Source: Actinopolymorpha sp. NPDC004070 (GTDB taxonomy: Bacteria; Actinomycetota; Actinomycetes; Propionibacteriales; Actinopolymorphaceae). Taken from it: 64,000 bases of DNA. The stretch covers positions 310,001 through 374,000 of the forward strand of contig NZ_JBEXMJ010000001.1 of NCBI RefSeq assembly GCF_040610475.1. The letters run 5' to 3'. This document shows, one piece after another, positions 1 to 64,000 of this stretch. The position numbers were made by a program, and so were the translations under genes. The notes beneath the pieces are model-generated. The model had not been told where the DNA came from. It did no database searches and worked only from the letters and a program-made list of their open reading frames with translations. How positions within the stretch are numbered: the first letter of the stretch is position 1; every line of letters begins with the position of its first letter.

Positions 1-69
1 TCGCCGAGATCGATGTTCCCCGCCGTACGAGGTCGAACCCGAGCCTCGCCAGCCGCCGAAGGAGATTCA

Positions 70-792
70 GTGCAGGCCTACGTCTCGCTCTGGTCCGCCG
101 ACCTGCTCGACCTCGGTGCCGCCGTCGACCGGCTCGCCGAGGTCGCCGACGGGTTCCACCTCGACGTGTTCGACGGGCACGCGGTGCCCGACCTGCTCTT
201 CGGTCCCGACGTGGTGGCCGCCCTGCGTGACCGCACCGACGGGCTGCTCGACGTGCACCTGATGGTCGCCCGCCCCGACGACTGGATCGACCGGTTCGCC
301 GACGCGGGTGCCGACCTGATCACCGTGCACACCAGCGCCTGCCCCGACATTCGTACGACCCTGCGGACCATTCGGTCCCGCGGCGTGCGGGCCGGCCTCG
401 GACTGGAGACGCACGAACCCACCAGCCACGCGGTCGCGCACTTCGGCGACGCCGACCGGGTGCTGGTGATGGGCACGGTGGTCGGGGTGAAGGGGTGCGA
501 CCAGGACCCCGCGACGCCGGCGCGGGTCGAGGAGCTGGTCGCCGCGCGTGCGGAGGGCGGCGCCGCGGGATCGGCCCCGCAGGTGGTGGTCGACGGCGGC
601 ATCCGTACGCACACTGTTCCCGCCCTGGCGCGGGCCGGAGCCGACGGCGTGGTGCCCGGCTCGCTGGTTTTCGGTGCCGGCGACCCGGTGGCGGCGGTGC
701 GGTGGCTGCACGCCCTTCCGGCCGGGCCCGGTGACGCGGCCGGTGACACGGAATATTCACCCTCGGAGGGGGATGTGCTGCCGAGGGGGTAA
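70..792 (+). CDS. Ribulose-phosphate 3-epimerase family protein
   Basis: A 240-residue TIM-barrel epimerase of the Rpe family, which interconverts ketopentose (or related) phosphates at C3. The metal and catalytic positions are present: H30 and D32 in FHLDVFDGH, H63 in VHLMV and D175 in VVDGGI. The GTG start at 70 is chosen over the upstream in-frame codon at 13 because it has a good ribosome site (AAGGAG, about 6 bases away) and matches the family N-terminus. The motif that is usually PNLTFGP reads PDLLFGP, and the usual HxEA segment reads VHTSA. This suggests a divergent paralogue, possibly acting on a sugar other than ribulose 5-phosphate. No other sugar gene is visible beside it, so the substrate is uncertain. 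Confidence 0.8.
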   Translation: MQAYVSLWSADLLDLGAAVDRLAEVADGFHLDVFDGHAVPDLLFGPDVVAALRDRTDGLLDVHLMVARPDDWIDRFADAGADLITVHTSACPDIRTTLRTIRSRGVRAGLGLETHEPTSHAVAHFGDADRVLVMGTVVGVKGCDQDPATPARVEELVAARAEGGAAGSAPQVVVDGGIRTHTVPALARAGADGVVPGSLVFGAGDPVAAVRWLHALPAGPGDAAGDTEYSPSEGDVLPRG

Positions 793-848
793 GGAGACTC
801 TCGCCGAAGTCCACGGGTGTGCCGTGGTGACTCGAAGAGAGGTGCACG

Positions 849-992
849 ATGATGGGGTCCAGGTCCCGGATGAAAGACATGCGTGGCGGCGCTCGCCGTC
901 CGCGTCGCGCCCTGAAGGCGATGGGCATGGTGGCCGGTCTGGTCTGCGTGGCCGCCGCCACCGCGGCGATGGCGCGCCGCTCGAAGCACTGA
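849..992 (+). CDS. Small single-pass membrane protein (47 aa)
   Basis: An unrecognised short ORF. ATG 849 follows a GAGAGG ribosome site. The product begins with a strongly basic segment rich in R, K and M (residues 4-24), then has one hydrophobic helix (about 25-41, MGMVAGLVCVAAATAAM) and ends in RRSKH. Charges on both sides would make orientation ambiguous. It lies between the epimerase and the glycerophosphodiesterase gene on the same strand. The good start signal and coherent membrane-protein architecture support a real gene, but no family is recognised and a chance ORF in GC-rich DNA cannot be excluded. Confidence 0.4.
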   Translation: MMGSRSRMKDMRGGARRPRRALKAMGMVAGLVCVAAATAAMARRSKH

Positions 993-1363
993 GCCGTCGG
1001 TCTACTCGGCGTGAGCTGCCGGCCCACCGGATCCGCCTCGGCGCGCCGGGCCGAGCGGGTCCGGTGATCGGCCCGGTGGTGTTGGCGGGCTGACGAGCAG
1101 GCTGCCCGGCTCGGCTCCGTGATTCGCCGACGGCGGCAGTCGCCGACCGCGCCAGCGGTTCGGGACCTTCGGCGCCTCGGTTCGGTGGCCGGCCCTGAGC
1201 ACCCGACTGGACGTTCCCGGTCGGTGTCGGCCAATCTTGATCGGCAGAGATCAGCGAAGATCAGCGAGAAACCAGCAGAGATCGACCACGATCAGCGGGC
1301 CCACTCGTCCCGGGCCCGCTTCGCCATGTCCGGCACCGGTGCACCGCCAGGAGGATTCGCTCG
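993..1363 (+). other. Intergenic region upstream of the glycerophosphodiesterase gene
   Basis: 371 bases with no convincing gene. Reading frames that cross it have no ribosome site and no recognisable protein. The only local structure is a less GC-rich stretch at about 1236-1300 with three copies of GATCAGCG (1249-1256, 1259-1266, 1290-1297), plus related GAGATC and TTGATCGG words. A transcription start for the downstream gene probably lies here, but no clear promoter was found. Confidence 0.4.
1249..1297 (+). repeat. Short direct repeats (GATCAGCG x3)
   Basis: Three exact copies of the 8-mer GATCAGCG start at 1249, 1259 and 1290. They sit about 70-115 bases before the glycerophosphodiesterase start. 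They could be operator half-sites or simple low-complexity drift; there is nothing to decide between these. Confidence 0.35.
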
Positions 1364-2599
1364 ATGCGTACGCCCGCTCCTTCCCACGACAACGGAGACC
1401 ACGCCGACGTGGCCCGCGACCACGACACGCCGCCTGTCCTCGTCGTCGCCCACCGCGGTGCGTCGGGGGTGGCGCCGGAGAACACCGTCGCGGCGATCCG
1501 GGCGGCCGCGCGGGAGGGTGCGGACTTCGCCGAGGTCGACGTGGTGCTGACCCGCGACGGCGTGCCGGTCCTCTTCCACGACAACACGTTGGTACGCACC
1601 ACCGACGTGGCCACGGTCTTCCCCGACCGGGCGCCCTGGCAGCCCGGGGACTTCACCCTCGCCGAGCTGCGGCGACTGGACGCGGGCTCCTGGTTCGCCG
1701 ACAGCTTCGCCGGTGAACGCATCCCGACGCTCGCCGAGGCGCTCGCAGCACTCGACGAGTACGGCATCGGGTTGTGGGCCGAGCTCAAGGGCGCCAACCG
1801 GCATCCGGACTTCGTGCCGGCGGTCGCCGAGGTGCTGCGCAACACCCCGGGCGGCTGGCTGACCGCACCGGACCGGCACCGGCGCTTCGTCGCCACGTCG
1901 TTCTACTTCGACCCGCTGGCGAAGTTCGCCGCCGAGATCGACCACGCGGTTCCGCTCGGCGGCATCGTCGAGTCGGTGCCCGGCGACGAGACCCTCCAGC
2001 AGGTCGGTGGCTGGATGGACTACTTCATCCCGAACTTCCGGCGGCTGCGTCCCGGTGACCTGGTGCGCATCCGGGCGGCCGGGATGCGACCGGCGTTCTG
2101 GTGCCCGAACCACCCTGCCGCGGTCGCCTCGCTGGCCGCTCAGGGCGCGACCGCGGTGATCCAGAACTACCCCGGGGTGGCCCGGGCGGTGCTGGACGGG
2201 CAGCCGGCGTTCCCGGCGCAGACGGTGGTCGTCGAACGCGTCGAGGACGCCACGACGAACGGCTCCGCCGAGGCCGCCGACAGCGGCCGGTACGCCATCC
2301 TGCGCAACCTGACCGCCGAGCCGGTCGACCTCGGGGGATGGTACGTACGCGACGACCCGGGCGTACGGCTGCCGATCGGGCCGGGCGTGACGATCCCTGC
2401 GCGCGGGACGCTGGAGGTGCACGCGGGCCCGGGCCAGGTCGGCGGTCACGACGGGCGGGAGGACGGCCGGAAGGACGGGCCGGTCCGGCACTTCGCCGAG
2501 CCCTCCGGTCCCGGTTTCGCCCGCGGCCGCAACAGCGTGGCCCTGCACCGACCCGACGGGGTGGTGGTCGACGTCGCGGTCGACGAGCCGACCGCGTAA
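1364..2599 (+). CDS. Glycerophosphodiester phosphodiesterase with C-terminal lamin-tail domain
   Basis: A 411-residue enzyme of the GDPD family, which hydrolyses glycerophosphodiesters to glycerol 3-phosphate and an alcohol. ATG 1364 follows AGGAGG. Residues about 25-285 form the GDPD barrel: AHRGASGVAPENT (H30, R31, E39), EVDVVLTRDG (E57, D59) and FHDN (H72). Residues about 305-408 resemble a lamin-tail domain (LTD): YAILRNLTAEPVDLGGWYVR, then VTIPARGTLEVHAG and a closing NSVALHRPDGVVVDVAV, separated by a charged G/D/R-rich insert. LTD is an Ig-like fold often attached to secreted nucleases and phosphatases. No signal peptide is visible, which is odd for that architecture. The enzyme assignment is firm; the role of the tail domain is inferred. 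Confidence 0.85.
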   Translation: MRTPAPSHDNGDHADVARDHDTPPVLVVAHRGASGVAPENTVAAIRAAAREGADFAEVDVVLTRDGVPVLFHDNTLVRTTDVATVFPDRAPWQPGDFTLAELRRLDAGSWFADSFAGERIPTLAEALAALDEYGIGLWAELKGANRHPDFVPAVAEVLRNTPGGWLTAPDRHRRFVATSFYFDPLAKFAAEIDHAVPLGGIVESVPGDETLQQVGGWMDYFIPNFRRLRPGDLVRIRAAGMRPAFWCPNHPAAVASLAAQGATAVIQNYPGVARAVLDGQPAFPAQTVVVERVEDATTNGSAEAADSGRYAILRNLTAEPVDLGGWYVRDDPGVRLPIGPGVTIPARGTLEVHAGPGQVGGHDGREDGRKDGPVRHFAEPSGPGFARGRNSVALHRPDGVVVDVAVDEPTA

Positions 2600-2755
2600 G
2601 GTATCCCCGGCTGCCGAGGGAGATCGATGCCCGGCGGGCCGGCGACGCCTGTTGCCGGCTCCGGTTCGCGTGGTCCGAGTGGATGTGACCGACAGGTCGT
2701 GTCGTGCCCGGATCGGGCGGTTCGCACCAAGGACGCCGCTTCGGCGGTATCCCGG

Positions 2756-2785
2756 TGTCGAGGGGGTTCGGAGCTCTTGTATTCT
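2756..2785 (+). promoter_or_regulatory. Probable promoter for tRNA-Thr / tRNA-Met
   Basis: A -10 hexamer TATTCT (2780-2785) lies 12 bases before the tRNA, with a poor -35 (TGTCGA, 2756-2761) 18 bases upstream. The same TATTCT hexamer serves the rplJ and rplM promoters. Confidence 0.5.
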
Positions 2786-2797
2786 CGGTTGTCGCTC

Positions 2798-2870
2798 GCC
2801 CCAATAGCTCAGTCGGTAGAGCGTCTCCATGGTAAGGAGAAGGTCTACGGTTCGATTCCGTATTGGGGCT
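2798..2870 (+). tRNA. tRNA-Thr (anticodon GGT)
   Basis: A full 73-base cloverleaf. Acceptor stem GCCCCAA pairs with TTGGGGC, discriminator T; D stem GCTC/GAGC; anticodon stem TCTCC/GGAGA with loop ATGGTAA (anticodon GGT); T stem TACGG/CCGTA with TTCGATT loop. The CCA end is not encoded. Confidence 0.97.
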
Positions 2871-2912
2871 CTGTGGCCGGAGCCGCCCACTCGGGCGGCC
2901 AACCGGTCCGGC

Positions 2913-2985
2913 GGCGGTGTAGCTCAGACGGTAGAGCAAGCGGCTCATAATCGCTGTGTCGCCGGTTCGAGTCCGGCCACCGCTA
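2913..2985 (+). tRNA. tRNA-Met (anticodon CAT), elongator type
   Basis: A 73-base cloverleaf. Acceptor GGCGGTG pairs with CACCGCT (first pair a G-U wobble), discriminator A; D stem GCTC/GAGC; anticodon loop CTCATAA (CAT); T stem GCCGG/CCGGC with TTCGAGT. The position just before rpmG and the paired first base indicate elongator rather than initiator tRNA-Met. CCA is not encoded. Confidence 0.95.
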
Positions 2986-2991
2986 CGACCG

Positions 2992-3029
2992 CGGCCAGCC
3001 GGTGGGAGACCACCGGCGTGGCCGTTCTT
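2992..3029 (+). terminator. Intrinsic terminator after tRNA-Met
   Basis: A hairpin with outer stem CGGCCA/TGGCCG, inner stem CCGGTGG/CCACCGG and a GAGA loop, followed by the T-rich TTCTT. It separates the tRNA pair from rpmG. Confidence 0.65.
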
Positions 3030-3086
3030 GCATGACTGCGTACCATTGCAGGACCGACTGTCCCGACGGATCACAAGAGGCATCCC

Positions 3087-3257
3087 GTGGCTAGCAAGAG
3101 TTCCGACGTCCGCCCCAAGATCACCTTGGCGTGCACCGAGTGCCGGGAGCGCAACTACATCACGCGCAAGAACCGTCGTAACGACCCCGACCGGCTCGAG
3201 ATCAAGAAGTTCTGCCCGCGCTGCCGGACCCACCGCGCGCACCGCGAGACTCGCTAG
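3087..3257 (+). CDS. rpmG: 50S ribosomal protein L33
   Basis: A 56-residue L33 with GTG start. It is a zinc-ribbon (C+) form with CTEC (C16, C19) and CPRC (C43, C46), so it depends on zinc and is not the cysteine-less paralogue made under zinc limitation. It sits between the tRNA pair and the dehydratase genes, a conserved actinobacterial position. A strong terminator follows 20 bases after the stop. A possible -10 TACCAT lies at 3041-3046 without a good -35. Confidence 0.95.
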
Positions 3258-3277
3258 GTTCTCGACGCTCCGCGTCG

Positions 3278-3315
3278 AAAGGGCCGCCCCACCCGATGGT
3301 GGGAGCGGCCCTTTT
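3278..3315 (+). terminator. Intrinsic terminator after rpmG
   Basis: A near-perfect hairpin of about 16 bp: AAAGGGCCGC pairs with GCGGCCCTTT, with inner CCCACC/GGTGGG, a one-base bulge and a 4-base CGAT loop. It is flanked by A and T runs, so it should work in either direction. Confidence 0.85.
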
Positions 3316-3327
3316 CGCGTGCCCGGA

Positions 3328-3360
3328 GTGCGCCGGGAGTGCGCCGGGAGTGCGCCGGGA
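3328..3360 (+). repeat. 11-bp tandem repeat, three exact copies
   Basis: The unit GTGCGCCGGGA occurs exactly at 3328-3338, 3339-3349 and 3350-3360. A degenerate copy lies on each side (GTGCCCGGA before, GTGTGCTCGGA after). It falls between the rpmG terminator and the first dehydratase gene, about one helical turn per unit. Confidence 0.8.
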
Positions 3361-3424
3361 GTGTGCTCGGACACCTGACCGGGCGCGGGGACTCCGGCCG
3401 GTCCGCTCCGGTACGGTCGCGTAC

Positions 3425-3874
3425 ATGCCCGTCGACTCCACGCTGGTCGGCCGAACCTACGCGACGAAGACGCCGTACGAAGTCGGCCGCGAGAAGATCC
3501 GCGAGTTCGCCGATGCCGTCGGCGACCCCAGTCCCGTCTACCGCGACCCCGACGCCGCTCGCGCGCTCGGCCACCCGGACGTGGTGGCCCCGCCGACTTT
3601 CCCGATCGTGGTGGCGTTCCAGCTGCTGAACGAGCTGTTCGCCGACCCCACCACCGGGCTCGCGCTCCACCGGGTCGTGCATGCCGACCAGAAGTTCGCC
3701 GCCGACCGGCCCATCCACCCCGGCGACGAGCTGGTGGCCACGCTCACGATCGAGAGCGTGCGCCAGGTCGCCGGCACCGACCTGATCCTCACCCGCACCG
3801 ACATCCGGACCGCCGACGGCGCACCTGTCTGCACCGCGCGGGCGAGCGTCGTCCACCGCGAGGAGGCCGCATGA
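3425..3874 (+). CDS. MaoC-type dehydratase, HadA-like subunit
   Basis: A 149-residue hot-dog-fold protein like the N-terminal half of MaoC dehydratases and HadA of mycobacteria. In that system HadA/HadB dehydrate (3R)-hydroxyacyl-ACP during fatty-acid elongation. The start is ATG 3425 (MPVDSTLVGRTYATKTPYEV); longer in-frame extension would run into the terminator. It carries the family segments FADAVGDPSPVYRDPDAA and VVAPPTFPIV but lacks the D-x4-H catalytic pair, which is in the partner. It overlaps the next gene by ATGA, so the two are translationally coupled. The role in an organism that may lack mycolates is uncertain. Confidence 0.8.
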   Translation: MPVDSTLVGRTYATKTPYEVGREKIREFADAVGDPSPVYRDPDAARALGHPDVVAPPTFPIVVAFQLLNELFADPTTGLALHRVVHADQKFAADRPIHPGDELVATLTIESVRQVAGTDLILTRTDIRTADGAPVCTARASVVHREEAA

Positions 3875-4305
3875 CCGCCGCACGCGTTCCGGCGTACGAC
3901 GAGGTGGAGAAGGGCACCGAGCTGCCCTCGGTCAGCGTCCGGGTGCGCCGCGAGGACCTCGTCCGCTACGCCGGAGCCTCCGGCGACTTCAACCGCATCC
4001 ACTGGAACGCCCGGGTGGCCCGCGAGGTCGGCCTGCCCGACGTGATCGCGCACGGCATGCTCACCATGGGCGCCGGTGCCCGGGTGCTCACCGAGTGGGC
4101 GGTCGATCCGGCCCGGGTGGTGGAGTACTCCGTCCGGTTCACCCGCCCGGTGACCGTCCCCGACGACGACGAGGGAGTGACGGTGACGTTCGGGGCGAAG
4201 GTCGCCGACAAGCTGCCCGACCGCGTGGTACGGGTCGACCTCACCGCCGTCGCCGGCGGCGAGAAGGTCTTCGGCGCCGCCCGGGCCATGGTCCGGCTGG
4301 ACTGA
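3871..4305 (+). CDS. MaoC-type dehydratase, HadB-like catalytic subunit
   Basis: A 144-residue MaoC/R-hydratase domain. The catalytic dyad is visible in GDFNRIHWN (D39 and H44), followed by VIAHGMLTMG. It is coupled by ATGA to the HadA-like gene and stops three bases before murB. In mycobacteria the equivalent pair sits in the same place (rpmG-hadA-hadB ... tRNA-Trp-secE-nusG), so this is the conserved acyl-ACP dehydratase pair. It probably acts on fatty-acyl thioesters in the cytoplasm. Confidence 0.85.
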   Translation: MTAARVPAYDEVEKGTELPSVSVRVRREDLVRYAGASGDFNRIHWNARVAREVGLPDVIAHGMLTMGAGARVLTEWAVDPARVVEYSVRFTRPVTVPDDDEGVTVTFGAKVADKLPDRVVRVDLTAVAGGEKVFGAARAMVRLD

Positions 4306-4308
4306 CCC

Positions 4309-5385
4309 GTGCCCGATCATCTCTCCACCCCCGAACGCCGGTCCGTGCCCGAACGCACCGGCGTCCCGCTCGCCGGGCTCACCACGCTCCGTCTCGGCGG
4401 CCCGGCCAAGCGGCTGGTCGAGGTCGCCGACGAGGCCGCCCTGCTCGACGTGGTGCGCGAGGCCGACGCCTCGGGCGAGCCGCTGCTGGTGCTCGGTGGC
4501 GGCAGCAACGTCGTGGTCGCCGACGAGGGCTTCGCGGGCACCGTCCTGCACGTGTGCACCCGGGGCGTACGGGTGGAGTCGCAGGACTCCTGCGGCGGCG
4601 CCGTCGTCCGGGTCGCGGCGGGGGAGAACTGGGACAGCCTGGTCGCCCGAGCCGTCGCCGAGGGCTGGGTGGGTGTCGAGGCGCTGTCGGGGATACCCGG
4701 GCTGGTCGGCGCCGCGCCGATCCAGAACATCGGCGCCTACGGCCAGGAGGTCGCGCAGACCCTCGCTCAGGTGCGGGTGTGGGACCGGGAGGACGCGGCC
4801 GTACGCACGTTCGCCGCGCGGGAGTGCGGCTTCGGCTACCGCACCAGCAGGTTCAAGCGGTCACCCCAGCGCTACGTCGTCCTGGAGGTCGTGTTCCAGC
4901 TCCGGCTGGGGGAGCTGGGCGCGCCGGTGCAGTACGCCGAGCTCGCCCGCACCCTCGGGGTCGAACTCGGCACGCGGGCACCGTCGGCCGACGTCCGGGC
5001 CGCGGTGCTGGGCCTGCGGGCGGGCAAGGGCATGGTGCTCGACGCCGCCGACCACGACACCTGGAGCGCAGGGTCGTTCTTCACCAACCCGGTGATCCCG
5101 GCGGAGGCGGCGGCCGGGCTGCCCGCGAAGGCGCCCCGCTTCCCGGCAGGGGACGGGCAGGTCAAGACGAGCGCGGCCTGGCTGATCGAGCACGCCGGGT
5201 TCGGCAAGGGGTACGGCACCGGACCGGCTCGCCTTTCCAGCAAGCACACGCTGGCCCTCACCAACACCGGCTCCGCCACCACCGCCGACCTGCTGGCACT
5301 GGCCCGGGAGATCCGGGCGGGCGTCCTGGGCAGGTTCGGTGTCGACCTCGTGAACGAACCCGTCCTGGTCGGCTGCGAGCTGTAG
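4309..5385 (+). CDS. murB: UDP-N-acetylenolpyruvoylglucosamine reductase (MurB)
   Basis: A 358-residue FAD enzyme that reduces UDP-GlcNAc-enolpyruvate to UDP-MurNAc in peptidoglycan synthesis. FAD-binding segments are LVLGGGSNVVVADEGF and SGIPGLVGAAPIQNIGAYGQ. YRTSRFK carries the conserved Arg, SAGSFFTNPV the catalytic Ser, and VNEPVLVG the C-terminal Glu. The GTG start lies 3 bases after the HadB-like stop, so it is probably in the same operon. It ends 35 bases before the convergent deaminase gene. Confidence 0.95.
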   Translation: MPDHLSTPERRSVPERTGVPLAGLTTLRLGGPAKRLVEVADEAALLDVVREADASGEPLLVLGGGSNVVVADEGFAGTVLHVCTRGVRVESQDSCGGAVVRVAAGENWDSLVARAVAEGWVGVEALSGIPGLVGAAPIQNIGAYGQEVAQTLAQVRVWDREDAAVRTFAARECGFGYRTSRFKRSPQRYVVLEVVFQLRLGELGAPVQYAELARTLGVELGTRAPSADVRAAVLGLRAGKGMVLDAADHDTWSAGSFFTNPVIPAEAAAGLPAKAPRFPAGDGQVKTSAAWLIEHAGFGKGYGTGPARLSSKHTLALTNTGSATTADLLALAREIRAGVLGRFGVDLVNEPVLVGCEL

Positions 5386-5420
5386 ACCCACCCTGTCGCG
5401 CGCCCGGGCCGGGCGGCCGG

Positions 5421-7469
5421 TCACAGGCCGAGGGCGGCCCGGAGGTCCGGCCGGCGCAACTGGTCCGCGCACCAGGCGAAGTGCCCGTCACCCCCGGCCG
5501 GGTCGTACGCGTTGGCTCCGGCGATCGCGTAGCAGGCGCGATAGAGGTGCAGCAACGGCGGCGGGTAACCGAACTCCGCGACTATCCGGCCGCTCAGCGT
5601 CTCGTCGATCTCCCGTGCCCGCGGGCCGTACATGTCGAAGAACCCCGCGGCCAAGGAGGCGTCGAACGCCGGGTCGCCGGCAGTGGTCAGGAAGCCCCAG
5701 TCCAGGACCGCGGTCACCCGCAGGGCACCATCGCCTTCGCCGACCGGCTCGACCAGGACGTTCGGTGGGCACAGGTCGCCGTGCACGATCGCGGCCTCGC
5801 CGTCGGGCAGGGCGCGCAGTCCCGCCCGGACCCGCTCCAGCAGCGCGTCGAAGTCGGGCACCGCGGACCGCAGCACGTCGGCGTACACCTCGGCCCTGCG
5901 GTCGACCAGTGCGCGCAGCGCGGCCGGCCAGGACGAGCCCGCGTCACGGTAGAAGGTGTCCGCCTCGGCCATCACCGGCAACGCCCGGGCCGACGGGCCG
6001 CCCTTGGTGTCGCGCAGGGCGGCGAGTACGTCGACGAAGGTACGCAGGGCCGTCTCGGTCGGGCCGTGGGCCTCGACGAACTCCGACAGCGGCCGGCCGT
6101 GCAGCCGGCGTTCGATCGTGACCGGCGTACCGTCGACGGTCCGCACGGCGTGGATGCACGGCGTGACGAACGGCAGCCCGGCGGCGTCCAGGTCGGCGTA
6201 GAAGTCCCGCAGCCGGTGCAGGGCGGCCGGTGAGTGACGGAACCAGACCTTCGCCACCGTGTCGTCGTCCACGGCCCAGACGACGCCGTCCATGCCGGCG
6301 CCGAGCGGCTTCTCGACCGGCAGGCCGAGCGCCCGTATCCGGTCCGCCCACCACTCCGGCCCACTCGTGTCCGGCAGGGGAGCGCTGCCGCCCGCCCGGA
6401 GCTGCTCGCGTTCGGGTGGTTCAGGCGTCCCGGACGTCTCCTCGGGGGCCAGCCAGCGATCCACGCCGTGCAGCAGCCGGTCCCGCACGGGTGCCGGCGC
6501 CGTCGAGGCGCGTACCGACATCCGGGCCAGCTCGGCGAGTTCGGCGTCGGTGAAACCGAGCCCTCTGGCCAGTTCGTACTGCCCGACCAGCCGGACCCCG
6601 AACAGCAGCGGGTCGTCGGCACCCAGCGCGATCTGCGCCCCGGCGTCGAACAGCTTCCGCAGCGGCACGACGTCGGCCTCGGGGTAGACACCCAGCGCGA
6701 CGTTGGACGCCGGGCAGACCTCCAGCGGCACCCCGGCCGCGGCGACCCGGTCCAGCAGCGCGGGGTCCTCCACCGTGCGCACGCCGTGCCCCACCCGGGT
6801 CGCGCCGAGCCGGTCCAGGCAGGCGCGCACGCTGTCCGGGCCACACAGCTCACCGCCGTGCGGCATCGAGCCCAGCCCCGCCTCGGTCGCGATGCGGAAC
6901 GCCCGGGCGAACTCCTCGGTCCGCCCCCGCCGCTCGTCGTTGGACAGCCCGAACCCGACCACGCCGTGCCCGGCGTACTGCGTGGCCAGCCGGGCGAGCG
7001 TCCGCGCGTCCAGCGGGTGCCGGGTGCGGTTGGCGGCGATCACCAGGCCGACGCCCACCCCGGTCCGGTCGGCGGCATCGCGTACGGCGTCAAGCACGAG
7101 CTCGGTGAACGCGGTGATGCCGCCGAACCTGCTCCCATAGCCGGAGGGGTCGACCTGGATCTCCAGCCAACCCGACCCCTCGCGCGCCTCGTCCTCGACG
7201 GTCTCCCGCACCAGCCGGCGTACGTCGTCGGCGGTGACCAGCACCGACCGGGCGATGTCGTACAGCCGCTGGAAGCGGAACCAGCCCTTCTCGTCGGTGG
7301 CCAGCAGCTGCGGCGGCCACTCGTCCCGCAACGCCTCGGGCAGGTGGAGGCCGTGCTGCCCGGCCAGCTCGACCAGCGTCTCGTGCCGCATCGACCCGGT
7401 GAAGTGCAGGTGCAGATGCGCCTTCGGGAGCGTGTCGAGCGGGCGTACGCCGGGGCGGGCTCCGCTCAC
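5421..7469 (-). CDS. Adenosine deaminase-like / aminoglycoside phosphotransferase-like fusion protein
   Basis: A single 682-residue frame joining two enzymes. Residues about 10-345 are an adenosine-deaminase-type metal amidohydrolase: HLHF (H20, H22), PHGGE (H204, E207), GHGVR (H228) and ALGADDP (D285). Residues about 378-675 are an APH/choline-kinase fold: nucleotide loop PLGAGMDGVV, a likely ATP-binding K407, VHGDLCPPN (H563, D565, N570) and VLDWGF (D590). A Pro/Glu-rich linker (about 343-372) joins them. GTG 7469 lies one base after the aminotransferase stop, so the two are co-transcribed. The first half probably deaminates adenosine or a related nucleoside. The kinase substrate is unknown. 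All the expected catalytic residues are present in both halves. Confidence 0.85.
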   Translation of the reverse strand: MSGARPGVRPLDTLPKAHLHLHFTGSMRHETLVELAGQHGLHLPEALRDEWPPQLLATDEKGWFRFQRLYDIARSVLVTADDVRRLVRETVEDEAREGSGWLEIQVDPSGYGSRFGGITAFTELVLDAVRDAADRTGVGVGLVIAANRTRHPLDARTLARLATQYAGHGVVGFGLSNDERRGRTEEFARAFRIATEAGLGSMPHGGELCGPDSVRACLDRLGATRVGHGVRTVEDPALLDRVAAAGVPLEVCPASNVALGVYPEADVVPLRKLFDAGAQIALGADDPLLFGVRLVGQYELARGLGFTDAELAELARMSVRASTAPAPVRDRLLHGVDRWLAPEETSGTPEPPEREQLRAGGSAPLPDTSGPEWWADRIRALGLPVEKPLGAGMDGVVWAVDDDTVAKVWFRHSPAALHRLRDFYADLDAAGLPFVTPCIHAVRTVDGTPVTIERRLHGRPLSEFVEAHGPTETALRTFVDVLAALRDTKGGPSARALPVMAEADTFYRDAGSSWPAALRALVDRRAEVYADVLRSAVPDFDALLERVRAGLRALPDGEAAIVHGDLCPPNVLVEPVGEGDGALRVTAVLDWGFLTTAGDPAFDASLAAGFFDMYGPRAREIDETLSGRIVAEFGYPPPLLHLYRACYAIAGANAYDPAGGDGHFAWCADQLRRPDLRAALGL

Positions 7470-7470
7470 G

Positions 7471-8766
7471 TCAGTTCTGCGCCTCGGACAGCAGCTTCTG
7501 GATCCTGGTGACGCCCTCCACCAGGTCGTCGTCGCCGAGCGCGTACGAGAACCGCAGGTATCCCGGCGTACCGAACGCCTCGCCCGGAACCACCGCGACC
7601 TCGACCTCCTCCAGGATGAGCTCGGCAAGCTCGGCGGAGGTGGCCGGACGGCGGCCGCGGATCAGCTTGCCCAGCGCGCCCTTCACCGACGGGTAGGCGT
7701 AGAACGCTCCCTTCGGCGTGGGGCAGGTGAAGCCGGGCACGTCCGAGAGCAGCTCGACGATCGTGCGCCGGCGCCGGTCGAACGCCTCGCGCATCGTCGC
7801 CGCCGCGGACAGGTCGCCCGACACCGCCGCCAGCGCCGCACGCTGGGCGACGTTGCTGACGTTGCCGGTGGCGTGGGACTGCAGGTTGACGCCGGCCTTC
7901 ACCACATCGGTGGGGCCGATCAGCCAGCCGACCCGCCAGCCGGTCATGGCGTACGTCTTGGCGACGCCGTTGACCACGATGCAGCGGTCGGCGAGCTCGG
8001 GCACCAGCACCGGCAGCGACGCGGACCTCTCGCCGTCGTAGGTGAGGTGTTCGTAGATCTCGTCGGTGATCACCCACAGGCCGTTCTCGGCGGCCCAGCT
8101 GCCGATCTCGCGAAGCCGCTCCACGGGGTAGACCGCGCCACTGGGGTTGGACGGCGAGCACATCAGCAGGACCTTGGTCCGCGGGGTGCGGGCGGCCTCC
8201 AGCTGCTCGACCGTGACGAGGTAGTCCTGGGTCTCGTCGGCCAGCACGGGCACCGTCACGCCGCCGGCCAGCCCGATCGACTCGGGGTAGGTCGTCCAGT
8301 ACGGCGCGGGCAGCAGCACCTCGTCGCCCGGGTCCAGCAGCAGCGCGAACGCCTCGTAGACCGCCTGCTTGCCGCCGTTGGTGACGAGCACCTGCGCGGG
8401 CGTCACCTCATACCCGGAGTCGCGCTCGGTCTTCGCCGCGATCGCCTTGCGCAGCTCGGGCAGCCCACCGGCAGGGGTGTAGCGGTGGTTGCGCGGGTCG
8501 CGGCAGGCCTGGGCAGCCGCGTCGACGATGTAGTCGGGGGTCGGAAAGTCGGGTTCACCGGCGCCGAAGCCGATCACGGGACGCCCGGCCGCCTTCATCG
8601 CCTTCGCCTTCCCGTCGACCGCCAGCGTGGCCGACTCGGCGATGGCGGCGACCCGGGCGGCGATCCTGGCCCGGTCGCTCGCGGGTGCTGCGAGGGACTC
8701 GTCCACGACCGGCGCGGGCGGGCTGCTTTCGGAGCTGCTTGCGGGGCTGGTTCCGGGGCTGGTCAT
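7471..8766 (-). CDS. aspC: Pyridoxal-phosphate aminotransferase, aspartate aminotransferase type
   Basis: A 431-residue fold-type I aminotransferase (class I). Motifs: [14 protein letters not shown] near the N-terminus, [22 protein letters not shown] (substrate/PLP Asn), [12 protein letters not shown] (PLP Asp/Tyr) and [16 protein letters not shown] with the Schiff-base Lys. It probably transfers amino groups between aspartate and 2-oxoglutarate. The ATG at 8766 gives a Ser/Pro/Ala-rich tail of about 30 residues before the family start near [16 protein letters not shown]. There is no clear ribosome site, so a later GTG or a leaderless start is possible. Confidence 0.88.
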
Positions 8767-8854
8767 GACAGTTATCGTGGCACCTCGCGTGCGTACAGGC
8801 GGTGGCGGGGCGAGGGTGTCGGCGAGTCGAGGCGGTACAAACCGCCCGGGTCGG

Positions 8855-8885
8855 TTCGACCTTCGGCGCCGCCACCCCGTACACT
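8855..8885 (+). promoter_or_regulatory. Possible promoter for tRNA-Trp-secE-nusG
   Basis: TTCGAC (8855-8860) and TACACT (8880-8885) are separated by 19 bases, slightly long. TACACT is the same -10 as at rpoB. It lies 83 bases before tRNA-Trp. Confidence 0.4.
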
Positions 8886-8968
8886 CTTCCATCGGTGGTC
8901 TGAGGACCTCTCCGAAGCGTGCCCGGGAGATTGCCCGGCGCGCCACGTGGAGGCTTTCCGATCTCCGT

Positions 8969-9041
8969 AGGGCAGTGGCTCAATTGGTAGAGCACCGGTC
9001 TCCAAAACCGGCGGTTGGGGGTTCGAGTCCCTCCTGCCCTG
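8969..9041 (+). tRNA. tRNA-Trp (anticodon CCA)
   Basis: A 73-base cloverleaf. Acceptor AGGGCAG/CTGCCCT with discriminator G; D stem GCTC/GAGC; anticodon stem CCGGT/ACCGG with loop CTCCAAA; T stem GGGGG/CCCTC with TTCGAGT. It is directly upstream of secE-nusG as in other actinobacteria. Confidence 0.97.
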
Positions 9042-9198
9042 CAGGCCTCGGCCGGTTCGGCCGAAGTCGCGCGCGTCGCCCCCGGCGGACGATGCGTGGG
9101 TGGTAGCACTAACGGGGACGTTCGTTCGTTCCTCATGTAGTGCGACCTCCCAGCCCGGGCGGAGTGTCCGGCCGGGCCAGAGACCGGTGAGGACGAAA

Positions 9199-9459
9199 GT
9201 GACGGAGACCCGCGGATCCACCGCGACCCCGGAGCGTGCTCGCCCGGACAAGAAGGGCGAAGGCGGCGGCAGCCCTGCCGCGCGCGTCGGTCTGTTCTAC
9301 CGCCAGGTGGTGGCTGAGCTTCGCAAGGTCATCTGGCCCACGCGTGACCAGCTGACGACCTACTGGTCGGTGGTGCTGGTCTTCGTACTCGTGGTGATCG
9401 CGATCGTCTCGCTGCTCGACCTGGGCATCGGCCAGCTGATGTTCAAGATCTTCGGCTGA
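9199..9459 (+). CDS. secE: Preprotein translocase subunit SecE
   Basis: An 86-residue single-span SecE, the clamp around SecY in the translocon. A hydrophilic N-terminal tail (residues 1-30) leads to the conserved amphipathic segment [15 protein letters not shown] and one membrane helix ([20 protein letters not shown]). GTG 9199 is preferred because AGGACG is placed correctly before it; GTG 9187 is an alternative. It is paired with nusG 77 bases downstream. Confidence 0.93.
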
Positions 9460-9536
9460 CGGCGCGTACGCCGCCCGGGAGCCCCGCACCACCGCCGGAC
9501 GATCAAGAAATCGCTGAAGAAGACGGAGTACCAAGA

Positions 9537-10409
9537 GTGTCCGACCTCGACGACGAGATCCGCGACATGCAGGCCGCGGATTCGGAGCAGGCAGCAGCCG
9601 CCGCCGACGCCTCGGCCGGCCAGCCTGCCGACGAGGCCTCCGCCGACTCCGAGCAGACCAGCCCCCAGACCGGCTCCGAGACCGGCTCCGACGAGACCGA
9701 CGCGGCCGAGGCCGGCGCCGACGAGGCGACCGAGGGCCTGACCGTCGGCGAGTCCGCCGAATCCGGCGACACCGGCGAGACCGCGGCCGAGGAGGCCGAC
9801 GAGGACGCCGAGCCCACCGCGGAGGACGCGCTCGCGGAGTTCCAGGCGGCCCTGCGGTCCAAGCCCGGCGACTGGTTCGTGATCCACACCTATTCGGGCA
9901 TGGAGAACCGCGTCAAGACCAACCTCGAGAACCGCATCCAGTCCCTCAACATGGAGGACTACATCTACGAGGTGGTCGTTCCCCAGGAGGAGCGCGCGGA
10001 GATCAAGAACGGCCAGCGGCGGATGGTGCGGCGCACCGTCCTCCCCGGCTACGTGCTGGTCCGGATGGACCTCACCGACGAGTCGTGGGCGGCCGTCCGG
10101 CACACTCCTTCGGTGACCGGCTTCGTCGGCCACGCCCACCAGCCGGTGCCGCTCGGCCTCGACGAGGTTGAGAAGATGCTGGCCCCGACGGTCGAGGAGA
10201 CCAAGGGGGAGCCGGACAAGAAGAAGAAGGCCGAGGTCGTCGACTTCGCGGTGGGCGACTCGGTCATGGTGGTCGACGGGCCGTTCGCGACCCTGCACGC
10301 GACGATCACCGAGCTCAACCCCGACGCACAGAGGGTCAAGGCCCTCGTCGAGATCTTCGGCCGGGAGACCCCGGTGGAGCTGTCGTTCACGCAGATCCAG
10401 AAGGTCTGA
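9537..10409 (+). CDS. nusG: Transcription termination/antitermination factor NusG
   Basis: A 290-residue NusG. The first ~105 residues are a very acidic, Ala/Glu/Asp-rich extension typical of actinobacteria and probably disordered. The NGN domain starts near [19 protein letters not shown] (about residue 109) and includes [15 protein letters not shown]. The C-terminal KOW domain is [15 protein letters not shown] to the end. It binds RNA polymerase, suppresses or promotes pausing and couples to ribosomal S10 or Rho. GTG start after GGAG. Confidence 0.95.
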
Positions 10410-10461
10410 CGACCCGGCCGGACTCTCGCCCCTTTCACCACCCAAGAGGACCCGAACACCT

Positions 10462-10893
10462 ATGCCTCCGAAGAAGAAGATCGCCTCCGTACTCAAGCTC
10501 CAGCTGCAGGCTGGCGCCGCCACCCCCGCTCCGCCGGTGGGTACGGTGCTCGGCCCGACCGGCATCAACATCATGGAGTTCACGAAGGCCTACAACGCCG
10601 CGACCGAGTCCCAGCGGGGCAACGTCATCCCCGCCGAGATCACGATCTACGAGGACCGGACGTTCACCTTCGTCACCCGGACCCCTCCGGCCGTGGAGCT
10701 GATCAAGAAGGCGATCAGCCTCGACAAGGGCTCCCCGACCCCGCACACCGCGAAGGTCGGCACCATCTCGCGCGCCCAGGTGCGGGAGATCGCGGAGATG
10801 AAGATGCCCGACCTGAACGCCAACGACATCGACGCCGCCATGAAGGTCGTCGAGGGTACGGCGCGGTCGATGGGCGTCACGGTCTCCGAGTAG
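10462..10893 (+). CDS. rplK: 50S ribosomal protein L11, with altered thiopeptide loop
   Basis: A 143-residue L11 that binds 23S rRNA helices 43-44 at the GTPase centre. Overall similarity is normal ([40 protein letters not shown]). The otherwise almost invariant loop PPVGPALGQHG reads [12 protein letters not shown]28, V29, P32 and T33 replace P, A, Q and H. This loop packs against thiostrepton-type thiopeptides. ATG 10462; the operon continues to rplA. Confidence 0.95.
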
Positions 10894-10998
10894 TCCGTAC
10901 GGCAGACAGCTCGACCGGCCGGACCACGGTCCGGCGTCCTGGTGGGAGGGCCCGCGCTGGCCCGCACCACGACTCCACCACCGATTCCAGGAGTGATC

Positions 10999-11709
10999 AT
11001 GAAGCGCAGCAAGTCCTACCGCGCCGCGGCCGAGAAGGTCGACCAGGCCGCACTGCACGACCCCCGCGAAGCGGTGGCGCTGGCCAAGCAGAACGCCAAC
11101 AAGAAGTTCGACGAGACCGTGGACGTCGCGATGCGTCTCGGTGTCGACCCCCGCAAGGCCGACCAGATGGTGCGCGGCACCGTCAACCTTCCGCACGGCA
11201 CCGGCAAGACCGCTCGGGTCCTGGTCTTCGCCACCGGACAGAAGGCTGAGGACGCCACCGCCGCCGGCGCCGACTACGTGGGCTCCGACGACCTGATCGA
11301 GCGGATCCAGGGCGGCTGGCTGGACTTCGACGCCGTTGTCGCCACGCCGGACCTGATGGGCAAGGTCGGCCGGCTCGGCCGGGTGCTCGGCCCCCGCGGT
11401 CTGATGCCGAACCCGAAGACCGGCACCGTCACGCCCGACGTCACCAAGGCCGTGACCGACATCAAGGGCGGAAAGATCGAGTTCCGCGTCGACCGGCACG
11501 CCAACCTGCACTTCATCATCGGCAAGGCGTCCTTCAGCGAGGACCAGCTCGCGGAGAACTACGGCGCCGCCCTCGACGAGGTGCTCCGGCTCAAGCCGTC
11601 CGCCTCCAAGGGCCGCTACATCCGCAAGGTCACGCTGTCGACCACGATGGGTCCCGGCGTTCCGGTCGACCCGGCCAAGACCGTCTCGACCGCTGAGGCC
11701 TCGGCCTAA
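10999..11709 (+). CDS. rplA: 50S ribosomal protein L1
   Basis: A 236-residue L1, of usual length, that builds the L1 stalk and helps release E-site tRNA. Conserved blocks are [37 protein letters not shown] and [21 protein letters not shown] 10999 follows CCAGGAG. A strong hairpin 15 bases after the stop ends this unit. Confidence 0.96.
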
Positions 11710-11724
11710 CGCGATCCCGTCCAG

Positions 11725-11756
11725 GACGCCCTCGCACCTCTCGGTGCGGGGGCGTT
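11725..11756 (+). terminator. Terminator after rplA
   Basis: A 14-bp stem, GACGCCCTCGCACC with GGTGCGGGGGCGTT (one internal and one terminal T-G pair), loop TCTC, followed by a pyrimidine-rich TCTGCCTTCTCC. Confidence 0.75.
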
Positions 11757-11870
11757 CTGCCTTCTCCGCGGTTCTCCGTACGCCGGATGCTTGGTCGTCC
11801 GGTGAGCGGAAGTTGTCGCCGTGCCAGGGCAACGCCCGGTGACATTTGTGCGTCGAGCCATCGTCGACGC

Positions 11871-11900
11871 TTCCGGGCGCTGATCACTCGCGGTTAGGAT
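11871..11900 (+). promoter_or_regulatory. Promoter for the two exported-protein genes
   Basis: TTCCGG (11871-11876), an 18-base spacer and a consensus-like -10 TAGGAT (11895-11900). It lies after the rplA terminator and 56 bases before the lipoprotein start, so the pair has its own transcript. Confidence 0.5.
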
Positions 11901-11955
11901 ATGAGCGCTTTGTCGCGGACGGGTGGCGAGGCGACGGGCACACACGGGGGTACGC

Positions 11956-12585
11956 GTGCGCTTCACATCTGGACTGACCAACAGACGATCGACCAGGGCG
12001 GTCGCGGTCGTCGCCGGTGTCGTTCTCGGGTTGTCGGCGGCGGCGTGCGGCGGGGACTCTCCGCAGCCGGCGACGATGGACACCCCGACCGCGAAGTCCA
12101 CCCCCACGAAGTCGGCCACACCGACCCCGACTCCGAGCCCGTCGGCCAGCCCGACCAAGCCCGGCAGGATCGAGACGTTCGGTCCGGCGCCCACCGGACC
12201 GGAGGCCGCGGCGGTGAGGGCGTTCGTGACGAGGTACGTCACTACGGTCAACAAGGCGATCGAGACCGGCGACGTCTCCAGGCTTCGCCAGATGTACACC
12301 AGCGGATGTCTGGACTGCGTGCAGCTCGCCGCCAGCATCAGGTCCACCTACGGCGGCGGTGGGAAGTTCGTGGGCGGTCTCTACACCCGAAACCACGTCG
12401 AGGTGTTCTCCGAATCCGGTGGGACCTACATGGTGCACGTGCGGTCCCTCTCCACCGCCTGGAAGCAGTACAACTCCGCCGGCTCGGTGGTCAACCAGGG
12501 CCCGGCCGAGCGAGTGACGTACTCATACGGCGTGCGGAAGATCAGCGGCAACTGGCAGTTGACAGCCGGGGGGAAGTCGCAATGA
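11956..12585 (+). CDS. Putative lipoprotein with Pro/Thr/Ser linker and CxxC (DUF6318-like)
   Basis: From GTG 11956 the product has 209 residues. A basic start and hydrophobic run end in a lipobox-like LSAAAC, giving a lipidated C31. Residues 35-70 are a Pro/Thr/Ser/Lys linker of the kind that spans the wall. Residues 80-209 form a compact domain, starting AAAVRAFVTRYVTTVNKAIETG, with a CLDC motif (C118, C121). The domain resembles actinobacterial DUF6318 lipoproteins, but that match is from memory. GTG 11923 is an alternative start. It is coupled by ATGA to the next exported-protein gene. Function unknown; probably anchored outside the membrane. Confidence 0.65.
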   Translation: MRFTSGLTNRRSTRAVAVVAGVVLGLSAAACGGDSPQPATMDTPTAKSTPTKSATPTPTPSPSASPTKPGRIETFGPAPTGPEAAAVRAFVTRYVTTVNKAIETGDVSRLRQMYTSGCLDCVQLAASIRSTYGGGGKFVGGLYTRNHVEVFSESGGTYMVHVRSLSTAWKQYNSAGSVVNQGPAERVTYSYGVRKISGNWQLTAGGKSQ

Positions 12586-13475
12586 CGAAGATCGTCGGGG
12601 TCGCGCTGGGCGGCCTTCTCCTGATGGCGTTCGGGCTGGTCGTGCCGGCACCGGCCGCGCGTGCGGACATCCCGCGCGGAGACGTCGGCTGGCAGTACAG
12701 CGAGTCCGGCCGGGGCTACTACCAGCCTCCCAAGGGCACGCCGACCCCCTCGCAGCCACCCGGTCCGAACGACTGGGTGCAGGAGATCCTGATCAACCAG
12801 CCGGAGTGGGATTGCAGGGGCGCCGGGATCGGTGACTGCAGCCCGCTGGCGATCTGGTGCAACCCGGACCTGTCACCGAATCCGCGTGAGCCGATCTATG
12901 TCCGTTCGGTCGTGCGCTACCAGTGGAAGGACCGCGGAGACCGCGCGAAGTGGCACGGGACGGCCGACTGCTACCCCACCCCGGAGTGGGTTCCGATCGA
13001 GCAGCTCAGCTACGACTTCAAGTACGAGATCCAACGCAACCTGCCCAAGCCGAGGATCTCGCTGCACCCGGCTCCGAAGACCTTGGTCAACCTGCCGACG
13101 ATCGTCTCGGTCGACGACCCGGGCACACAGACCTTCGACATCACGGTGCCGCCGTCGCAGGGGCGCACCTTCGAACTCCACGGGCAGATCACCGCCACCC
13201 CGGACTACACCTGGACCTTCGAGGACGCCGGCGGAGGCAGGCACACCGTCAAGGGGGCGGGGCGGCAGTTCGACGGGACGCTCCCCGATGGTCACCCTGG
13301 CTACTACGTGACGAACACATTCGGCACCGCGGGCCAGGGCAAGGTCCACCTGCAGGTGCGTTGGACGGGAACGGTCGTCGTGGACACCGTCCCGCCACAA
13401 CCGATCGTGCCGGTCACGTTCGACGCCGACACCACGGTGCAGGTAGTGGAGTCACACCCGGTACTCAGCCGCTAG
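12582..13475 (+). CDS. Secreted protein of unknown function with possible PKD-like domain
   Basis: 297 residues. A signal peptide (residues 1-28) ends in APAARA/D. The mature part begins with a Gly/Pro/Tyr-rich stretch (WQYSESGRGYYQPPKGTPTP), then a Trp-rich domain with four cysteines (WDCRGAGIGDCS, IWCNPD, TADCYP) that may form two disulfides. Residues about 200-270 (TPDYTWTFEDAGGGRHTVKG, YVTNTFGTAGQGKVHLQVRW) resemble a PKD or Ig-like repeat. ATGA overlap with the lipoprotein gene implies joint expression and perhaps interaction. No enzyme motif is seen. Confidence 0.65.
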   Translation: MTKIVGVALGGLLLMAFGLVVPAPAARADIPRGDVGWQYSESGRGYYQPPKGTPTPSQPPGPNDWVQEILINQPEWDCRGAGIGDCSPLAIWCNPDLSPNPREPIYVRSVVRYQWKDRGDRAKWHGTADCYPTPEWVPIEQLSYDFKYEIQRNLPKPRISLHPAPKTLVNLPTIVSVDDPGTQTFDITVPPSQGRTFELHGQITATPDYTWTFEDAGGGRHTVKGAGRQFDGTLPDGHPGYYVTNTFGTAGQGKVHLQVRWTGTVVVDTVPPQPIVPVTFDADTTVQVVESHPVLSR

Positions 13476-13550
13476 GCGGAGATTCATCCCGCGTCTCCGG
13501 ACGGCCGGAAGGGTCCGGGCGACCGGAGACGGCCCCGGGCCGGGGCCGAT

Positions 13551-13580
13551 TTGGCGGCCGGGGGAGGCGTCCCGTATTCT
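13551..13580 (+). promoter_or_regulatory. rplJp: Promoter of rplJ-rplL
   Basis: TTGGCG (13551-13556), an 18-base spacer and TATTCT (13575-13580). It gives a leader of about 238 bases before rplJ. The same TATTCT is used at rplM and the tRNA-Thr unit. Confidence 0.7.
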
Positions 13581-13587
13581 GGCGGCT

Positions 13588-13824
13588 GCCGAAGACCGCT
13601 GGTTTGCCTCCCTCCGGGGTGGCTGAAGGTCCCGCACGTCGGGCGGCCCGCGCAGGCGTCACGTGGTAACGAAGTCGAGATCAGGTTTCCGGGTCGCGGG
13701 TGACCGCGAGCGGAGTCCTGGCCCTCGAGTTCGTGTTCGCCCCGTACGCATGCGTACGGGGCTTTTCCCATTCTGTGGATTCCTTCCAGGCCGCGGTCGC
13801 AGGCCCCTCAGAGGAAGGAGATCC
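13588..13824 (+). promoter_or_regulatory. rplJ leader (L10-leader-like) with attenuator hairpin
   Basis: The long untranslated leader of rplJ. Near its 5' end it has GAAGACCGCTGG (13591-13602), similar to the conserved core of L10-binding leaders, where L10(L12)4 represses its own synthesis. Further down, 13739-13762 is a perfect 24-base palindrome centred on CGTACGCATGCGTACG, directly followed by TTTT (13763-13766). That is an intrinsic-terminator shape 59 bases before rplJ and may act as an attenuator. A good ribosome site GAGGAAGGAG precedes the ATG. The L10-leader label is by motif and position only. Confidence 0.6.
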
Positions 13825-14442
13825 ATGGCGAAGCCGGACAAGGCAACCGCCGTCGCAGAGCTCACGGACCAGTTCCGCGACTCCGCCGGCGCGGTCCTGA
13901 CCGAGTATCGCGGACTCACCGTGAAGCAGCTGCAGGAACTGCGGCGCTCCATCGGTGACAACGCCAGTTACGCCGTGGTGAAGAACACGCTGACCAGGAT
14001 CGCGGCGAAGGAGGCGGGAGTCGAGATCGCCGACGAGCTTCTCGTCGGTCCCTCGGCCATCGCGTTCATCAGCGGCGACCCGGTCGAGGTCGCCAAGGGT
14101 CTGCGTGACTTCGCCAAGGCCAACCCCAATCTCGTCATCAAGGGCGGCGTGCTCGAGGGCCGGTCCCTCGCCGTCGACGAGATCACCAGGCTCGCTGACC
14201 TCGAGTCCCGCGAGGTCCTGCTCGCGAAGCTCGCGGGCGCGATGCTGGCGTCGCTTTCGGGCGCCGCCTCGCTGTTCCAGGCCCCGCTGTCGCAGGCCGC
14301 CCGGCTCGCCGAGGCGCTGCGTCAGAAGGTCGAGGAGGAGGGCCCGGCCGCAGGTGCCGACGCCACCCCCGAGGCCGACGCCGAGGCCGCACCGGAAGCC
14401 AGCTCCGACGCGTCGGACGCCGGCGAGTCCAGCGAGTCCTGA
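13825..14442 (+). CDS. rplJ: 50S ribosomal protein L10
   Basis: A 205-residue L10, base of the L7/L12 stalk. Conserved N-terminal rRNA-binding part ([36 protein letters not shown]) and a C-terminal helix that binds L12 dimers, followed by an acidic Ala/Glu/Asp/Ser tail (about 176-205) longer than in E. coli. ATG 13825 after AAGGAG. Likely autoregulated through the leader upstream. Confidence 0.96.
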
Positions 14443-14495
14443 CCTGACCAGGTCTGACCGTCACCACTGCACGACACACGGAAGGTACGCCACTC

Positions 14496-14882
14496 ATGGC
14501 TAAGCTCAGCAACGACGAGCTGCTCGACGCGTTCAAGGAGATGACGCTTCTCGAGCTCAGCGAGTTCGTGAAGCAGTTCGAGGACACCTTCGGCGTGACC
14601 GCGGCCGCTCCGGTCGCCGTCGCGGCGGGCCCCGCGGCCGGCGGCGCCGCGCCTGAGGCCGAGGAGGAGAAGGACGAGTTCGACGTCGTCCTCGAGGCCG
14701 CGGGCGACAAGAAGATCCAGGTCATCAAGGAGGTGCGCACGCTCACCAGCCTCGGCCTGAAGGAGGCCAAGGACCTGGTCGAGGGCGCGCCGAAGCCCGT
14801 CCTGGAGAAGGTCAACAAGGAGACCGCGGAGAAGGCCAAGGAGTCCCTCGAGGCTGTTGGCGCCAAGGTCACCCTGAAGTAA
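14496..14882 (+). CDS. rplL: 50S ribosomal protein L7/L12
   Basis: A 128-residue L12. N-terminal dimerisation helices (residues 1-35), a flexible Ala/Gly/Pro hinge (36-58) and a C-terminal domain ([24 protein letters not shown] ... [15 protein letters not shown]) that recruits EF-G, EF-Tu and other translational GTPases. It sits 53 bases after rplJ in the same operon; a very stable hairpin follows. Confidence 0.97.
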
Positions 14883-14923
14883 GCGACGTTCGTCCGCGGT
14901 CCACGCGGCCGCGTCGTCTGTCT

Positions 14924-14966
14924 GCGAAGAGGGCGGTCACCCCGACGGGGTGGCCGCCCTCTTCGC
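14924..14966 (+). terminator. Terminator-type hairpin after rplL
   Basis: A long stem of about 19-20 bp: GCGAAGAGGGCGG pairs with CCGCCCTCTTCGC, inner CACCCC/GGGGTG, GA loop. No T-run follows, as is common for actinobacterial I-shaped terminators. Confidence 0.7.
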
Positions 14967-15108
14967 GTCCGCGGACCGGAAATTGGTCGTCGACGCGGCC
15001 GTAACCTCCCCACCTTCGGCTCGTTGAGGGGGGCGTGCGTATCGGTCGCCGCCACCGGGGGGTCTGCGGCGGCCGGTACGCACGCAGACCGGCCGTGAGG
15101 AGTTTCAG

Positions 15109-16023
15109 GTGGGCGTCGAGATCCGGGTGGACGGGCTCACCAAGTCCTTCGGTGGCCAGCCGGTCTGGCGCGACGTCAGCCTGACGCTTCCGTCCGGTGA
15201 GATCAGCGTCCTGCTCGGGCCTTCCGGCACGGGCAAGTCGGTCTTCCTCAAGTGCCTGGTCGGCCTGCTCAAACCGGACCGGGGCCACATCCTCATCGAG
15301 GGCCACGACATCGCGACCTGCCGGGAGCGGGAGCTGTACCGCGTCCGCCGGCTGTTCGGTGTCCTCTTCCAGGACGGCGCGTTGTTCGGCTCGATGAACC
15401 TCTACGACAACGTGGCGTTCCCGCTGCGCGAACACACCCGCAGGTCCGAGAACGAGATCCGCTCCGTCGTGATGTCGAAGATCGAGATGGTCGGGCTGCT
15501 CGGCGCCGAGCGCAAGCTGCCCGGTGAAATCTCCGGCGGGATGCGCAAGCGGGCCGGGCTGGCCAGGGCGCTCGTCCTGGACCCCGAGATCATCCTGTTC
15601 GACGAGCCCGACTCAGGTCTGGACCCGGTGCGGACGGCGTACCTCAACCAGCTGATCGTCGACCTCAACCAGCAGACCGGCGCGACGTTCCTCATCGTCA
15701 CCCACGACATCAACACCGCGCGGACGGTGCCCGACAACATCGGGCTGCTCTACCACCGGCACCTCGCGATGTTCGGTCCGCGGGAGATGTGCCTGTGCTC
15801 GCAGGAACCGGTCGTACGGCAGTTCCTCAACGCCCAGCGGGTGGGCCCGATCGGCATGTCGGAGGAGAAGGACGCCGACGAGCTCGCGGCCGAGCGGGCG
15901 GCCGGCGCCGAGCTGGCAGCGCTGCCGCCGATCCCGCTCCAGCTCGGGCCGTCCGACGGGCAGCCGAGACCCAGTCAGCGGCCGCCCGGGAAGTGGTGTG
16001 CCGACAACGACGTGACCCCGTGA
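15109..16023 (+). CDS. Mce-type (MlaF/Mkl-like) ABC transporter ATP-binding protein
   Basis: A 304-residue ABC ATPase that powers MCE lipid importers. Walker A GPSGTGKS (residues 37-44), Q-loop VLFQDGALF, signature ISGGMRKRAGLARAL, Walker B IILFDEPDSGLDP, and VTHDI with the switch His. The ISGGMRKR signature is typical of the Mkl/MlaF group. A 60-residue C-terminal extension (from about 240) is common in actinobacterial members. GTG start with GAGG upstream. It ends in a GTGA overlap with the first permease, opening the mce operon. Confidence 0.9.
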   Translation: MGVEIRVDGLTKSFGGQPVWRDVSLTLPSGEISVLLGPSGTGKSVFLKCLVGLLKPDRGHILIEGHDIATCRERELYRVRRLFGVLFQDGALFGSMNLYDNVAFPLREHTRRSENEIRSVVMSKIEMVGLLGAERKLPGEISGGMRKRAGLARALVLDPEIILFDEPDSGLDPVRTAYLNQLIVDLNQQTGATFLIVTHDINTARTVPDNIGLLYHRHLAMFGPREMCLCSQEPVVRQFLNAQRVGPIGMSEEKDADELAAERAAGAELAALPPIPLQLGPSDGQPRPSQRPPGKWCADNDVTP

Positions 16024-16793
16024 GCTGGCAGCCGACGGCACCGCTGCAGGCGAGCGGCCGGCTGTTCGCGTTCGGGCTCGGCGTCGTCCGCGGGCTGCCG
16101 CGGCGGCCGTTCCAGTGGCAGGAGTTCGTCCGCCAGGCGTGGTTCCTGGCCGGCGTCACGATCGTGCCGACGGCACTGGTGGCGATTCCGTTCGGCGCCG
16201 TCATCGCCTTGCAGGTGGGTGGGCTGATCCGACAGTTCGGCGCCCAGTCGTTCGCCGGCGCGGCGATGGTGCTCGCCGTGGTGCGGGAGGCGTCGCCGAT
16301 CGCGACCGCGCTGCTGATCGCCGGCGCGGGCGGGTCGGCGATCTGCGCCGACCTCGGTTCGCGCACGATCAGGGAGGAGATCGACGCGATGCGGGTGCTC
16401 GGCATCGACCCGCTGCACCGGCTGGTCGTGCCCCGGGTGCTCGCCGCGATGTTCGTCGCCGTCTTCCTCAACGGCCTGGTGAGCGTCGTCGGCGTGATCG
16501 GCGGCTATGTCTTCAACGTCGTCCTGCAGGGCGGCACCCCCGGCGCCTACCTCGCGTCGTTCACCGCACTGGCGCAGCTGCCGGACCTGTGGGCCGGTGA
16601 GGTCAAGGCGCTGGTGTTCGGGCTGGTCGCCGCCGTGGTCGCGTCGTACAAGGGCCTGAACGCCGGCGGCGGGCCGAAGGGCGTCGGCGACGCGGTCAAC
16701 CAGACCGTGGTGATCACGTTCATGTTGTTGTTCTTCGCGAACTTCGTGATGCAGGCGATCTACTTCCAGGTCGTCCCGCCGAAGGGCGCCTGA
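16020..16793 (+). CDS. YrbE/MlaE-family permease, first copy
   Basis: A 257-residue integral membrane permease of the MlaE/YrbE family, which forms the inner-membrane channel of MCE importers. An amphipathic N-terminal helix (FQWQEFVRQAWFLAG) is followed by about five membrane spans. The conserved cytoplasmic loop LGSRTIREEIDAMRVLGIDPLHRLVVPR contacts the ATPase. GTG 16020 overlaps the ATPase stop (GTGA). It pairs with the second permease as a heterodimer, as in mycobacterial YrbEA/B. Confidence 0.9.
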   Translation: MSWQPTAPLQASGRLFAFGLGVVRGLPRRPFQWQEFVRQAWFLAGVTIVPTALVAIPFGAVIALQVGGLIRQFGAQSFAGAAMVLAVVREASPIATALLIAGAGGSAICADLGSRTIREEIDAMRVLGIDPLHRLVVPRVLAAMFVAVFLNGLVSVVGVIGGYVFNVVLQGGTPGAYLASFTALAQLPDLWAGEVKALVFGLVAAVVASYKGLNAGGGPKGVGDAVNQTVVITFMLLFFANFVMQAIYFQVVPPKGA

Positions 16794-16794
16794 C

Positions 16795-17604
16795 GTGGCC
16801 TGGCGACCGGTGCGCGGCCTGGACATGCTGGGCGACCAGCTCGCCTTCTACGTGCGGGCGGCCGGGTGGATGCCCGCGACCGTACGCCGCTACCGGCGCG
16901 AAGTGCTGCGGCTGCTGGCCGAGGTGAGCTTCGGCACCGGTGCGCTGGCCGTCGTCGGCGGCACGGTCGGGGTGATCGCGTTCCTGGCGTTCTTCACCGG
17001 CACCGAGGTCGGCCTGCAGGGGTACGCCGCACTCGACCAGCTGGGCACCTCCGCCTACGCGGGCTTCGTCTCGGCGTACTTCAACACCCGCGAGATCGCC
17101 CCGCTGATCGCCGGCATCGCCCTCGCGGCGACGGTCGGCTGCGGCTTCACCGCCCAGCTCGGCGCGATGCGGGTCAGCGAGGAGGTCGACGCGCTGGAGG
17201 TGATGGCCGTCCCGTCGCTGCCGTTCCTCGTCAGCACGCGGATCGTCGCCGGGCTGCTCGCGGTCGTCCCGTTGTACGTCGTCGGGTTGTTCTCGTCGTA
17301 CGCGGCGACCCGGCTCGTCGTCACCTCGGCCTACGGCCAGAGCGCCGGGACCTACGACCACTACTTCCACCTGTTCCTGCCGCCGCACGACGTGCTCTGG
17401 TCGTTCGGCAAGGTGCTGGTGTTCGCGGTGGTGATCATCTCGATCCACTGCTACCACGGCTACCACGCCACCGGCGGCCCGGCAGGAGTCGGCGTGGCGG
17501 TCGGCCGGGCGGTCCGCACGTCCATCGTGGCAATCAACGTCGTCGACCTGGCGCTGTCGATGGCGATCTGGGGCGCGAGCACCACCGTGCGGCTGGCGGG
17601 CTAG
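16795..17604 (+). CDS. YrbE/MlaE-family permease, second copy
   Basis: A 269-residue MlaE-type permease, partner of the preceding one. The coupling-loop motif is LGAMRVSEEVDALEVMAVPSLPFLVSTR, the characteristic EExDALxxM sequence. About five hydrophobic segments follow. The start is one base after the previous stop and the end 3 bases before the first MCE gene, so it is tightly coupled. Confidence 0.9.
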   Translation: MAWRPVRGLDMLGDQLAFYVRAAGWMPATVRRYRREVLRLLAEVSFGTGALAVVGGTVGVIAFLAFFTGTEVGLQGYAALDQLGTSAYAGFVSAYFNTREIAPLIAGIALAATVGCGFTAQLGAMRVSEEVDALEVMAVPSLPFLVSTRIVAGLLAVVPLYVVGLFSSYAATRLVVTSAYGQSAGTYDHYFHLFLPPHDVLWSFGKVLVFAVVIISIHCYHGYHATGGPAGVGVAVGRAVRTSIVAINVVDLALSMAIWGASTTVRLAG

Positions 17605-17607
17605 ACG

Positions 17608-18972
17608 ATGACCGGTCGAACGCGGTTGGCGACGATGGCCCGGCGGCTGCGGCGGTCCGGGCGGCTGGGCCCAAGGGTGCTGGGGATCGTCTTCCTCGCC
17701 CTCCTGGTGGGGTTCGGCGGCCTGACGTACGCCTTCTTCACCCAGGCGTTCACCGACACCGCCGAGGTGACCCTCGAGACCGACCACGTGGGACTGGAGC
17801 TGGACCGGCAGGCCGACGTGAAGGTCCGAGGCCTGATCGTGGGGGAGGTACGCCACGTCGCCTCCGACGGCCGACAGGCCCGGGTCGACCTCGCGCTGAC
17901 GCCGGACAGCCTGGCCGCGATCCCCGCCAACGTGACCGCCCGGATCGTGCCGAAGACGTTGTTCGGGGAGAAGTACGTCGAACTCGTCCTGCCGCCCACG
18001 CCGTCCTCGCGCAGGCTCGCGGCCGGCGACGTGATCGGGCCGGACCGGTCGAGCGTGGCGATCGAGCTCGCCGCCGTGCTCGAGGACGTCTACCCGCTGC
18101 TGCGCACCCTCCGCCCGGCCCAGTTGAACGCGACGCTGGCGGCGCTCGCCACCGCGCTGGAGGGGCGCGGCGACCGGATCGGCGCCAACCTCACCCGGCT
18201 GAACGCCTACCTCGGCAAGCTCGACCCGCACCTGCCGCAGCTCACCCACGACGTGTCCGCCCTCGCCGACGTCGCCGACGTCTACGCCGACGCCACTCCC
18301 GACCTGGTGCGGCTGCTGCGCAACGCCACGAAGACCGGGAACACCGTGGTGGTCAAGCAGCGGGTGCTGGAGGACTTCCTCACCGACCTCGCCGGCACCA
18401 GCGCGTCCACCCGCAGGTTCCTGGCCGACAACGAGGCCGGCCTGATCCGGGTCGGCGAGGTGAGCCGGCCGACGCTGGACCTGCTGGCGACGTACTCCCC
18501 GGAGTACTCCTGTCTGCTGGAAGGCCTGGCGAACTGGGTGCCCCGCATCGACGACGCGTTCGGCGGCGGCGAGCACTACCCGGGCAGCGCGCCTTCGCTG
18601 CACATCACGCTGGAGATCGTCGACCAGCACCGCGGCTACGGGCCGCAGGACCGGCCGGCGTACGACGACGACCGCGGGCCGGGTTGCCGTTCGCTGCCGG
18701 ATCCGCCGTACTCCCAGGCAGACCCCGCGCCGGGCAGCGGCGTACGGGAGGGAGTCGGCGGCCCCGGCTCCGCTTCCGGCGGCTCCGGCTCCGCGTCCGG
18801 TGCGGCGCCGGTGTTCGACCTGTCCAGCGGGTACGCCGGCACCGCGCAGGAGCAGCGGGTGGTCGACGCGCTGGTGGCGCCGGTGCTGCGGACCCCGCCC
18901 GAGGACGTACCCGACGTGACCACCCTGCTGTACGGTCCGCTGGTCCGGGGGACCCGGGTGAGCATCGGATGA
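17608..18972 (+). CDS. MCE family protein, first (MceA position)
   Basis: 454 residues. One N-terminal membrane anchor (VLGIVFLALLVGFGGLTYAFF) precedes an MCE beta-barrel domain (about 50-135: GLELDRQADVKVRGLIVGEV, ARIVPKTLFGEKYVELVLP). A long helical region follows that would assemble the lipid-conducting needle. The tail (about 370-420) is Pro/Gly/Ser-rich. ATG 17608; overlaps the next gene by ATGA. By analogy with mycobacterial Mce1/Mce4, six different MCE proteins form a hexamer that shuttles lipids or sterols across the envelope. Confidence 0.9.
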   Translation: MTGRTRLATMARRLRRSGRLGPRVLGIVFLALLVGFGGLTYAFFTQAFTDTAEVTLETDHVGLELDRQADVKVRGLIVGEVRHVASDGRQARVDLALTPDSLAAIPANVTARIVPKTLFGEKYVELVLPPTPSSRRLAAGDVIGPDRSSVAIELAAVLEDVYPLLRTLRPAQLNATLAALATALEGRGDRIGANLTRLNAYLGKLDPHLPQLTHDVSALADVADVYADATPDLVRLLRNATKTGNTVVVKQRVLEDFLTDLAGTSASTRRFLADNEAGLIRVGEVSRPTLDLLATYSPEYSCLLEGLANWVPRIDDAFGGGEHYPGSAPSLHITLEIVDQHRGYGPQDRPAYDDDRGPGCRSLPDPPYSQADPAPGSGVREGVGGPGSASGGSGSASGAAPVFDLSSGYAGTAQEQRVVDALVAPVLRTPPEDVPDVTTLLYGPLVRGTRVSIG

Positions 18973-20081
18973 GCCGCTCGTTCCTCCGCCGCGTACGGCT
19001 CCGCCCGAGGATCTCCGACCGTACGACAACGGCCGCGGCTGCTGACCGTACGACGGCGGCGGCGGCTGCCAAGCTCGCCGTCTTCGTCACCGTGACCACG
19101 CTGGCCACGGCTCTGCTCGCGGTCACCATCGCCAACGTCGGGTTCGGCGCCTCCCGGGAGTACCACGCGGTGTTCACCGACGTGACCGGCGTGGAGAAGG
19201 GCGACGACGTACGCATCGCCGGGGTCCGGGTCGGTGAGGTGCGGGCGGTGGACGTGCTGCCCGGGCGCGGCGGCGACGGCGCGCTGGCCCGGCTGACGTT
19301 CACCGTCGCCGCGGACCAGGTGCTCGCCCGCAGCGTCCTGGCGACCATCAGGTTCCGCAACCTGGTCGGGCAGCGCTACGTCGCGTTGTCGGAGGGAGCC
19401 GGTGGCGCCGCGCCCTTGCCCGAGGGCGGCACCATCCCGGTCGCCCAGACCCGTCCGGCACTGGACCTGACCGTGCTCTTCGACGGCTTCAAGCCGCTGT
19501 TCGCCGCGTTGTCGCCGCAGGACGTCAACCAGCTGGCGTACGAGATCATCCAGGTGCTGCAGGGCGAGGGCGGCACGGTGGAGAGCCTGCTCGCGCACAC
19601 CGCGTCCCTCACCAGCACCCTCGCCGACCGGGACCAGGTGATCGGCGACCTGATCGACCACCTCGACACCGTGCTCGCCACCGTCGCGAAACGCGACCGG
19701 AAACTGTCCGACCTGGTGGTGCAGCTGCAGCGGTTCGTGTCCGGGCTGGCCGCGGACCGCAAGGCCATCGGCGACTCGCTGGACTCGATCGTCGCGCTCA
19801 ACCGGCAGACCGCCGGGCTCCTCCGCGACGCCCGCCCGGACCTGCGGACCGACGTCACCCAGCTCGGCAGGGTGGCCGGAACCCTGGACGACAACTCCGC
19901 CCTGGTGCAGCGCACGCTGCGGCGGATGCCCGGCAAGCTCGACCGGCTCACCAGGACCGCGACGTACGGCTCGTGGTTCAACTTCTATCTGTGCGACTTC
20001 GACGGGCGGATCGTCCTGCCGTCGGGTCAGGAGCTACCCCGGGCCGGCCTGCACGTCACCGACGCGAGGTGCCAACGATGA
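18969..20081 (+). CDS. MCE family protein, second (MceB position)
   Basis: 370 residues. N-terminal tail, then one membrane helix (LAVFVTVTTLATALLAVTIA), MCE domain (VEKGDDVRIAGVRVGEVRAV; IRFRNLVGQRYVALSEG) and a helical needle region with heptad-like repeats (ADRDQVIGDLIDHLDTVLA). It ends with NFYLCDFDG, a typical MceB-like terminal Cys segment. ATG 18969 and its stop are both embedded in ATGA overlaps. The much longer open frame reading in from 16866 is an artefact of GC-rich coding. Confidence 0.9.
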   Translation: MSRSFLRRVRLRPRISDRTTTAAAADRTTAAAAAKLAVFVTVTTLATALLAVTIANVGFGASREYHAVFTDVTGVEKGDDVRIAGVRVGEVRAVDVLPGRGGDGALARLTFTVAADQVLARSVLATIRFRNLVGQRYVALSEGAGGAAPLPEGGTIPVAQTRPALDLTVLFDGFKPLFAALSPQDVNQLAYEIIQVLQGEGGTVESLLAHTASLTSTLADRDQVIGDLIDHLDTVLATVAKRDRKLSDLVVQLQRFVSGLAADRKAIGDSLDSIVALNRQTAGLLRDARPDLRTDVTQLGRVAGTLDDNSALVQRTLRRMPGKLDRLTRTATYGSWFNFYLCDFDGRIVLPSGQELPRAGLHVTDARCQR

Positions 20082-21064
20082 GGTCGCGGTCGCCCCGCTA
20101 CTACACCACCGTCGGCGCGGTGGGGCTCCTCGTGCTCGCCGCCCTGGTCTACGTCGCGTTCCACGCCGCCGACCTGCCGCTGATCGGGGGCGGTACGACG
20201 TACGCCGCGCGGTTCGGCGAGGCCGGCGGGCTCCGGGCCGACGACGAGGTTCGGGTCGCGGGAGTGAAGGTCGGGCACGTCCGCGCGGTCGAGCTCGCCG
20301 GGTCGCACGTGCGGGTGGAGTTCCGGATCACCGACGACCGGGTCCGGCTCGGGCGCGACACGGGTGCGGCGATCCGGATCCGCACGCTGCTCGGCCGCAA
20401 GTACCTCTCCCTGGTGCCGTCGGGACCGGGGAGGCTGGACCCGGCCACGGAGATCCCGCAGTCCCGCACCGTCTCGCCGTACGACGTGGTCGAGGCGTTC
20501 GGCGACCTGGCCACGACCACCGGCCGGATCGACACCGCGCAGCTCGCCACCGCGCTGGACACGCTGAGCACGACGTTCGCGGGTACACCGGCGGAGGTCC
20601 GCGGCTCGCTCGACGGGCTGTCCCGGCTGTCGCGCACCATCGCCTCGCGCGACCAGGAGCTGCACCGGCTGCTCGCGCACGCCAACCAGGTGTCCCGCGT
20701 CCTCGCCGACCGGGACACCGAACTCGTCGCGCTGGTCCGCGACGGCGACCTGGTGCTGCGCGAGGTGCGTGCCCGGCGGGCGCTGATCCACCAGCTGCTG
20801 GTCACCGCGCAGGAGCTGTCGGCGCAGATCAGCGGCCTGGTGGCGGACAACCAGGCCCGGCTGGAGCCGGCGCTGAAGCGGCTGGCCTCGGTGGTCGGCA
20901 TGCTCCGCGCCAACCAGGACAGCCTGGACCGGAGCATCCGGGCGCTGGCGCCGTTCCTGCGGGTGTTCACCAACACCGTCGGCACCGGCCCGTGGTTCGA
21001 CACCTACATCCCCAACCTGGTGCCGCTTCCCGCCGCTCCGCGGCTCCCCGGAGGTGGCCGATGA
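20078..21064 (+). CDS. MCE family protein, third (MceC position)
   Basis: 328 residues. Membrane helix (VGAVGLLVLAALVYVAFHAA), MCE domain (GLRADDEVRVAGVKVGHVRA; IRIRTLLGRKYLSLVPSG), then a helical region. Ends TGPWFDTYIPNLVPLPAAPRL. ATGA overlap at both ends with neighbouring mce genes. Confidence 0.9.
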   Translation: MRSRSPRYYTTVGAVGLLVLAALVYVAFHAADLPLIGGGTTYAARFGEAGGLRADDEVRVAGVKVGHVRAVELAGSHVRVEFRITDDRVRLGRDTGAAIRIRTLLGRKYLSLVPSGPGRLDPATEIPQSRTVSPYDVVEAFGDLATTTGRIDTAQLATALDTLSTTFAGTPAEVRGSLDGLSRLSRTIASRDQELHRLLAHANQVSRVLADRDTELVALVRDGDLVLREVRARRALIHQLLVTAQELSAQISGLVADNQARLEPALKRLASVVGMLRANQDSLDRSIRALAPFLRVFTNTVGTGPWFDTYIPNLVPLPAAPRLPGGGR

Positions 21065-22353
21065 TCCGGGTGCCCGGCACGCTGCGTGGGAGCCTGCGTG
21101 GGAACTTGTCGAGGAGCCCGCGCGGGAGCTCGCCGAAAAAGGCGTCCGCGCGCGGGTGGGAGTGGGCCCGGGCGCGCGGGCGGGCAGTCGCCGTCGTCCT
21201 CGCCCTGGCCGCGGTGGCCGGGCTCACCTACGCGGTGTGGCCGGACCCGCCGCGCAGGCACCTGGTGGCGCACTTCCCGCGGACGGTCGGCCTCTACGCC
21301 GGCTCCGACGTACGCATCCTCGGCGTGCCGGTGGGCCGGGTGGACCAGGTCCGCCCGGAGGGGACCGCCGTGCGGGTCGAGATGTCGTACGACGCGAAGC
21401 AGAAGGTCCCCGCCGACGCCCGGGCGGTGGTGATCTCGCCGTCGATGGTCAGCGACCGGTACGTCCAGCTCACCCCGGTCTACCGCGGCGGGCCCGTGCT
21501 CGCCGACGGAGCCGAGATCGCGCTGCCGCGCACTGCCGTTCCCGTCGAACTGGACCGCATCTACCAGAGCCTGGACGACCTGGTGGTCGCCCTCGGCCCG
21601 AACGGCGCCAACCAGAAGGGCTCGTTGTCCCGGCTGCTCACCGTGGGCGCGGACAACCTGCGCGGGCAGGGCGGGAAGCTGCACTCCACGGTCGGCGACC
21701 TCGCCGACGCCACCCAGACGCTGTCCGGCGGGCGGCAGGACCTGTTCGCGACCGTACGGCAACTGCAGAAGTTCACCGGCGCACTGGCGGCCAGCGACAC
21801 GCAGGTCCGTGCGTTCAACAGCGACCTGGCCGGCGTCGCGGACCAGCTTGCGGGGGAGCGGGGCGACCTGCGCGCCGCGCTCGCCGAACTCGCCGCCGCC
21901 CTCACCGACGTGGCGGCGTTCGTCCGGGACAACCGCGCCGAGGTACGCGCCAACGTGCACGGTCTCACCGAGCTGTCGAAGACGCTCGTACGGCAACAGG
22001 ACGCCCTGCGCGAGGTGCTGGACACCGCGCCGGTGGCCCTGTCCAACCTCGACCACACCTACAACCCGCGTACGGGCACGCTGGACACGCGGAACAACTT
22101 CGCCCAGACCGACGACCCCGGTGCCTACCTGTGCGCGCTGCTGCGCCAGTCCGGGCAGCCGAAGTCGGTGTGCGACGACCTGACCAAGGTCCTCGACGAC
22201 CTGCCGTTGCCGCAGGTGCCGGGCGGGCCGGCCGCCGACGGCACATCGGGGACCGGCACATCGGGCACGGGCACGGCGGGCGCGGCGGGCGCGGGCACGG
22301 CCGGGCAGTCCGCCCCGACCAGCGACCGCACGCTCGGCGGGATCCTCCGATGA
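21061..22353 (+). CDS. MCE family protein, fourth (MceD position)
   Basis: 430 residues. An N-terminal basic region of about 40 residues, one membrane helix (AVAVVLALAAVAGLTYAVW), MCE domain (GLYAGSDVRILGVPVGRVDQ; VVISPSMVSDRYVQLTPVY) and a long helical segment. The tail (about 385-420) is Gly/Thr/Ala-rich with GTSGTGT repeats. Coupled by ATGA to the genes on both sides. Confidence 0.9.
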   Translation: MIRVPGTLRGSLRGNLSRSPRGSSPKKASARGWEWARARGRAVAVVLALAAVAGLTYAVWPDPPRRHLVAHFPRTVGLYAGSDVRILGVPVGRVDQVRPEGTAVRVEMSYDAKQKVPADARAVVISPSMVSDRYVQLTPVYRGGPVLADGAEIALPRTAVPVELDRIYQSLDDLVVALGPNGANQKGSLSRLLTVGADNLRGQGGKLHSTVGDLADATQTLSGGRQDLFATVRQLQKFTGALAASDTQVRAFNSDLAGVADQLAGERGDLRAALAELAAALTDVAAFVRDNRAEVRANVHGLTELSKTLVRQQDALREVLDTAPVALSNLDHTYNPRTGTLDTRNNFAQTDDPGAYLCALLRQSGQPKSVCDDLTKVLDDLPLPQVPGGPAADGTSGTGTSGTGTAGAAGAGTAGQSAPTSDRTLGGILR

Positions 22354-23654
22354 GCGCGGTGCCGGGGCGGCGCGGGGCCGCGACCGTACGCCCGACCGCC
22401 GTACTCCGGACCGGCGTACTCCTCCTCGTCGGCGTCCTGCTCACCGGCTGCGGCTTCACCGTCTACGACCTCCCCCTTCCCGGCGGCGGGGGAGCCGGCG
22501 GGGACGCCTACGAGGTGACGGTGCGGTTCCGGGACGTGCTCGACCTGGTGCCGCGCTCGGCGGTGAAGGTCGACGACGTCACGGTCGGCGAGGTGGAGAA
22601 GGTCTACCTGGACGGCTACACCGCCGACGTGCGGCTCCGGCTCGCCCGGACGGTGCGGCTGCCCGACAACGCGACCGCGCGGATCCGCCAGACGAGTCTG
22701 CTCGGGGAGAAGTTCGTCTCCCTGTCGCCGCCCGCCGACCGGGCCGGCTACGGGCGGCTCGGTGACGGTGACGTGATCTCGCTCGCCCGTACCGGCCGCG
22801 ACGTCGAGGTCGAGGAGGTGCTCTCGGCGCTGTCGCTGCTGCTCAACGGCGGGGGAGTGGCGCAGCTGAAGACCATCGAGGTCGAGCTGAACAAGGCGAT
22901 GTCGGGCCGCGAACCGGACGTACGCCGGCTGCTGACCAACCTGAACACCTTCCTCGGGCAGCTCGACGCCCACAAGCAGGACATCACCCGGGCGATCGAG
23001 AACCTGGACCGGCTGTCGGCGTCCATGGCCGCGCAGAAGACCACCCTGGCCGCGGCCGTGGACCAGCTGCCTGCCGCCCTGAAGGTCCTTGCCGACCAGC
23101 GCCGCGACCTCACCCGGATGCTGGTGGAGCTGTCCCGGCTCGGCGACGTCGGCGCGCGGGTGATCGTCGCCTCCCGCGAGGACCTGCTGGCCAACCTGCG
23201 TGCGCTGGACCCGATCCTCACCGAGCTGGCCCGCGCGGGAGACAGCCTGCCGAAGTCGCTGCAGCTGCTGTTCACCTATCCGTTCTCCGACGCCACGGCG
23301 AACGCGGTCGCCGGCGACTACACCAACCTCCAGCTCACCCTCGACGTCGACCTGCAGGGCCTGCTGTCCGGTCGTGCTCCGCTGCCGGTTCCGCCGCTGC
23401 CCCGCGTCCCGCTCCCCACCAGGGCGCCCACCACCCGCCCGACCGTGCCGGTCCCGACGTCACTGCCCAGAGTCCCGCTCCCGACCGCGTTGCCCACCTC
23501 CCTGCCGACGTCCCTGCCGACGCTGCCGGTGCCGCACCCGAAGAGACCGGGGCCGGGCTGCCTGCCGCCGCTGGCCTGCGCCGACGGCGCCGCGTACGTC
23601 GTTCCCGCCTACGACCCGAACCTCGGCCGGCTGCTCGTCGGAGGTGTGCTGTGA
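22350..23654 (+). CDS. MCE family lipoprotein, fifth (MceE/LprK position)
   Basis: 434 residues. The only lipoprotein of the set: the signal GVLLLVGVLLTGC gives a canonical LTGC lipobox, matching the mycobacterial MceE (LprK) position. MCE domain (DLVPRSAVKVDDVTVGEVEK; ARIRQTSLLGEKFVSLSPP), helical region, then a long Pro-rich stretch (about 345-400, repeated LPTSLPT and VPLP units) and two C-terminal cysteines. The Pro-rich part probably reaches through the envelope. Confidence 0.9.
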   Translation: MSAVPGRRGAATVRPTAVLRTGVLLLVGVLLTGCGFTVYDLPLPGGGGAGGDAYEVTVRFRDVLDLVPRSAVKVDDVTVGEVEKVYLDGYTADVRLRLARTVRLPDNATARIRQTSLLGEKFVSLSPPADRAGYGRLGDGDVISLARTGRDVEVEEVLSALSLLLNGGGVAQLKTIEVELNKAMSGREPDVRRLLTNLNTFLGQLDAHKQDITRAIENLDRLSASMAAQKTTLAAAVDQLPAALKVLADQRRDLTRMLVELSRLGDVGARVIVASREDLLANLRALDPILTELARAGDSLPKSLQLLFTYPFSDATANAVAGDYTNLQLTLDVDLQGLLSGRAPLPVPPLPRVPLPTRAPTTRPTVPVPTSLPRVPLPTALPTSLPTSLPTLPVPHPKRPGPGCLPPLACADGAAYVVPAYDPNLGRLLVGGVL

Positions 23655-24991
23655 TCACCCGCACCGTCCGGATCCAGCTGGTGGTGTTCGTGGCGCTGAC
23701 GCTGGTGGGTACCGCCGTCGCCGGGATCAGGTACGCCGGACTCGGGCGGACGCTCCTCGGCGGGACGTACGTCGTGGATGCCGACTTCGCCGACGCCGGA
23801 GGGATCTTCACCGGCGCGGAGGTCACCTACCGCGGAGTCGCCGTCGGGCGAGTCGACCGGCTGCGTCCCACCAGGTCCGGCGTCGACGTCGCGCTCACTC
23901 TCGACGCCGGCACCCGCGTACCCGCCGACACCCTCGCCGTGGTCGCCAACCGCTCGGCGATCGGTGAGCAGTACGTCGATCTCCAGCCCCGGCAGCGCGG
24001 GGGGCCGTACCTGCGCGACGGCACCCGGATCGCCCGCGCCGACACCCGGACGCCGCTGCCCACGACGACGCTGCTGCTCGACCTGGACCGGCTCGCCTCG
24101 TCGGTGCCGAAGAAGGACCTGGTCACGGTCCTGGACGAGCTCGGGACGGCGTTCGCCGGCACCGGCCCGGATCTCGCCCGGCTGGTCGACGCGGGGAACT
24201 CCCTGGTCGAGACGGCCGACGCCAACCTCGCCCAGACCGTCGACCTGATCGACCGCGGCGGCACCGTCCTCGACACCCAGCGGGACTCCGGCACCGCGAT
24301 CAGGAGCTTCGCCGGCGACCTCGCGGACCTGTCCGACACGGTGGCCGGAGCCGACCCGGACCTGCGCGAGGTGCTGGCGTCCGGCGTCCTGACCGCCCAG
24401 CAGGTGCAGGGCCTGGTGGACGAGAACGCCGGCGACGTGTCCGTACTCCTCGCCAACCTCGCGAGCACCGGGCAGCTCGTCCGGGTCCGGCTGCGGGGGG
24501 TCCAGCAGGCGCTGATCCTCTACCCGTACGTCGTCCGCGGTGGCTACACCGTGGTCGCCCGCGACCCCGGCACCGGCCACTACACGGCGCACTTCGGGCT
24601 CCAGCTCGCGACCTCGCCCGGGTCCTGCCGCCAGGGCTACCAGGGCACGAGGCGGCGGAGCCCGCAGGAGCTGGGACCGACACCGGTGAACACCGACGCG
24701 CGGTGCACCGACCGTACGACCACGGAACGCGGGGCCCAGAACGCTCCGGGGGCCGGTGCCGGCGCGCCGCGAACGGGCCCGAAGTCTCCGCGGCCGGGGG
24801 CGCCGCAGTCCGACGCTGGACGGTCGGGGTCCGGACGGTCGGGGGTCCGGCCGGCGGCGTACGACCCGGCGACCGGAGTGGTCCGGCTCCCCGGGGGAGA
24901 GCCGGCCCGGATCGGCTCACTCGGGGGAGAGCAACGTGCCTTCGGAAAGGAGTCGTGGAAGTGGCTGTTGATCGGACCGATGACGCGATGA
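23651..24991 (+). CDS. MCE family protein, sixth (MceF position)
   Basis: 446 residues, GTG start in a GTGA overlap. N-terminal membrane helix (IQLVVFVALTLVGTAVAGI), MCE domain (GIFTGAEVTYRGVAVGRVDR; ALTLDAGTRVPAD; VVANRSAIGEQYVDLQPR) and a helical needle. From about residue 330 the tail is low-complexity and basic (Gly, Arg, Pro, Ser), ending KESWKWLLIGPMTR. The last 31 bases overlap the first accessory gene. It completes a six-member MCE set. Confidence 0.9.
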   Translation: MITRTVRIQLVVFVALTLVGTAVAGIRYAGLGRTLLGGTYVVDADFADAGGIFTGAEVTYRGVAVGRVDRLRPTRSGVDVALTLDAGTRVPADTLAVVANRSAIGEQYVDLQPRQRGGPYLRDGTRIARADTRTPLPTTTLLLDLDRLASSVPKKDLVTVLDELGTAFAGTGPDLARLVDAGNSLVETADANLAQTVDLIDRGGTVLDTQRDSGTAIRSFAGDLADLSDTVAGADPDLREVLASGVLTAQQVQGLVDENAGDVSVLLANLASTGQLVRVRLRGVQQALILYPYVVRGGYTVVARDPGTGHYTAHFGLQLATSPGSCRQGYQGTRRRSPQELGPTPVNTDARCTDRTTTERGAQNAPGAGAGAPRTGPKSPRPGAPQSDAGRSGSGRSGVRPAAYDPATGVVRLPGGEPARIGSLGGEQRAFGKESWKWLLIGPMTR

Positions 24992-25581
24992 CGAACCTGC
25001 TGGACGAGACCCCGGACGCCGGCGTCCAGACGGTCCACGAGAGTCCGGTGGACGAGGGCCGGGCGGATGAGGGCGGGCCGGACCGAGCCCTGCCCCGGCC
25101 GCGGCCGCTCGGTCCCGTCGTCGCCGTACTGGCGGCACTACTCCTCGCCGGCCTGGTGGCCTCGGGTTTCCTCGGCTCCCGGGTCCTCGCGACCCACCGC
25201 GAGGACCGCTCACGCGCGCAGGCCCTGCACGCGGCCCGGCAGCTGGTGGCCGACTTCACCACCGTCGACTACCGGACGTTCGACCGGCAGTCGGGGGAGG
25301 TGCTGGACCTCGCCTCGGGCGACTTCCACAGCCAGTACGCCCACGCGGCGAAGCAGCTGCGGACGCTGGTCACCCGGAACCGCACCGTCTCCCACGGCCA
25401 GATCCTCGAGGCCGGGATCACCAGCTTCGACCAGGACTCCGCGCGCGTACTGGTCGTCGCCGACGCCCAGGTGACGCACGTCGGCGCCGACAAGCCCGAG
25501 CTCCGGACGTACCGGCTCCAGCTCGACCTCAGCCGGGAGAAGGCGGGCTGGCGGGTGGTCGAGCTGCAGTTCGTGGGCTGA
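24961..25581 (+). CDS. Mce-associated membrane protein, first
   Basis: 206 residues. GTG 24961 is chosen because AAAGGAG ends 8 bases before it; GTG 24955 is too close. Layout: acidic cytoplasmic tail (about 45 residues), one membrane helix (VVAVLAALLLAGLVASGFLG), then an extracytoplasmic alpha/beta domain of the Mas (Mce-associated) type with VDYRTFDRQSGEVLDLASGD and a VVELQF end. Such proteins usually stabilise MCE complexes. It overlaps the MceF gene by 31 bases. Confidence 0.8.
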   Translation: MAVDRTDDAMTNLLDETPDAGVQTVHESPVDEGRADEGGPDRALPRPRPLGPVVAVLAALLLAGLVASGFLGSRVLATHREDRSRAQALHAARQLVADFTTVDYRTFDRQSGEVLDLASGDFHSQYAHAAKQLRTLVTRNRTVSHGQILEAGITSFDQDSARVLVVADAQVTHVGADKPELRTYRLQLDLSREKAGWRVVELQFVG

Positions 25582-25668
25582 CCGGCGCGGGGGAAGCAGT
25601 GCGCGGGGAGCGGGGGAGCGGAACACCGCAGCTGGATCATGGAACGGGGAGAGCAGGAGTACCGAACG

Positions 25669-26238
25669 ATGAGCGTGGCCGACACCAACGCAGCCGGGAC
25701 GCCCGCAGCCGGGACGTCCGCAGCTGAGACGTCCGCAGCTGACCCGGTCGCGGCTGCCCGCCGGCGCACCTGGCCGGTCGCCGTCCTCGCCGGCGCCGTG
25801 ACCCTCGTCCTGGCCGCCACCGCGGTCCTCGGATACCGGGCGAAGGTGGCGGACGAGGTGGACTCCGCCCGGACCGGGGCCTCGGGCGCCGCCCGTACCG
25901 CCGCCCAGGTCGTCCTCGGCTACGACTACCGCCACCTGGACGCGGATTTCGGCCGGTCCCTGGCCCTGCTGACCGGTGGCTTCCGGGACAAGTACACCCA
26001 GACCGCCACGAGCCTGGTCAGGCCGACCGCGGCGCAGACCCACGCGGTCGTGGTCGCGGAGGTCAGGTCGGTGTCGGTGGTGTCGGCGACCCCCGACCGG
26101 GTGGTCACCCTCCTGTTCGTCAACCAGACCACGACCAGCAACCGGACGGCGGAGCCCCGGACCGACCTCAACCGCGTCCGGATGACCATGCGCCGGGTGG
26201 GCGACCGGTGGCTGGTCAGCGAGATGAAGGGCCTGTGA
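25669..26238 (+). CDS. Mce-associated membrane protein, second
   Basis: 189 residues, same plan as the preceding protein. An Ala/Thr-rich tail made of short repeats (AAGTPAAGTSAAETSAAD), one membrane helix (WPVAVLAGAVTLVLAATAVLGY) and an outside domain with VLGYDYRHLDADFGRSLALL and DRWLVSEMKGL. ATG 25669 is preferred (GGAG nine bases upstream) over ATG 25639. It closes the mce operon. No convincing terminator is visible before the rpoB promoter. Confidence 0.75.
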   Translation: MSVADTNAAGTPAAGTSAAETSAADPVAAARRRTWPVAVLAGAVTLVLAATAVLGYRAKVADEVDSARTGASGAARTAAQVVLGYDYRHLDADFGRSLALLTGGFRDKYTQTATSLVRPTAAQTHAVVVAEVRSVSVVSATPDRVVTLLFVNQTTTSNRTAEPRTDLNRVRMTMRRVGDRWLVSEMKGL

Positions 26239-26406
26239 TCTGCCGGTTCGTCCCGGGAAAAGATCACCGAACCCCCCGTCACCTCCTTGACTCGGCCTCA
26301 CAGTCGGTCCATGCTTCCGGAGAGGCCGTGCGGGGGCTGGCCGCGCAAAGAGCTCGCCGATGGCGATGGAGCTTCGGTGGCAAATTCTCCGCGTAATCCG
26401 AGGTAC

Positions 26407-26435
26407 TAGACAGCAGTGCGCCAGCGGGCTACACT
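26407..26435 (+). promoter_or_regulatory. rpoBp: Promoter of rpoB-rpoC
   Basis: TAGACA (26407-26412), a 17-base spacer and TACACT (26430-26435), close to the primary sigma consensus. It predicts a leader of about 88 bases before rpoB. The 291 bases between the mce operon and rpoB contain no gene. Confidence 0.75.
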
Positions 26436-26529
26436 GTCGCTTTGCCCTGCCTTCCGACCGTGCCTGGGTTCACCCTGAGGTCGGTCCGGCATGTGAGAGA
26501 CGAGTCCGCAAGCCTCGGAAGGACCCCTC

Positions 26530-29500
26530 TTGGCCGCTTCGCGTTCCACTGCGTCCACCACGTCCGCCCGCACATCCACCTCCGATCGCGTCGCCGCGCC
26601 ACATCGCGTCTCGTTCGCCAAGATCAAGGAGCCCGCCGAGGTTCCCGACCTGCTCGCGTTGCAGGTCGAGAGCTTCGACACCCTGGTCGGCAACGAGCGG
26701 TGGCAGGCCCGCTCGGAGAAGGCCCTCTCGGAGGGCCGTCACGACGTTCCCGACCGTTCCGGTCTGGAGGAGATCTTCGAGGAGATCTCCCCGATCGAGG
26801 ACTTCTCGGGAACGATGTCCCTCTCGTTCCGTGATCACCGGTTCGAGCCGCCGAAGAACTCCGTCGACGAGTGCAAGGACCGCGACTTCACCTACGCGGC
26901 CCCGTTGTTCGTCACCGCGGAGTTCATGAACAACGAGACCGGCGAGATCAAGTCCCAGACGGTCTTCATGGGCGACTTCCCGCTCATGACCGACAAGGGG
27001 ACGTTCGTGATCAACGGCACCGAGCGTGTCGTGGTCAGCCAGCTCGTGCGTTCGCCCGGCGTCTACTTCGAGCGCTCGCTCGACAAGACGAGCGACAAGG
27101 ACGTCTTCACAGCCAAGATGATCCCCTCGCGGGGTGCCTGGCTGGAGTTCGAGGTCGACAAGCGCGACACCGTTGGTGTCCGGCTCGACCGTAAGCGCAA
27201 GCAGAACGTCACCGTCCTCCTCAAGGCGCTCGGCTGGACCGACGCGCAGATCCTGGAGGAGTTCGGCGACTACGAGTCGATGCGTCTCACGCTGGAGAAG
27301 GACCACACCTCCGGCCAGGACGACGCGCTGCTCGACATCTACCGCAAGCTGCGGCCCGGCGAGCCCCCCACGCGGGAGGCGGCGCAGGCGCTGCTGGAGA
27401 ACTACTACTTCAACCCGAAGCGGTACGACCTCGCCAAGGTCGGCCGGCACAAGATCAACAAGAAGCTCGGGTTGACGCTGCCGCACGACCAGTCGGTGCT
27501 GACCATCGACGACATCGTGGCCACGATCCGCTACCTCGTCGCGCTGCACGAGGGCCGGACCGAGCTCGACGCGCCGCAGGGTCAGATCGTCGTCGAGGAC
27601 GACGACATCGACCACTTCGGCAACCGCCGGGTGCGCACCGTCGGCGAGCTGATCCAGAACCAGCTCCGCACCGGCCTGGCCCGGATGGAGCGGGTGGTCC
27701 GCGAGCGGATGACGACCCAGGACGTCGAGGCGATCACGCCGCAGACCCTGATCAACATCCGCCCCGTCGTCGCGGCGCTGAAGGAGTTCTTCGGCACCTC
27801 CCAGTCCAGCCAGTTCATGGACCAGACCAACCCCGTCGCCGGGCTGACGCACAAGCGTCGCTTCTCGGCGCTGGGCCCCGGTGGTCTGTCCCGTGACCGG
27901 GCCGGCATGGAGGTCCGCGACGTCCACCACTCCCACTACGGCCGGATGTGCCCGGTGGAGACGCCGGAAGGACCGAACATCGGTCTGATCGGTTCGCTCG
28001 CCACCTACGGCCGGGTCAACCCGTTCGGGTTCGTGGAGACGCCCTACCGCAAGGTCGTCGACGGCCGGGTCACCGACGAGGTGGAGTACCTCACCGCCGA
28101 CGAGGAGGACCGTTTCGTCATCGCCCAGGCCAACGCGGTGCTGAACGACGACGGCACCTTCGCCGAGGACCGCGTGCTGGTCCGCAAGCGGCACGGTGAG
28201 GTCGACGCGATCGCTCGCGCCGAGGTCCAGTACATGGACGTCTCGCCCCGGCAGATGGTGTCGGTCGCCACGGCGATGATCCCGTTCCTGGAGCACGACG
28301 ACGCCAACCGCGCGCTGATGGGTTCCAACATGCAGCGCCAGGCGGTGCCGCTGATCCGTTCGGAGTCGCCGCTCGTCGGCACCGGGATGGAATACCGCGC
28401 CGCCGTCGACGCCGGTGACGTCGTGACCGCCGAGAAGGCCGGTGTGGTCCGCGAGGCCTGCGCCGACTTCGTGGAAGTCGCGTGCGACGACGGTACGTAC
28501 CAGACGTACCGGCTGGCGAAGTTCCGCCGGTCCAACGCGGGTACCAACATCAACCAGCGTCCGCTCGTCGCCGAGGGCGACCGGGTGGAGGTCGGTTCGG
28601 TGATCGCCGACGGGCCGTGCACCGACAACGCCGAGATGGCGCTCGGTCGCAACCTTCTGGTCGCGTTCATGTCGTGGCAGGGCCACAACTACGAGGACGC
28701 GATCATCCTGTCCCAGCGGATCGTCCAGGAAGACGTCCTCACCTCGATCCACATCGATCGGCACGAGGTCGACGCCCGTGACACCAAGCTGGGGCCGGAG
28801 GAGATCACCCGGGACATCCCGAACGTCTCCGAGGAGATGCTGGCCGACCTCGACGAGCGGGGCATCATCCGGATCGGCGCCGAGGTCGTCCCCGGCGACA
28901 TCATCGTCGGCAAGGTCACGCCCAAGGGCGAGACCGAGCTGACGCCGGAGGAGCGGCTGCTCCGGGCGATCTTCGGTGAGAAGGCCCGTGAGGTCCGCGA
29001 CACGTCGCTGAAGGTTCCGCACGGCGAGAGCGGCACGGTCATCGGTGTCCGCGTCTTCGACCGCGAGGAAGGCGACGAGCTGCCCCCGGGCGTCAACCAG
29101 CTGGTCCGGGTCGACGTGGCCCAGAAGCGCAAGGTGCAGGACGGTGACAAGCTTGCCGGCCGGCACGGGAACAAGGGCGTGATCTCCAAGATCCTGCCCG
29201 TGGAGGACATGCCGTTCCTCGAGGACGGCACCCCCGTCGACATCATCCTGAACCCGCTCGGCGTGCCGGGCCGGATGAACGTCGGCCAGGTCCTCGAGAC
29301 CCACCTCGGGTGGGTCGCGAAGTCCGGCTGGCAGGTCGAGGGCGACGACGAGGAGTGGAAGACCCGCCTCACCGGCATCGGTGCCGGCGCGGCGGAGCCG
29401 GGCACCAACGTCGCGACCCCGGTCTTCGACGGGGCCCGCGAGGAGGAGATCACCGGCCTGCTCTCCTCGACGTTCCCCAACCGGGACGGGGTTCGCATGG

Positions 29501-30027
29501 TCGGCTCGGACGGCAAGGCACCCTTGCTGGACGGCCGAAGCGGCGAGCCGTTCCCGGAGCCGGTGGCGGTCGGCTACATCTACATGCTGAAGCTCAACCA
29601 CCTGGTCGACGACAAGATCCACTCGCGGTCGACCGGCCCGTACTCCATGATCACCCAGCAGCCGCTGGGTGGTAAGGCGCAGTTCGGTGGTCAGCGCTTC
29701 GGTGAGATGGAGGTCTGGGCACTGGAGGCCTACGGCGCGGCGTTCGCGCTGCAGGAGCTCCTCACCATCAAGTCCGACGACGTGACAGGCCGGGTCAAGG
29801 TCTACGAAGCAGTCGTCAAGGGCGAGAACATCCCTGAACCGGGTATCCCGGAGTCGTTCAAGGTGCTCGTCAAGGAAATGCAGGCGCTCTGCCTCAACGT
29901 CGAAGTGCTCTCCAGCGACGGCATGGCCGTGGAGATGCGCGACAGCGAGGAGGACGTCTTCCGCGCCGCGGAGGAACTCGGAATCGACCTGACCCGGCAG
30001 GAGCCGAGCAGCGTCGAGGAAGTCTGA
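26530..30027 (+). CDS. rpoB: DNA-directed RNA polymerase subunit beta, with altered rifampicin region
   Basis: 1165 residues, full length. TTG start at 26530 with GGAAGGA six bases upstream. All landmark motifs are present, including [44 protein letters not shown] and [18 protein letters not shown]. The rifampicin-resistance region (residues 426-446) differs from actinobacterial norm: S426 (E. coli 511, normally Leu), V436 (521), A437 (522) and F445 (530). H467 replaces a conserved Pro (552). The classic resistance sites D516, H526 and S531 are unchanged. It forms the catalytic core with rpoC. Confidence 0.98.
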
Positions 30028-30119
30028 GGTGACGTGTGGGTGCGGTCCGGTGACTCGGGCCGCACCCGCTCACCCCGAATCTGAGTAGGCCTTCAACAAC
30101 TAAGGGGTTCGAGAACACA

Positions 30120-33998
<3,879 letters not shown>

Positions 33999-34013
33999 CC
34001 CGTTCGATCCGTC

Positions 34014-34040
34014 CGGCCCGGCCGTCATGGCCGGGCCGGG
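34014..34040 (+). terminator. Terminator-type hairpin after rpoC
   Basis: A perfect 11-bp stem CCGGCCCGGCC/GGCCGGGCCGG with loop GTCAT, 16 bases after the rpoC stop, without a T-run. Confidence 0.6.
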
Positions 34041-34345
34041 TGGATCGGGGGATCGGTGAGGTCTGTGTCGGACCGACCTGTTGGTCGGCTTCGGCCCGAA
34101 TGCACAGCAGCAGAACCATCCACTACGACGCCGCGGGCGGCGTCCGGCTCGGCGACGGGCCGGGCGACCGCCCGCGACGGGTTACCCGGCAGCTCGGCCG
34201 TCGGAGTCCCGGCCGGTTCGGGCAGACCCCGCTTCCAGTCGGCCCGCCGGGCCGGTGCGGAGGGGCCGGTCGGCCCGGCGCGCCGGGAGACGCGTAGCAT
34301 TCCCCTGGTGTGTAGGGTGTGCGACGGGGCCGGGAACGATCCGTT

Positions 34346-34374
34346 TTGACCTTCGAGGGCCATGCGGGTAATGT
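34346..34374 (+). promoter_or_regulatory. rpsLp: Promoter of rpsL-rpsG-fusA
   Basis: TTGACC (34346-34351), 17 bases, TAATGT (34369-34374). This near-consensus promoter predicts a leader of about 208 bases. The 591-base rpoC-rpsL gap otherwise holds the rpoC hairpin and a leader element at 34481-34505; no gene is visible in it. Confidence 0.8.
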
Positions 34375-34480
34375 TCGACGTCGTGCCTGGCTGTAGCTGG
34401 GCATTCATGTGTGCCCTTGAGGGCGTGCGTGAGGTCTTCAGATCCGTCGTTCGAGGCAATCTCGGCGACTGGGCCCCGTG

Positions 34481-34505
34481 GCGACACACCCGACCGCGGG
34501 GGTCG
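34481..34505 (+). promoter_or_regulatory. Conserved leader element of rpsL, shared with rpsJ
   Basis: A 25-base block starting GCGACACACCCGACCGCG and ending GGGTCG. It is repeated without a mismatch in the rpsJ leader (39232-39256). It contains a small hairpin (CGACC/GGTCG, loop GCGGG). It lies 84 bases before the rpsL start inside the predicted leader RNA, so it is probably an RNA-level or transcription-elongation signal. Confidence 0.6.
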
Positions 34506-34589
34506 CGCGGTGAGCCCAGTGAGACGCCGCCGCCGCGAAGACAGTCACACCGGAGAGACAGTCCACCGAGCAGAAGAGGGAACGACGCG

Positions 34590-34964
34590 GTGCCCACGAT
34601 CCAGCAGTTGGTCCGCAAGGGCCGCAAGGACAAGGTGTCCAAGAACAAGACGCCGGCGCTCAAGGGTTCGCCCCAGCGGCGTGGCGTGTGCATGCGCGTC
34701 TACACCACCACCCCTCGTAAGCCCAACTCCGCTCTGCGCAAGGTCGCCCGTGTGCGGCTGACCAGCCAGATCGAGGTCACGGCCTACATCCCCGGCGTCG
34801 GCCACAACCTCCAGGAGCACTCGATGGTGCTCGTGCGCGGTGGCCGGGTGGCGGACCTCCCCGGTGTGCGTTACAAGATCGTCCGCGGCTCCCTCGACAC
34901 CCAGGGTGTGAAGGGTCGCAAGCAGGCCCGCAGCCTCTACGGCGCCAAGAAGGAGAAGAGCTAA
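34590..34964 (+). CDS. rpsL: 30S ribosomal protein S12, with substitutions at streptomycin positions
   Basis: 124 residues, GTG start. S12 controls decoding accuracy. The sequence is otherwise typical ([38 protein letters not shown]). Two positions that define streptomycin resistance are changed: R43 in [12 protein letters not shown] (normally Lys; the codon at 34716 is CGT) and A88 in [10 protein letters not shown] (normally Lys; the codon at 34851 is GCG). M35 replaces a usual Thr. D89, the RimO methylthiolation site, is intact. The gene overlaps rpsG by one base (TAATG). Confidence 0.97.
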
Positions 34965-35434
34965 TGCCGCGCAAGGGTCCGGCTCCGAAGCGTCAGCCGA
35001 TCGTCGACCCGGTCTACGCGTCGCCGCTGGTGAGTCAGCTGATCAACAAGATCCTCCGGAGCGGCAAGAAGCAGCTCGCGCAGCGCATCGTCTACACCGC
35101 GCTCGAGGGTTGCCGCGAGAAGACCGGCACCGACCCGGTGATCACCCTCAAGCGTGCGCTCGACAACGTGAAGCCGTCGCTCGAGGTGAAGAGCCGTCGT
35201 GTCGGTGGTGCCACCTACCAGGTGCCCATCGAGGTCCGCCCCGGTCGCTCGACGACGCTGGCCCTGCGCTGGCTGGTGAGCTACTCCCAGTCCCGCCGCG
35301 AGAAGGCCATGTCCGAGCGCCTGATGAACGAGATCCTGGACGCCTCCAACGGGCTCGGCGCGAGCGTCAAGCGTCGCGAGGACACCCACAAGATGGCGGA
35401 GTCCAACAAGGCGTTCGCGCACTACCGCTGGTAG
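34964..35434 (+). CDS. rpsG: 30S ribosomal protein S7
   Basis: 156 residues, normal length. S7 nucleates the 30S head and binds 16S rRNA at its 3' major domain. Conserved blocks: [43 protein letters not shown] and [11 protein letters not shown]. Its start overlaps the rpsL stop, so it is translationally coupled. Confidence 0.97.
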
Positions 35435-35530
35435 ACCAGGCGCCTGCTACGGGCAGGACGCGCCGACACCGGCCGCATCTGCTCCCATCTGCCGACTGAA
35501 CTGCCGAGACCCGAGAGAACCGACTGCCTG

Positions 35531-37636
<2,106 letters not shown>

Positions 37637-37657
37637 CCCGCCCACGCCATCAGTCCG

Positions 37658-37663
37658 TATAGT
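37658..37663 (+). promoter_or_regulatory. Possible -10 element for tuf
   Basis: TATAGT in the 79-base fusA-tuf gap, 52 bases before the tuf start. No good -35 is seen. It could give tuf an additional transcript of its own. Confidence 0.35.
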
Positions 37664-37715
37664 TCCGCGCCTAGTCCGAACGGCGTAGATAGTAAGAAAC
37701 CAGGAGGAGCCCGAA

Positions 37716-38912
<1,197 letters not shown>

Positions 38913-38919
38913 CACCACC

Positions 38920-38963
38920 AGCAAGCGGGGTGGACCGCTCCCCAGCGGCCCACCCCGCTTGCT
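38920..38963 (+). terminator. Terminator-type hairpin after tuf
   Basis: A 14-bp outer stem AGCAAGCGGGGTGG/CCACCCCGCTTGCT with an inner CCGCT/AGCGG stem and CCCC loop, separated by a symmetric A/C mismatch, 7 bases after the tuf stop. Confidence 0.8.
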
Positions 38964-38975
38964 GTGAGGCCCCGA

Positions 38976-39006
38976 TTGGTCAACAAACCGGGGACTCTGG
39001 CATACT
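38976..39006 (+). promoter_or_regulatory. Possible promoter of the S10 operon
   Basis: TTGGTC (38976-38981), 19 bases, CATACT (39001-39006). Spacing and -10 are imperfect. The implied leader is about 390 bases. No gene is visible in the 490-base tuf-rpsJ gap. Confidence 0.4.
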
Positions 39007-39231
39007 GCTGCAGTTGCCTACGGCTGGCCGCCGTGGCGTGTTCTGGTGGGGTTCTCTCCCCGGACACTGCCGACACGGAGGTCTCGCCCCTCGAGGGTGC
39101 GCCTGGCGCCTCGATCGGAGTCCGATCGAGGTGACGTGGAAGTCGCAGGGCAATGTTCGCGCTCGGCGGGTCCGAGCCTTCGAGATTCCCCACAGCGGAT
39201 CGCCTCCATGGGATCCATGCGGGCAGGGTGT

Positions 39232-39256
39232 GCGACACACCCGACCGCGGGGGTCG
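39232..39256 (+). promoter_or_regulatory. Conserved leader element of rpsJ, shared with rpsL
   Basis: An exact copy of the 25-base block in the rpsL leader (34481-34505). Here it lies 146 bases before rpsJ and its hairpin extends by one more pair (CCGACC/GGTCGG). The surrounding leader sequence differs, which argues that the block itself is under selection. Confidence 0.6.
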
Positions 39257-39402
39257 GAGGACAGACAGCCAGCGCGGGCCGCGGGGCTCCACCCGGGAGC
39301 CTGGCGGCGCAGCATCGGGCCGCGGCCAACCGGAGCGAAGCCGGAACAGGCATCTCGGGGGCGAACGGCTCCCGGCGTACGAGAGAAGGACGCGAAACAG
39401 CC

Positions 39403-39711
39403 ATGGCGGGACAGAAGATCCGCATCAGGCTCAAGGCCTACGACCACCAGGTCATCGACACATCGGCGCGCAAGATCGTCGACACGGTGACCAGGACTGG
39501 CGCGAAGATCGCCGGCCCGGTGCCGCTGCCCACCGAGAAGAACGTCTTCTGCGTCATCCGCTCGCCGCACAAGCACAAGGACAGTCGCGAGCACTTCGAG
39601 ATGCGGACGCACAAGCGGCTCATCGACATCATCGACCCCACGCCGAAGACGGTCGACTCGCTGATGCGACTCGACCTTCCTGCCGGCGTCGACATCGAGA
39701 TCAAGCTCTGA
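39403..39711 (+). CDS. rpsJ: 30S ribosomal protein S10
   Basis: 102 residues, the first gene of the S10 operon. It also binds NusG/NusB in antitermination. Conserved [29 protein letters not shown] and [20 protein letters not shown]; the loop linked to tigecycline tolerance looks standard. ATG 39403 follows GAGAGAAGGA. Confidence 0.97.
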
Positions 39712-39722
39712 GGGACGCACCT

Positions 39723-40403
39723 ATGAGCAGCGTGAACAGTGTGAGCCAAGGCGCGGCCCGTGAGGTACGCGGCCTGTTGGGCGAGAAGATCGGCATGACG
39801 CAGGTCTGGGACGACCAGAACCGCCTCGTGCCGGTGACCGTGGTCAAGGCCGGCCCGTGTGTGGTCACCCAGGTGCGCACACCGGACCGGGACGGCTACG
39901 CGGCGGTCCAGATCGCGTACGGCGCGATCGACCCCCGCAAGGTCAACAAGCCCGAGCAGGGCCACTTCTCCAAGGCCGGCGTGACGCCGCGCCGCTACAC
40001 GGTGGAGCTCCGCACGGCGGACGCGGCCTCCTACGACACCGGCCAGGAGATCACGGCCGAGGTGTTCGAGGCGGGCCAGGACGTCGACGTGACGGCCACC
40101 AGCAAGGGGAAGGGGTTCGCGGGCGTCATGAAGCGGCACGGCTTCCACGGCCTGCGGGCGAGCCACGGTGTGGAGCGCAAGCACCGCTCCCCGGGTTCGA
40201 TCGGCGCCTGCGCGACCCCCGGTCGCGTCTTCAAGGGCGTCCGGATGGCCGGCCGGATGGGCGGCGTCCGGGTGACCACCCAGAACGTCACCGTCCACGC
40301 GGTGGATGCCGAGAAGGGTCTGGTGCTCCTCAAGGGCGCCGTCCCCGGCGCCCGCGGTGGTCTGGTGCTCATCCGCAACGCGGCGAAGGGAGCGGCCAAG
40401 TGA
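39723..40403 (+). CDS. rplC: 50S ribosomal protein L3
   Basis: 226 residues. L3 reaches the peptidyl-transferase centre through its central extension. Family blocks: [54 protein letters not shown]. The N-terminus has about 15 extra residues relative to E. coli; GTG codons a few residues downstream are possible alternative starts. Overlaps rplD. Confidence 0.96.
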
Positions 40404-41065
40404 CGGCGACGAGCATCGATGTCGTCGACCACACCGGCGGCAAGACCGGTTCGGTCGACCTGCCGGCGGAGATCTTCGACGTCCAGGTCAACGTGCCGTT
40501 GATCCACCAGGTCGTGGTGGCCCAGCAGGCGGCGGCCCGTCAGGGCACGCACGCCGCGAAGGGTCGCTCGCAGGTGTCCGGCGGTGGCGCGAAGCCGTAC
40601 CGCCAGAAGGGCACCGGCCGTGCCCGGCAGGGCTCGCGGCGGGCGCCGCAGTTCGCCGGCGGTGGTGTGGTCCACGGCCCGCAGCCGCGGTCCTACGACC
40701 AGCGCACGCCCAAGAAGATGAAGGCCGCCGCCCTGCGCGGTGCGCTGTCCGACCGGGCCCGCCACGGCCGCGTGCACGTGGTGAGCTCGCTGGTCGAGGG
40801 CGACGCCCCGTCCACCAAGGCCGCGGTCGCGGCGCTGGCGAAGATCGCCGGCGGCGCGCAGCTCCTGGTCGTGGTCGACCGTGAGGACGCGCTCACCTGG
40901 CACAGCCTGCGCAACGTGCCGAGCGTGCACCTGATCGTGCCGGACCAGCTGAACACCTACGACGTGCTCACGTCGGACGAGGTGGTCTTCACCAGCGAGG
41001 CGTACGCCACCTTCACCGGTGCGAACGCCACGGACACCACGACTGAGGCAGGGGAGGACGCGTGA
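40400..41065 (+). CDS. rplD: 50S ribosomal protein L4
   Basis: 221 residues, GTG start in a GTGA overlap with rplC. The tunnel loop ([20 protein letters not shown]) has the normal QKGTGRAR macrolide-site sequence. In several bacteria L4 represses the S10 operon. It overlaps rplW by four bases. Confidence 0.96.
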
Positions 41066-41367
41066 GCAACCTGCACAAGGACCACCGCGACGTGCTTGTC
41101 GCGCCGGTGATCAGTGAGAAGAGCTACGGCCTCCTCGACCAGAACAAGTACACGTTCCTGGTGAGCCCGAGCGCCAACAAGACCGAGATCAAGATCGCGG
41201 TCGAGAAGGTGTTCGACGTGAAGGTGACCGAGGTCAACACGCTCAACCGGCAGGGCAAGCGCCGCCGTACCCGCTACGGCTGGGGTCAGCGGGCGAGCAC
41301 CAAGCGAGCGATTGTCACCGTGGCCGACGGCCAGCGGATCGACATCTTCGGCGGACCGGTTTCGTAA
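41062..41367 (+). CDS. rplW: 50S ribosomal protein L23
   Basis: 101 residues. L23 lies at the tunnel exit and docks trigger factor and SRP. Contains [21 protein letters not shown] and the basic loop [20 protein letters not shown] start overlapping rplD. Confidence 0.96.
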
Positions 41368-41382
41368 GGCGAGGACTGACGA

Positions 41383-42213
41383 ATGGCTATCCGTAAGTAC
41401 AAGCCGACGACACCCGGTCGTCGTGGCGCGAGTGTCGCGGACTTCGCGGAGATCACGCGCACGACGCCCGAGAAGTCGCTGCTGCGCCCCCTTCCGAAGA
41501 AGGGTGGCCGCAACAACACCGGCCGGATCACGACCAGGCACCAGGGCGGCGGTCACAAGCGCGCCTATCGCCTGATCGACTTCCGGCGGTTCGACAAGGA
41601 CGGCGTGCCGGCGAAGGTCGCGGAGATCGAGTACGACCCCAACCGCACCGCCCGGATCGCGCTGCTCCACTACGTGGACGGCGAGAAGCGCTACATCCTG
41701 GCTCCGGCCCGGCTCCAGCAGGGGCAGCGGGTCGAGAGCGGGGTCGGCGCCGACATCAAGCCCGGCAACAACCTTCCGCTCCGCAACATCCCGGTCGGCA
41801 CCACGGTGCACGCGATCGAGCTGCGGCCCGGTGGGGGAGCCAAGATCGGTCGCTCCGCCGGTGCCAGCGTCCAGTTGGTCGCCCGCGAGGGTGCGATGGC
41901 GTCGCTGCGGATGCCCTCCGGTGAGATCCGGATGGTGGACGTGCGCTGCCGCGCCACCGTCGGTGAGGTCGGCAACGCCGAGCAGAGCAACATCTCGCTC
42001 GGCAAGGCCGGCCGCAACCGCTGGAAGGGCAAGCGGCCGTCGGTGCGCGGTGTCGTGATGAACCCCGTCGACCACCCGCTCGGTGGTGGCGAGGGCAAGT
42101 CCTCAGGTGGCCGGCACCCGGTGTCGCCGTGGGGCAAGCCCGAGGGTCGCACCCGCCGCAACAAGCCAAGTGACCGTTTGATCGTCCGTCGCCGCAAGAG
42201 CGGCAAGCGGTAA
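41383..42213 (+). CDS. rplB: 50S ribosomal protein L2, with altered conserved histidine motif
   Basis: 276 residues. L2 supports subunit association and peptidyl transfer. It is normal over most of its length ([25 protein letters not shown]-type region, [16 protein letters not shown]). The nearly universal DHPHGGGEG reads [10 protein letters not shown]233 (codon CTC at 42079) replaces the second His. The essential His (H231 here, equivalent to mature E. coli His229) is kept. Confidence 0.96.
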
Positions 42214-42228
42214 GAGGGAGCCTGAACG

Positions 42229-42510
42229 ATGCCACGCAGCCTCAAGAAGGGCCCCTTCGTCGACGACCACCTGATCAAGAAGGTGGACGCCCAGAACGAC
42301 AAGGGGAGCAAGCAGGTCATCAAGACCTGGTCGCGCCGCTCGATGATCGTGCCGGCGATGCTGGGCCACACGATCGCCGTTCACGACGGACGCAAGCACG
42401 TACCGGTCTTCGTGACCGAGGCGATGGTCGGGCACAAGCTCGGCGAGTTCGCCCCGACGCGGACGTTCCGCGGTCACGAGAAGGACGACCGAAGGAGCCG
42501 GCGCCGGTGA
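42229..42510 (+). CDS. rpsS: 30S ribosomal protein S19
   Basis: 93 residues. S19 sits in the 30S head and contacts S13. Conserved [36 protein letters not shown] and [15 protein letters not shown]. The stop overlaps an upstream GTG of rplV. Confidence 0.96.
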
Positions 42511-42533
42511 CCGCCACAGTCAGGAGTGACGCC

Positions 42534-42923
42534 ATGGAAGCGGCCGTGGAGGCCAGGGCCGTCGCGCGATTCGTTCGCATCACCCCGAGGAAGGCCCGCC
42601 GGGTCGTCGACCTCATCCGCGGCCACCGGGCCGAGGACGCGGTCAACCTGCTGCGCTTCGCGCCGCAGGCGGCCAGCGAGCCGGTGCTGAAGGTGCTGGA
42701 GAGTGCGATGGCCAACGCCGAGCACAACCTCCAGCTCAACCGCGGCACGCTGCGGGTCGTTCGGGCGTACGTCGACGAGGGTCCGACGATGAAGCGTTGG
42801 CGTGCCCGCGCTCAGGGTAGGCCCGGACCGCTGGAAAAGCGGACCTGTCACATCACCGTGGTCGTGGAGCCGACAGACGAGCAGCCGGCCGCCGGCCAGC
42901 AGAGGAACAGGAGGACCCGCTAG
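42534..42923 (+). CDS. rplV: 50S ribosomal protein L22, with divergent tunnel hairpin
   Basis: 129 residues from ATG 42534, which has AGGAG eight bases upstream and fits the family N-terminus. GTG 42507, overlapping the rpsS stop and also with a good site, would add nine residues. Core motifs are normal ([30 protein letters not shown]). The exit-tunnel beta-hairpin reads [19 protein letters not shown] instead of the usual KRxRPRAQGRAxRIxKRTS: A91, P97, G98, P99, E101 and C105 are atypical. The C-terminal tail is basic. Confidence 0.95.
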
Positions 42924-43783
42924 TGGGACAGAAGGTCAACCCGCACGGGTACCGCCTCGGAGTCACCACCGACCACAAGAGCCGGTGGTACGCCGACAAG
43001 CTCTACAAGTCCTACATCGCCGAGGACGTGTCGATCCGTCGCCTGCTCACCAAGGGCATGGACCGGGCCGGCATCTCCAAGGTCGAGATCGAGCGCACCC
43101 GCGACCGGGTTCGCGTCGACATCTACACCGCACGTCCGGGCATCGTGATCGGCCGGCGTGGTGTCGAGGCCGACCGCATCCGCGGCGAGCTGGAGAAGCT
43201 CACCGGCAAGCAGGTGCAGATGAACGTCCTCGAGGTGAAGAACCCCGAGGTCGACGCGCAGCTGGTCGCCCAGGGCGTGGCCGAGCAGCTGGCCAGCCGG
43301 GTGGCGTTCCGCCGGGCCATGCGCAAGGCGCTGCAGAGCGCGAACAAGGCCGGCGCGCTGGGGATCAAGGTCCAGTGCTCGGGTCGCCTCGGCGGCGCCG
43401 AGATGTCGCGGTCGGAGTTCTACCGCGAGGGCCGGGTTCCGCTGCACACGCTGCGTGCCGACATCGACTACGGCTTCTACGAGGCCCGTACGACGTTCGG
43501 CCGGATCGGCGTGAAGGTCTGGATCTACAAGGGCGAGGTCCCGGTCTCCCGGGCCGAGCGTGAGCAGAAGCAGATGGAGGCCCGCAACGCGGCCCAGCGT
43601 CGTCCCGGTGGCGAGCGTCCGCCGCGTGGCGGCCGCCGTGGCGGTGGCGCCGGTGGTGGCGAGCGACGTGAGCGGCGCGACAGCGGGCGGCAGCAGCAGC
43701 CCGCCGCGGCGAGCACCGAGGCGAGCGCTCCCGAGTCCGCCGGTGCGGCCTCCGGTACGACAAGCACCGGACAGGAGGGCTGA
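42923..43783 (+). CDS. rpsC: 30S ribosomal protein S3
   Basis: 286 residues, GTG start sharing one base with the rplV stop. Contains the KH domain ([20 protein letters not shown]) and the C-terminal domain ([20 protein letters not shown]). The last ~70 residues are a low-complexity Arg/Gly then Ala/Ser/Glu tail that E. coli lacks and actinobacteria often have. Part of the mRNA entry helicase. Confidence 0.96.
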
Positions 43784-43785
43784 CG

Positions 43786-44205
43786 ATGCTCATCCCGCGG
43801 AAGGTCAAGCACCGCAAGCAACACACCCCGAAGCGGCGCGGCATGGCCAAGGGCGGCACGTCGGTGGCGTTCGGTGAGTACGGCATCCAGGCCCTGGAGA
43901 GCCACTTCGTCACCAACCGGCAGATCGAGGCGGCTCGTATCGCCATGACCCGGCACATCAAGCGTGGCGGCAAGGTGTGGATCAACATCTTCCCCGACCG
44001 CCCGCTGACCAAGAAGCCGGCCGAGACCCGGATGGGTTCCGGTAAGGGTTCGCCGGAGTGGTGGATCGCCAACATCAAGCCGGGCCGGGTGATGTTCGAG
44101 CTGGCCTACCCCAACGAGCAGGTCGCTCGTGAGGCACTGCAGCGGGCGATTCACAAGCTGCCCATGAAGTGCCGCATCGTGAAGCGTGAGGCAGGTGAAG
44201 GCTGA
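43786..44205 (+). CDS. rplP: 50S ribosomal protein L16
   Basis: 139 residues. L16 positions tRNA at the A site. [45 protein letters not shown] and [16 protein letters not shown] are all standard, including the arginine-rich region hit by evernimicin resistance. The stop overlaps the rpmC start by one base. Confidence 0.97.
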
Positions 44206-44453
44206 TGGCCACGACATCCAAGGCCACTGAGCTGCGCAACCTCGGCGCGGACGAGCTGGCGGACAAGCTTCGCGAGGCGAAGGAAGAGTTGTTCAACCTC
44301 CGCTTCCAGGGCGCGACCGGCCAGCTGGAGAGCCACGGCCGGCTGCGCACCGTGCGGCGGGAGATCGCGCGGATCTACACGGTGATGCGGGAGCGCGAGC
44401 TCGGCATCACCGCCGCGGTCGAGTCCGATTCGACGGCGGAGGGAGCCGCATGA
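44205..44453 (+). CDS. rpmC: 50S ribosomal protein L29
   Basis: 82 residues, two-helix L29 near the tunnel exit. Contains [18 protein letters not shown] and [12 protein letters not shown]. The C-terminal ~15 residues are an acidic tail. It overlaps rpsQ by four bases. Confidence 0.95.
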
Positions 44454-44767
44454 GCACGAACGAAGAGGTGGGATCGGTGTCCGCCGCGCAGACGGGTGCT
44501 ACGACGACCGAGCAGAAGCGTGGCTTCCGCAAGACCCGCGAGGGCCTGGTCGTCAGCGACAAGATGGACAAGACCGTTGTGGTCGAGGTCGAGGACCGCG
44601 TCAAGCACGCCCTCTACGGCAAGGTCATGCGCCGGACCAACCGGCTCAAGGCCCACGACGAGGCGAACGAGTGCGGCGTCGGCGACCGGGTGCTCCTGAT
44701 GGAGACCAGGCCGCTGTCGGCGACGAAGCGCTGGCGGATCGTCGAGATTCTCGAGAAGGCCAAGTAA
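44450..44767 (+). CDS. rpsQ: 30S ribosomal protein S17
   Basis: 105 residues. OB-fold S17 with [20 protein letters not shown] and [20 protein letters not shown]. The first ~22 residues (Thr/Glu/Ala-rich) are an extension. A 112-base gap, unusually long for this operon, separates it from rplN. Confidence 0.95.
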
Positions 44768-44784
44768 GGATTTCGAGCGGCATC

Positions 44785-44883
44785 ATGCCCGCGAAGACCA
44801 GAGCCGATCGGCGACGCCGGTCGTCGAAGAAGTTGGACAGCCGGCGGTGCCGGTTGGGTCGTCCGACAGGGAGACTGTGGTGA
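44785..44883 (+). CDS. Possible 32-aa basic leader peptide upstream of rplN
   Basis: ATG 44785 opens a 32-codon frame in the rpsQ-rplN gap. Its TGA overlaps the rplN GTG (GTGA), like real neighbours in this operon. The product is very basic (10 Arg, 3 Lys; [16 protein letters not shown] ...). The nearest purine-rich site (AAGGA) is 14 bases upstream, which is far. It could be a translated leader coupling rplN to the operon, or chance. No family is known. Confidence 0.3.
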
Positions 44884-45248
44884 TTCAGCAGGAGTCGCGA
44901 CTGAAGGTCGCCGACAACACGGGAGCCAAGGAAATCTTGTGCATCCGCGTCCTCGGCGGCTCCGGTCGGCGGTACGCCGGGATCGGCGACGTCATCGTCG
45001 CCACCGTGAAGGACGCCATCCCCGGTGGCAACGTCAAGAAGGGCGAGGTCGTCAAGGCCGTCGTCGTACGCACCGTCAAGGAGCGCCGGCGTCCGGACGG
45101 GTCCTACATCCGCTTCGACGAGAACGCCGCGGTCCTGCTGAGGAACGACGGCGAGCCCCGCGGGACCCGCATCTTCGGGCCGGTCGGGCGTGAACTTCGC
45201 GAGAAGCGCTACATGCGGATCATCTCGCTCGCTCCGGAGGTGCTCTAG
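44880..45248 (+). CDS. rplN: 50S ribosomal protein L14
   Basis: 122 residues, exactly the family length, from GTG 44880. L14 forms inter-subunit bridges. [40 protein letters not shown] and [19 protein letters not shown] are typical. It ends 3 bases before rplX. Confidence 0.97.
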
Positions 45249-45251
45249 ACC

Positions 45252-45626
45252 ATGGCGAATTCGCTGCACATCAAGAAGGGCGACCTCGTACGGGTCACCG
45301 TCGGCCGCGACCGTGGGGTCGAAGGCAAGGTGATCGACGTGGACCCGGCCAAGGGCAGGGTCTTCGTCGAGGGCGCCAACCGCGTGAAGCGGCACACGAA
45401 GGTGGTCCAGGGCGGCGGCCGTCAGGGCACGACCGGCGGGATCGTGACGCAGGAGGCCTCCATTCCGGTCTCCAACGTCACCCTGCTGGTCGAGGTCGAC
45501 GGCAAGAAGGTGCCGACCCGGGTGGGCTACGACCGGCGTGAGGTGGAGAAGACCCGCGCCGACGGTTCGACGTACAAGGCCTTCCGCAGCGTGCGTATCG
45601 CTCGGAAGACCGGCGAGGAGATCTGA
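45252..45626 (+). CDS. rplX: 50S ribosomal protein L24
   Basis: 124 residues. KOW-motif L24, an assembly initiator: [30 protein letters not shown] and [16 protein letters not shown]. The stop overlaps the rplE ATG (TGATG). Confidence 0.96.
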
Positions 45627-46195
45627 TGACGGCTGCGACCGAGGAGCGCGTACAGCCTCGCCTCAAGGCGCGCTACCGCAACGAGATTGCCGGGTCCCTG
45701 CGCAAGGAGTTCGGCTTCGCCAACCCCATGCAGGTCCCGACGGTGACCAAGGTCATCGTCAACATGGGTGTCGGTGACGCCGCGCGCGACTCCAAGCTGA
45801 TCGACGGCGCCGTGCGCGACCTGACCAACATCACCGGCCAGAAGCCGGCGGTCACCCGGGCCCGCAAGTCCATCGCGCAGTTCAAGCTGCGCGAGGGCAT
45901 GCCGATCGGCACGCACGTGACGCTGCGCGGCGACCGGATGTGGGAGTTCCTGGACCGGTTGCTCTCCCTCGCGCTGCCGCGCATCCGCGACTTCCGGGGT
46001 CTGTCGCCCAGGCAGTTCGACGGCCGCGGCAACTACACGTTCGGCCTCACCGAGCAGGTGATGTTCCACGAGATCGACCCCGACCAGATCGACCGGTCGC
46101 GTGGCATGGACATCACCGTGGTGACGACCGCATCGAATGACGAGGAGGGGCGCGCTCTCCTCCGGCACCTCGGTTTCCCGTTCAAGGAGTCCTGA
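45626..46195 (+). CDS. rplE: 50S ribosomal protein L5
   Basis: 189 residues. L5 binds 5S rRNA and bridges to S13. [60 protein letters not shown] and MDITVVTTA are as expected. It ends one base before rpsN. Confidence 0.97.
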
Positions 46196-46196
46196 C

Positions 46197-46382
46197 GTGG
46201 CTAAGACAGCCCTGATCAACAAGGCGAAGGCCAAGCCGAAGTTCGGCGTGCGCGCCTACACCCGTTGCCAGCGGTGCGGTCGGCCGCGTGCGGTCTTCCG
46301 CAAGTTCGGTCTCTGCCGGATCTGCGTGCGCGAGATGGGACACCGCGGCGAGCTGCCCGGTGTGACCAAGAGCAGCTGGTAA
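46197..46382 (+). CDS. rpsN: 30S ribosomal protein S14, type Z (zinc-binding)
   Basis: 61 residues, the short zinc form (often called rpsZ). Two CxxC pairs, C24/C27 (RCQRCGRP) and C40/C43 ([17 protein letters not shown]). GTG 46197 gives the standard [11 protein letters not shown] start. A zinc-independent copy probably lies elsewhere in the genome. Confidence 0.96.
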
Positions 46383-46463
46383 GCCGACCACAGGCATCGC
46401 CTTCCCAACTAGTCACCTCAGGTCCGGAGCCCCGGAAACCGTGGTGAGAAAGTGGCCAGACCT

Positions 46464-46871
46464 ATGAGCATGACCGACCCGATCGCAGACATGTTGACCC
46501 GTCTGCGCAACGCCAACCGGGCGTATCACGACACCACCTCGATGCCCTACAGCAAGCTCAAGGCGGGCATCGCCGAGATCCTCCAGCAGGAGGGTTACAT
46601 CGCCGGCTGGCGGGTCGAGGAGCCGGAGGCCGGCGCGGTGGGCAAGACCCTCGTGCTGCAGCTGCGCTTCGGTCCCAGCCGGGAGCGCTCCATCGCGGGT
46701 ATCCGGCGGATCTCCAAGCCGGGCCTGCGGGTTTACGCGAAGTCGACCGGCCTGCCGAAGGTGCTCGGCGGACTCGGCATCGCGATCATTTCGACGTCGC
46801 AGGGGCTGCTGACAGACCGGCAGGCCACCCAGCGTCGCGTAGGCGGCGAAGTCGTCGCCTACGTGTGGTAA
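46464..46871 (+). CDS. rpsH: 30S ribosomal protein S8
   Basis: 135 residues from ATG 46464 ([20 protein letters not shown]). GTG 46452 and ATG 46470 are alternative starts, and none has a strong ribosome site. S8 binds 16S helix 21 and represses the spc operon in E. coli. The C-terminus [19 protein letters not shown]...VVAYVW is normal. Confidence 0.95.
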
Positions 46872-46899
46872 CGGGAACGGGAAGGAGGAAGGACACCGC

Positions 46900-47439
46900 A
46901 TGTCCCGCATCGGCAAGCTCCCCATCCCGGTGCCCTCGGGCGTCGACGTGGCGATCGATGGCCAGACGGTCACCGTGAAGGGGCCCAAGGGAACCCTGGC
47001 GCACACCGTCTCGGCACCCATCACGGTCGTCCAGGACGAAGGACAGCTCGAGGTCAGGCGTCCCGACGACGAGCGCAGGAGCAAGGAGCTCCACGGGCTC
47101 AGTCGCACGCTGGTCTCCAACATGATCGTCGGGGTGACGCAGGGCTACGAGCGCAAGCTCGAGATCGTCGGCGTCGGCTACCGGGTGGTGCCCAAGGGCC
47201 CCACCCAGCTCGAGCTCTCGCTCGGCTACAGCCACCCGATCACGTTCGACGCCCCCGAAGGCGTGACGTTCGCCGTGGAGACGGCCACCAAGTTCTCGGT
47301 CTCCGGGATCAACAAGCAGCAGGTCGGTGAGGTCGCCGCCAACATCCGCAAGCTGCGCAAGCCGGAGCCGTACAAGGGCAAGGGCATTCGTTACGCCGGC
47401 GAGCAGGTTCGGCGCAAGGTCGGAAAGGCGGGTAAGTAA
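46900..47439 (+). CDS. rplF: 50S ribosomal protein L6
   Basis: 179 residues. Two tandem alpha/beta domains at the GTPase-factor site. [30 protein letters not shown], and the C-terminal [20 protein letters not shown] are standard. ATG after GGAAGGAGGAAGG. It ends 3 bases before rplR. Confidence 0.97.
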
Positions 47440-47442
47440 GCG

Positions 47443-47826
47443 ATGGCCGCCAGTCTCAGCAGCCACAGGACCGCCAACGCCAAGACGCGCGCGCGTCTGC
47501 GCCGCCAGCTGCGGGTGCGGAAGAAGATCTTCGGCACGCCCGAGCGTCCCCGCCTGGTCGTCACCCGATCCGCTCGCCACGTCGTGGCGCAGGTCGTGGA
47601 CGACACCGCGGGCCACACGCTGGCGTCCGCCTCCACGCTGGAGGCCGACCTGCGTGCCTCGGACGGCGACAAGACCGCGCGGGCCCGCCAGGTCGGCGCG
47701 CTGGTCGCCGACCGGGCGAAGGCCGCTGGTGTGTCCGCCGTAGTGTTCGACCGCGCCGGCAACCGGTACCAGGGGCGCGTCGCCGCGCTCGCGGACGGAG
47801 CCCGCGAAGCCGGGCTCGAGTTCTGA
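47443..47826 (+). CDS. rplR: 50S ribosomal protein L18
   Basis: 127 residues. L18 binds 5S r[23 protein letters not shown] near the N-terminus, [20 protein letters not shown] and [13 protein letters not shown] at the end. In the spc operon between rplF and rpsE. Confidence 0.97.
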
Positions 47827-47853
47827 CGTTCGACCAGAAGAAGAGAGGTAACC

Positions 47854-48456
47854 ATGGCTGGACCCCAGCAGCGCCGCGGTAGCGGCACTGGTGACCGCCG
47901 GGACCGCCGGGACGAACGTCGGGGCGGTTCGGCGGCGGAGAAGACCGCGTACATCGAGCGGGTCGTCTCGATCAACCGTGTCGCCAAGGTCGTGAAGGGC
48001 GGCCGGCGCTTCAGCTTCACCGCGCTGGTCGTCGTCGGCGACGGTGACGGCACCGTGGGCGTCGGTTACGGCAAGGCGAAGGAAGTGCCCTCCGCGATCG
48101 CCAAGGGCGTCGAGGAGGCCAAGAAGCACTTCTTCAAGGTCCCCCGTATCCAGGGCACCATCCCGCACCCCGTGCAGGGCGAGAAGGCGGCCGGTGTCGT
48201 CCTCCTTCGCCCGGCTTCGCCCGGTACCGGTGTGATCGCCGGTGGACCGGTGCGAGCCGTGCTGGAGTGCGCGGGCATCCACGACATCCTGTCCAAGTCC
48301 CTCGGTTCCTCCAACGCGATCAACATCGTCCACGCGACGGTGGAGGCGCTGCGGATGCTCGAGGCGCCGGAGAAGGTCGCGGCTCGCCGCGGTCTGCCGG
48401 TCGAGGACGTCGCTCCGGCCGCGTTGCTGCGGGCCCGGGCGGAGGTGAGCGCGTGA
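47854..48456 (+). CDS. rpsE: 30S ribosomal protein S5
   Basis: 200 residues. S5 works with S4 and S12 in decoding accuracy and mRNA unwinding. An Arg/Gly-rich N-terminal tail, then [28 protein letters not shown] (the spectinomycin loop looks normal), [15 protein letters not shown] and [16 protein letters not shown]. The stop overlaps rpmD by one base. Confidence 0.97.
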
Positions 48457-48638
48457 TGGCGCAGCTCAAGGTCCGCCAGGTCCGATCGACGATCGGCCGC
48501 AAGCAGAACCAGCGGGACACCCTCCGGTCGCTCGGGCTCAAGCGCCTGAACGACGTGGTGGTCAAGGAGGACCGTCCGGAGATCCGGGGCATGATCGCGA
48601 CGGTTTCCCACCTCGTCGCGGTCGAGGAGGTCGACTGA
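48456..48638 (+). CDS. rpmD: 50S ribosomal protein L30
   Basis: 60 residues, standard for L30: [51 protein letters not shown] 48456 overlaps the rpsE stop, and rplO follows after 2 bases. Confidence 0.96.
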
Positions 48639-48640
48639 CG

Positions 48641-49129
48641 ATGGCTAGCCAGGCCAGGAACAACACGGCCGAGCGGGAGGCCGGCGGTACGCCGCTGCGC
48701 GTCCACCACCTGCGGCCGGCGCCCGGCGCGAAGACCGCGCGCACCCGCGTGGGTCGCGGTGAGGGCAGCAAGGGCAAGACCGCCGGGCGGGGCACCAAGG
48801 GCAGCAAGGCCCGCGGCAGCATCCCCCCGATGTTCGAGGGCGGCCAGATGCCGCTGCACATGCGGATGCCGAAGCTGAAGGGCTTCAAGAACCCCTTCCG
48901 TACCGAGTACCAAGTGGTCAACCTGGACAAGATCAGCGCGCTCTACCCCGACGGCGGCAACGTCACCGTCGAGGCGCTGGTCGCCCACGGCGCGGTCCGC
49001 CCGGACCGTCCGGTCAAGGTTCTCGGCACCGGCGAGGTGTCGGCGGCGTTCGAGGTGACTGCCCACAAGTTCTCCCAGAGCGCCCGTGACAAGATCACCG
49101 CGGCGGGCGGCACGGTCACCGAGCTGTAG
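48641..49129 (+). CDS. rplO: 50S ribosomal protein L15
   Basis: 162 residues. A glycine/lysine-rich N-terminal arm that threads into 23S rRNA ([20 protein letters not shown]) and a globular C-terminal domain. About 20 N-terminal residues ([16 protein letters not shown]...) extend beyond the usual start near [13 protein letters not shown]. The last gene before a large hairpin, so it is probably the end of this spc-operon transcript segment. Confidence 0.96.
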
Positions 49130-49154
49130 AAGTTCGTCACACACGCGACAAGGT

Positions 49155-49202
49155 GGGGCGCCACTGGCGGTAAGGTTCCAAGGAACCCCGCCAGGGCGCC
49201 CC
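49155..49202 (+). terminator. Long compound hairpin between rplO and secY
   Basis: Three stacked stems: GGGGCGCC/GGCGCCCC, TGGCGG/CCGCCA and GGTTCC/GGAACC with an AA loop, about 20 bp in total. No T-run. It could terminate the spc transcript or act as an RNA processing/attenuation element before secY. Confidence 0.65.
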
Positions 49203-49230
49203 GTGTGGCGTCGCCGGCCCGAGCGGGCTG

Positions 49231-49236
49231 TATTGT
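49231..49236 (+). promoter_or_regulatory. Possible -10 of a secY promoter
   Basis: TATTGT, downstream of the hairpin and 99 bases before the secY start, with no clear -35. Together with the hairpin it suggests secY-adk-map is a separate unit. Confidence 0.4.
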
Positions 49237-49335
49237 CCGAGGGAACGTCAGGGCTCCGGGGCGGCGTCGCGTCGGTTCCCAGTGGTGTCCACCGATCACG
49301 AGGATCCGCCGCCAGGCGGTACGCAGGAGGACTGG

Positions 49336-50634
49336 GTGCTCACCGCGTTCGTCAACGCGTTCAAGACGCCGGACCTGCGCAAGAAGCTGCTCTTCACGCT
49401 CTTCATCATCGCGTTGTTCCGGGTCGGTTCGGTGCTACCCACCCCAGGGGTGGACGCCGCGGCCGTACGCCGTTGCCTCAACCCCGCGCTGTCGGGTGGT
49501 GGCAACAACATCTACGGGATGCTCAACCTCTTCTCCGGCGGCGCACTGCTGCAGCTGTCGGTCTTCGCGCTCACGATCATGCCGTACATCACGGCGAGCA
49601 TCATCATCCAGCTGCTCACGGTCGTGATCCCACGCCTGGAGACCCTCAAGAAGGAGGGGCACTCCGGCACCCAGAAGATCACGCAGTACACCCGATATCT
49701 CACCATCGGCCTGGCGATTCTGCAGTCGACCACGATCGTGGCACTCGCGCGATCGGGCCGGATGTTCCAGGGCTGCAACGAGACGATCATCCCGAACGAC
49801 AGCATCCTCACCCTGGTGACGATGGTGCTGACCATGACCGCCGGTACCGGCGTGATCATGTGGTTCGGCGAGCTGATCACCGACCGCGGCGTGGGCAACG
49901 GCATGTCGGTGCTGATCTTCGTGTCGATCGCGGCGGGCTTCCCGACCGCGCTGTGGGGCATCCGCCAGCAGAAGGGCTGGGTCACCTTCCTCGCGGTGAT
50001 CGCGATCGGCCTGGTCATCATGGGCGCCGTCATCTACGTCGAGCAGGCCCAGCGCCGGATCCCGGTGCAGTACGCCAAGCGGATGCTCGGCCGGCGCGCC
50101 TACGGCGGCAGTTCGACGTACATCCCGCTCAAGGTCAACCAGGCCGGCGTCATCCCGGTGATCTTCGCGTCCAGCCTGCTCTACGTGCCGGTGCTCGCCG
50201 CGCAGTTCAATCCGAACGCCCCGTGGGCGCAATGGATCACCACCAACATCTCCCGGGGCGACCACCCGGCCTACATGCTCGGCTTCTTCCTGTTGATCGT
50301 GGCGTTCACGTACTTCTACGTGGGCATCACGTTCAACCCGACGGAGGTTGCCGACAACATGAAGAAGCACGGCGGCTTCATCCCGGGCATCCGGGCCGGC
50401 AAGCCCACCGAGGATTACCTGCAGTACGTGCTCTCGCGCATCACCGCGCCGGGTTCGCTCTACCTCGGTGTGCTGGCGCTGATCCCGCTGATCGCGTTCG
50501 CACTCATCGGGGCCAACCAGAACTTCCCGTTCGGCGGCACGTCCATCCTGATCGTGGTCGGGGTGGGTCTCGACACGGTGAAGCAGATCGAGAGCCAGCT
50601 CCAGCAGCGGCACTACGAAGGGTTCCTGCGTTGA
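49336..50634 (+). CDS. secY: Preprotein translocase subunit SecY
   Basis: 432 residues, ten membrane spans, the protein-conducting channel of the Sec translocon. GTG 49336 is chosen: AGGAGG lies 5 bases upstream and the product starts MLTAFVNAFKTPDLRKKLLF as in the family. The in-frame GTG at 49282 would add an atypical hydrophilic 18-residue tail. The C-terminal cytoplasmic segment ESQLQQRHYEGFLR is conserved. The stop overlaps the adk TTG (TTGA). Confidence 0.96.
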   Translation: MLTAFVNAFKTPDLRKKLLFTLFIIALFRVGSVLPTPGVDAAAVRRCLNPALSGGGNNIYGMLNLFSGGALLQLSVFALTIMPYITASIIIQLLTVVIPRLETLKKEGHSGTQKITQYTRYLTIGLAILQSTTIVALARSGRMFQGCNETIIPNDSILTLVTMVLTMTAGTGVIMWFGELITDRGVGNGMSVLIFVSIAAGFPTALWGIRQQKGWVTFLAVIAIGLVIMGAVIYVEQAQRRIPVQYAKRMLGRRAYGGSSTYIPLKVNQAGVIPVIFASSLLYVPVLAAQFNPNAPWAQWITTNISRGDHPAYMLGFFLLIVAFTYFYVGITFNPTEVADNMKKHGGFIPGIRAGKPTEDYLQYVLSRITAPGSLYLGVLALIPLIAFALIGANQNFPFGGTSILIVVGVGLDTVKQIESQLQQRHYEGFLR

Positions 50635-51197
50635 CGCGCCTGCTCATCATGGGTCCACCCGGCGCGGGCAAGGGCACCCAGGCGAAGAAGATCGCCGAAC
50701 GACTGCACGTCCCGGCCATCTCGACCGGCGACATCCTGCGGCGCAACGTCGAGGACCGCACGCTCCTCGGCCGGGAGGCGGCCCGCTACCTCGACGCGGG
50801 TGAGCTCGTTCCGGACGAGATCATCAACGGCATGGTGCGGGCCCGGCTGGACGAGCCGGACACCGAAGGCGGCTTCCTGCTCGACGGCTACCCGCGCACG
50901 CTCGCCCAGGTGGGCACGCTCGACGACATCCTCGCCGACGAGGGGGTGTCACTGGAGCGGGTGCTGGTGCTCACCGTCGACCCCGACGAACTGGTCAAGC
51001 GGGTGCTCAACCGCGCCCAGGAGAGCGGCCGCAGCGACGACACCGAGGACGTCATCCGGCGCAGGCTGGAGGTCTACTCCGAGCAGACCGAGCCGCTGCT
51101 CGACGTGTACGCCGGACGTGGGCTCCTGGTGCCGGTGAACGGCATGGGCGAGGTCAACGAGGTGACCGAACGGGTGCTGTCCGCGCTCGCGAAGTAA
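50631..51197 (+). CDS. adk: Adenylate kinase
   Basis: 188 residues. Interconverts ATP + AMP and 2 ADP. P-loop GPPGAGKGT (G8-T16), AMP-binding ISTGDILRRNV and LLDGYPRT; the short LID (NRAQESGRSDDTEDVIRRR) lacks zinc cysteines. TTG start 50631 overlaps the secY stop; later starts would delete the first strand RLLIMG. The secY-adk-map order is conserved. Confidence 0.96.
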   Translation: MTRLLIMGPPGAGKGTQAKKIAERLHVPAISTGDILRRNVEDRTLLGREAARYLDAGELVPDEIINGMVRARLDEPDTEGGFLLDGYPRTLAQVGTLDDILADEGVSLERVLVLTVDPDELVKRVLNRAQESGRSDDTEDVIRRRLEVYSEQTEPLLDVYAGRGLLVPVNGMGEVNEVTERVLSALAK

Positions 51198-51217
51198 GCG
51201 GGGCGACAGGAGGCACC

Positions 51218-52051
51218 GTGTTCTCAGACCGCAGGCTGCACCTGAAGAAGCCGGCCGAGATCTCGCTCATGCGGGCGGCCGGCCTGGTGGTCGGGCAGAC
51301 CCTGGAGGCGCTGCGCGCCGCCGTGGCGCCGGGCGTCACCACCGCCGACCTGGACGCGCTGGCGGAGGAACGGATCCGGGCCAGCGGCGCGGTGCCGTCG
51401 TTCCTCGGCTACCACGGTTACCCGGCCTCGATCTGCACGTCGGTCAACGACGAGGTGGTGCACGGGATCCCGGGCGGCCGGACCCTGCGTGAGGGCGACC
51501 TCATCTCGATCGACTGTGGCGCGATCGTGGAGGGCTGGCACGGCGACGCGGCGATCACCGTCCCGGTGGGGGAGGTGGAGCCGCGGCTGCTCGAGCTCGC
51601 CCGGGTCTGCGAGGAGGCCCTGTGGCGCGGACTGGCCGCGGTGCGCGCCGCCGGCCGCCTCAGCGACGTGTCCGCCGCGGTGGAGACCTACGTACGCGGG
51701 CAGGGCGACTACGGCATCGTCGAGGACTACGTGGGCCACGGGATCGGCACCCAGATGCACATGCCGCCCAACGTCCCCAACCTCGGCAAGCCCGGCAAGG
51801 GCCCGCGGCTGCAGCCGGGGCTGACGATCGCGGTGGAGCCGATGATCACCCTGGGCTCCCAGGACACCGACGTCCTCGAGGACGACTGGACCGTGGTCAC
51901 CCGTGACGGCGGCACGGCGGCGCACGTGGAGCACACGGTGGCGCTGACGGAGACCGGCCCGTGGGTCCTCACCGCGCTGGACGGGGGAGCGGCGAAGTTC
52001 GCCGAGCTCGGAATCGCCGTCGGCGGGCAGGACAGCCAGCCCGTCGGGTAG
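51218..52051 (+). CDS. map: Methionine aminopeptidase, type I
   Basis: 277 residues. Removes the N-terminal Met from new proteins. The metal ligands are visible: Asp in ISIDCGAIVEGWHGDAAITV (two Asp), His in GHGIGTQMHMPPNVPN, Glu in VEPMITLG and Glu in HVEHTVALTE. The substrate-site His is in YHGYPASICTSVNDEVVHGIP. GTG start after GGAGG, 20 bases past adk. Confidence 0.95.
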   Translation: MFSDRRLHLKKPAEISLMRAAGLVVGQTLEALRAAVAPGVTTADLDALAEERIRASGAVPSFLGYHGYPASICTSVNDEVVHGIPGGRTLREGDLISIDCGAIVEGWHGDAAITVPVGEVEPRLLELARVCEEALWRGLAAVRAAGRLSDVSAAVETYVRGQGDYGIVEDYVGHGIGTQMHMPPNVPNLGKPGKGPRLQPGLTIAVEPMITLGSQDTDVLEDDWTVVTRDGGTAAHVEHTVALTETGPWVLTALDGGAAKFAELGIAVGGQDSQPVG

Positions 52052-52220
52052 GGCCGGCATTCTCGATCCGCTTCACGTGGGTACGGCGTACCAGCGACCC
52101 GGGTAGCGACACCGATCCCTCGGGTAGGGCGAACCCCACCATGGGTGAGGGGGAGTACTCCCCTCACCCTGGGGGGTCATCCCGGATGCGGTCCCGCACG
52201 CGTCCGGGCAGACTGTCCAC

Positions 52221-52658
52221 GTGCCATATGGACCGGACATGCGCGCCTCCGACGACGACCGGGAGAAGATTGCCTCCCGGCTTCGCGACGCGCACGCGGA
52301 GGGACGGCTGTCCCTCGGGGAGTTCCAGGACCGCCTGGACGCGCTCTACTCCGCACAGACCTACGGCGAGCTGGAGCCGCTCGTACGCGACCTGCCGGTG
52401 ACCCGCGCGCCTCGGACCCAGGCGGTGGTTCCCGGCCGGCCGCCGGCCGCCGACCATCCCGCCCGCTCGGCCCGCCGGGACAAGGGGCTCGCGGTCATGT
52501 GGACCATCTGGGCGGCGGCCGTGGCGGTCAATCTGGTCGTCTGGCTCCTGGTCAGCATCACCAACGGGCTGGAGTACTTCTGGCCGATCTGGGTGGCCGG
52601 CCCGTGGGGCGCGGTCCTGGGCACGATCACCGTGGCCCGGCGGTACGTCCGGGACTGA
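52221..52658 (+). CDS. DUF1707 (SHOCT-like) protein with two membrane segments
   Basis: 145 residues. The N-terminal DUF1707 domain, MRASDDDREKIASRLRDAHA then EGRLSLGEFQDRLDALYSAQ to LVRDLP (about residues 7-62), is a small actinobacterial domain of unknown role. A Pro/Arg linker follows, then two hydrophobic hairpin segments (VMWTIWAAAVAVNLVVWLLV; YFWPIWVAGPWGAVLGTITV). GTG 52221 has no ribosome site but CAGACT, a near -10, lies 6 bases upstream, so it may be leaderless. ATG 52239 matches the domain start and is the alternative. Confidence 0.75.
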   Translation: MPYGPDMRASDDDREKIASRLRDAHAEGRLSLGEFQDRLDALYSAQTYGELEPLVRDLPVTRAPRTQAVVPGRPPAADHPARSARRDKGLAVMWTIWAAAVAVNLVVWLLVSITNGLEYFWPIWVAGPWGAVLGTITVARRYVRD

Positions 52659-52686
52659 GCGGGCTCACTCCGGCCCGATCGGGCGT

Positions 52687-52710
52687 GACCAGGCCTGATC
52701 GGGCCTGGTC
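52687..52710 (+). terminator. Hairpin after the DUF1707 gene
   Basis: A perfect 9-bp stem GACCAGGCC/GGCCTGGTC with loop TGATCG, 28 bases after the stop, no T-run. The rest of the 343-base gap up to infA contains only the infA promoter region; no gene is visible. Confidence 0.5.
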
Positions 52711-52847
52711 CGGATGGACGGACACCCGCTGGAAGCAGCTAGGATCGAGACAGCCGCCCGAGCCGGTCGATTCGGCCCGGTTCGGTGGGGTTCCGGTGAC
52801 ATTTCGGGGGCCGGCGAGGGCCGACTGGAGGTCGGTTCGGTGCCGGT

Positions 52848-52877
52848 TTCGCATCCTGCCCACCTGTGACGTAAACT
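52848..52877 (+). promoter_or_regulatory. Promoter of infA-rpmJ-rpsM operon
   Basis: TTCGCA (52848-52853), 18 bases, TAAACT (52872-52877). A consensus-like -10 with a weak -35. It predicts a leader of about 118 bases before infA. Confidence 0.5.
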
Positions 52878-53001
52878 CTGACGTCGGTCTTTCCCTGCCC
52901 AGCGGCTGGTCGATTGTGCGTGGGCGGGCACAGATGCGGGTGGGCAGCGACCAAGACGTACGCCCGCGACGTTCACACAAGCCAGGCGAAGTGCGGAGGA
53001 C

Positions 53002-53223
53002 ATGCCGAAAAAGGAAGGTGTCATCGAGATCGAGGGCACGGTTGTCGAGGCGCTCCCCAACGCGATGTTTCGCGTGGAGCTCCAGAACGGCCACAAGGTC
53101 CTCGCGCACATCAGCGGCAAGATGCGGCAGCACTACATCCGGATCCTTCCCGAGGACCGCGTGGTGGTGGAGCTCTCACCCTACGACCTGACTCGTGGGC
53201 GGATCGTCTACCGCTACCGCTAA
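53002..53223 (+). CDS. infA: Translation initiation factor IF-1
   Basis: 73 residues, an OB-fold protein that occupies the A site during initiation. [40 protein letters not shown] and [11 protein letters not shown] are fully standard. ATG 53002 after CGGAGG. Confidence 0.97.
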
Positions 53224-53326
53224 GCAGCAGCGGGGGTGCCGCCCCCGTGGAGCCGACATTCCCGTACGCGGGGCCAGCCCGCCGAGTGGACTGATGGGAG
53301 CAGCGCTCCCGTCCGGAGAAGAAGTC

Positions 53327-53440
53327 ATGAAGGTCCAGCCCAGCGTCAAGAAGATCTGCGACAAGTGCAAGGTGATCCGGCGGCACGGCCGGGTCATGGT
53401 GATCTGCGAGAACCCACGGCACAAGCAGCGCCAGGGCTGA
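53327..53440 (+). CDS. rpmJ: 50S ribosomal protein L36
   Basis: 37 residues, zinc-ribbon form: C11, C14, C27, H32 ([20 protein letters not shown]). Follows infA by 103 bases, preceded by GGAGAAG. Too short for most automatic ORF limits but unmistakable. Confidence 0.96.
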
Positions 53441-53644
53441 GCCTGGCGCGGTTCGCCGGCGGGTGCGGTTCGCCACACCCAACCAAGCGTGACCGCTCAT
53501 CGGTGCATCCGCACCGGTGTCACCCCCGGTCGGAGGCCGGGGCCCGGTCGGAACGCCGGAGTCGAAACGGCTCGGCGTTCCAGGGCAGACCGGGACGCGG
53601 CACGTGAGCTAGACCTCCGCCAACCGAAAGGAAACCTGCCCCAC

Positions 53645-54025
53645 ATGGCACGACTCGTCGGTGTCGACCTTCCGCGCGACAAGCGCATCGAGGTGGCACT
53701 CACCTACATCTTCGGCATCGGTCGCACCCGCGCCCTGGAGACGCTGGACGGAACCGGGGTCAACCCCGACCTCCGCGTCCACCAGTTGGGCGACGAGGAG
53801 CTCGTGAAGCTCCGCGACTGGATCGAGGCGAACTACCGGACCGAGGGTGACCTCCGTCGTGAGGTCTCCGCCGACATCCGGCGCAAGATCGAGATCGGTT
53901 GCTACGAGGGCGTGCGGCACCGCCGCGGTCTCCCCGTACACGGTCAGCGCACGCGCACCAACGCGCGCACCCGTAAGGGCCCCAAGAAGACCGTCGCCGG
54001 GAAGAAGAAGCCGGGCCGCAAGTAG
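53645..54025 (+). CDS. rpsM: 30S ribosomal protein S13
   Basis: 126 residues. S13 contacts L5 and the P-site t[57 protein letters not shown] and a lysine-rich tail. ATG after AAAGGAAA. The 204-base gap before it has GC-rich inverted segments but no gene. Confidence 0.96.
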
Positions 54026-54105
54026 GCCGCAGGCTCCACCAGCCCGCAACGTCAACCGATTCCGGGACTTGATCCCCACCTCGATTTCAGGAGTTTGCCG
54101 AGCTC

Positions 54106-54513
54106 ATGCCTCCCAAGAGCAGGACCGCCGGCGCCGCCAAGAAGGTGCGCCGCAAGGAGAAGAAGAACATCGCCTTCGGGCACGCGCACGTGAAGAGCAC
54201 GTTCAACAACACGATCGTGACCGTCACCGACCCCAACGGTTCGGTGATCGCCTGGGCCAGCGCCGGCACCGTGGGCTTCAAGGGCTCGCGCAAGTCGACG
54301 CCGTTCGCCGCCCAGATGGCCGCCGAGGCGGCCGCTCGCCGGGCCATGGAGCACGGCATGAAGAAGGTCGACGTCTACGTCCGCGGTCCGGGCTCCGGCC
54401 GCGAGACCGCGATCCGCTCCCTCACGGCTACCGGCCTCGAGGTGGGCACGATCCAGGACGTCACCCCCGTGCCCCACAACGGATGCCGCCCGCCGAAGCG
54501 GCGTCGCGTCTGA
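54106..54513 (+). CDS. rpsK: 30S ribosomal protein S11
   Basis: 135 residues. S11 lines the mRNA exit/platform. [55 protein letters not shown] and [12 protein letters not shown] are all standard. Confidence 0.97.
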
Positions 54514-54551
54514 TCCGGCCTGCGCGTATCACGAAGGAGTAGGACTCAACC

Positions 54552-55160
54552 ATGGCCCGTTACACCGGTCCGATGAGCAAGAAGTCGCGCCGACTCGGAA
54601 TCGACCTCGTCGGCGGCGACAAGGCGTTCGAGCGCCGTCCCTACCCGCCTGGCCAGCACGGCCGCGGGCGCATCAAGGAGAGCGAGTACCTCCTGCAGCT
54701 GCGGGAGAAGCAGAAGGCCCGCTACTCCTACGGCATCCTGGAGAAGCAGTTCAGCAAGTACTACGCGGAGGCCCACCGCCGTGCGGGCAAGACCGGTGAC
54801 AACCTGCTGCAGCTGCTGGAGTGCCGGCTCGACAACGTGATCTACCGCGCGGGCATCGCCCGTACGCGGCGCCACGCCCGGCAGCTGGTCGTGCACGGCC
54901 ACTTCCAGGTCAACGGCCAGAAGGTCAACGTGCCGAGCTACCAGGTCAGTGCACACGACGTGATCGACGTACGAACGAAGTCGCGTGAGTCGACGCCGTT
55001 CGTCATCGCCCGCGAAACCCACGGCGAGCGCCCCGTTCCCGGCTGGCTGGAGGTTCTCCCCGGCAGCCTTCGGGTCCTCGTCCACCAGCTCCCGGTCCGG
55101 TCCCAGATCGACATCCCGGTCCAGGAGCAGCTGATCGTCGAGTACTACTCGAAGGTCTGA
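54552..55160 (+). CDS. rpsD: 30S ribosomal protein S4
   Basis: 202 residues. A 30S assembly initiator. It lacks the N-terminal zinc cysteines (C- type). The S4 RNA-binding domain has [20 protein letters not shown] and [20 protein letters not shown]. It ends [15 protein letters not shown] strong GC hairpin follows before rpoA. Confidence 0.97.
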
Positions 55161-55167
55161 TCCCAAC

Positions 55168-55193
55168 CCCCGGGGGCCACGCGGCCCCCGGGG
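55168..55193 (+). terminator. GC hairpin between rpsD and rpoA
   Basis: An 11-bp perfect stem CCCCGGGGGCC/GGCCCCCGGGG with loop ACGC, 7 bases after rpsD, no T-run. Probably an attenuator or processing point, since rpoA is normally co-transcribed. Confidence 0.55.
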
Positions 55194-55243
55194 TACCACC
55201 ATTCGCGACGTCATATGGCGGATGTCGCGGAAAGGAACGAAAC

Positions 55244-56257
55244 ATGCTCATCGCACAGCGACCGTCCCTGACCGAGGAAGTCGTCGACGAACACCGTTCG
55301 CGGTTCGTCCTCGAGCCGCTCGAGCCCGGCTTCGGTTACACGCTCGGCAACTCCCTGCGGCGCACGCTGCTGTCGTCGATTCCCGGCGCGGCGGTGACCA
55401 GCGTCAAGATCGACGGCGTCCTGCACGAGTTCTCCACCATCCCCGGGGTGAAGGAGGACGTGACCGAGGTCGTCCTCAACCTCAAGGAGCTCGTCGTCTC
55501 CAGCGAGCACGACGAGCCGGTGACGATGTACCTCCGCAAGCAGGGCCCCGGTGACGTCACCGCGGCCGACATCGCGCCCCCGGCCGGTGTCGAGGTGCAC
55601 AACCCGCAGCTGCAGATCGCCACCCTGAACGGCAAGGGCAAGCTGGAGATGGAGCTGGTCGTCGAGCGCGGCCGCGGCTACGTCTCCGCCGTCCAGAACA
55701 AGCGAGCGGACGCCGAGATCGGCCGGATCCCGGTCGACTCGATCTACTCGCCGGTCCTCAAGGTCACCTACAAGGTCGAGGCGACCCGCGTTGAGCAGCG
55801 CACCGACTTCGACCGGCTGATCGTCGACGTCGAGACCAAGCCGAGCATGCGCCCGCGTGACGCGGTGGCCAGCGCCGGCAAGACCCTGGTCGAGCTGTTC
55901 GGGCTGGCCCGGGAGCTGAACGTCGACGCGGAGGGCATCGACATCGGTCCGTCGCCGGTGGACGCCCAGCTCGCGGCCGACCTGGCCCTTCCGGTCGAGG
56001 ACCTCAACCTCACCGTCCGGTCGTACAACTGCCTCAAGCGCGAGGGCATCCACACCGTGGGTGAGCTGATCTCGCGCAGCGAGCAGGACCTGCTGGACAT
56101 CCGCAACTTCGGCGCCAAGTCGATCGACGAGGTGAAGCAGAAGCTGGTCGGCATGGGCCTGTCCCTCAAGGACAGCGCGCCCGGGTTCGACCCCACGGCG
56201 GCGGTCGACTCCTTCGACGAGGAGGAAGAGAGCTACGCCGAGACCGAGCAGTACTGA
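55244..56257 (+). CDS. rpoA: DNA-directed RNA polymerase subunit alpha
   Basis: 337 residues. N-terminal dimerisation domain ([40 protein letters not shown]) and C-terminal DNA/activator-binding domain ([40 protein letters not shown]), ending in an acidic tail. ATG 55244 after GGAAAGGA. Confidence 0.98.
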
Positions 56258-56392
56258 GGCGCGAAGCGCCTGACGTACCGCCCGGTCGCCAGCAGTTTGT
56301 GACCCCACCCACCCGCGGGCGAGACCTCCGCGTACTCGCCCGCACTGCCACCGGTACCTGATCCGGCCGGTGCAGGAAGGAGAACCTGTTCG

Positions 56393-56950
56393 ATGCCTAC
56401 TCCCACCAAGGGCGCCCGTCTGGGCGGCAGCGCTTCGCACGAGCGGCTGATGCTGGCCAACCTCGCGACGTCGCTGTTCCGTCACGGCCGCATCACCACG
56501 ACGGAGACCAAGGCCCGTCGGCTGCGCCCGTTCGCGGAGCGGCTGGTCACCAAGGCCAAGCGAGGTGACCTGCACGCGCGTCGTCAGGTGCACTCGGTGA
56601 TCCGCGACAAGCAGGTCGTGCACACGCTGTTCGCCGAGATCGGCCCGGGCTTCGAGAGCCGCCCGGGCGGGTACACCCGTATCACCAAGATCGGCCCGCG
56701 CAAGGGCGACAACGCGCCGATGGCGGTGATCGAGCTGGTCGAGAGCGGCCCGATCACCTCCAGGTCGCCGAGCGGCAACCGCGCCGCGACGACGACGCCG
56801 GCTCCGGCCGCGGCCGCCACCGAGGAAGAGACCACGACCGAGGCGCAGGCCCCGGCGCAGGACACCTCGGCGGAGACCCCGGCGCAGGACTCGGCCGACT
56901 CCAGCGGCGCCGAGCAGGCCGGTGAGGGCGACCAGGACGGCAAGTCCTGA
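56393..56950 (+). CDS. rplQ: 50S ribosomal protein L17
   Basis: 185 residues, against about 127 in E. coli. Core L17 ([40 protein letters not shown]) covers residues 1-120. The extra ~65 residues are a low-complexity Ala/Thr/Glu/Gln/Asp tail ([18 protein letters not shown]), common in actinobacteria and probably disordered. ATG 56393 after AGGAAGGAG. Confidence 0.96.
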
Positions 56951-56985
56951 CGGCCGACCGACCACCCGCGCACGACGAGCCCGCT

Positions 56986-57933
56986 GTGCCTCCCACCCAG
57001 GAGGACGGCGGGCTCGCGTGCCTTCCGGGCAAGCCGAGCGACCGGGCCGAGGCGGGGGAGCGGGCCGGGCAGGACGACCGGCGTGAACCGGCTGTGCGCC
57101 TGCGCCTGGACGTGTCCTACGACGGCACCGACTTCGCCGGCTGGGCCGCCCAGCCGGGACAGCGCACGGTTCAGGGTGAGCTGGAGGAGGCACTGGTCCG
57201 GGTGCTGCGCCTGCCCGGCCCGGCCGCGGTCACCTGCGCGGGCCGCACCGACGCGGGCGTGCACGCCCGCGGCCAGGTGTGTCACGTCGACGTACCCTCC
57301 GCGTCCTTCACGGCGGCGTCGGGCCGGTCCACCCGCAGCCCCGAGCGCGCGCTGACCACCCGGCTGCTCGGCGCCCTCCCGCCGGACGTGCGCGTCAGGG
57401 ACGTGCGGGTGGCCCCCATCGGTTTCGACGCCCGCTTCTCCGCGCTGTGGCGGCGCTACGCCTACCGGGTCTGCGCCGACCCGGCCGCGGAGGATCCGCT
57501 CCGCCGGCACGAGGTGCTCCAGCACCACCGCCGGCCGCTGGACCTGGCCGCCATGAACGCCGCCGCCGGCCGGCTGCTCGGCGAGCACGACTTCGCCGCG
57601 TTCTGCCGGCGCCGGGAGGGCGCCACCACGATCCGCCGGCTCCTGGAGCTCGGGTGGGACCGCGAACCATCGGGGCTGCTGGCCTGCCGGGTGGTGGCGG
57701 ACGCGTTCTGCCACTCGATGGTCCGGGCGCTGGTGGGTGCCCTCCTGCGGGTGGGCGAGGGCGGACGTCCGGTCGATTGGCCGGCGCAGGTGCTGTCCGG
57801 GCGCGTCCGCGACTCCGGTGTGCACGTCGTACCGGCGCGTGGGCTGACGCTGGAGGAGGTCGGCTACCCGCCGGCCGAGGAACTCGCCGCCAGGGCGGAG
57901 CAGGCCCGCCGAAGGAGGACACCGGCACCGTGA
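56986..57933 (+). CDS. truA: tRNA pseudouridine(38-40) synthase TruA
   Basis: 315 residues from GTG 56986. Isomerises uridines in the tRNA anticodon arm. Catalytic Asp is D89 in [35 protein letters not shown] and [16 protein letters not shown] are family blocks. The first ~38 residues precede the usual start and have no good ribosome site, so GTG 57094 ([11 protein letters not shown]) may be the real start. It overlaps the methyltransferase gene by GTGA. Confidence 0.92.
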
Positions 57934-58532
57934 GCGACCACTACTTCGCCGCCACCCCGGGGTCGAAGGCCACGCCCCGGACCGTGACGTTTTCGGCGTA
58001 CGGACAGACGTACACGCTGGGGTCCTCGACCGGTGTCTTCTCCGGCGACCGGCTCGACCTCGGCACCTCGGTGCTGTTGCGTGAGGTGACGCCGCCCGCG
58101 CAGCCGGGCGTCCTCCTCGACCTCGGCTGCGGCTGGGGCCCGATCGCGAGCGTGCTGGCGACCCAGGTTCCGGGCAGCACCGTGTGGGCGGTGGACGTCA
58201 ACACCCGGGCGCTGGACCTCACCCGCGACAACGCCGACCGACTGGGGGTCGCCGACCGGGTCCGGGTGGCCGCGCCCGACGACGTACCCGACGACGTACG
58301 TTTCGACCAGATCTGGTCCAACCCGCCGATCCGGATCGGCAAGCCGGCCCTGCACGCGCTGCTCGAACGCTGGCTGCCCCGGCTCGCGCCCGGCGGGGTG
58401 GCCTGGCTGGTGGTGGGCCGCAACCTCGGTGCGGACTCCCTCCAGCGGTGGCTGGCCGAGCAGGGCTGGCGGTGCGAGCGGCACGCCAGCGCCAAGGGGT
58501 TCCGCGTGCTCGCCGTACGACCGCCCGCCTGA
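57930..58532 (+). CDS. Class I SAM methyltransferase, RsmC/MTS type
   Basis: 200 residues. The SAM-binding loop is [15 protein letters not shown], the acidic end of strand 2 is AVDVN, and the catalytic NPPIR sequence (in [11 protein letters not shown]) marks the N2-guanine methyltransferases RsmC/RlmG. It corresponds to the catalytic half only, as in many actinobacterial homologues. It probably methylates a guanine in 16S rRNA. GTG 57930, with AAGGAGG upstream, overlaps the truA stop. Confidence 0.82.
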
Positions 58533-58687
58533 CGGCCCGCCCGGCCGCCCGGCTGACCGCCCGCCTGTCGGCTGCCTGACGGACAGCGGGAACGAACCCG
58601 GCGAACTCCGGCATCCGCGGCCCTTGCGCGGACCGAGGCGGAAAACGAGTTCGCTCCCGGCGCGCGCGACCGTCACACTTGGGTCCC

Positions 58688-60370
58688 GTGGGACATGTGG
58701 ATGTGGCCGGGATCAGGTACGAGCTCCCCGACGGCAGGGTGCTGCTGGACGACGTGTCGTTCCGCGTCGGCGAGGGCGCCAAGGTCGCCCTGGTCGGTGC
58801 GAACGGCTCGGGCAAGACCACTCTGCTGCGGATCGTCGCCGGTGACCTCGCCCCCCACGACGGCGCGGTGACCCGGGGTGGTGGCCTGGGGGTGATGCGG
58901 CAGTTCGTCGGAAGTGTGCGCGACGCCACCACCGTGGCCGAGCTGCTGCTGTCGGTGGCACCGCCGCGGATCCGCGAGGCGGCGGCCGCGGTCGACCGCG
59001 CCGAGCTGGCGATGATGGAACGCGACGACGAGCGGACCCAGCTGCGTTACGCACAGGTCCTGTCGGACTGGGCGGACGCAGGCGGGTACGACGCCGAGGT
59101 GTTGTGGGACGTGTGCTGCACCGAGGCGATCGGCCTGCCCTTCGACCGGGCGCGCTACCGCGAGGTGCGCACGCTGTCCGGCGGTGAGCAGAAGCGGCTG
59201 GTGCTGGAGGCGCTGCTGCGCGGACCCGACGAGGTGCTGCTGCTCGACGAGCCGGACAACTACCTCGACGTCCCCGCCAAGCGGTGGCTGGAGGAGCGGC
59301 TCAGGGAGAGCCAGAAGACCGTGCTGTACGTCTCCCACGACCGCGAGCTGCTGGCCAACACCGCCACCAGGGTAGTGACGGTCGAGCTGGGTGCGGCCGG
59401 CAACACCGCCTGGACCCACCCGCAGGGGTACGCGAGCTACCACCAGGCACGGCGGGACCGGTTCGCCCGGCTGGAGGAGTTGCGCCGTCGCTGGGACGAG
59501 GAGCACCAGAAGCTCAAGGACCTGGTGGCGCTGTACAAGCTCAAGGCCACGCTCAACGACGGCGCGGCCGCGGCGTACAAGGCGGCACAGACCCGGCTGC
59601 GGAAGTTCGAGGAGAAGGGCCCGCCGCAGGCGGTGCCGCGCGAGCAGAACGTCAAGGTGCGGTTGCGCGGGGGCCGCACCGGCAAGCGAGCGGTGGTGTG
59701 CACCGACCTGGAGCTCACCGGTCTGATGAAGCCGTTCGACCTGGAGGTGTGGTACGGCGAACGCGTGGCCGTGCTGGGCTCCAACGGCTCGGGCAAGTCC
59801 CACTTCCTGCGGTTGCTGGCCGCCGGCGGCACGCTGCCCGAACGCGAGCACCTGCCGGTCGGGGACGCGGTGATCACCCCCGTCGCGCACACCGGTCGCG
59901 CGAAGCTGGGCGCCCGGGTGCGACCGGGCTGGTTCGCGCAGACGCACGAGCATCCCGAACTCGTCGGCCGCACCCTGCTGGAGATCCTGCACCGCGGGGA
60001 CGAGCACCGCGCGGGGATGCCGCGGGAGGAGGCGGCCCGGGCGCTGGATCGCTACGAGCTCGCCGAGGCCAGTGAGCAGACCTTCGACTCGCTGTCGGGC
60101 GGCCAGCAGGCACGGCTGCAGATCCTGTTGCTGGAGCTGTCCGGTGCGACGTTGCTGCTGCTGGACGAGCCGACGGACAACCTCGACGTGGCGTCCGCGG
60201 ACGCGCTGGAGGAAGGGCTGGCGTCGTACGCCGGAACTGTGCTGGCGGTGACGCACGACCGGTGGTTCGCGCGCGGGTTCGACCGGTTCCTGGTGTTCGG
60301 CGCCGACGGGGAGGTCTACGAGTCCGACGAACCGGTGTGGGACGAGGGCCGGGTCCGCCGCGTGCGGTGA
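58688..60370 (+). CDS. ABC-F family ATP-binding protein
   Basis: 560 residues, two ABC domains and no membrane span. Domain 1: GANGSGKT (G37-T44), LSGGEQKRL, LLLDEPDNYLD. Domain 2: GSNGSGKS, LSGGQQARL, LLLDEPTDNLD. Between them is a long basic helical linker (about 240-325, FARLEELRRRWDEEHQKLKD, YKAAQTRLRKFEEKG), the part that ABC-F factors insert into the ribosomal E site. Members either rescue stalled ribosomes or protect them from antibiotics; the class cannot be told here. GTG 58688 is preferred to TTG 58679. Confidence 0.85.
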   Translation: MGHVDVAGIRYELPDGRVLLDDVSFRVGEGAKVALVGANGSGKTTLLRIVAGDLAPHDGAVTRGGGLGVMRQFVGSVRDATTVAELLLSVAPPRIREAAAAVDRAELAMMERDDERTQLRYAQVLSDWADAGGYDAEVLWDVCCTEAIGLPFDRARYREVRTLSGGEQKRLVLEALLRGPDEVLLLDEPDNYLDVPAKRWLEERLRESQKTVLYVSHDRELLANTATRVVTVELGAAGNTAWTHPQGYASYHQARRDRFARLEELRRRWDEEHQKLKDLVALYKLKATLNDGAAAAYKAAQTRLRKFEEKGPPQAVPREQNVKVRLRGGRTGKRAVVCTDLELTGLMKPFDLEVWYGERVAVLGSNGSGKSHFLRLLAAGGTLPEREHLPVGDAVITPVAHTGRAKLGARVRPGWFAQTHEHPELVGRTLLEILHRGDEHRAGMPREEAARALDRYELAEASEQTFDSLSGGQQARLQILLLELSGATLLLLDEPTDNLDVASADALEEGLASYAGTVLAVTHDRWFARGFDRFLVFGADGEVYESDEPVWDEGRVRRVR

Positions 60371-60383
60371 CTCAGCGGAGGTA

Positions 60384-60417
60384 CGCCGGTCCGGCACGGA
60401 CATGTGCCGGACCGGCG
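60384..60417 (+). terminator. Bidirectional terminator between convergent genes
   Basis: A perfect 14-bp stem CGCCGGTCCGGCAC/GTGCCGGACCGGCG with a 6-base loop GGACAT, between the ABC-F gene and the convergent unknown gene. Downstream on the plus strand is CCCTGTTTC. Confidence 0.75.
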
Positions 60418-60437
60418 ACCCTGTTTCGGGGGAGGCC

Positions 60438-60863
60438 CTAGACGGGTTGGACGCTTTCCACCAGCAGGTCGGAGACGCAGAACCCTTCGGGGGAGAAGTC
60501 GTTCGTCCACCCGTCGTGCAACAACGTGTCGCGCAGGACGTCGGCCGAGGCGCGGTAGTCGACCGCGACGGTCGAGGCGAGTGCCACCAGGGTCAGCTGC
60601 GGCAGCGCCGCGCGCACGATCTCGGCCAGCCCGTCGGTGACGAACGCGAGCGGGAACAACGCGGAGGCGATCCCGGTGGCCTCGCCGTTGCGGACGACGA
60701 TCCACTCCTCGTCCGGCGGCTCGTAGGCGGTGAGGCTCAACCCGTACGCGCGGACCAGGGACCGAAAGGCCGATCCGGCGCTCTCCCGTCCCCAGTTCGG
60801 CAGTGGTGTCTGCCAGGGCGTGGTGCCTCGCCAGAGGCGGAGCACGGGGTCAAGGTCGATCAT
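60438..60863 (-). CDS. Hypothetical protein (141 aa)
   Basis: Not recognised. From ATG 60863 the product starts MIDLDPVLRLWRGTTPWQTP and is soluble, with no signal peptide or membrane span. It contains EEWIVVRNGEATGIASALFP and a hydrophobic centre IVRAALPQLTLVALASTVAV, then LLHDGWTNDFSPEGFCVSDL. The ribosome site is weak. It is downstream of, and on the same strand as, the sugar dehydrogenase gene, 134 bases away. A longer open frame running back to 62216 is a shadow. Confidence 0.6.
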   Translation of the reverse strand: MIDLDPVLRLWRGTTPWQTPLPNWGRESAGSAFRSLVRAYGLSLTAYEPPDEEWIVVRNGEATGIASALFPLAFVTDGLAEIVRAALPQLTLVALASTVAVDYRASADVLRDTLLHDGWTNDFSPEGFCVSDLLVESVQPV

Positions 60864-60997
60864 CGCAGGCGATGATTCCCCCGGTCGGGACGGGGAAACG
60901 AGCCGAGGGGCGCTTTCCGTCCGACAGCGAAAGCCGGTGCTTCGTACGCGATCGTCCGATCCGTCCCGTCGGTTCTCCGCAGCGGCCCGGCCGGCCG

Positions 60998-62548
60998 TCA
61001 GCGAACCCTCGGGCTCGGCATCGAGCTGGGCATCGGGCTGTGCGGCGGTCCGTACGTCGGGGTGGGTGAACGCGGCGCCGGCCCGGGTTGGGTGGGAAGT
61101 GCGGTCCCGGGCCGACCGGGCGTCGGACCGGGCGTGCCACCGGATGTGCTCCCAGTTGTGCCTTCGGGTGTGCCGGAACCGTCGGAGGCGGCGGGTAGGG
61201 CCGCCGGGCGCAGGGTGAGCCGGATGATCCGGTCGTCGGCGGCCACCGGCTGGTTGCGCCCGTCCCGGTTGGAGGTGGTGAGCCAGACGCTGCCGTCCGG
61301 TGCGACCAGCGCCGCCCGCAGCCGGCCGTACTTCCCGATCAGCGCCGCCAGCGGCCGCCCCAGCACACCGGCGGCCGGGCGCCAGCGGATGCTCGCCTCG
61401 CCCGTGCCTACGCCGACGATGCGGGTGCTGGCGAAGTCCACCGGCCGGCCCAGGTCGACCAGGTAGATCCGCTGCCCGCGCAGGCAGGTGATCAGTGCGG
61501 CGTGTCCGATGATCGCGATGCCGTTGGTGACGCCGACTTCGGGCCGCCACACGGCGAGCGGGTTGGTCATGCCCGCCATCCGGCCCATGCCCTGCACCTT
61601 CGGCCAGCCGTAGTTGCGGCCCGGCTGGATGAGGTTGAGCTCGTCCCACATCGACTCGCCGATCTCCGCGACGTACATCCGGCCGCTCGCGTCCCAGGCC
61701 ATTCCCTCGGGGTTGCGGTGACCGTACGACCAGACCAGGGAGTCGGGGAACGGGTTGCCGGGCGGGGGCCTGCCTTCGGTGGTCATCCTCAGGATCTTCC
61801 CGCCGAGGCTGTGCACGTCCTGGGACGCGCCCGCCTTGGAGGCGTCGCCTGTACTGGCGTACAGATAGCCGTCCGGGCCGAACGCCAGGCGGCCGCCGTT
61901 GTGCACGCCGGCCAGCGGGATGCCGGTGACGATGGCCTCCGGCCGGGGCCGGGGGCCGACGAGGCGCAGCCGGGCGATCCGGTTGTCCTGTTTCGTCGTG
62001 TAGTAGACGAACACCGTCCTGTCGCGAGCGAAGCGGGGCGAGGCCGCGATGCCGAGCAGGCCGCCCTCGTTGTTGGAGTACACGCCCTCGACCGTGGTCA
62101 GCGGCCTGACGGTCAGCTCGCCGCTCGCGGTGCGTCCCGGCCCGACCCGGAGGATGCGGCGCCTGGCGCGTTCGGTCACCAGGGCGCTGCCGTCGGGCAG
62201 GAACGCCACTCCCCACGGGATGTCCAGATGAGTGACGAGTGTCCGCTGGGACGCGATCAGGTTGTCACCCCGCACCGCGTTCTTCGGAGCGCGCAGATAC
62301 GCGAAGCTCGTCGGCTTCGGTCCGTTGAGCACGGTGGGGGTCGGTGAGGGGGTAGGTGAGGGAGCCGCGACCGGCAGCACCGCACACGCGGTGACCAGTC
62401 CGGCCAGTACGACCGCGGCGGCGACCGCTCCGGTCGCCGCGCCCACCGCGTTCGCCCCGGCCGCCCTGACCGCGCCGATCGCCCTTACCGCCCCGGTCGG
62501 CCGGAACGTCACGGTCGTCCCGGCGCGGCGACGACGAGCGGCGAGCAC
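60998..62548 (-). CDS. PQQ-dependent sugar dehydrogenase-type lipoprotein
   Basis: 516 residues from GTG 62548 (or 517 from GTG 62551). Signal sequence with lipobox-like GLVTAC, then a Pro/Ser/Thr linker. The six-bladed beta-propeller of the soluble glucose/sorbosone dehydrogenase family spans about 95-430: [60 protein letters not shown] and NYGWP. It should oxidise an aldose or related alcohol outside the cell using PQQ, but the substrate is unknown. The C-terminal ~70 residues are a Gly/Pro/Thr/Ser tail of wall-spanning type. Confidence 0.85.
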
Positions 62549-62554
62549 CACCTC

Positions 62555-62560
62555 AGCCTA
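62555..62560 (-). promoter_or_regulatory. -10 element for a leaderless sugar dehydrogenase transcript
   Basis: On the minus strand TAGGCT ends 6 bases before GTG 62548, the spacing typical of leaderless actinobacterial genes. No ribosome site is present upstream. The -35 is weak. Confidence 0.5.
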
Positions 62561-62712
62561 GTTGCCGAACGTGCGCGGGCGGTGACCATTCGCATGTGCC
62601 CGGGGGCCTACGGAACCAGGCCAAGCGGGGGTATCCTGCTCATCGGAGCCGAGCCTGGACGGTGGCCGGAGGCGATCCCCGGGCCCACCCAGGGGCAGAA
62701 CCCGGACCCATT

Positions 62713-62742
62713 TTGACCAGTCCGCCGAGCCCCGAGTATTCT
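62713..62742 (+). promoter_or_regulatory. rplMp: Promoter of rplM-rpsI
   Basis: TTGACC (62713-62718), 18 bases, TATTCT (62737-62742). It gives a leader of about 123 bases. The remainder of the 62561-62871 gap contains no visible gene. Confidence 0.75.
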
Positions 62743-62871
62743 GGGCGGTCGTTGCGCCTGCTGGCTGCTGCCATGTGCGAGCGCACTCTCCGTTCCGGAG
62801 AAGTTCGACACCAAGACCAGCCGTGTCGCCATGGCACGGCTCACCCCGACGATCAGCGAAGGTCGACGACT

Positions 62872-63315
62872 GTGCGCACCTACAGCCCCAAGCCCGGCGA
62901 CGTCCCACGCGAGTGGCACGTCATCGACGCCTCCGACGTCGTCCTCGGTCGGCTCGCGAGCCAGGCGGCGACGCTGTTGCGCGGCAAGCACAAGCCGACC
63001 TTCGCGCCGCACGTGGACACCGGCGACTTCGTCGTCATCGTCAACGCCGAGAAGGTCGCGCTGTCCGGCAACAAGCGCGAGACCAAGTTCGCCTACCGGC
63101 ACTCCGGTTACCCGGGCGGGCTCTCCGCGGTTCCTTATGGCGAACTGCTGGAGAAGGACCCCCGTAAGGCGATCGAGCGTGCGGTGTGGGGAATGCTTCC
63201 CAAGAACCGCCTGAGCCGGAAGCTGCTGAAGAAGCTGAAGGTCTACGCGGGCCCCAACCACCCGCACCAGGCCCAGCAGCCGCAGACCTACGCCATCACC
63301 CAGATTTCGCAGTAA
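62872..63315 (+). CDS. rplM: 50S ribosomal protein L13
   Basis: 147 residues, GTG 62872 with GAAGG upstream. An early 50S assembly protein. [49 protein letters not shown] and [20 protein letters not shown] are standard. Followed after 26 bases by rpsI. Confidence 0.97.
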
Positions 63316-63341
63316 CCGACTGCGCCGAAGTGAGGAATCCC

Positions 63342-63872
63342 GTGGCTGAGTCCACCACCACTGTCGAGGCCGAGGGCGCGACCGTCGAGGGCGCCGCCGG
63401 CCAGACCGAGGGCGACGCGACCGTCGCCTACAGCTCCGAGAGCGCTCCCGAGGCCGCTTCGGCCGCGCCTCGCCCGGCTGCCATCGGCCCGGCCGCCGCG
63501 ACCGGTCGTCGCAAGGAGGCCGTGGCACGGGTGCGGGTCTTCCCCGGCAGTGGCCAGTGGCGGATCAACGGCAAGACGCTGGACCAGTACTTCCCCAACA
63601 AGGTCCACCAGCAGCACGTCAACGAGCCGTTCGTCCTGCTCGACCTGGACGCTCAGTACGACGTGATCGCTCGCATCGACGGCGGCGGGGTCACCGGCCA
63701 GGCCGGTGCGCTGCGGCTCGGCATCTCCCGGGCGCTGAACGAGGTCGACGCCGAGGCCAACCGCCCGCCGCTGAAGCGCGCCGGCATGCTGACGCGTGAC
63801 CCGCGGGCCAAGGAGCGTCGCAAGGCCGGCCTGAAGAAGGCCCGCAAGGCTCCCCAGTACTCCAAGCGGTAA
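63342..63872 (+). CDS. rpsI: 30S ribosomal protein S9
   Basis: 176 residues, GTG start. The S9 core begins near [17 protein letters not shown] (about residue 50) and ends with the P-site contact KAPQYSKR. The first ~48 residues are an Ala/Glu/Thr-rich extension absent from E. coli but seen in actinobacteria. Confidence 0.97.
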
Positions 63873-63881
63873 GTCCTCACC

Positions 63882-64000
63882 GTGGGCCGGCTGTTCGGCA
63901 CCGACGGGGTGCGGGGGCTCGCCAACGGCGAGCTCACCGCCGAACTCGCCCTCGACCTGTCGGTCGCTGCGGCGCACGTGCTCGGCGAGGTCGGCGCGTT
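63882..64000 (+). CDS. glmM: Phosphoglucosamine mutase, 5' part only
   Basis: Cut by the window end; 39 codons are visible. It starts [20 protein letters not shown], the signature N-terminus of GlmM, which converts glucosamine 6-phosphate to the 1-phosphate for peptidoglycan. The catalytic serine lies beyond the window. Position after rpsI is the usual actinobacterial order. Confidence 0.93.

Follow-up and report, generated by a model that had tools for sequence, protein, structure and literature searches.

In the family to which Actinopolymorpha sp. NPDC004070 belongs, ribosomal protein S12 carries K43R together with K88A in all eight genomes considered (G000-G007), and 16S rRNA carries C1192G in six of the seven genomes that have a 16S gene. 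On balance, we lean towards the reading that the small ribosomal subunit of these bacteria would be natively resistant to streptomycin and spectinomycin. The S12 gene lies within the window, the stretch of 64,000 nucleotides of this strain that was analysed (contig NZ_JBEXMJ010000001.1, positions 310,001 to 374,000), and position 1192 of 16S rRNA lies outside it.

According to the original prediction, L11, RpoB, S12, EF-Tu, L22 and L2 deviate precisely at sites of drug contact, as would be expected of target-level resistance fixed in the core genes. The residues concerned are as read, at the coordinates given in Table 1. The precise rewriting held for S12, L22 and, in four of the eight genomes, RpoB, but not for EF-Tu, L2 or the main change in L11; at the level of sequence, resistance of the targets themselves finds support for streptomycin (S12 K43R and K88A), but not for thiopeptides, GE2270A or L2. 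Rarity was counted in Actinomycetota loci outside the family, 19 loci from elsewhere being left out, and columns with fewer than 20 outgroup letters were skipped both here and in the clustering counts. The E. coli residue numbers are presumed equivalents.

Table 1. Features of the window and residues considered
Feature	Coordinates	Strand	Observation
rplK, L11	10462..10893	+	T28/P32 in 29/62 outgroup rows; V29/T33/I35 family-specific
rpoB	26602..30027	+	start as used in the analysis
RpoB codon 402, Ser (E. coli L511)	27805..27807	+	family 4/8
RpoB codon 421, Phe (E. coli 530)	27862..27864	+	family 4/8
rpsL, ribosomal protein S12	34590..34964	+	one S12 match per family genome (8/8)
S12 codon 43, Arg (K43R)	34716..34718	+	family 8/8; outgroup 0/134
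S12 codon 88, Ala (K88A)	34851..34853	+	family 8/8; outgroup 0/134
tuf, EF-Tu	37716..38912	+	A262 (E. coli 257) also in 7/128 outgroup rows; ordinary
rplB, L2	41383..42213	+	L233 in other lineages, His231 kept; ordinary
rplV, L22	42507..42923	+	loop altered: P100A (codon 42804-42806), A106P (codon 42822-42824)
rpsE, S5	47854..48456	+	none of 119 columns that are invariant across 11 outgroup rows is violated

Protein S12 and 16S rRNA

The S12 deviation is the strongest case of the predicted set. K43 is retained in all 134 Actinomycetota outgroup loci, and position 88 is K in 126 of them, R in eight and A in none. We take K43 and K88 to be the two lysines that hold streptomycin in structural work, and K43R to be a known streptomycin-resistance allele; the double change would then alter both lysines. 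A substitution of K43 or K88 in the sole S12, the mark of streptomycin-resistant rpsL alleles, is found in every family genome. The residues are the same as in laboratory and clinical resistance alleles, represented in the accessible text of one study by K43N, K43T, K88E and K88R (PMC12416847). The family differs in that the change is double and family-wide and is known here from sequence, and in that K88A is not among the alleles given in that text.

Among database S12 proteins, a change at 86/88 accompanies K43R in 15 of 24, against two of 176 with K43 (200 of 240 parsed), and R86 with a basic residue at 88 is kept in 13 of 38 K43R proteins (258 of 283 parsed); these counts are biased towards K43R, since one of the searches had a K43R query and two others a K43R+K88A query. 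The S12 tree contains only three supported independent pairs, and thus the coupling is not significant after allowing for relatedness. The combination of K43R with K88A is also present in other S12 backgrounds outside the family, so a reason other than drugs is possible. The recurrence of K43R with K88A or R86Q in several backgrounds would suit drug-independent, clade-specific co-evolution of the decoding region, where K43R, the 86/88 loop and helix 34 would tune accuracy or speed and resistance would be a by-product. We give this explanation, whose general form the original prediction offered as its alternative, real, if limited, credence.

Position 1192 of 16S rRNA is G in G000-G004 and G006 and C in G007, no 16S being matched in G005. 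In the six genomes with G, each of the 11 rrn copies fetched (one from G000, two from each of the others) has this base, whereas E. coli and all 11 actinobacterial outgroup sequences have C. Position 1064 remains G in the family, so that C1192 is substituted with G1064 kept, and in every copy fetched, as in spectinomycin resistance of the C1192 class. The substitution breaks the G1064-C1192 pair of helix 34, the place where spectinomycin binds. Since G1064 then faces G1192, this is not a simple compensatory flip, which argues against co-evolution. A predicted resistance of the spectinomycin target through C1192G, which lay outside the view of the original prediction, is supported by these bases.

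C1192G is one of 23 changes, in at least one family member, among 1,026 conserved 16S columns; in 23S rRNA, 55 of 1,859 conserved columns are changed. Most of the changed columns lie away from presumed drug sites, which is consistent with co-evolution. To meet a single known resistance base in 23 changed columns would probably be unsurprising alone, and could come from a few neutral changes that fell on famous positions and were picked by the reader's eye. The clustering and recurrence described below make us regard such a chance origin as improbable.

Protein S5, another spectinomycin target, is unchanged, which also fits co-evolution: the spectinomycin loop showed no change in the seven family loci fetched. 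As a candidate second spectinomycin change, S5 was rejected, there being no violations in its invariant columns.

The pattern by itself, with two aminocyclitol/aminoglycoside targets changed, would also suit production of an aminocyclitol or streptomycin-like drug by the lineage, with the altered targets as its protection. We consider such self-protection of a producer highly unlikely.

In an E. coli host, C1192G increased the spectinomycin MIC from 32 to >1,024 ug/mL and was reported to be moderately disadvantageous (Miyazaki and Kitahara 2018, PMC5882664). The change was natural there as in the family, coming from an environmental 16S gene that carried U1189C along with C1192G and was obtained without its genome. 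In the family, by contrast, C1192G is tied to genomes, occurs in all copies fetched of six members and is paired with the S12 changes. Lysobacter enzymogenes resembles the family in having intrinsic spectinomycin resistance through the 16S target. However, it is reported to show no difference at the two known hot spots (PMC9471086), whereas the family is changed at C1192 itself. A limited, term-based literature search found no data on streptomycin or spectinomycin susceptibility of the family.

A plausible link between the two changes would be collateral sensitivity. In E. coli, rpsL mutations that confer streptomycin resistance come with a trade-off involving spectinomycin, and thus a lineage with changed S12 would gain from a change in helix 34; the trade-off was reported for other alleles, K43R and K88A not being among those tested (PMC12416847). 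We infer from the sequences a resistance phenotype of the organism, selection by drugs and the link between S12 and C1192G. If native resistance is the true reading, a bacterial family would inherit as its norm the resistance bases watched in the clinic, such changes could persist through a family's history, nature would combine two resistances whose interaction is known from the laboratory, and tools calling K43R or C1192G new mutations would misread such genomes.

Clustering at drug sites and the other predicted targets

Rare residues cluster at drug sites, in agreement with the original prediction. Over 15 proteins (L11 not included), five of the 17 violations of 97%-conserved columns fall at drug sites, against 0.72 expected (94 of 2,221 columns; hypergeometric probability 5e-4), the list of sites being a presumed one, compiled after the first finding was known. 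This argues against chance. It also counts against co-evolution, as none of 80 other genomes exceeds three such violations. On the other hand, in G007 alone drug sites account for two of 16 violations (P 0.16), as chance would allow. In the conserved-column comparison S13, S11, S4, RpoA and L17 had no usable columns, too few outgroup loci extending there.

The L22 deviation was confirmed. The residues A100 and P106, which we take to be E. coli 87 and 93, are found in none of 72 outgroup loci and in seven of the eight family genomes; G007 has P at 100 and V at 106. No change was observed at the macrolide-related 23S positions 2057, 2058, 2059, 2062 and 2611 in an alignment of six family genomes (all but G003 and G005).

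The RpoB claim survived in part. S402 is absent from 62 outgroup loci and F421 from 63, and both are limited to G000, G001, G003 and G004. However, T409 (35/62 outgroup loci) and A413 (43/63) are common. Among residues 511, 516, 526 and 531, which presumably contact rifamycins, only the first is changed, the other three being normal. Low-level rifamycin or macrolide effects of RpoB L511S and the L22 loop are possible.

For EF-Tu, L2 and the main L11 change the predicted rewriting dissolved into ordinary variation, as a chance origin would imply. The L11 motif GTxLGP was ruled out as lineage-specific, T28 and P32 each occurring in 29 of 62 outgroup rows; V29, T33 and I35 occur in none of the 62 and in all eight family genomes. 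The prolines for thiopeptide resistance we take to be E. coli 22, 23 and 26. No distinctive change was found at these: prolines 24 and 25 of L11 are intact, and the third position is T in the same 29 rows. No change was seen at the thiopeptide bases A1067 and A1095 of 23S rRNA in the alignment of six family genomes; base 1067 was not recovered from the 23S copies of G008. In EF-Tu the GE2270A-resistance sites are presumably G257 and G275. Alanine at 257 was ruled out as a rare change, glycine is retained at 275, and there is one violation in 227 columns conserved at 95%. Leu233 of L2 was likewise discarded: leucine is found in five of 78 Actinomycetota rows, M, L or N in seven rows from elsewhere, and there are no violations in 166 conserved columns.

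Recurrence outside the family and age of the changes

The S12 R43 pattern was found in five of 396 genomes of the phylum, namely G000 plus four members of a single Rubrobacter-like genus. One Rubrobacter-like genome, from another class, independently combines S12 K43R (with R86Q) and C1192G; the recurrence is this single assembly of 570 contigs. It argues against chance. A non-C pattern at 1192 occurred in ten genomes, three matches proving to be 16S (G in G000 and G508, T in G409), and the wild-type pattern in 144, the matches not each confirmed as 16S. In this phylum sample, the two genomes that combine K43R with a 16S that can be read are both C1192G, against one of 145 others (Fisher 2.8e-4). 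G409 has C1192T together with S12 K43, and G007 has the S12 pair, yet C1192.

K43R, a change at 86/88 and C1192G may even form a convergent natural genotype of at least two actinobacterial classes, in which the S12 change exposes the ribosome to spectinomycin and favours a change in helix 34. We offer this tentatively and think it rather unlikely. No description of the pairing of S12 K43R with C1192G was found among the literature matches listed, and we claim its absence no further; the search for Rubrobacter and drugs returned only an unrelated match.

The changes differ in age, judging by their distribution. The S12 pair, present in the whole family, dates back at least to the family's origin. 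Apart from G007, every member examined has C1192G and the altered L22 loop, which thus either arose once the G007 branch had separated or were lost in it. In the family tree of ten proteins, from which three outgroup rows filled to less than 40% were dropped, G007 does not branch outside G006 (support 25), so that the tree lends no support to the order of S12 before C1192G. The RpoB changes at 511 and 530, restricted to a subclade of four species, were the last step.

Streptomycin and spectinomycin sites of the small subunit

The relatives considered were five species of the window's genus (G001-G005), two further genera of the family (G006, 4.4 Mb, and G007, 8.5 Mb; the window's genome, G000, has 6.37 Mb) plus representatives of three families elsewhere in the order. 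The rarity sample consisted of 80 named loci and 80 further stretches (at most 20 kb each) around the S12 gene; for L11, loci of relatives and 40 additional genomes were used. Proteins were projected onto the window's own, and 19 rows from outside Actinomycetota were excluded from the counts. Residue numbers given for L22, RpoB and EF-Tu are E. coli numbers from presumed alignments; those of L11 are the window's own.

Lysines 43 and 88 of S12 hold streptomycin, and K43R is a classic change giving high-level resistance. Residue 43 is arginine in all eight family genomes and lysine in 134/134 outgroup loci; residue 88 is alanine in all eight, and lysine (126) or arginine (8) in the outgroup loci. 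The original prediction of a drug-site deviation in S12 is thus confirmed. Cutibacterium and Nocardioides are among the best-matching named loci for this protein. In EF-G, M659T (methionine in 131/131 outgroup rows) and Y676P are family-wide; they are possible partners of the S12 change.

Position 1192 of 16S rRNA lies within the spectinomycin site, and C1192G would be predicted to confer resistance. This change was observed in G000-G004 and G006, with G in 11/11 rrn copies fetched from these genomes; G007 retains C1192, and the search of the G005 genome gave no 16S match. C1192 is also the base in E. coli and in each of the 11 actinobacterial sequences of the outgroup. The pairing partner G1064 is unchanged in the family. 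PMC5882664 reports that the spectinomycin MIC of an E. coli host lacking native rrn operons went from 32 to above 1,024 ug/mL with C1192G, at a moderate disadvantage to the host; an environmental 16S gene carried C1192G together with U1189C, and U1189C gave an MIC of 256 ug/mL. G007 has U1189C, to which we give little weight since the C form of this motif is frequent among wild-type 1192 matches.

No changes were observed at 23S positions 1067, 1095, 2058, 2059, 2062, 2505 and 2611 in six aligned family genomes, and S5 has no violations in the 119 columns that do not vary among 11 outgroup rows. In one aligned 23S copy of an order relative (G008, L296), base 1067, the thiostrepton methylation site, is G, not A.

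Recurrence and coupling of the changes

A scan of 396 genomes from the phylum found the S12 R43 pattern in five: that of the window and four from one genus of another class, whose best named relatives are Rubrobacter. These four also have R86Q and retain K88; three other readable S12 proteins of that genus have K43, R86 and K88. The non-C 1192 pattern matched 10 genomes, and three matches were verified as 16S: the window's genome (G), G508 (G), which is one of the four Rubrobacter-like K43R genomes, and G409 (T; L341), of a Rubrobacter-like family, with a spectinomycin-type base and S12 ordinary at 43 and 88. The many odd bases that the 16S sequences of G508 and its relative G409 have in common speak against a stray contig. 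The wild-type pattern was found in 144 genomes, the 16S identity being confirmed for a part of the matches at most. C1192G is present in both K43R genomes with readable 16S versus 1/145 genomes without the R43 pattern, for part of which S12 was read directly (P 2.8e-4). The remaining three K43R genomes had no 16S match to either 1192 pattern.

Two database searches yielded 200 S12 proteins that could be parsed; in these, substitutions at position 86 or 88 (K88R not scored) accompany K43R in 15/24 cases and K43 in 2/176 (P 1e-14, uncorrected for relatedness). Adding a third search gave 25/38 versus 2/220, in a sample biased by all three queries being K43R proteins. The exact K43R and K88A pair is not confined to this family: Rubrobacter-like proteins and further S12 backgrounds have it too; proteins P0248, P0254, P0259, P0261, P0264, P0272, P0275 and P0280 carry it on backgrounds unlike that of the window's family. 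An S12 tree built without the three sites leaves only three supported independent pairs for a relatedness-corrected test of the coupling.

Drug selection would be a somewhat more probable cause than co-evolution of the decoding centre, a possible alternative. PMC12416847 describes a trade-off between streptomycin and spectinomycin in E. coli rpsL mutants with the alleles K43N, K43T, K88E, K88R and P91Q, and we read its direction as greater spectinomycin sensitivity. Where it encounters spectinomycin-like drugs, a lineage with changed S12 might then profit from a change in helix 34.

Other drug targets and clustering of rare residues

The L22 loop also deviates as predicted: P87 and A93, invariant in 72/72 outgroup rows, are replaced by A and P in seven of the eight family genomes (P and V in G007). 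In RpoB, L511S (0/62 outgroup rows) and 530F (0/63) have no outgroup match but are restricted to G000, G001, G003 and G004; N518T (35/62) and S522A (43/63) are common. In L11, T28 and P32 each occur in 29/62 outgroup rows, so that the conspicuous GTxLGP is for the most part not peculiar to the family. Prolines 24 and 25 are unaltered, and V29, T33 and I35 are family-specific. EF-Tu and L2 are not distinctive, as A257 of EF-Tu occurs in 7/128 outgroup rows, and the L2 leucine in 5/78 Actinomycetota, the histidine two residues earlier being retained.

Rare residues (states shared by no more than 5% of outgroup rows) constitute 13% of L22, 10% of L11, 6% of L4, 5% of L3 and between 1 and 4% of each of eleven further proteins; EF-Tu has 12 rare sites. 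In 15 proteins, 2,221 columns reach a conservation of at least 97%, and the window violates 17 of them. Five violations fall within the 94 drug-site columns versus 0.72 expected (hypergeometric 5e-4), given a presumed list of columns compiled after the original finding was known, with the L22 loop contributing 20 residues; K88A is left out because K88 falls below the 97% limit. By this measure rare residues are concentrated at drug sites. In the same test 80 genomes outside the family had none (46), one (26), two (7) or three (1) such violations, the counts being lowered where fewer drug-site columns are covered (e.g. 54-63); the sole genome with three has 99 violations overall. G007 by itself has 2/16 at drug sites (P 0.16, not significant). 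Of the proposed rewriting of one locus at the drug sites of L11, RpoB, S12, EF-Tu and L22, and additionally L2, amid normal neighbours, S12, L22 and the clustering stand, and EF-Tu, L2 and the main L11 state do not.

Order of changes

The S12 change goes back at least to the common ancestor of the family and likely preceded the others. C1192G and the L22 change were either gained after the split of G007 or lost in G007; a tree of ten other proteins has support 25 at the G006/G007 branching. The same tree groups G000, G001, G003 and G004 with full support, making L511S/530F of RpoB the youngest change.

One E. coli 16S sequence is perhaps foreign or replaced: it is 93.5% identical to another E. 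coli 16S, the 23S of the same genome being 99.6% identical to that of the other E. coli.

Coordinates of EF-G and of the unusual E. coli 16S gene
Feature	Sequence	Positions	Length
EF-G	window	35531-37636	
16S rRNA	E. coli NZ_CP091836.1 (L315)	5256-6775	1,520 nt
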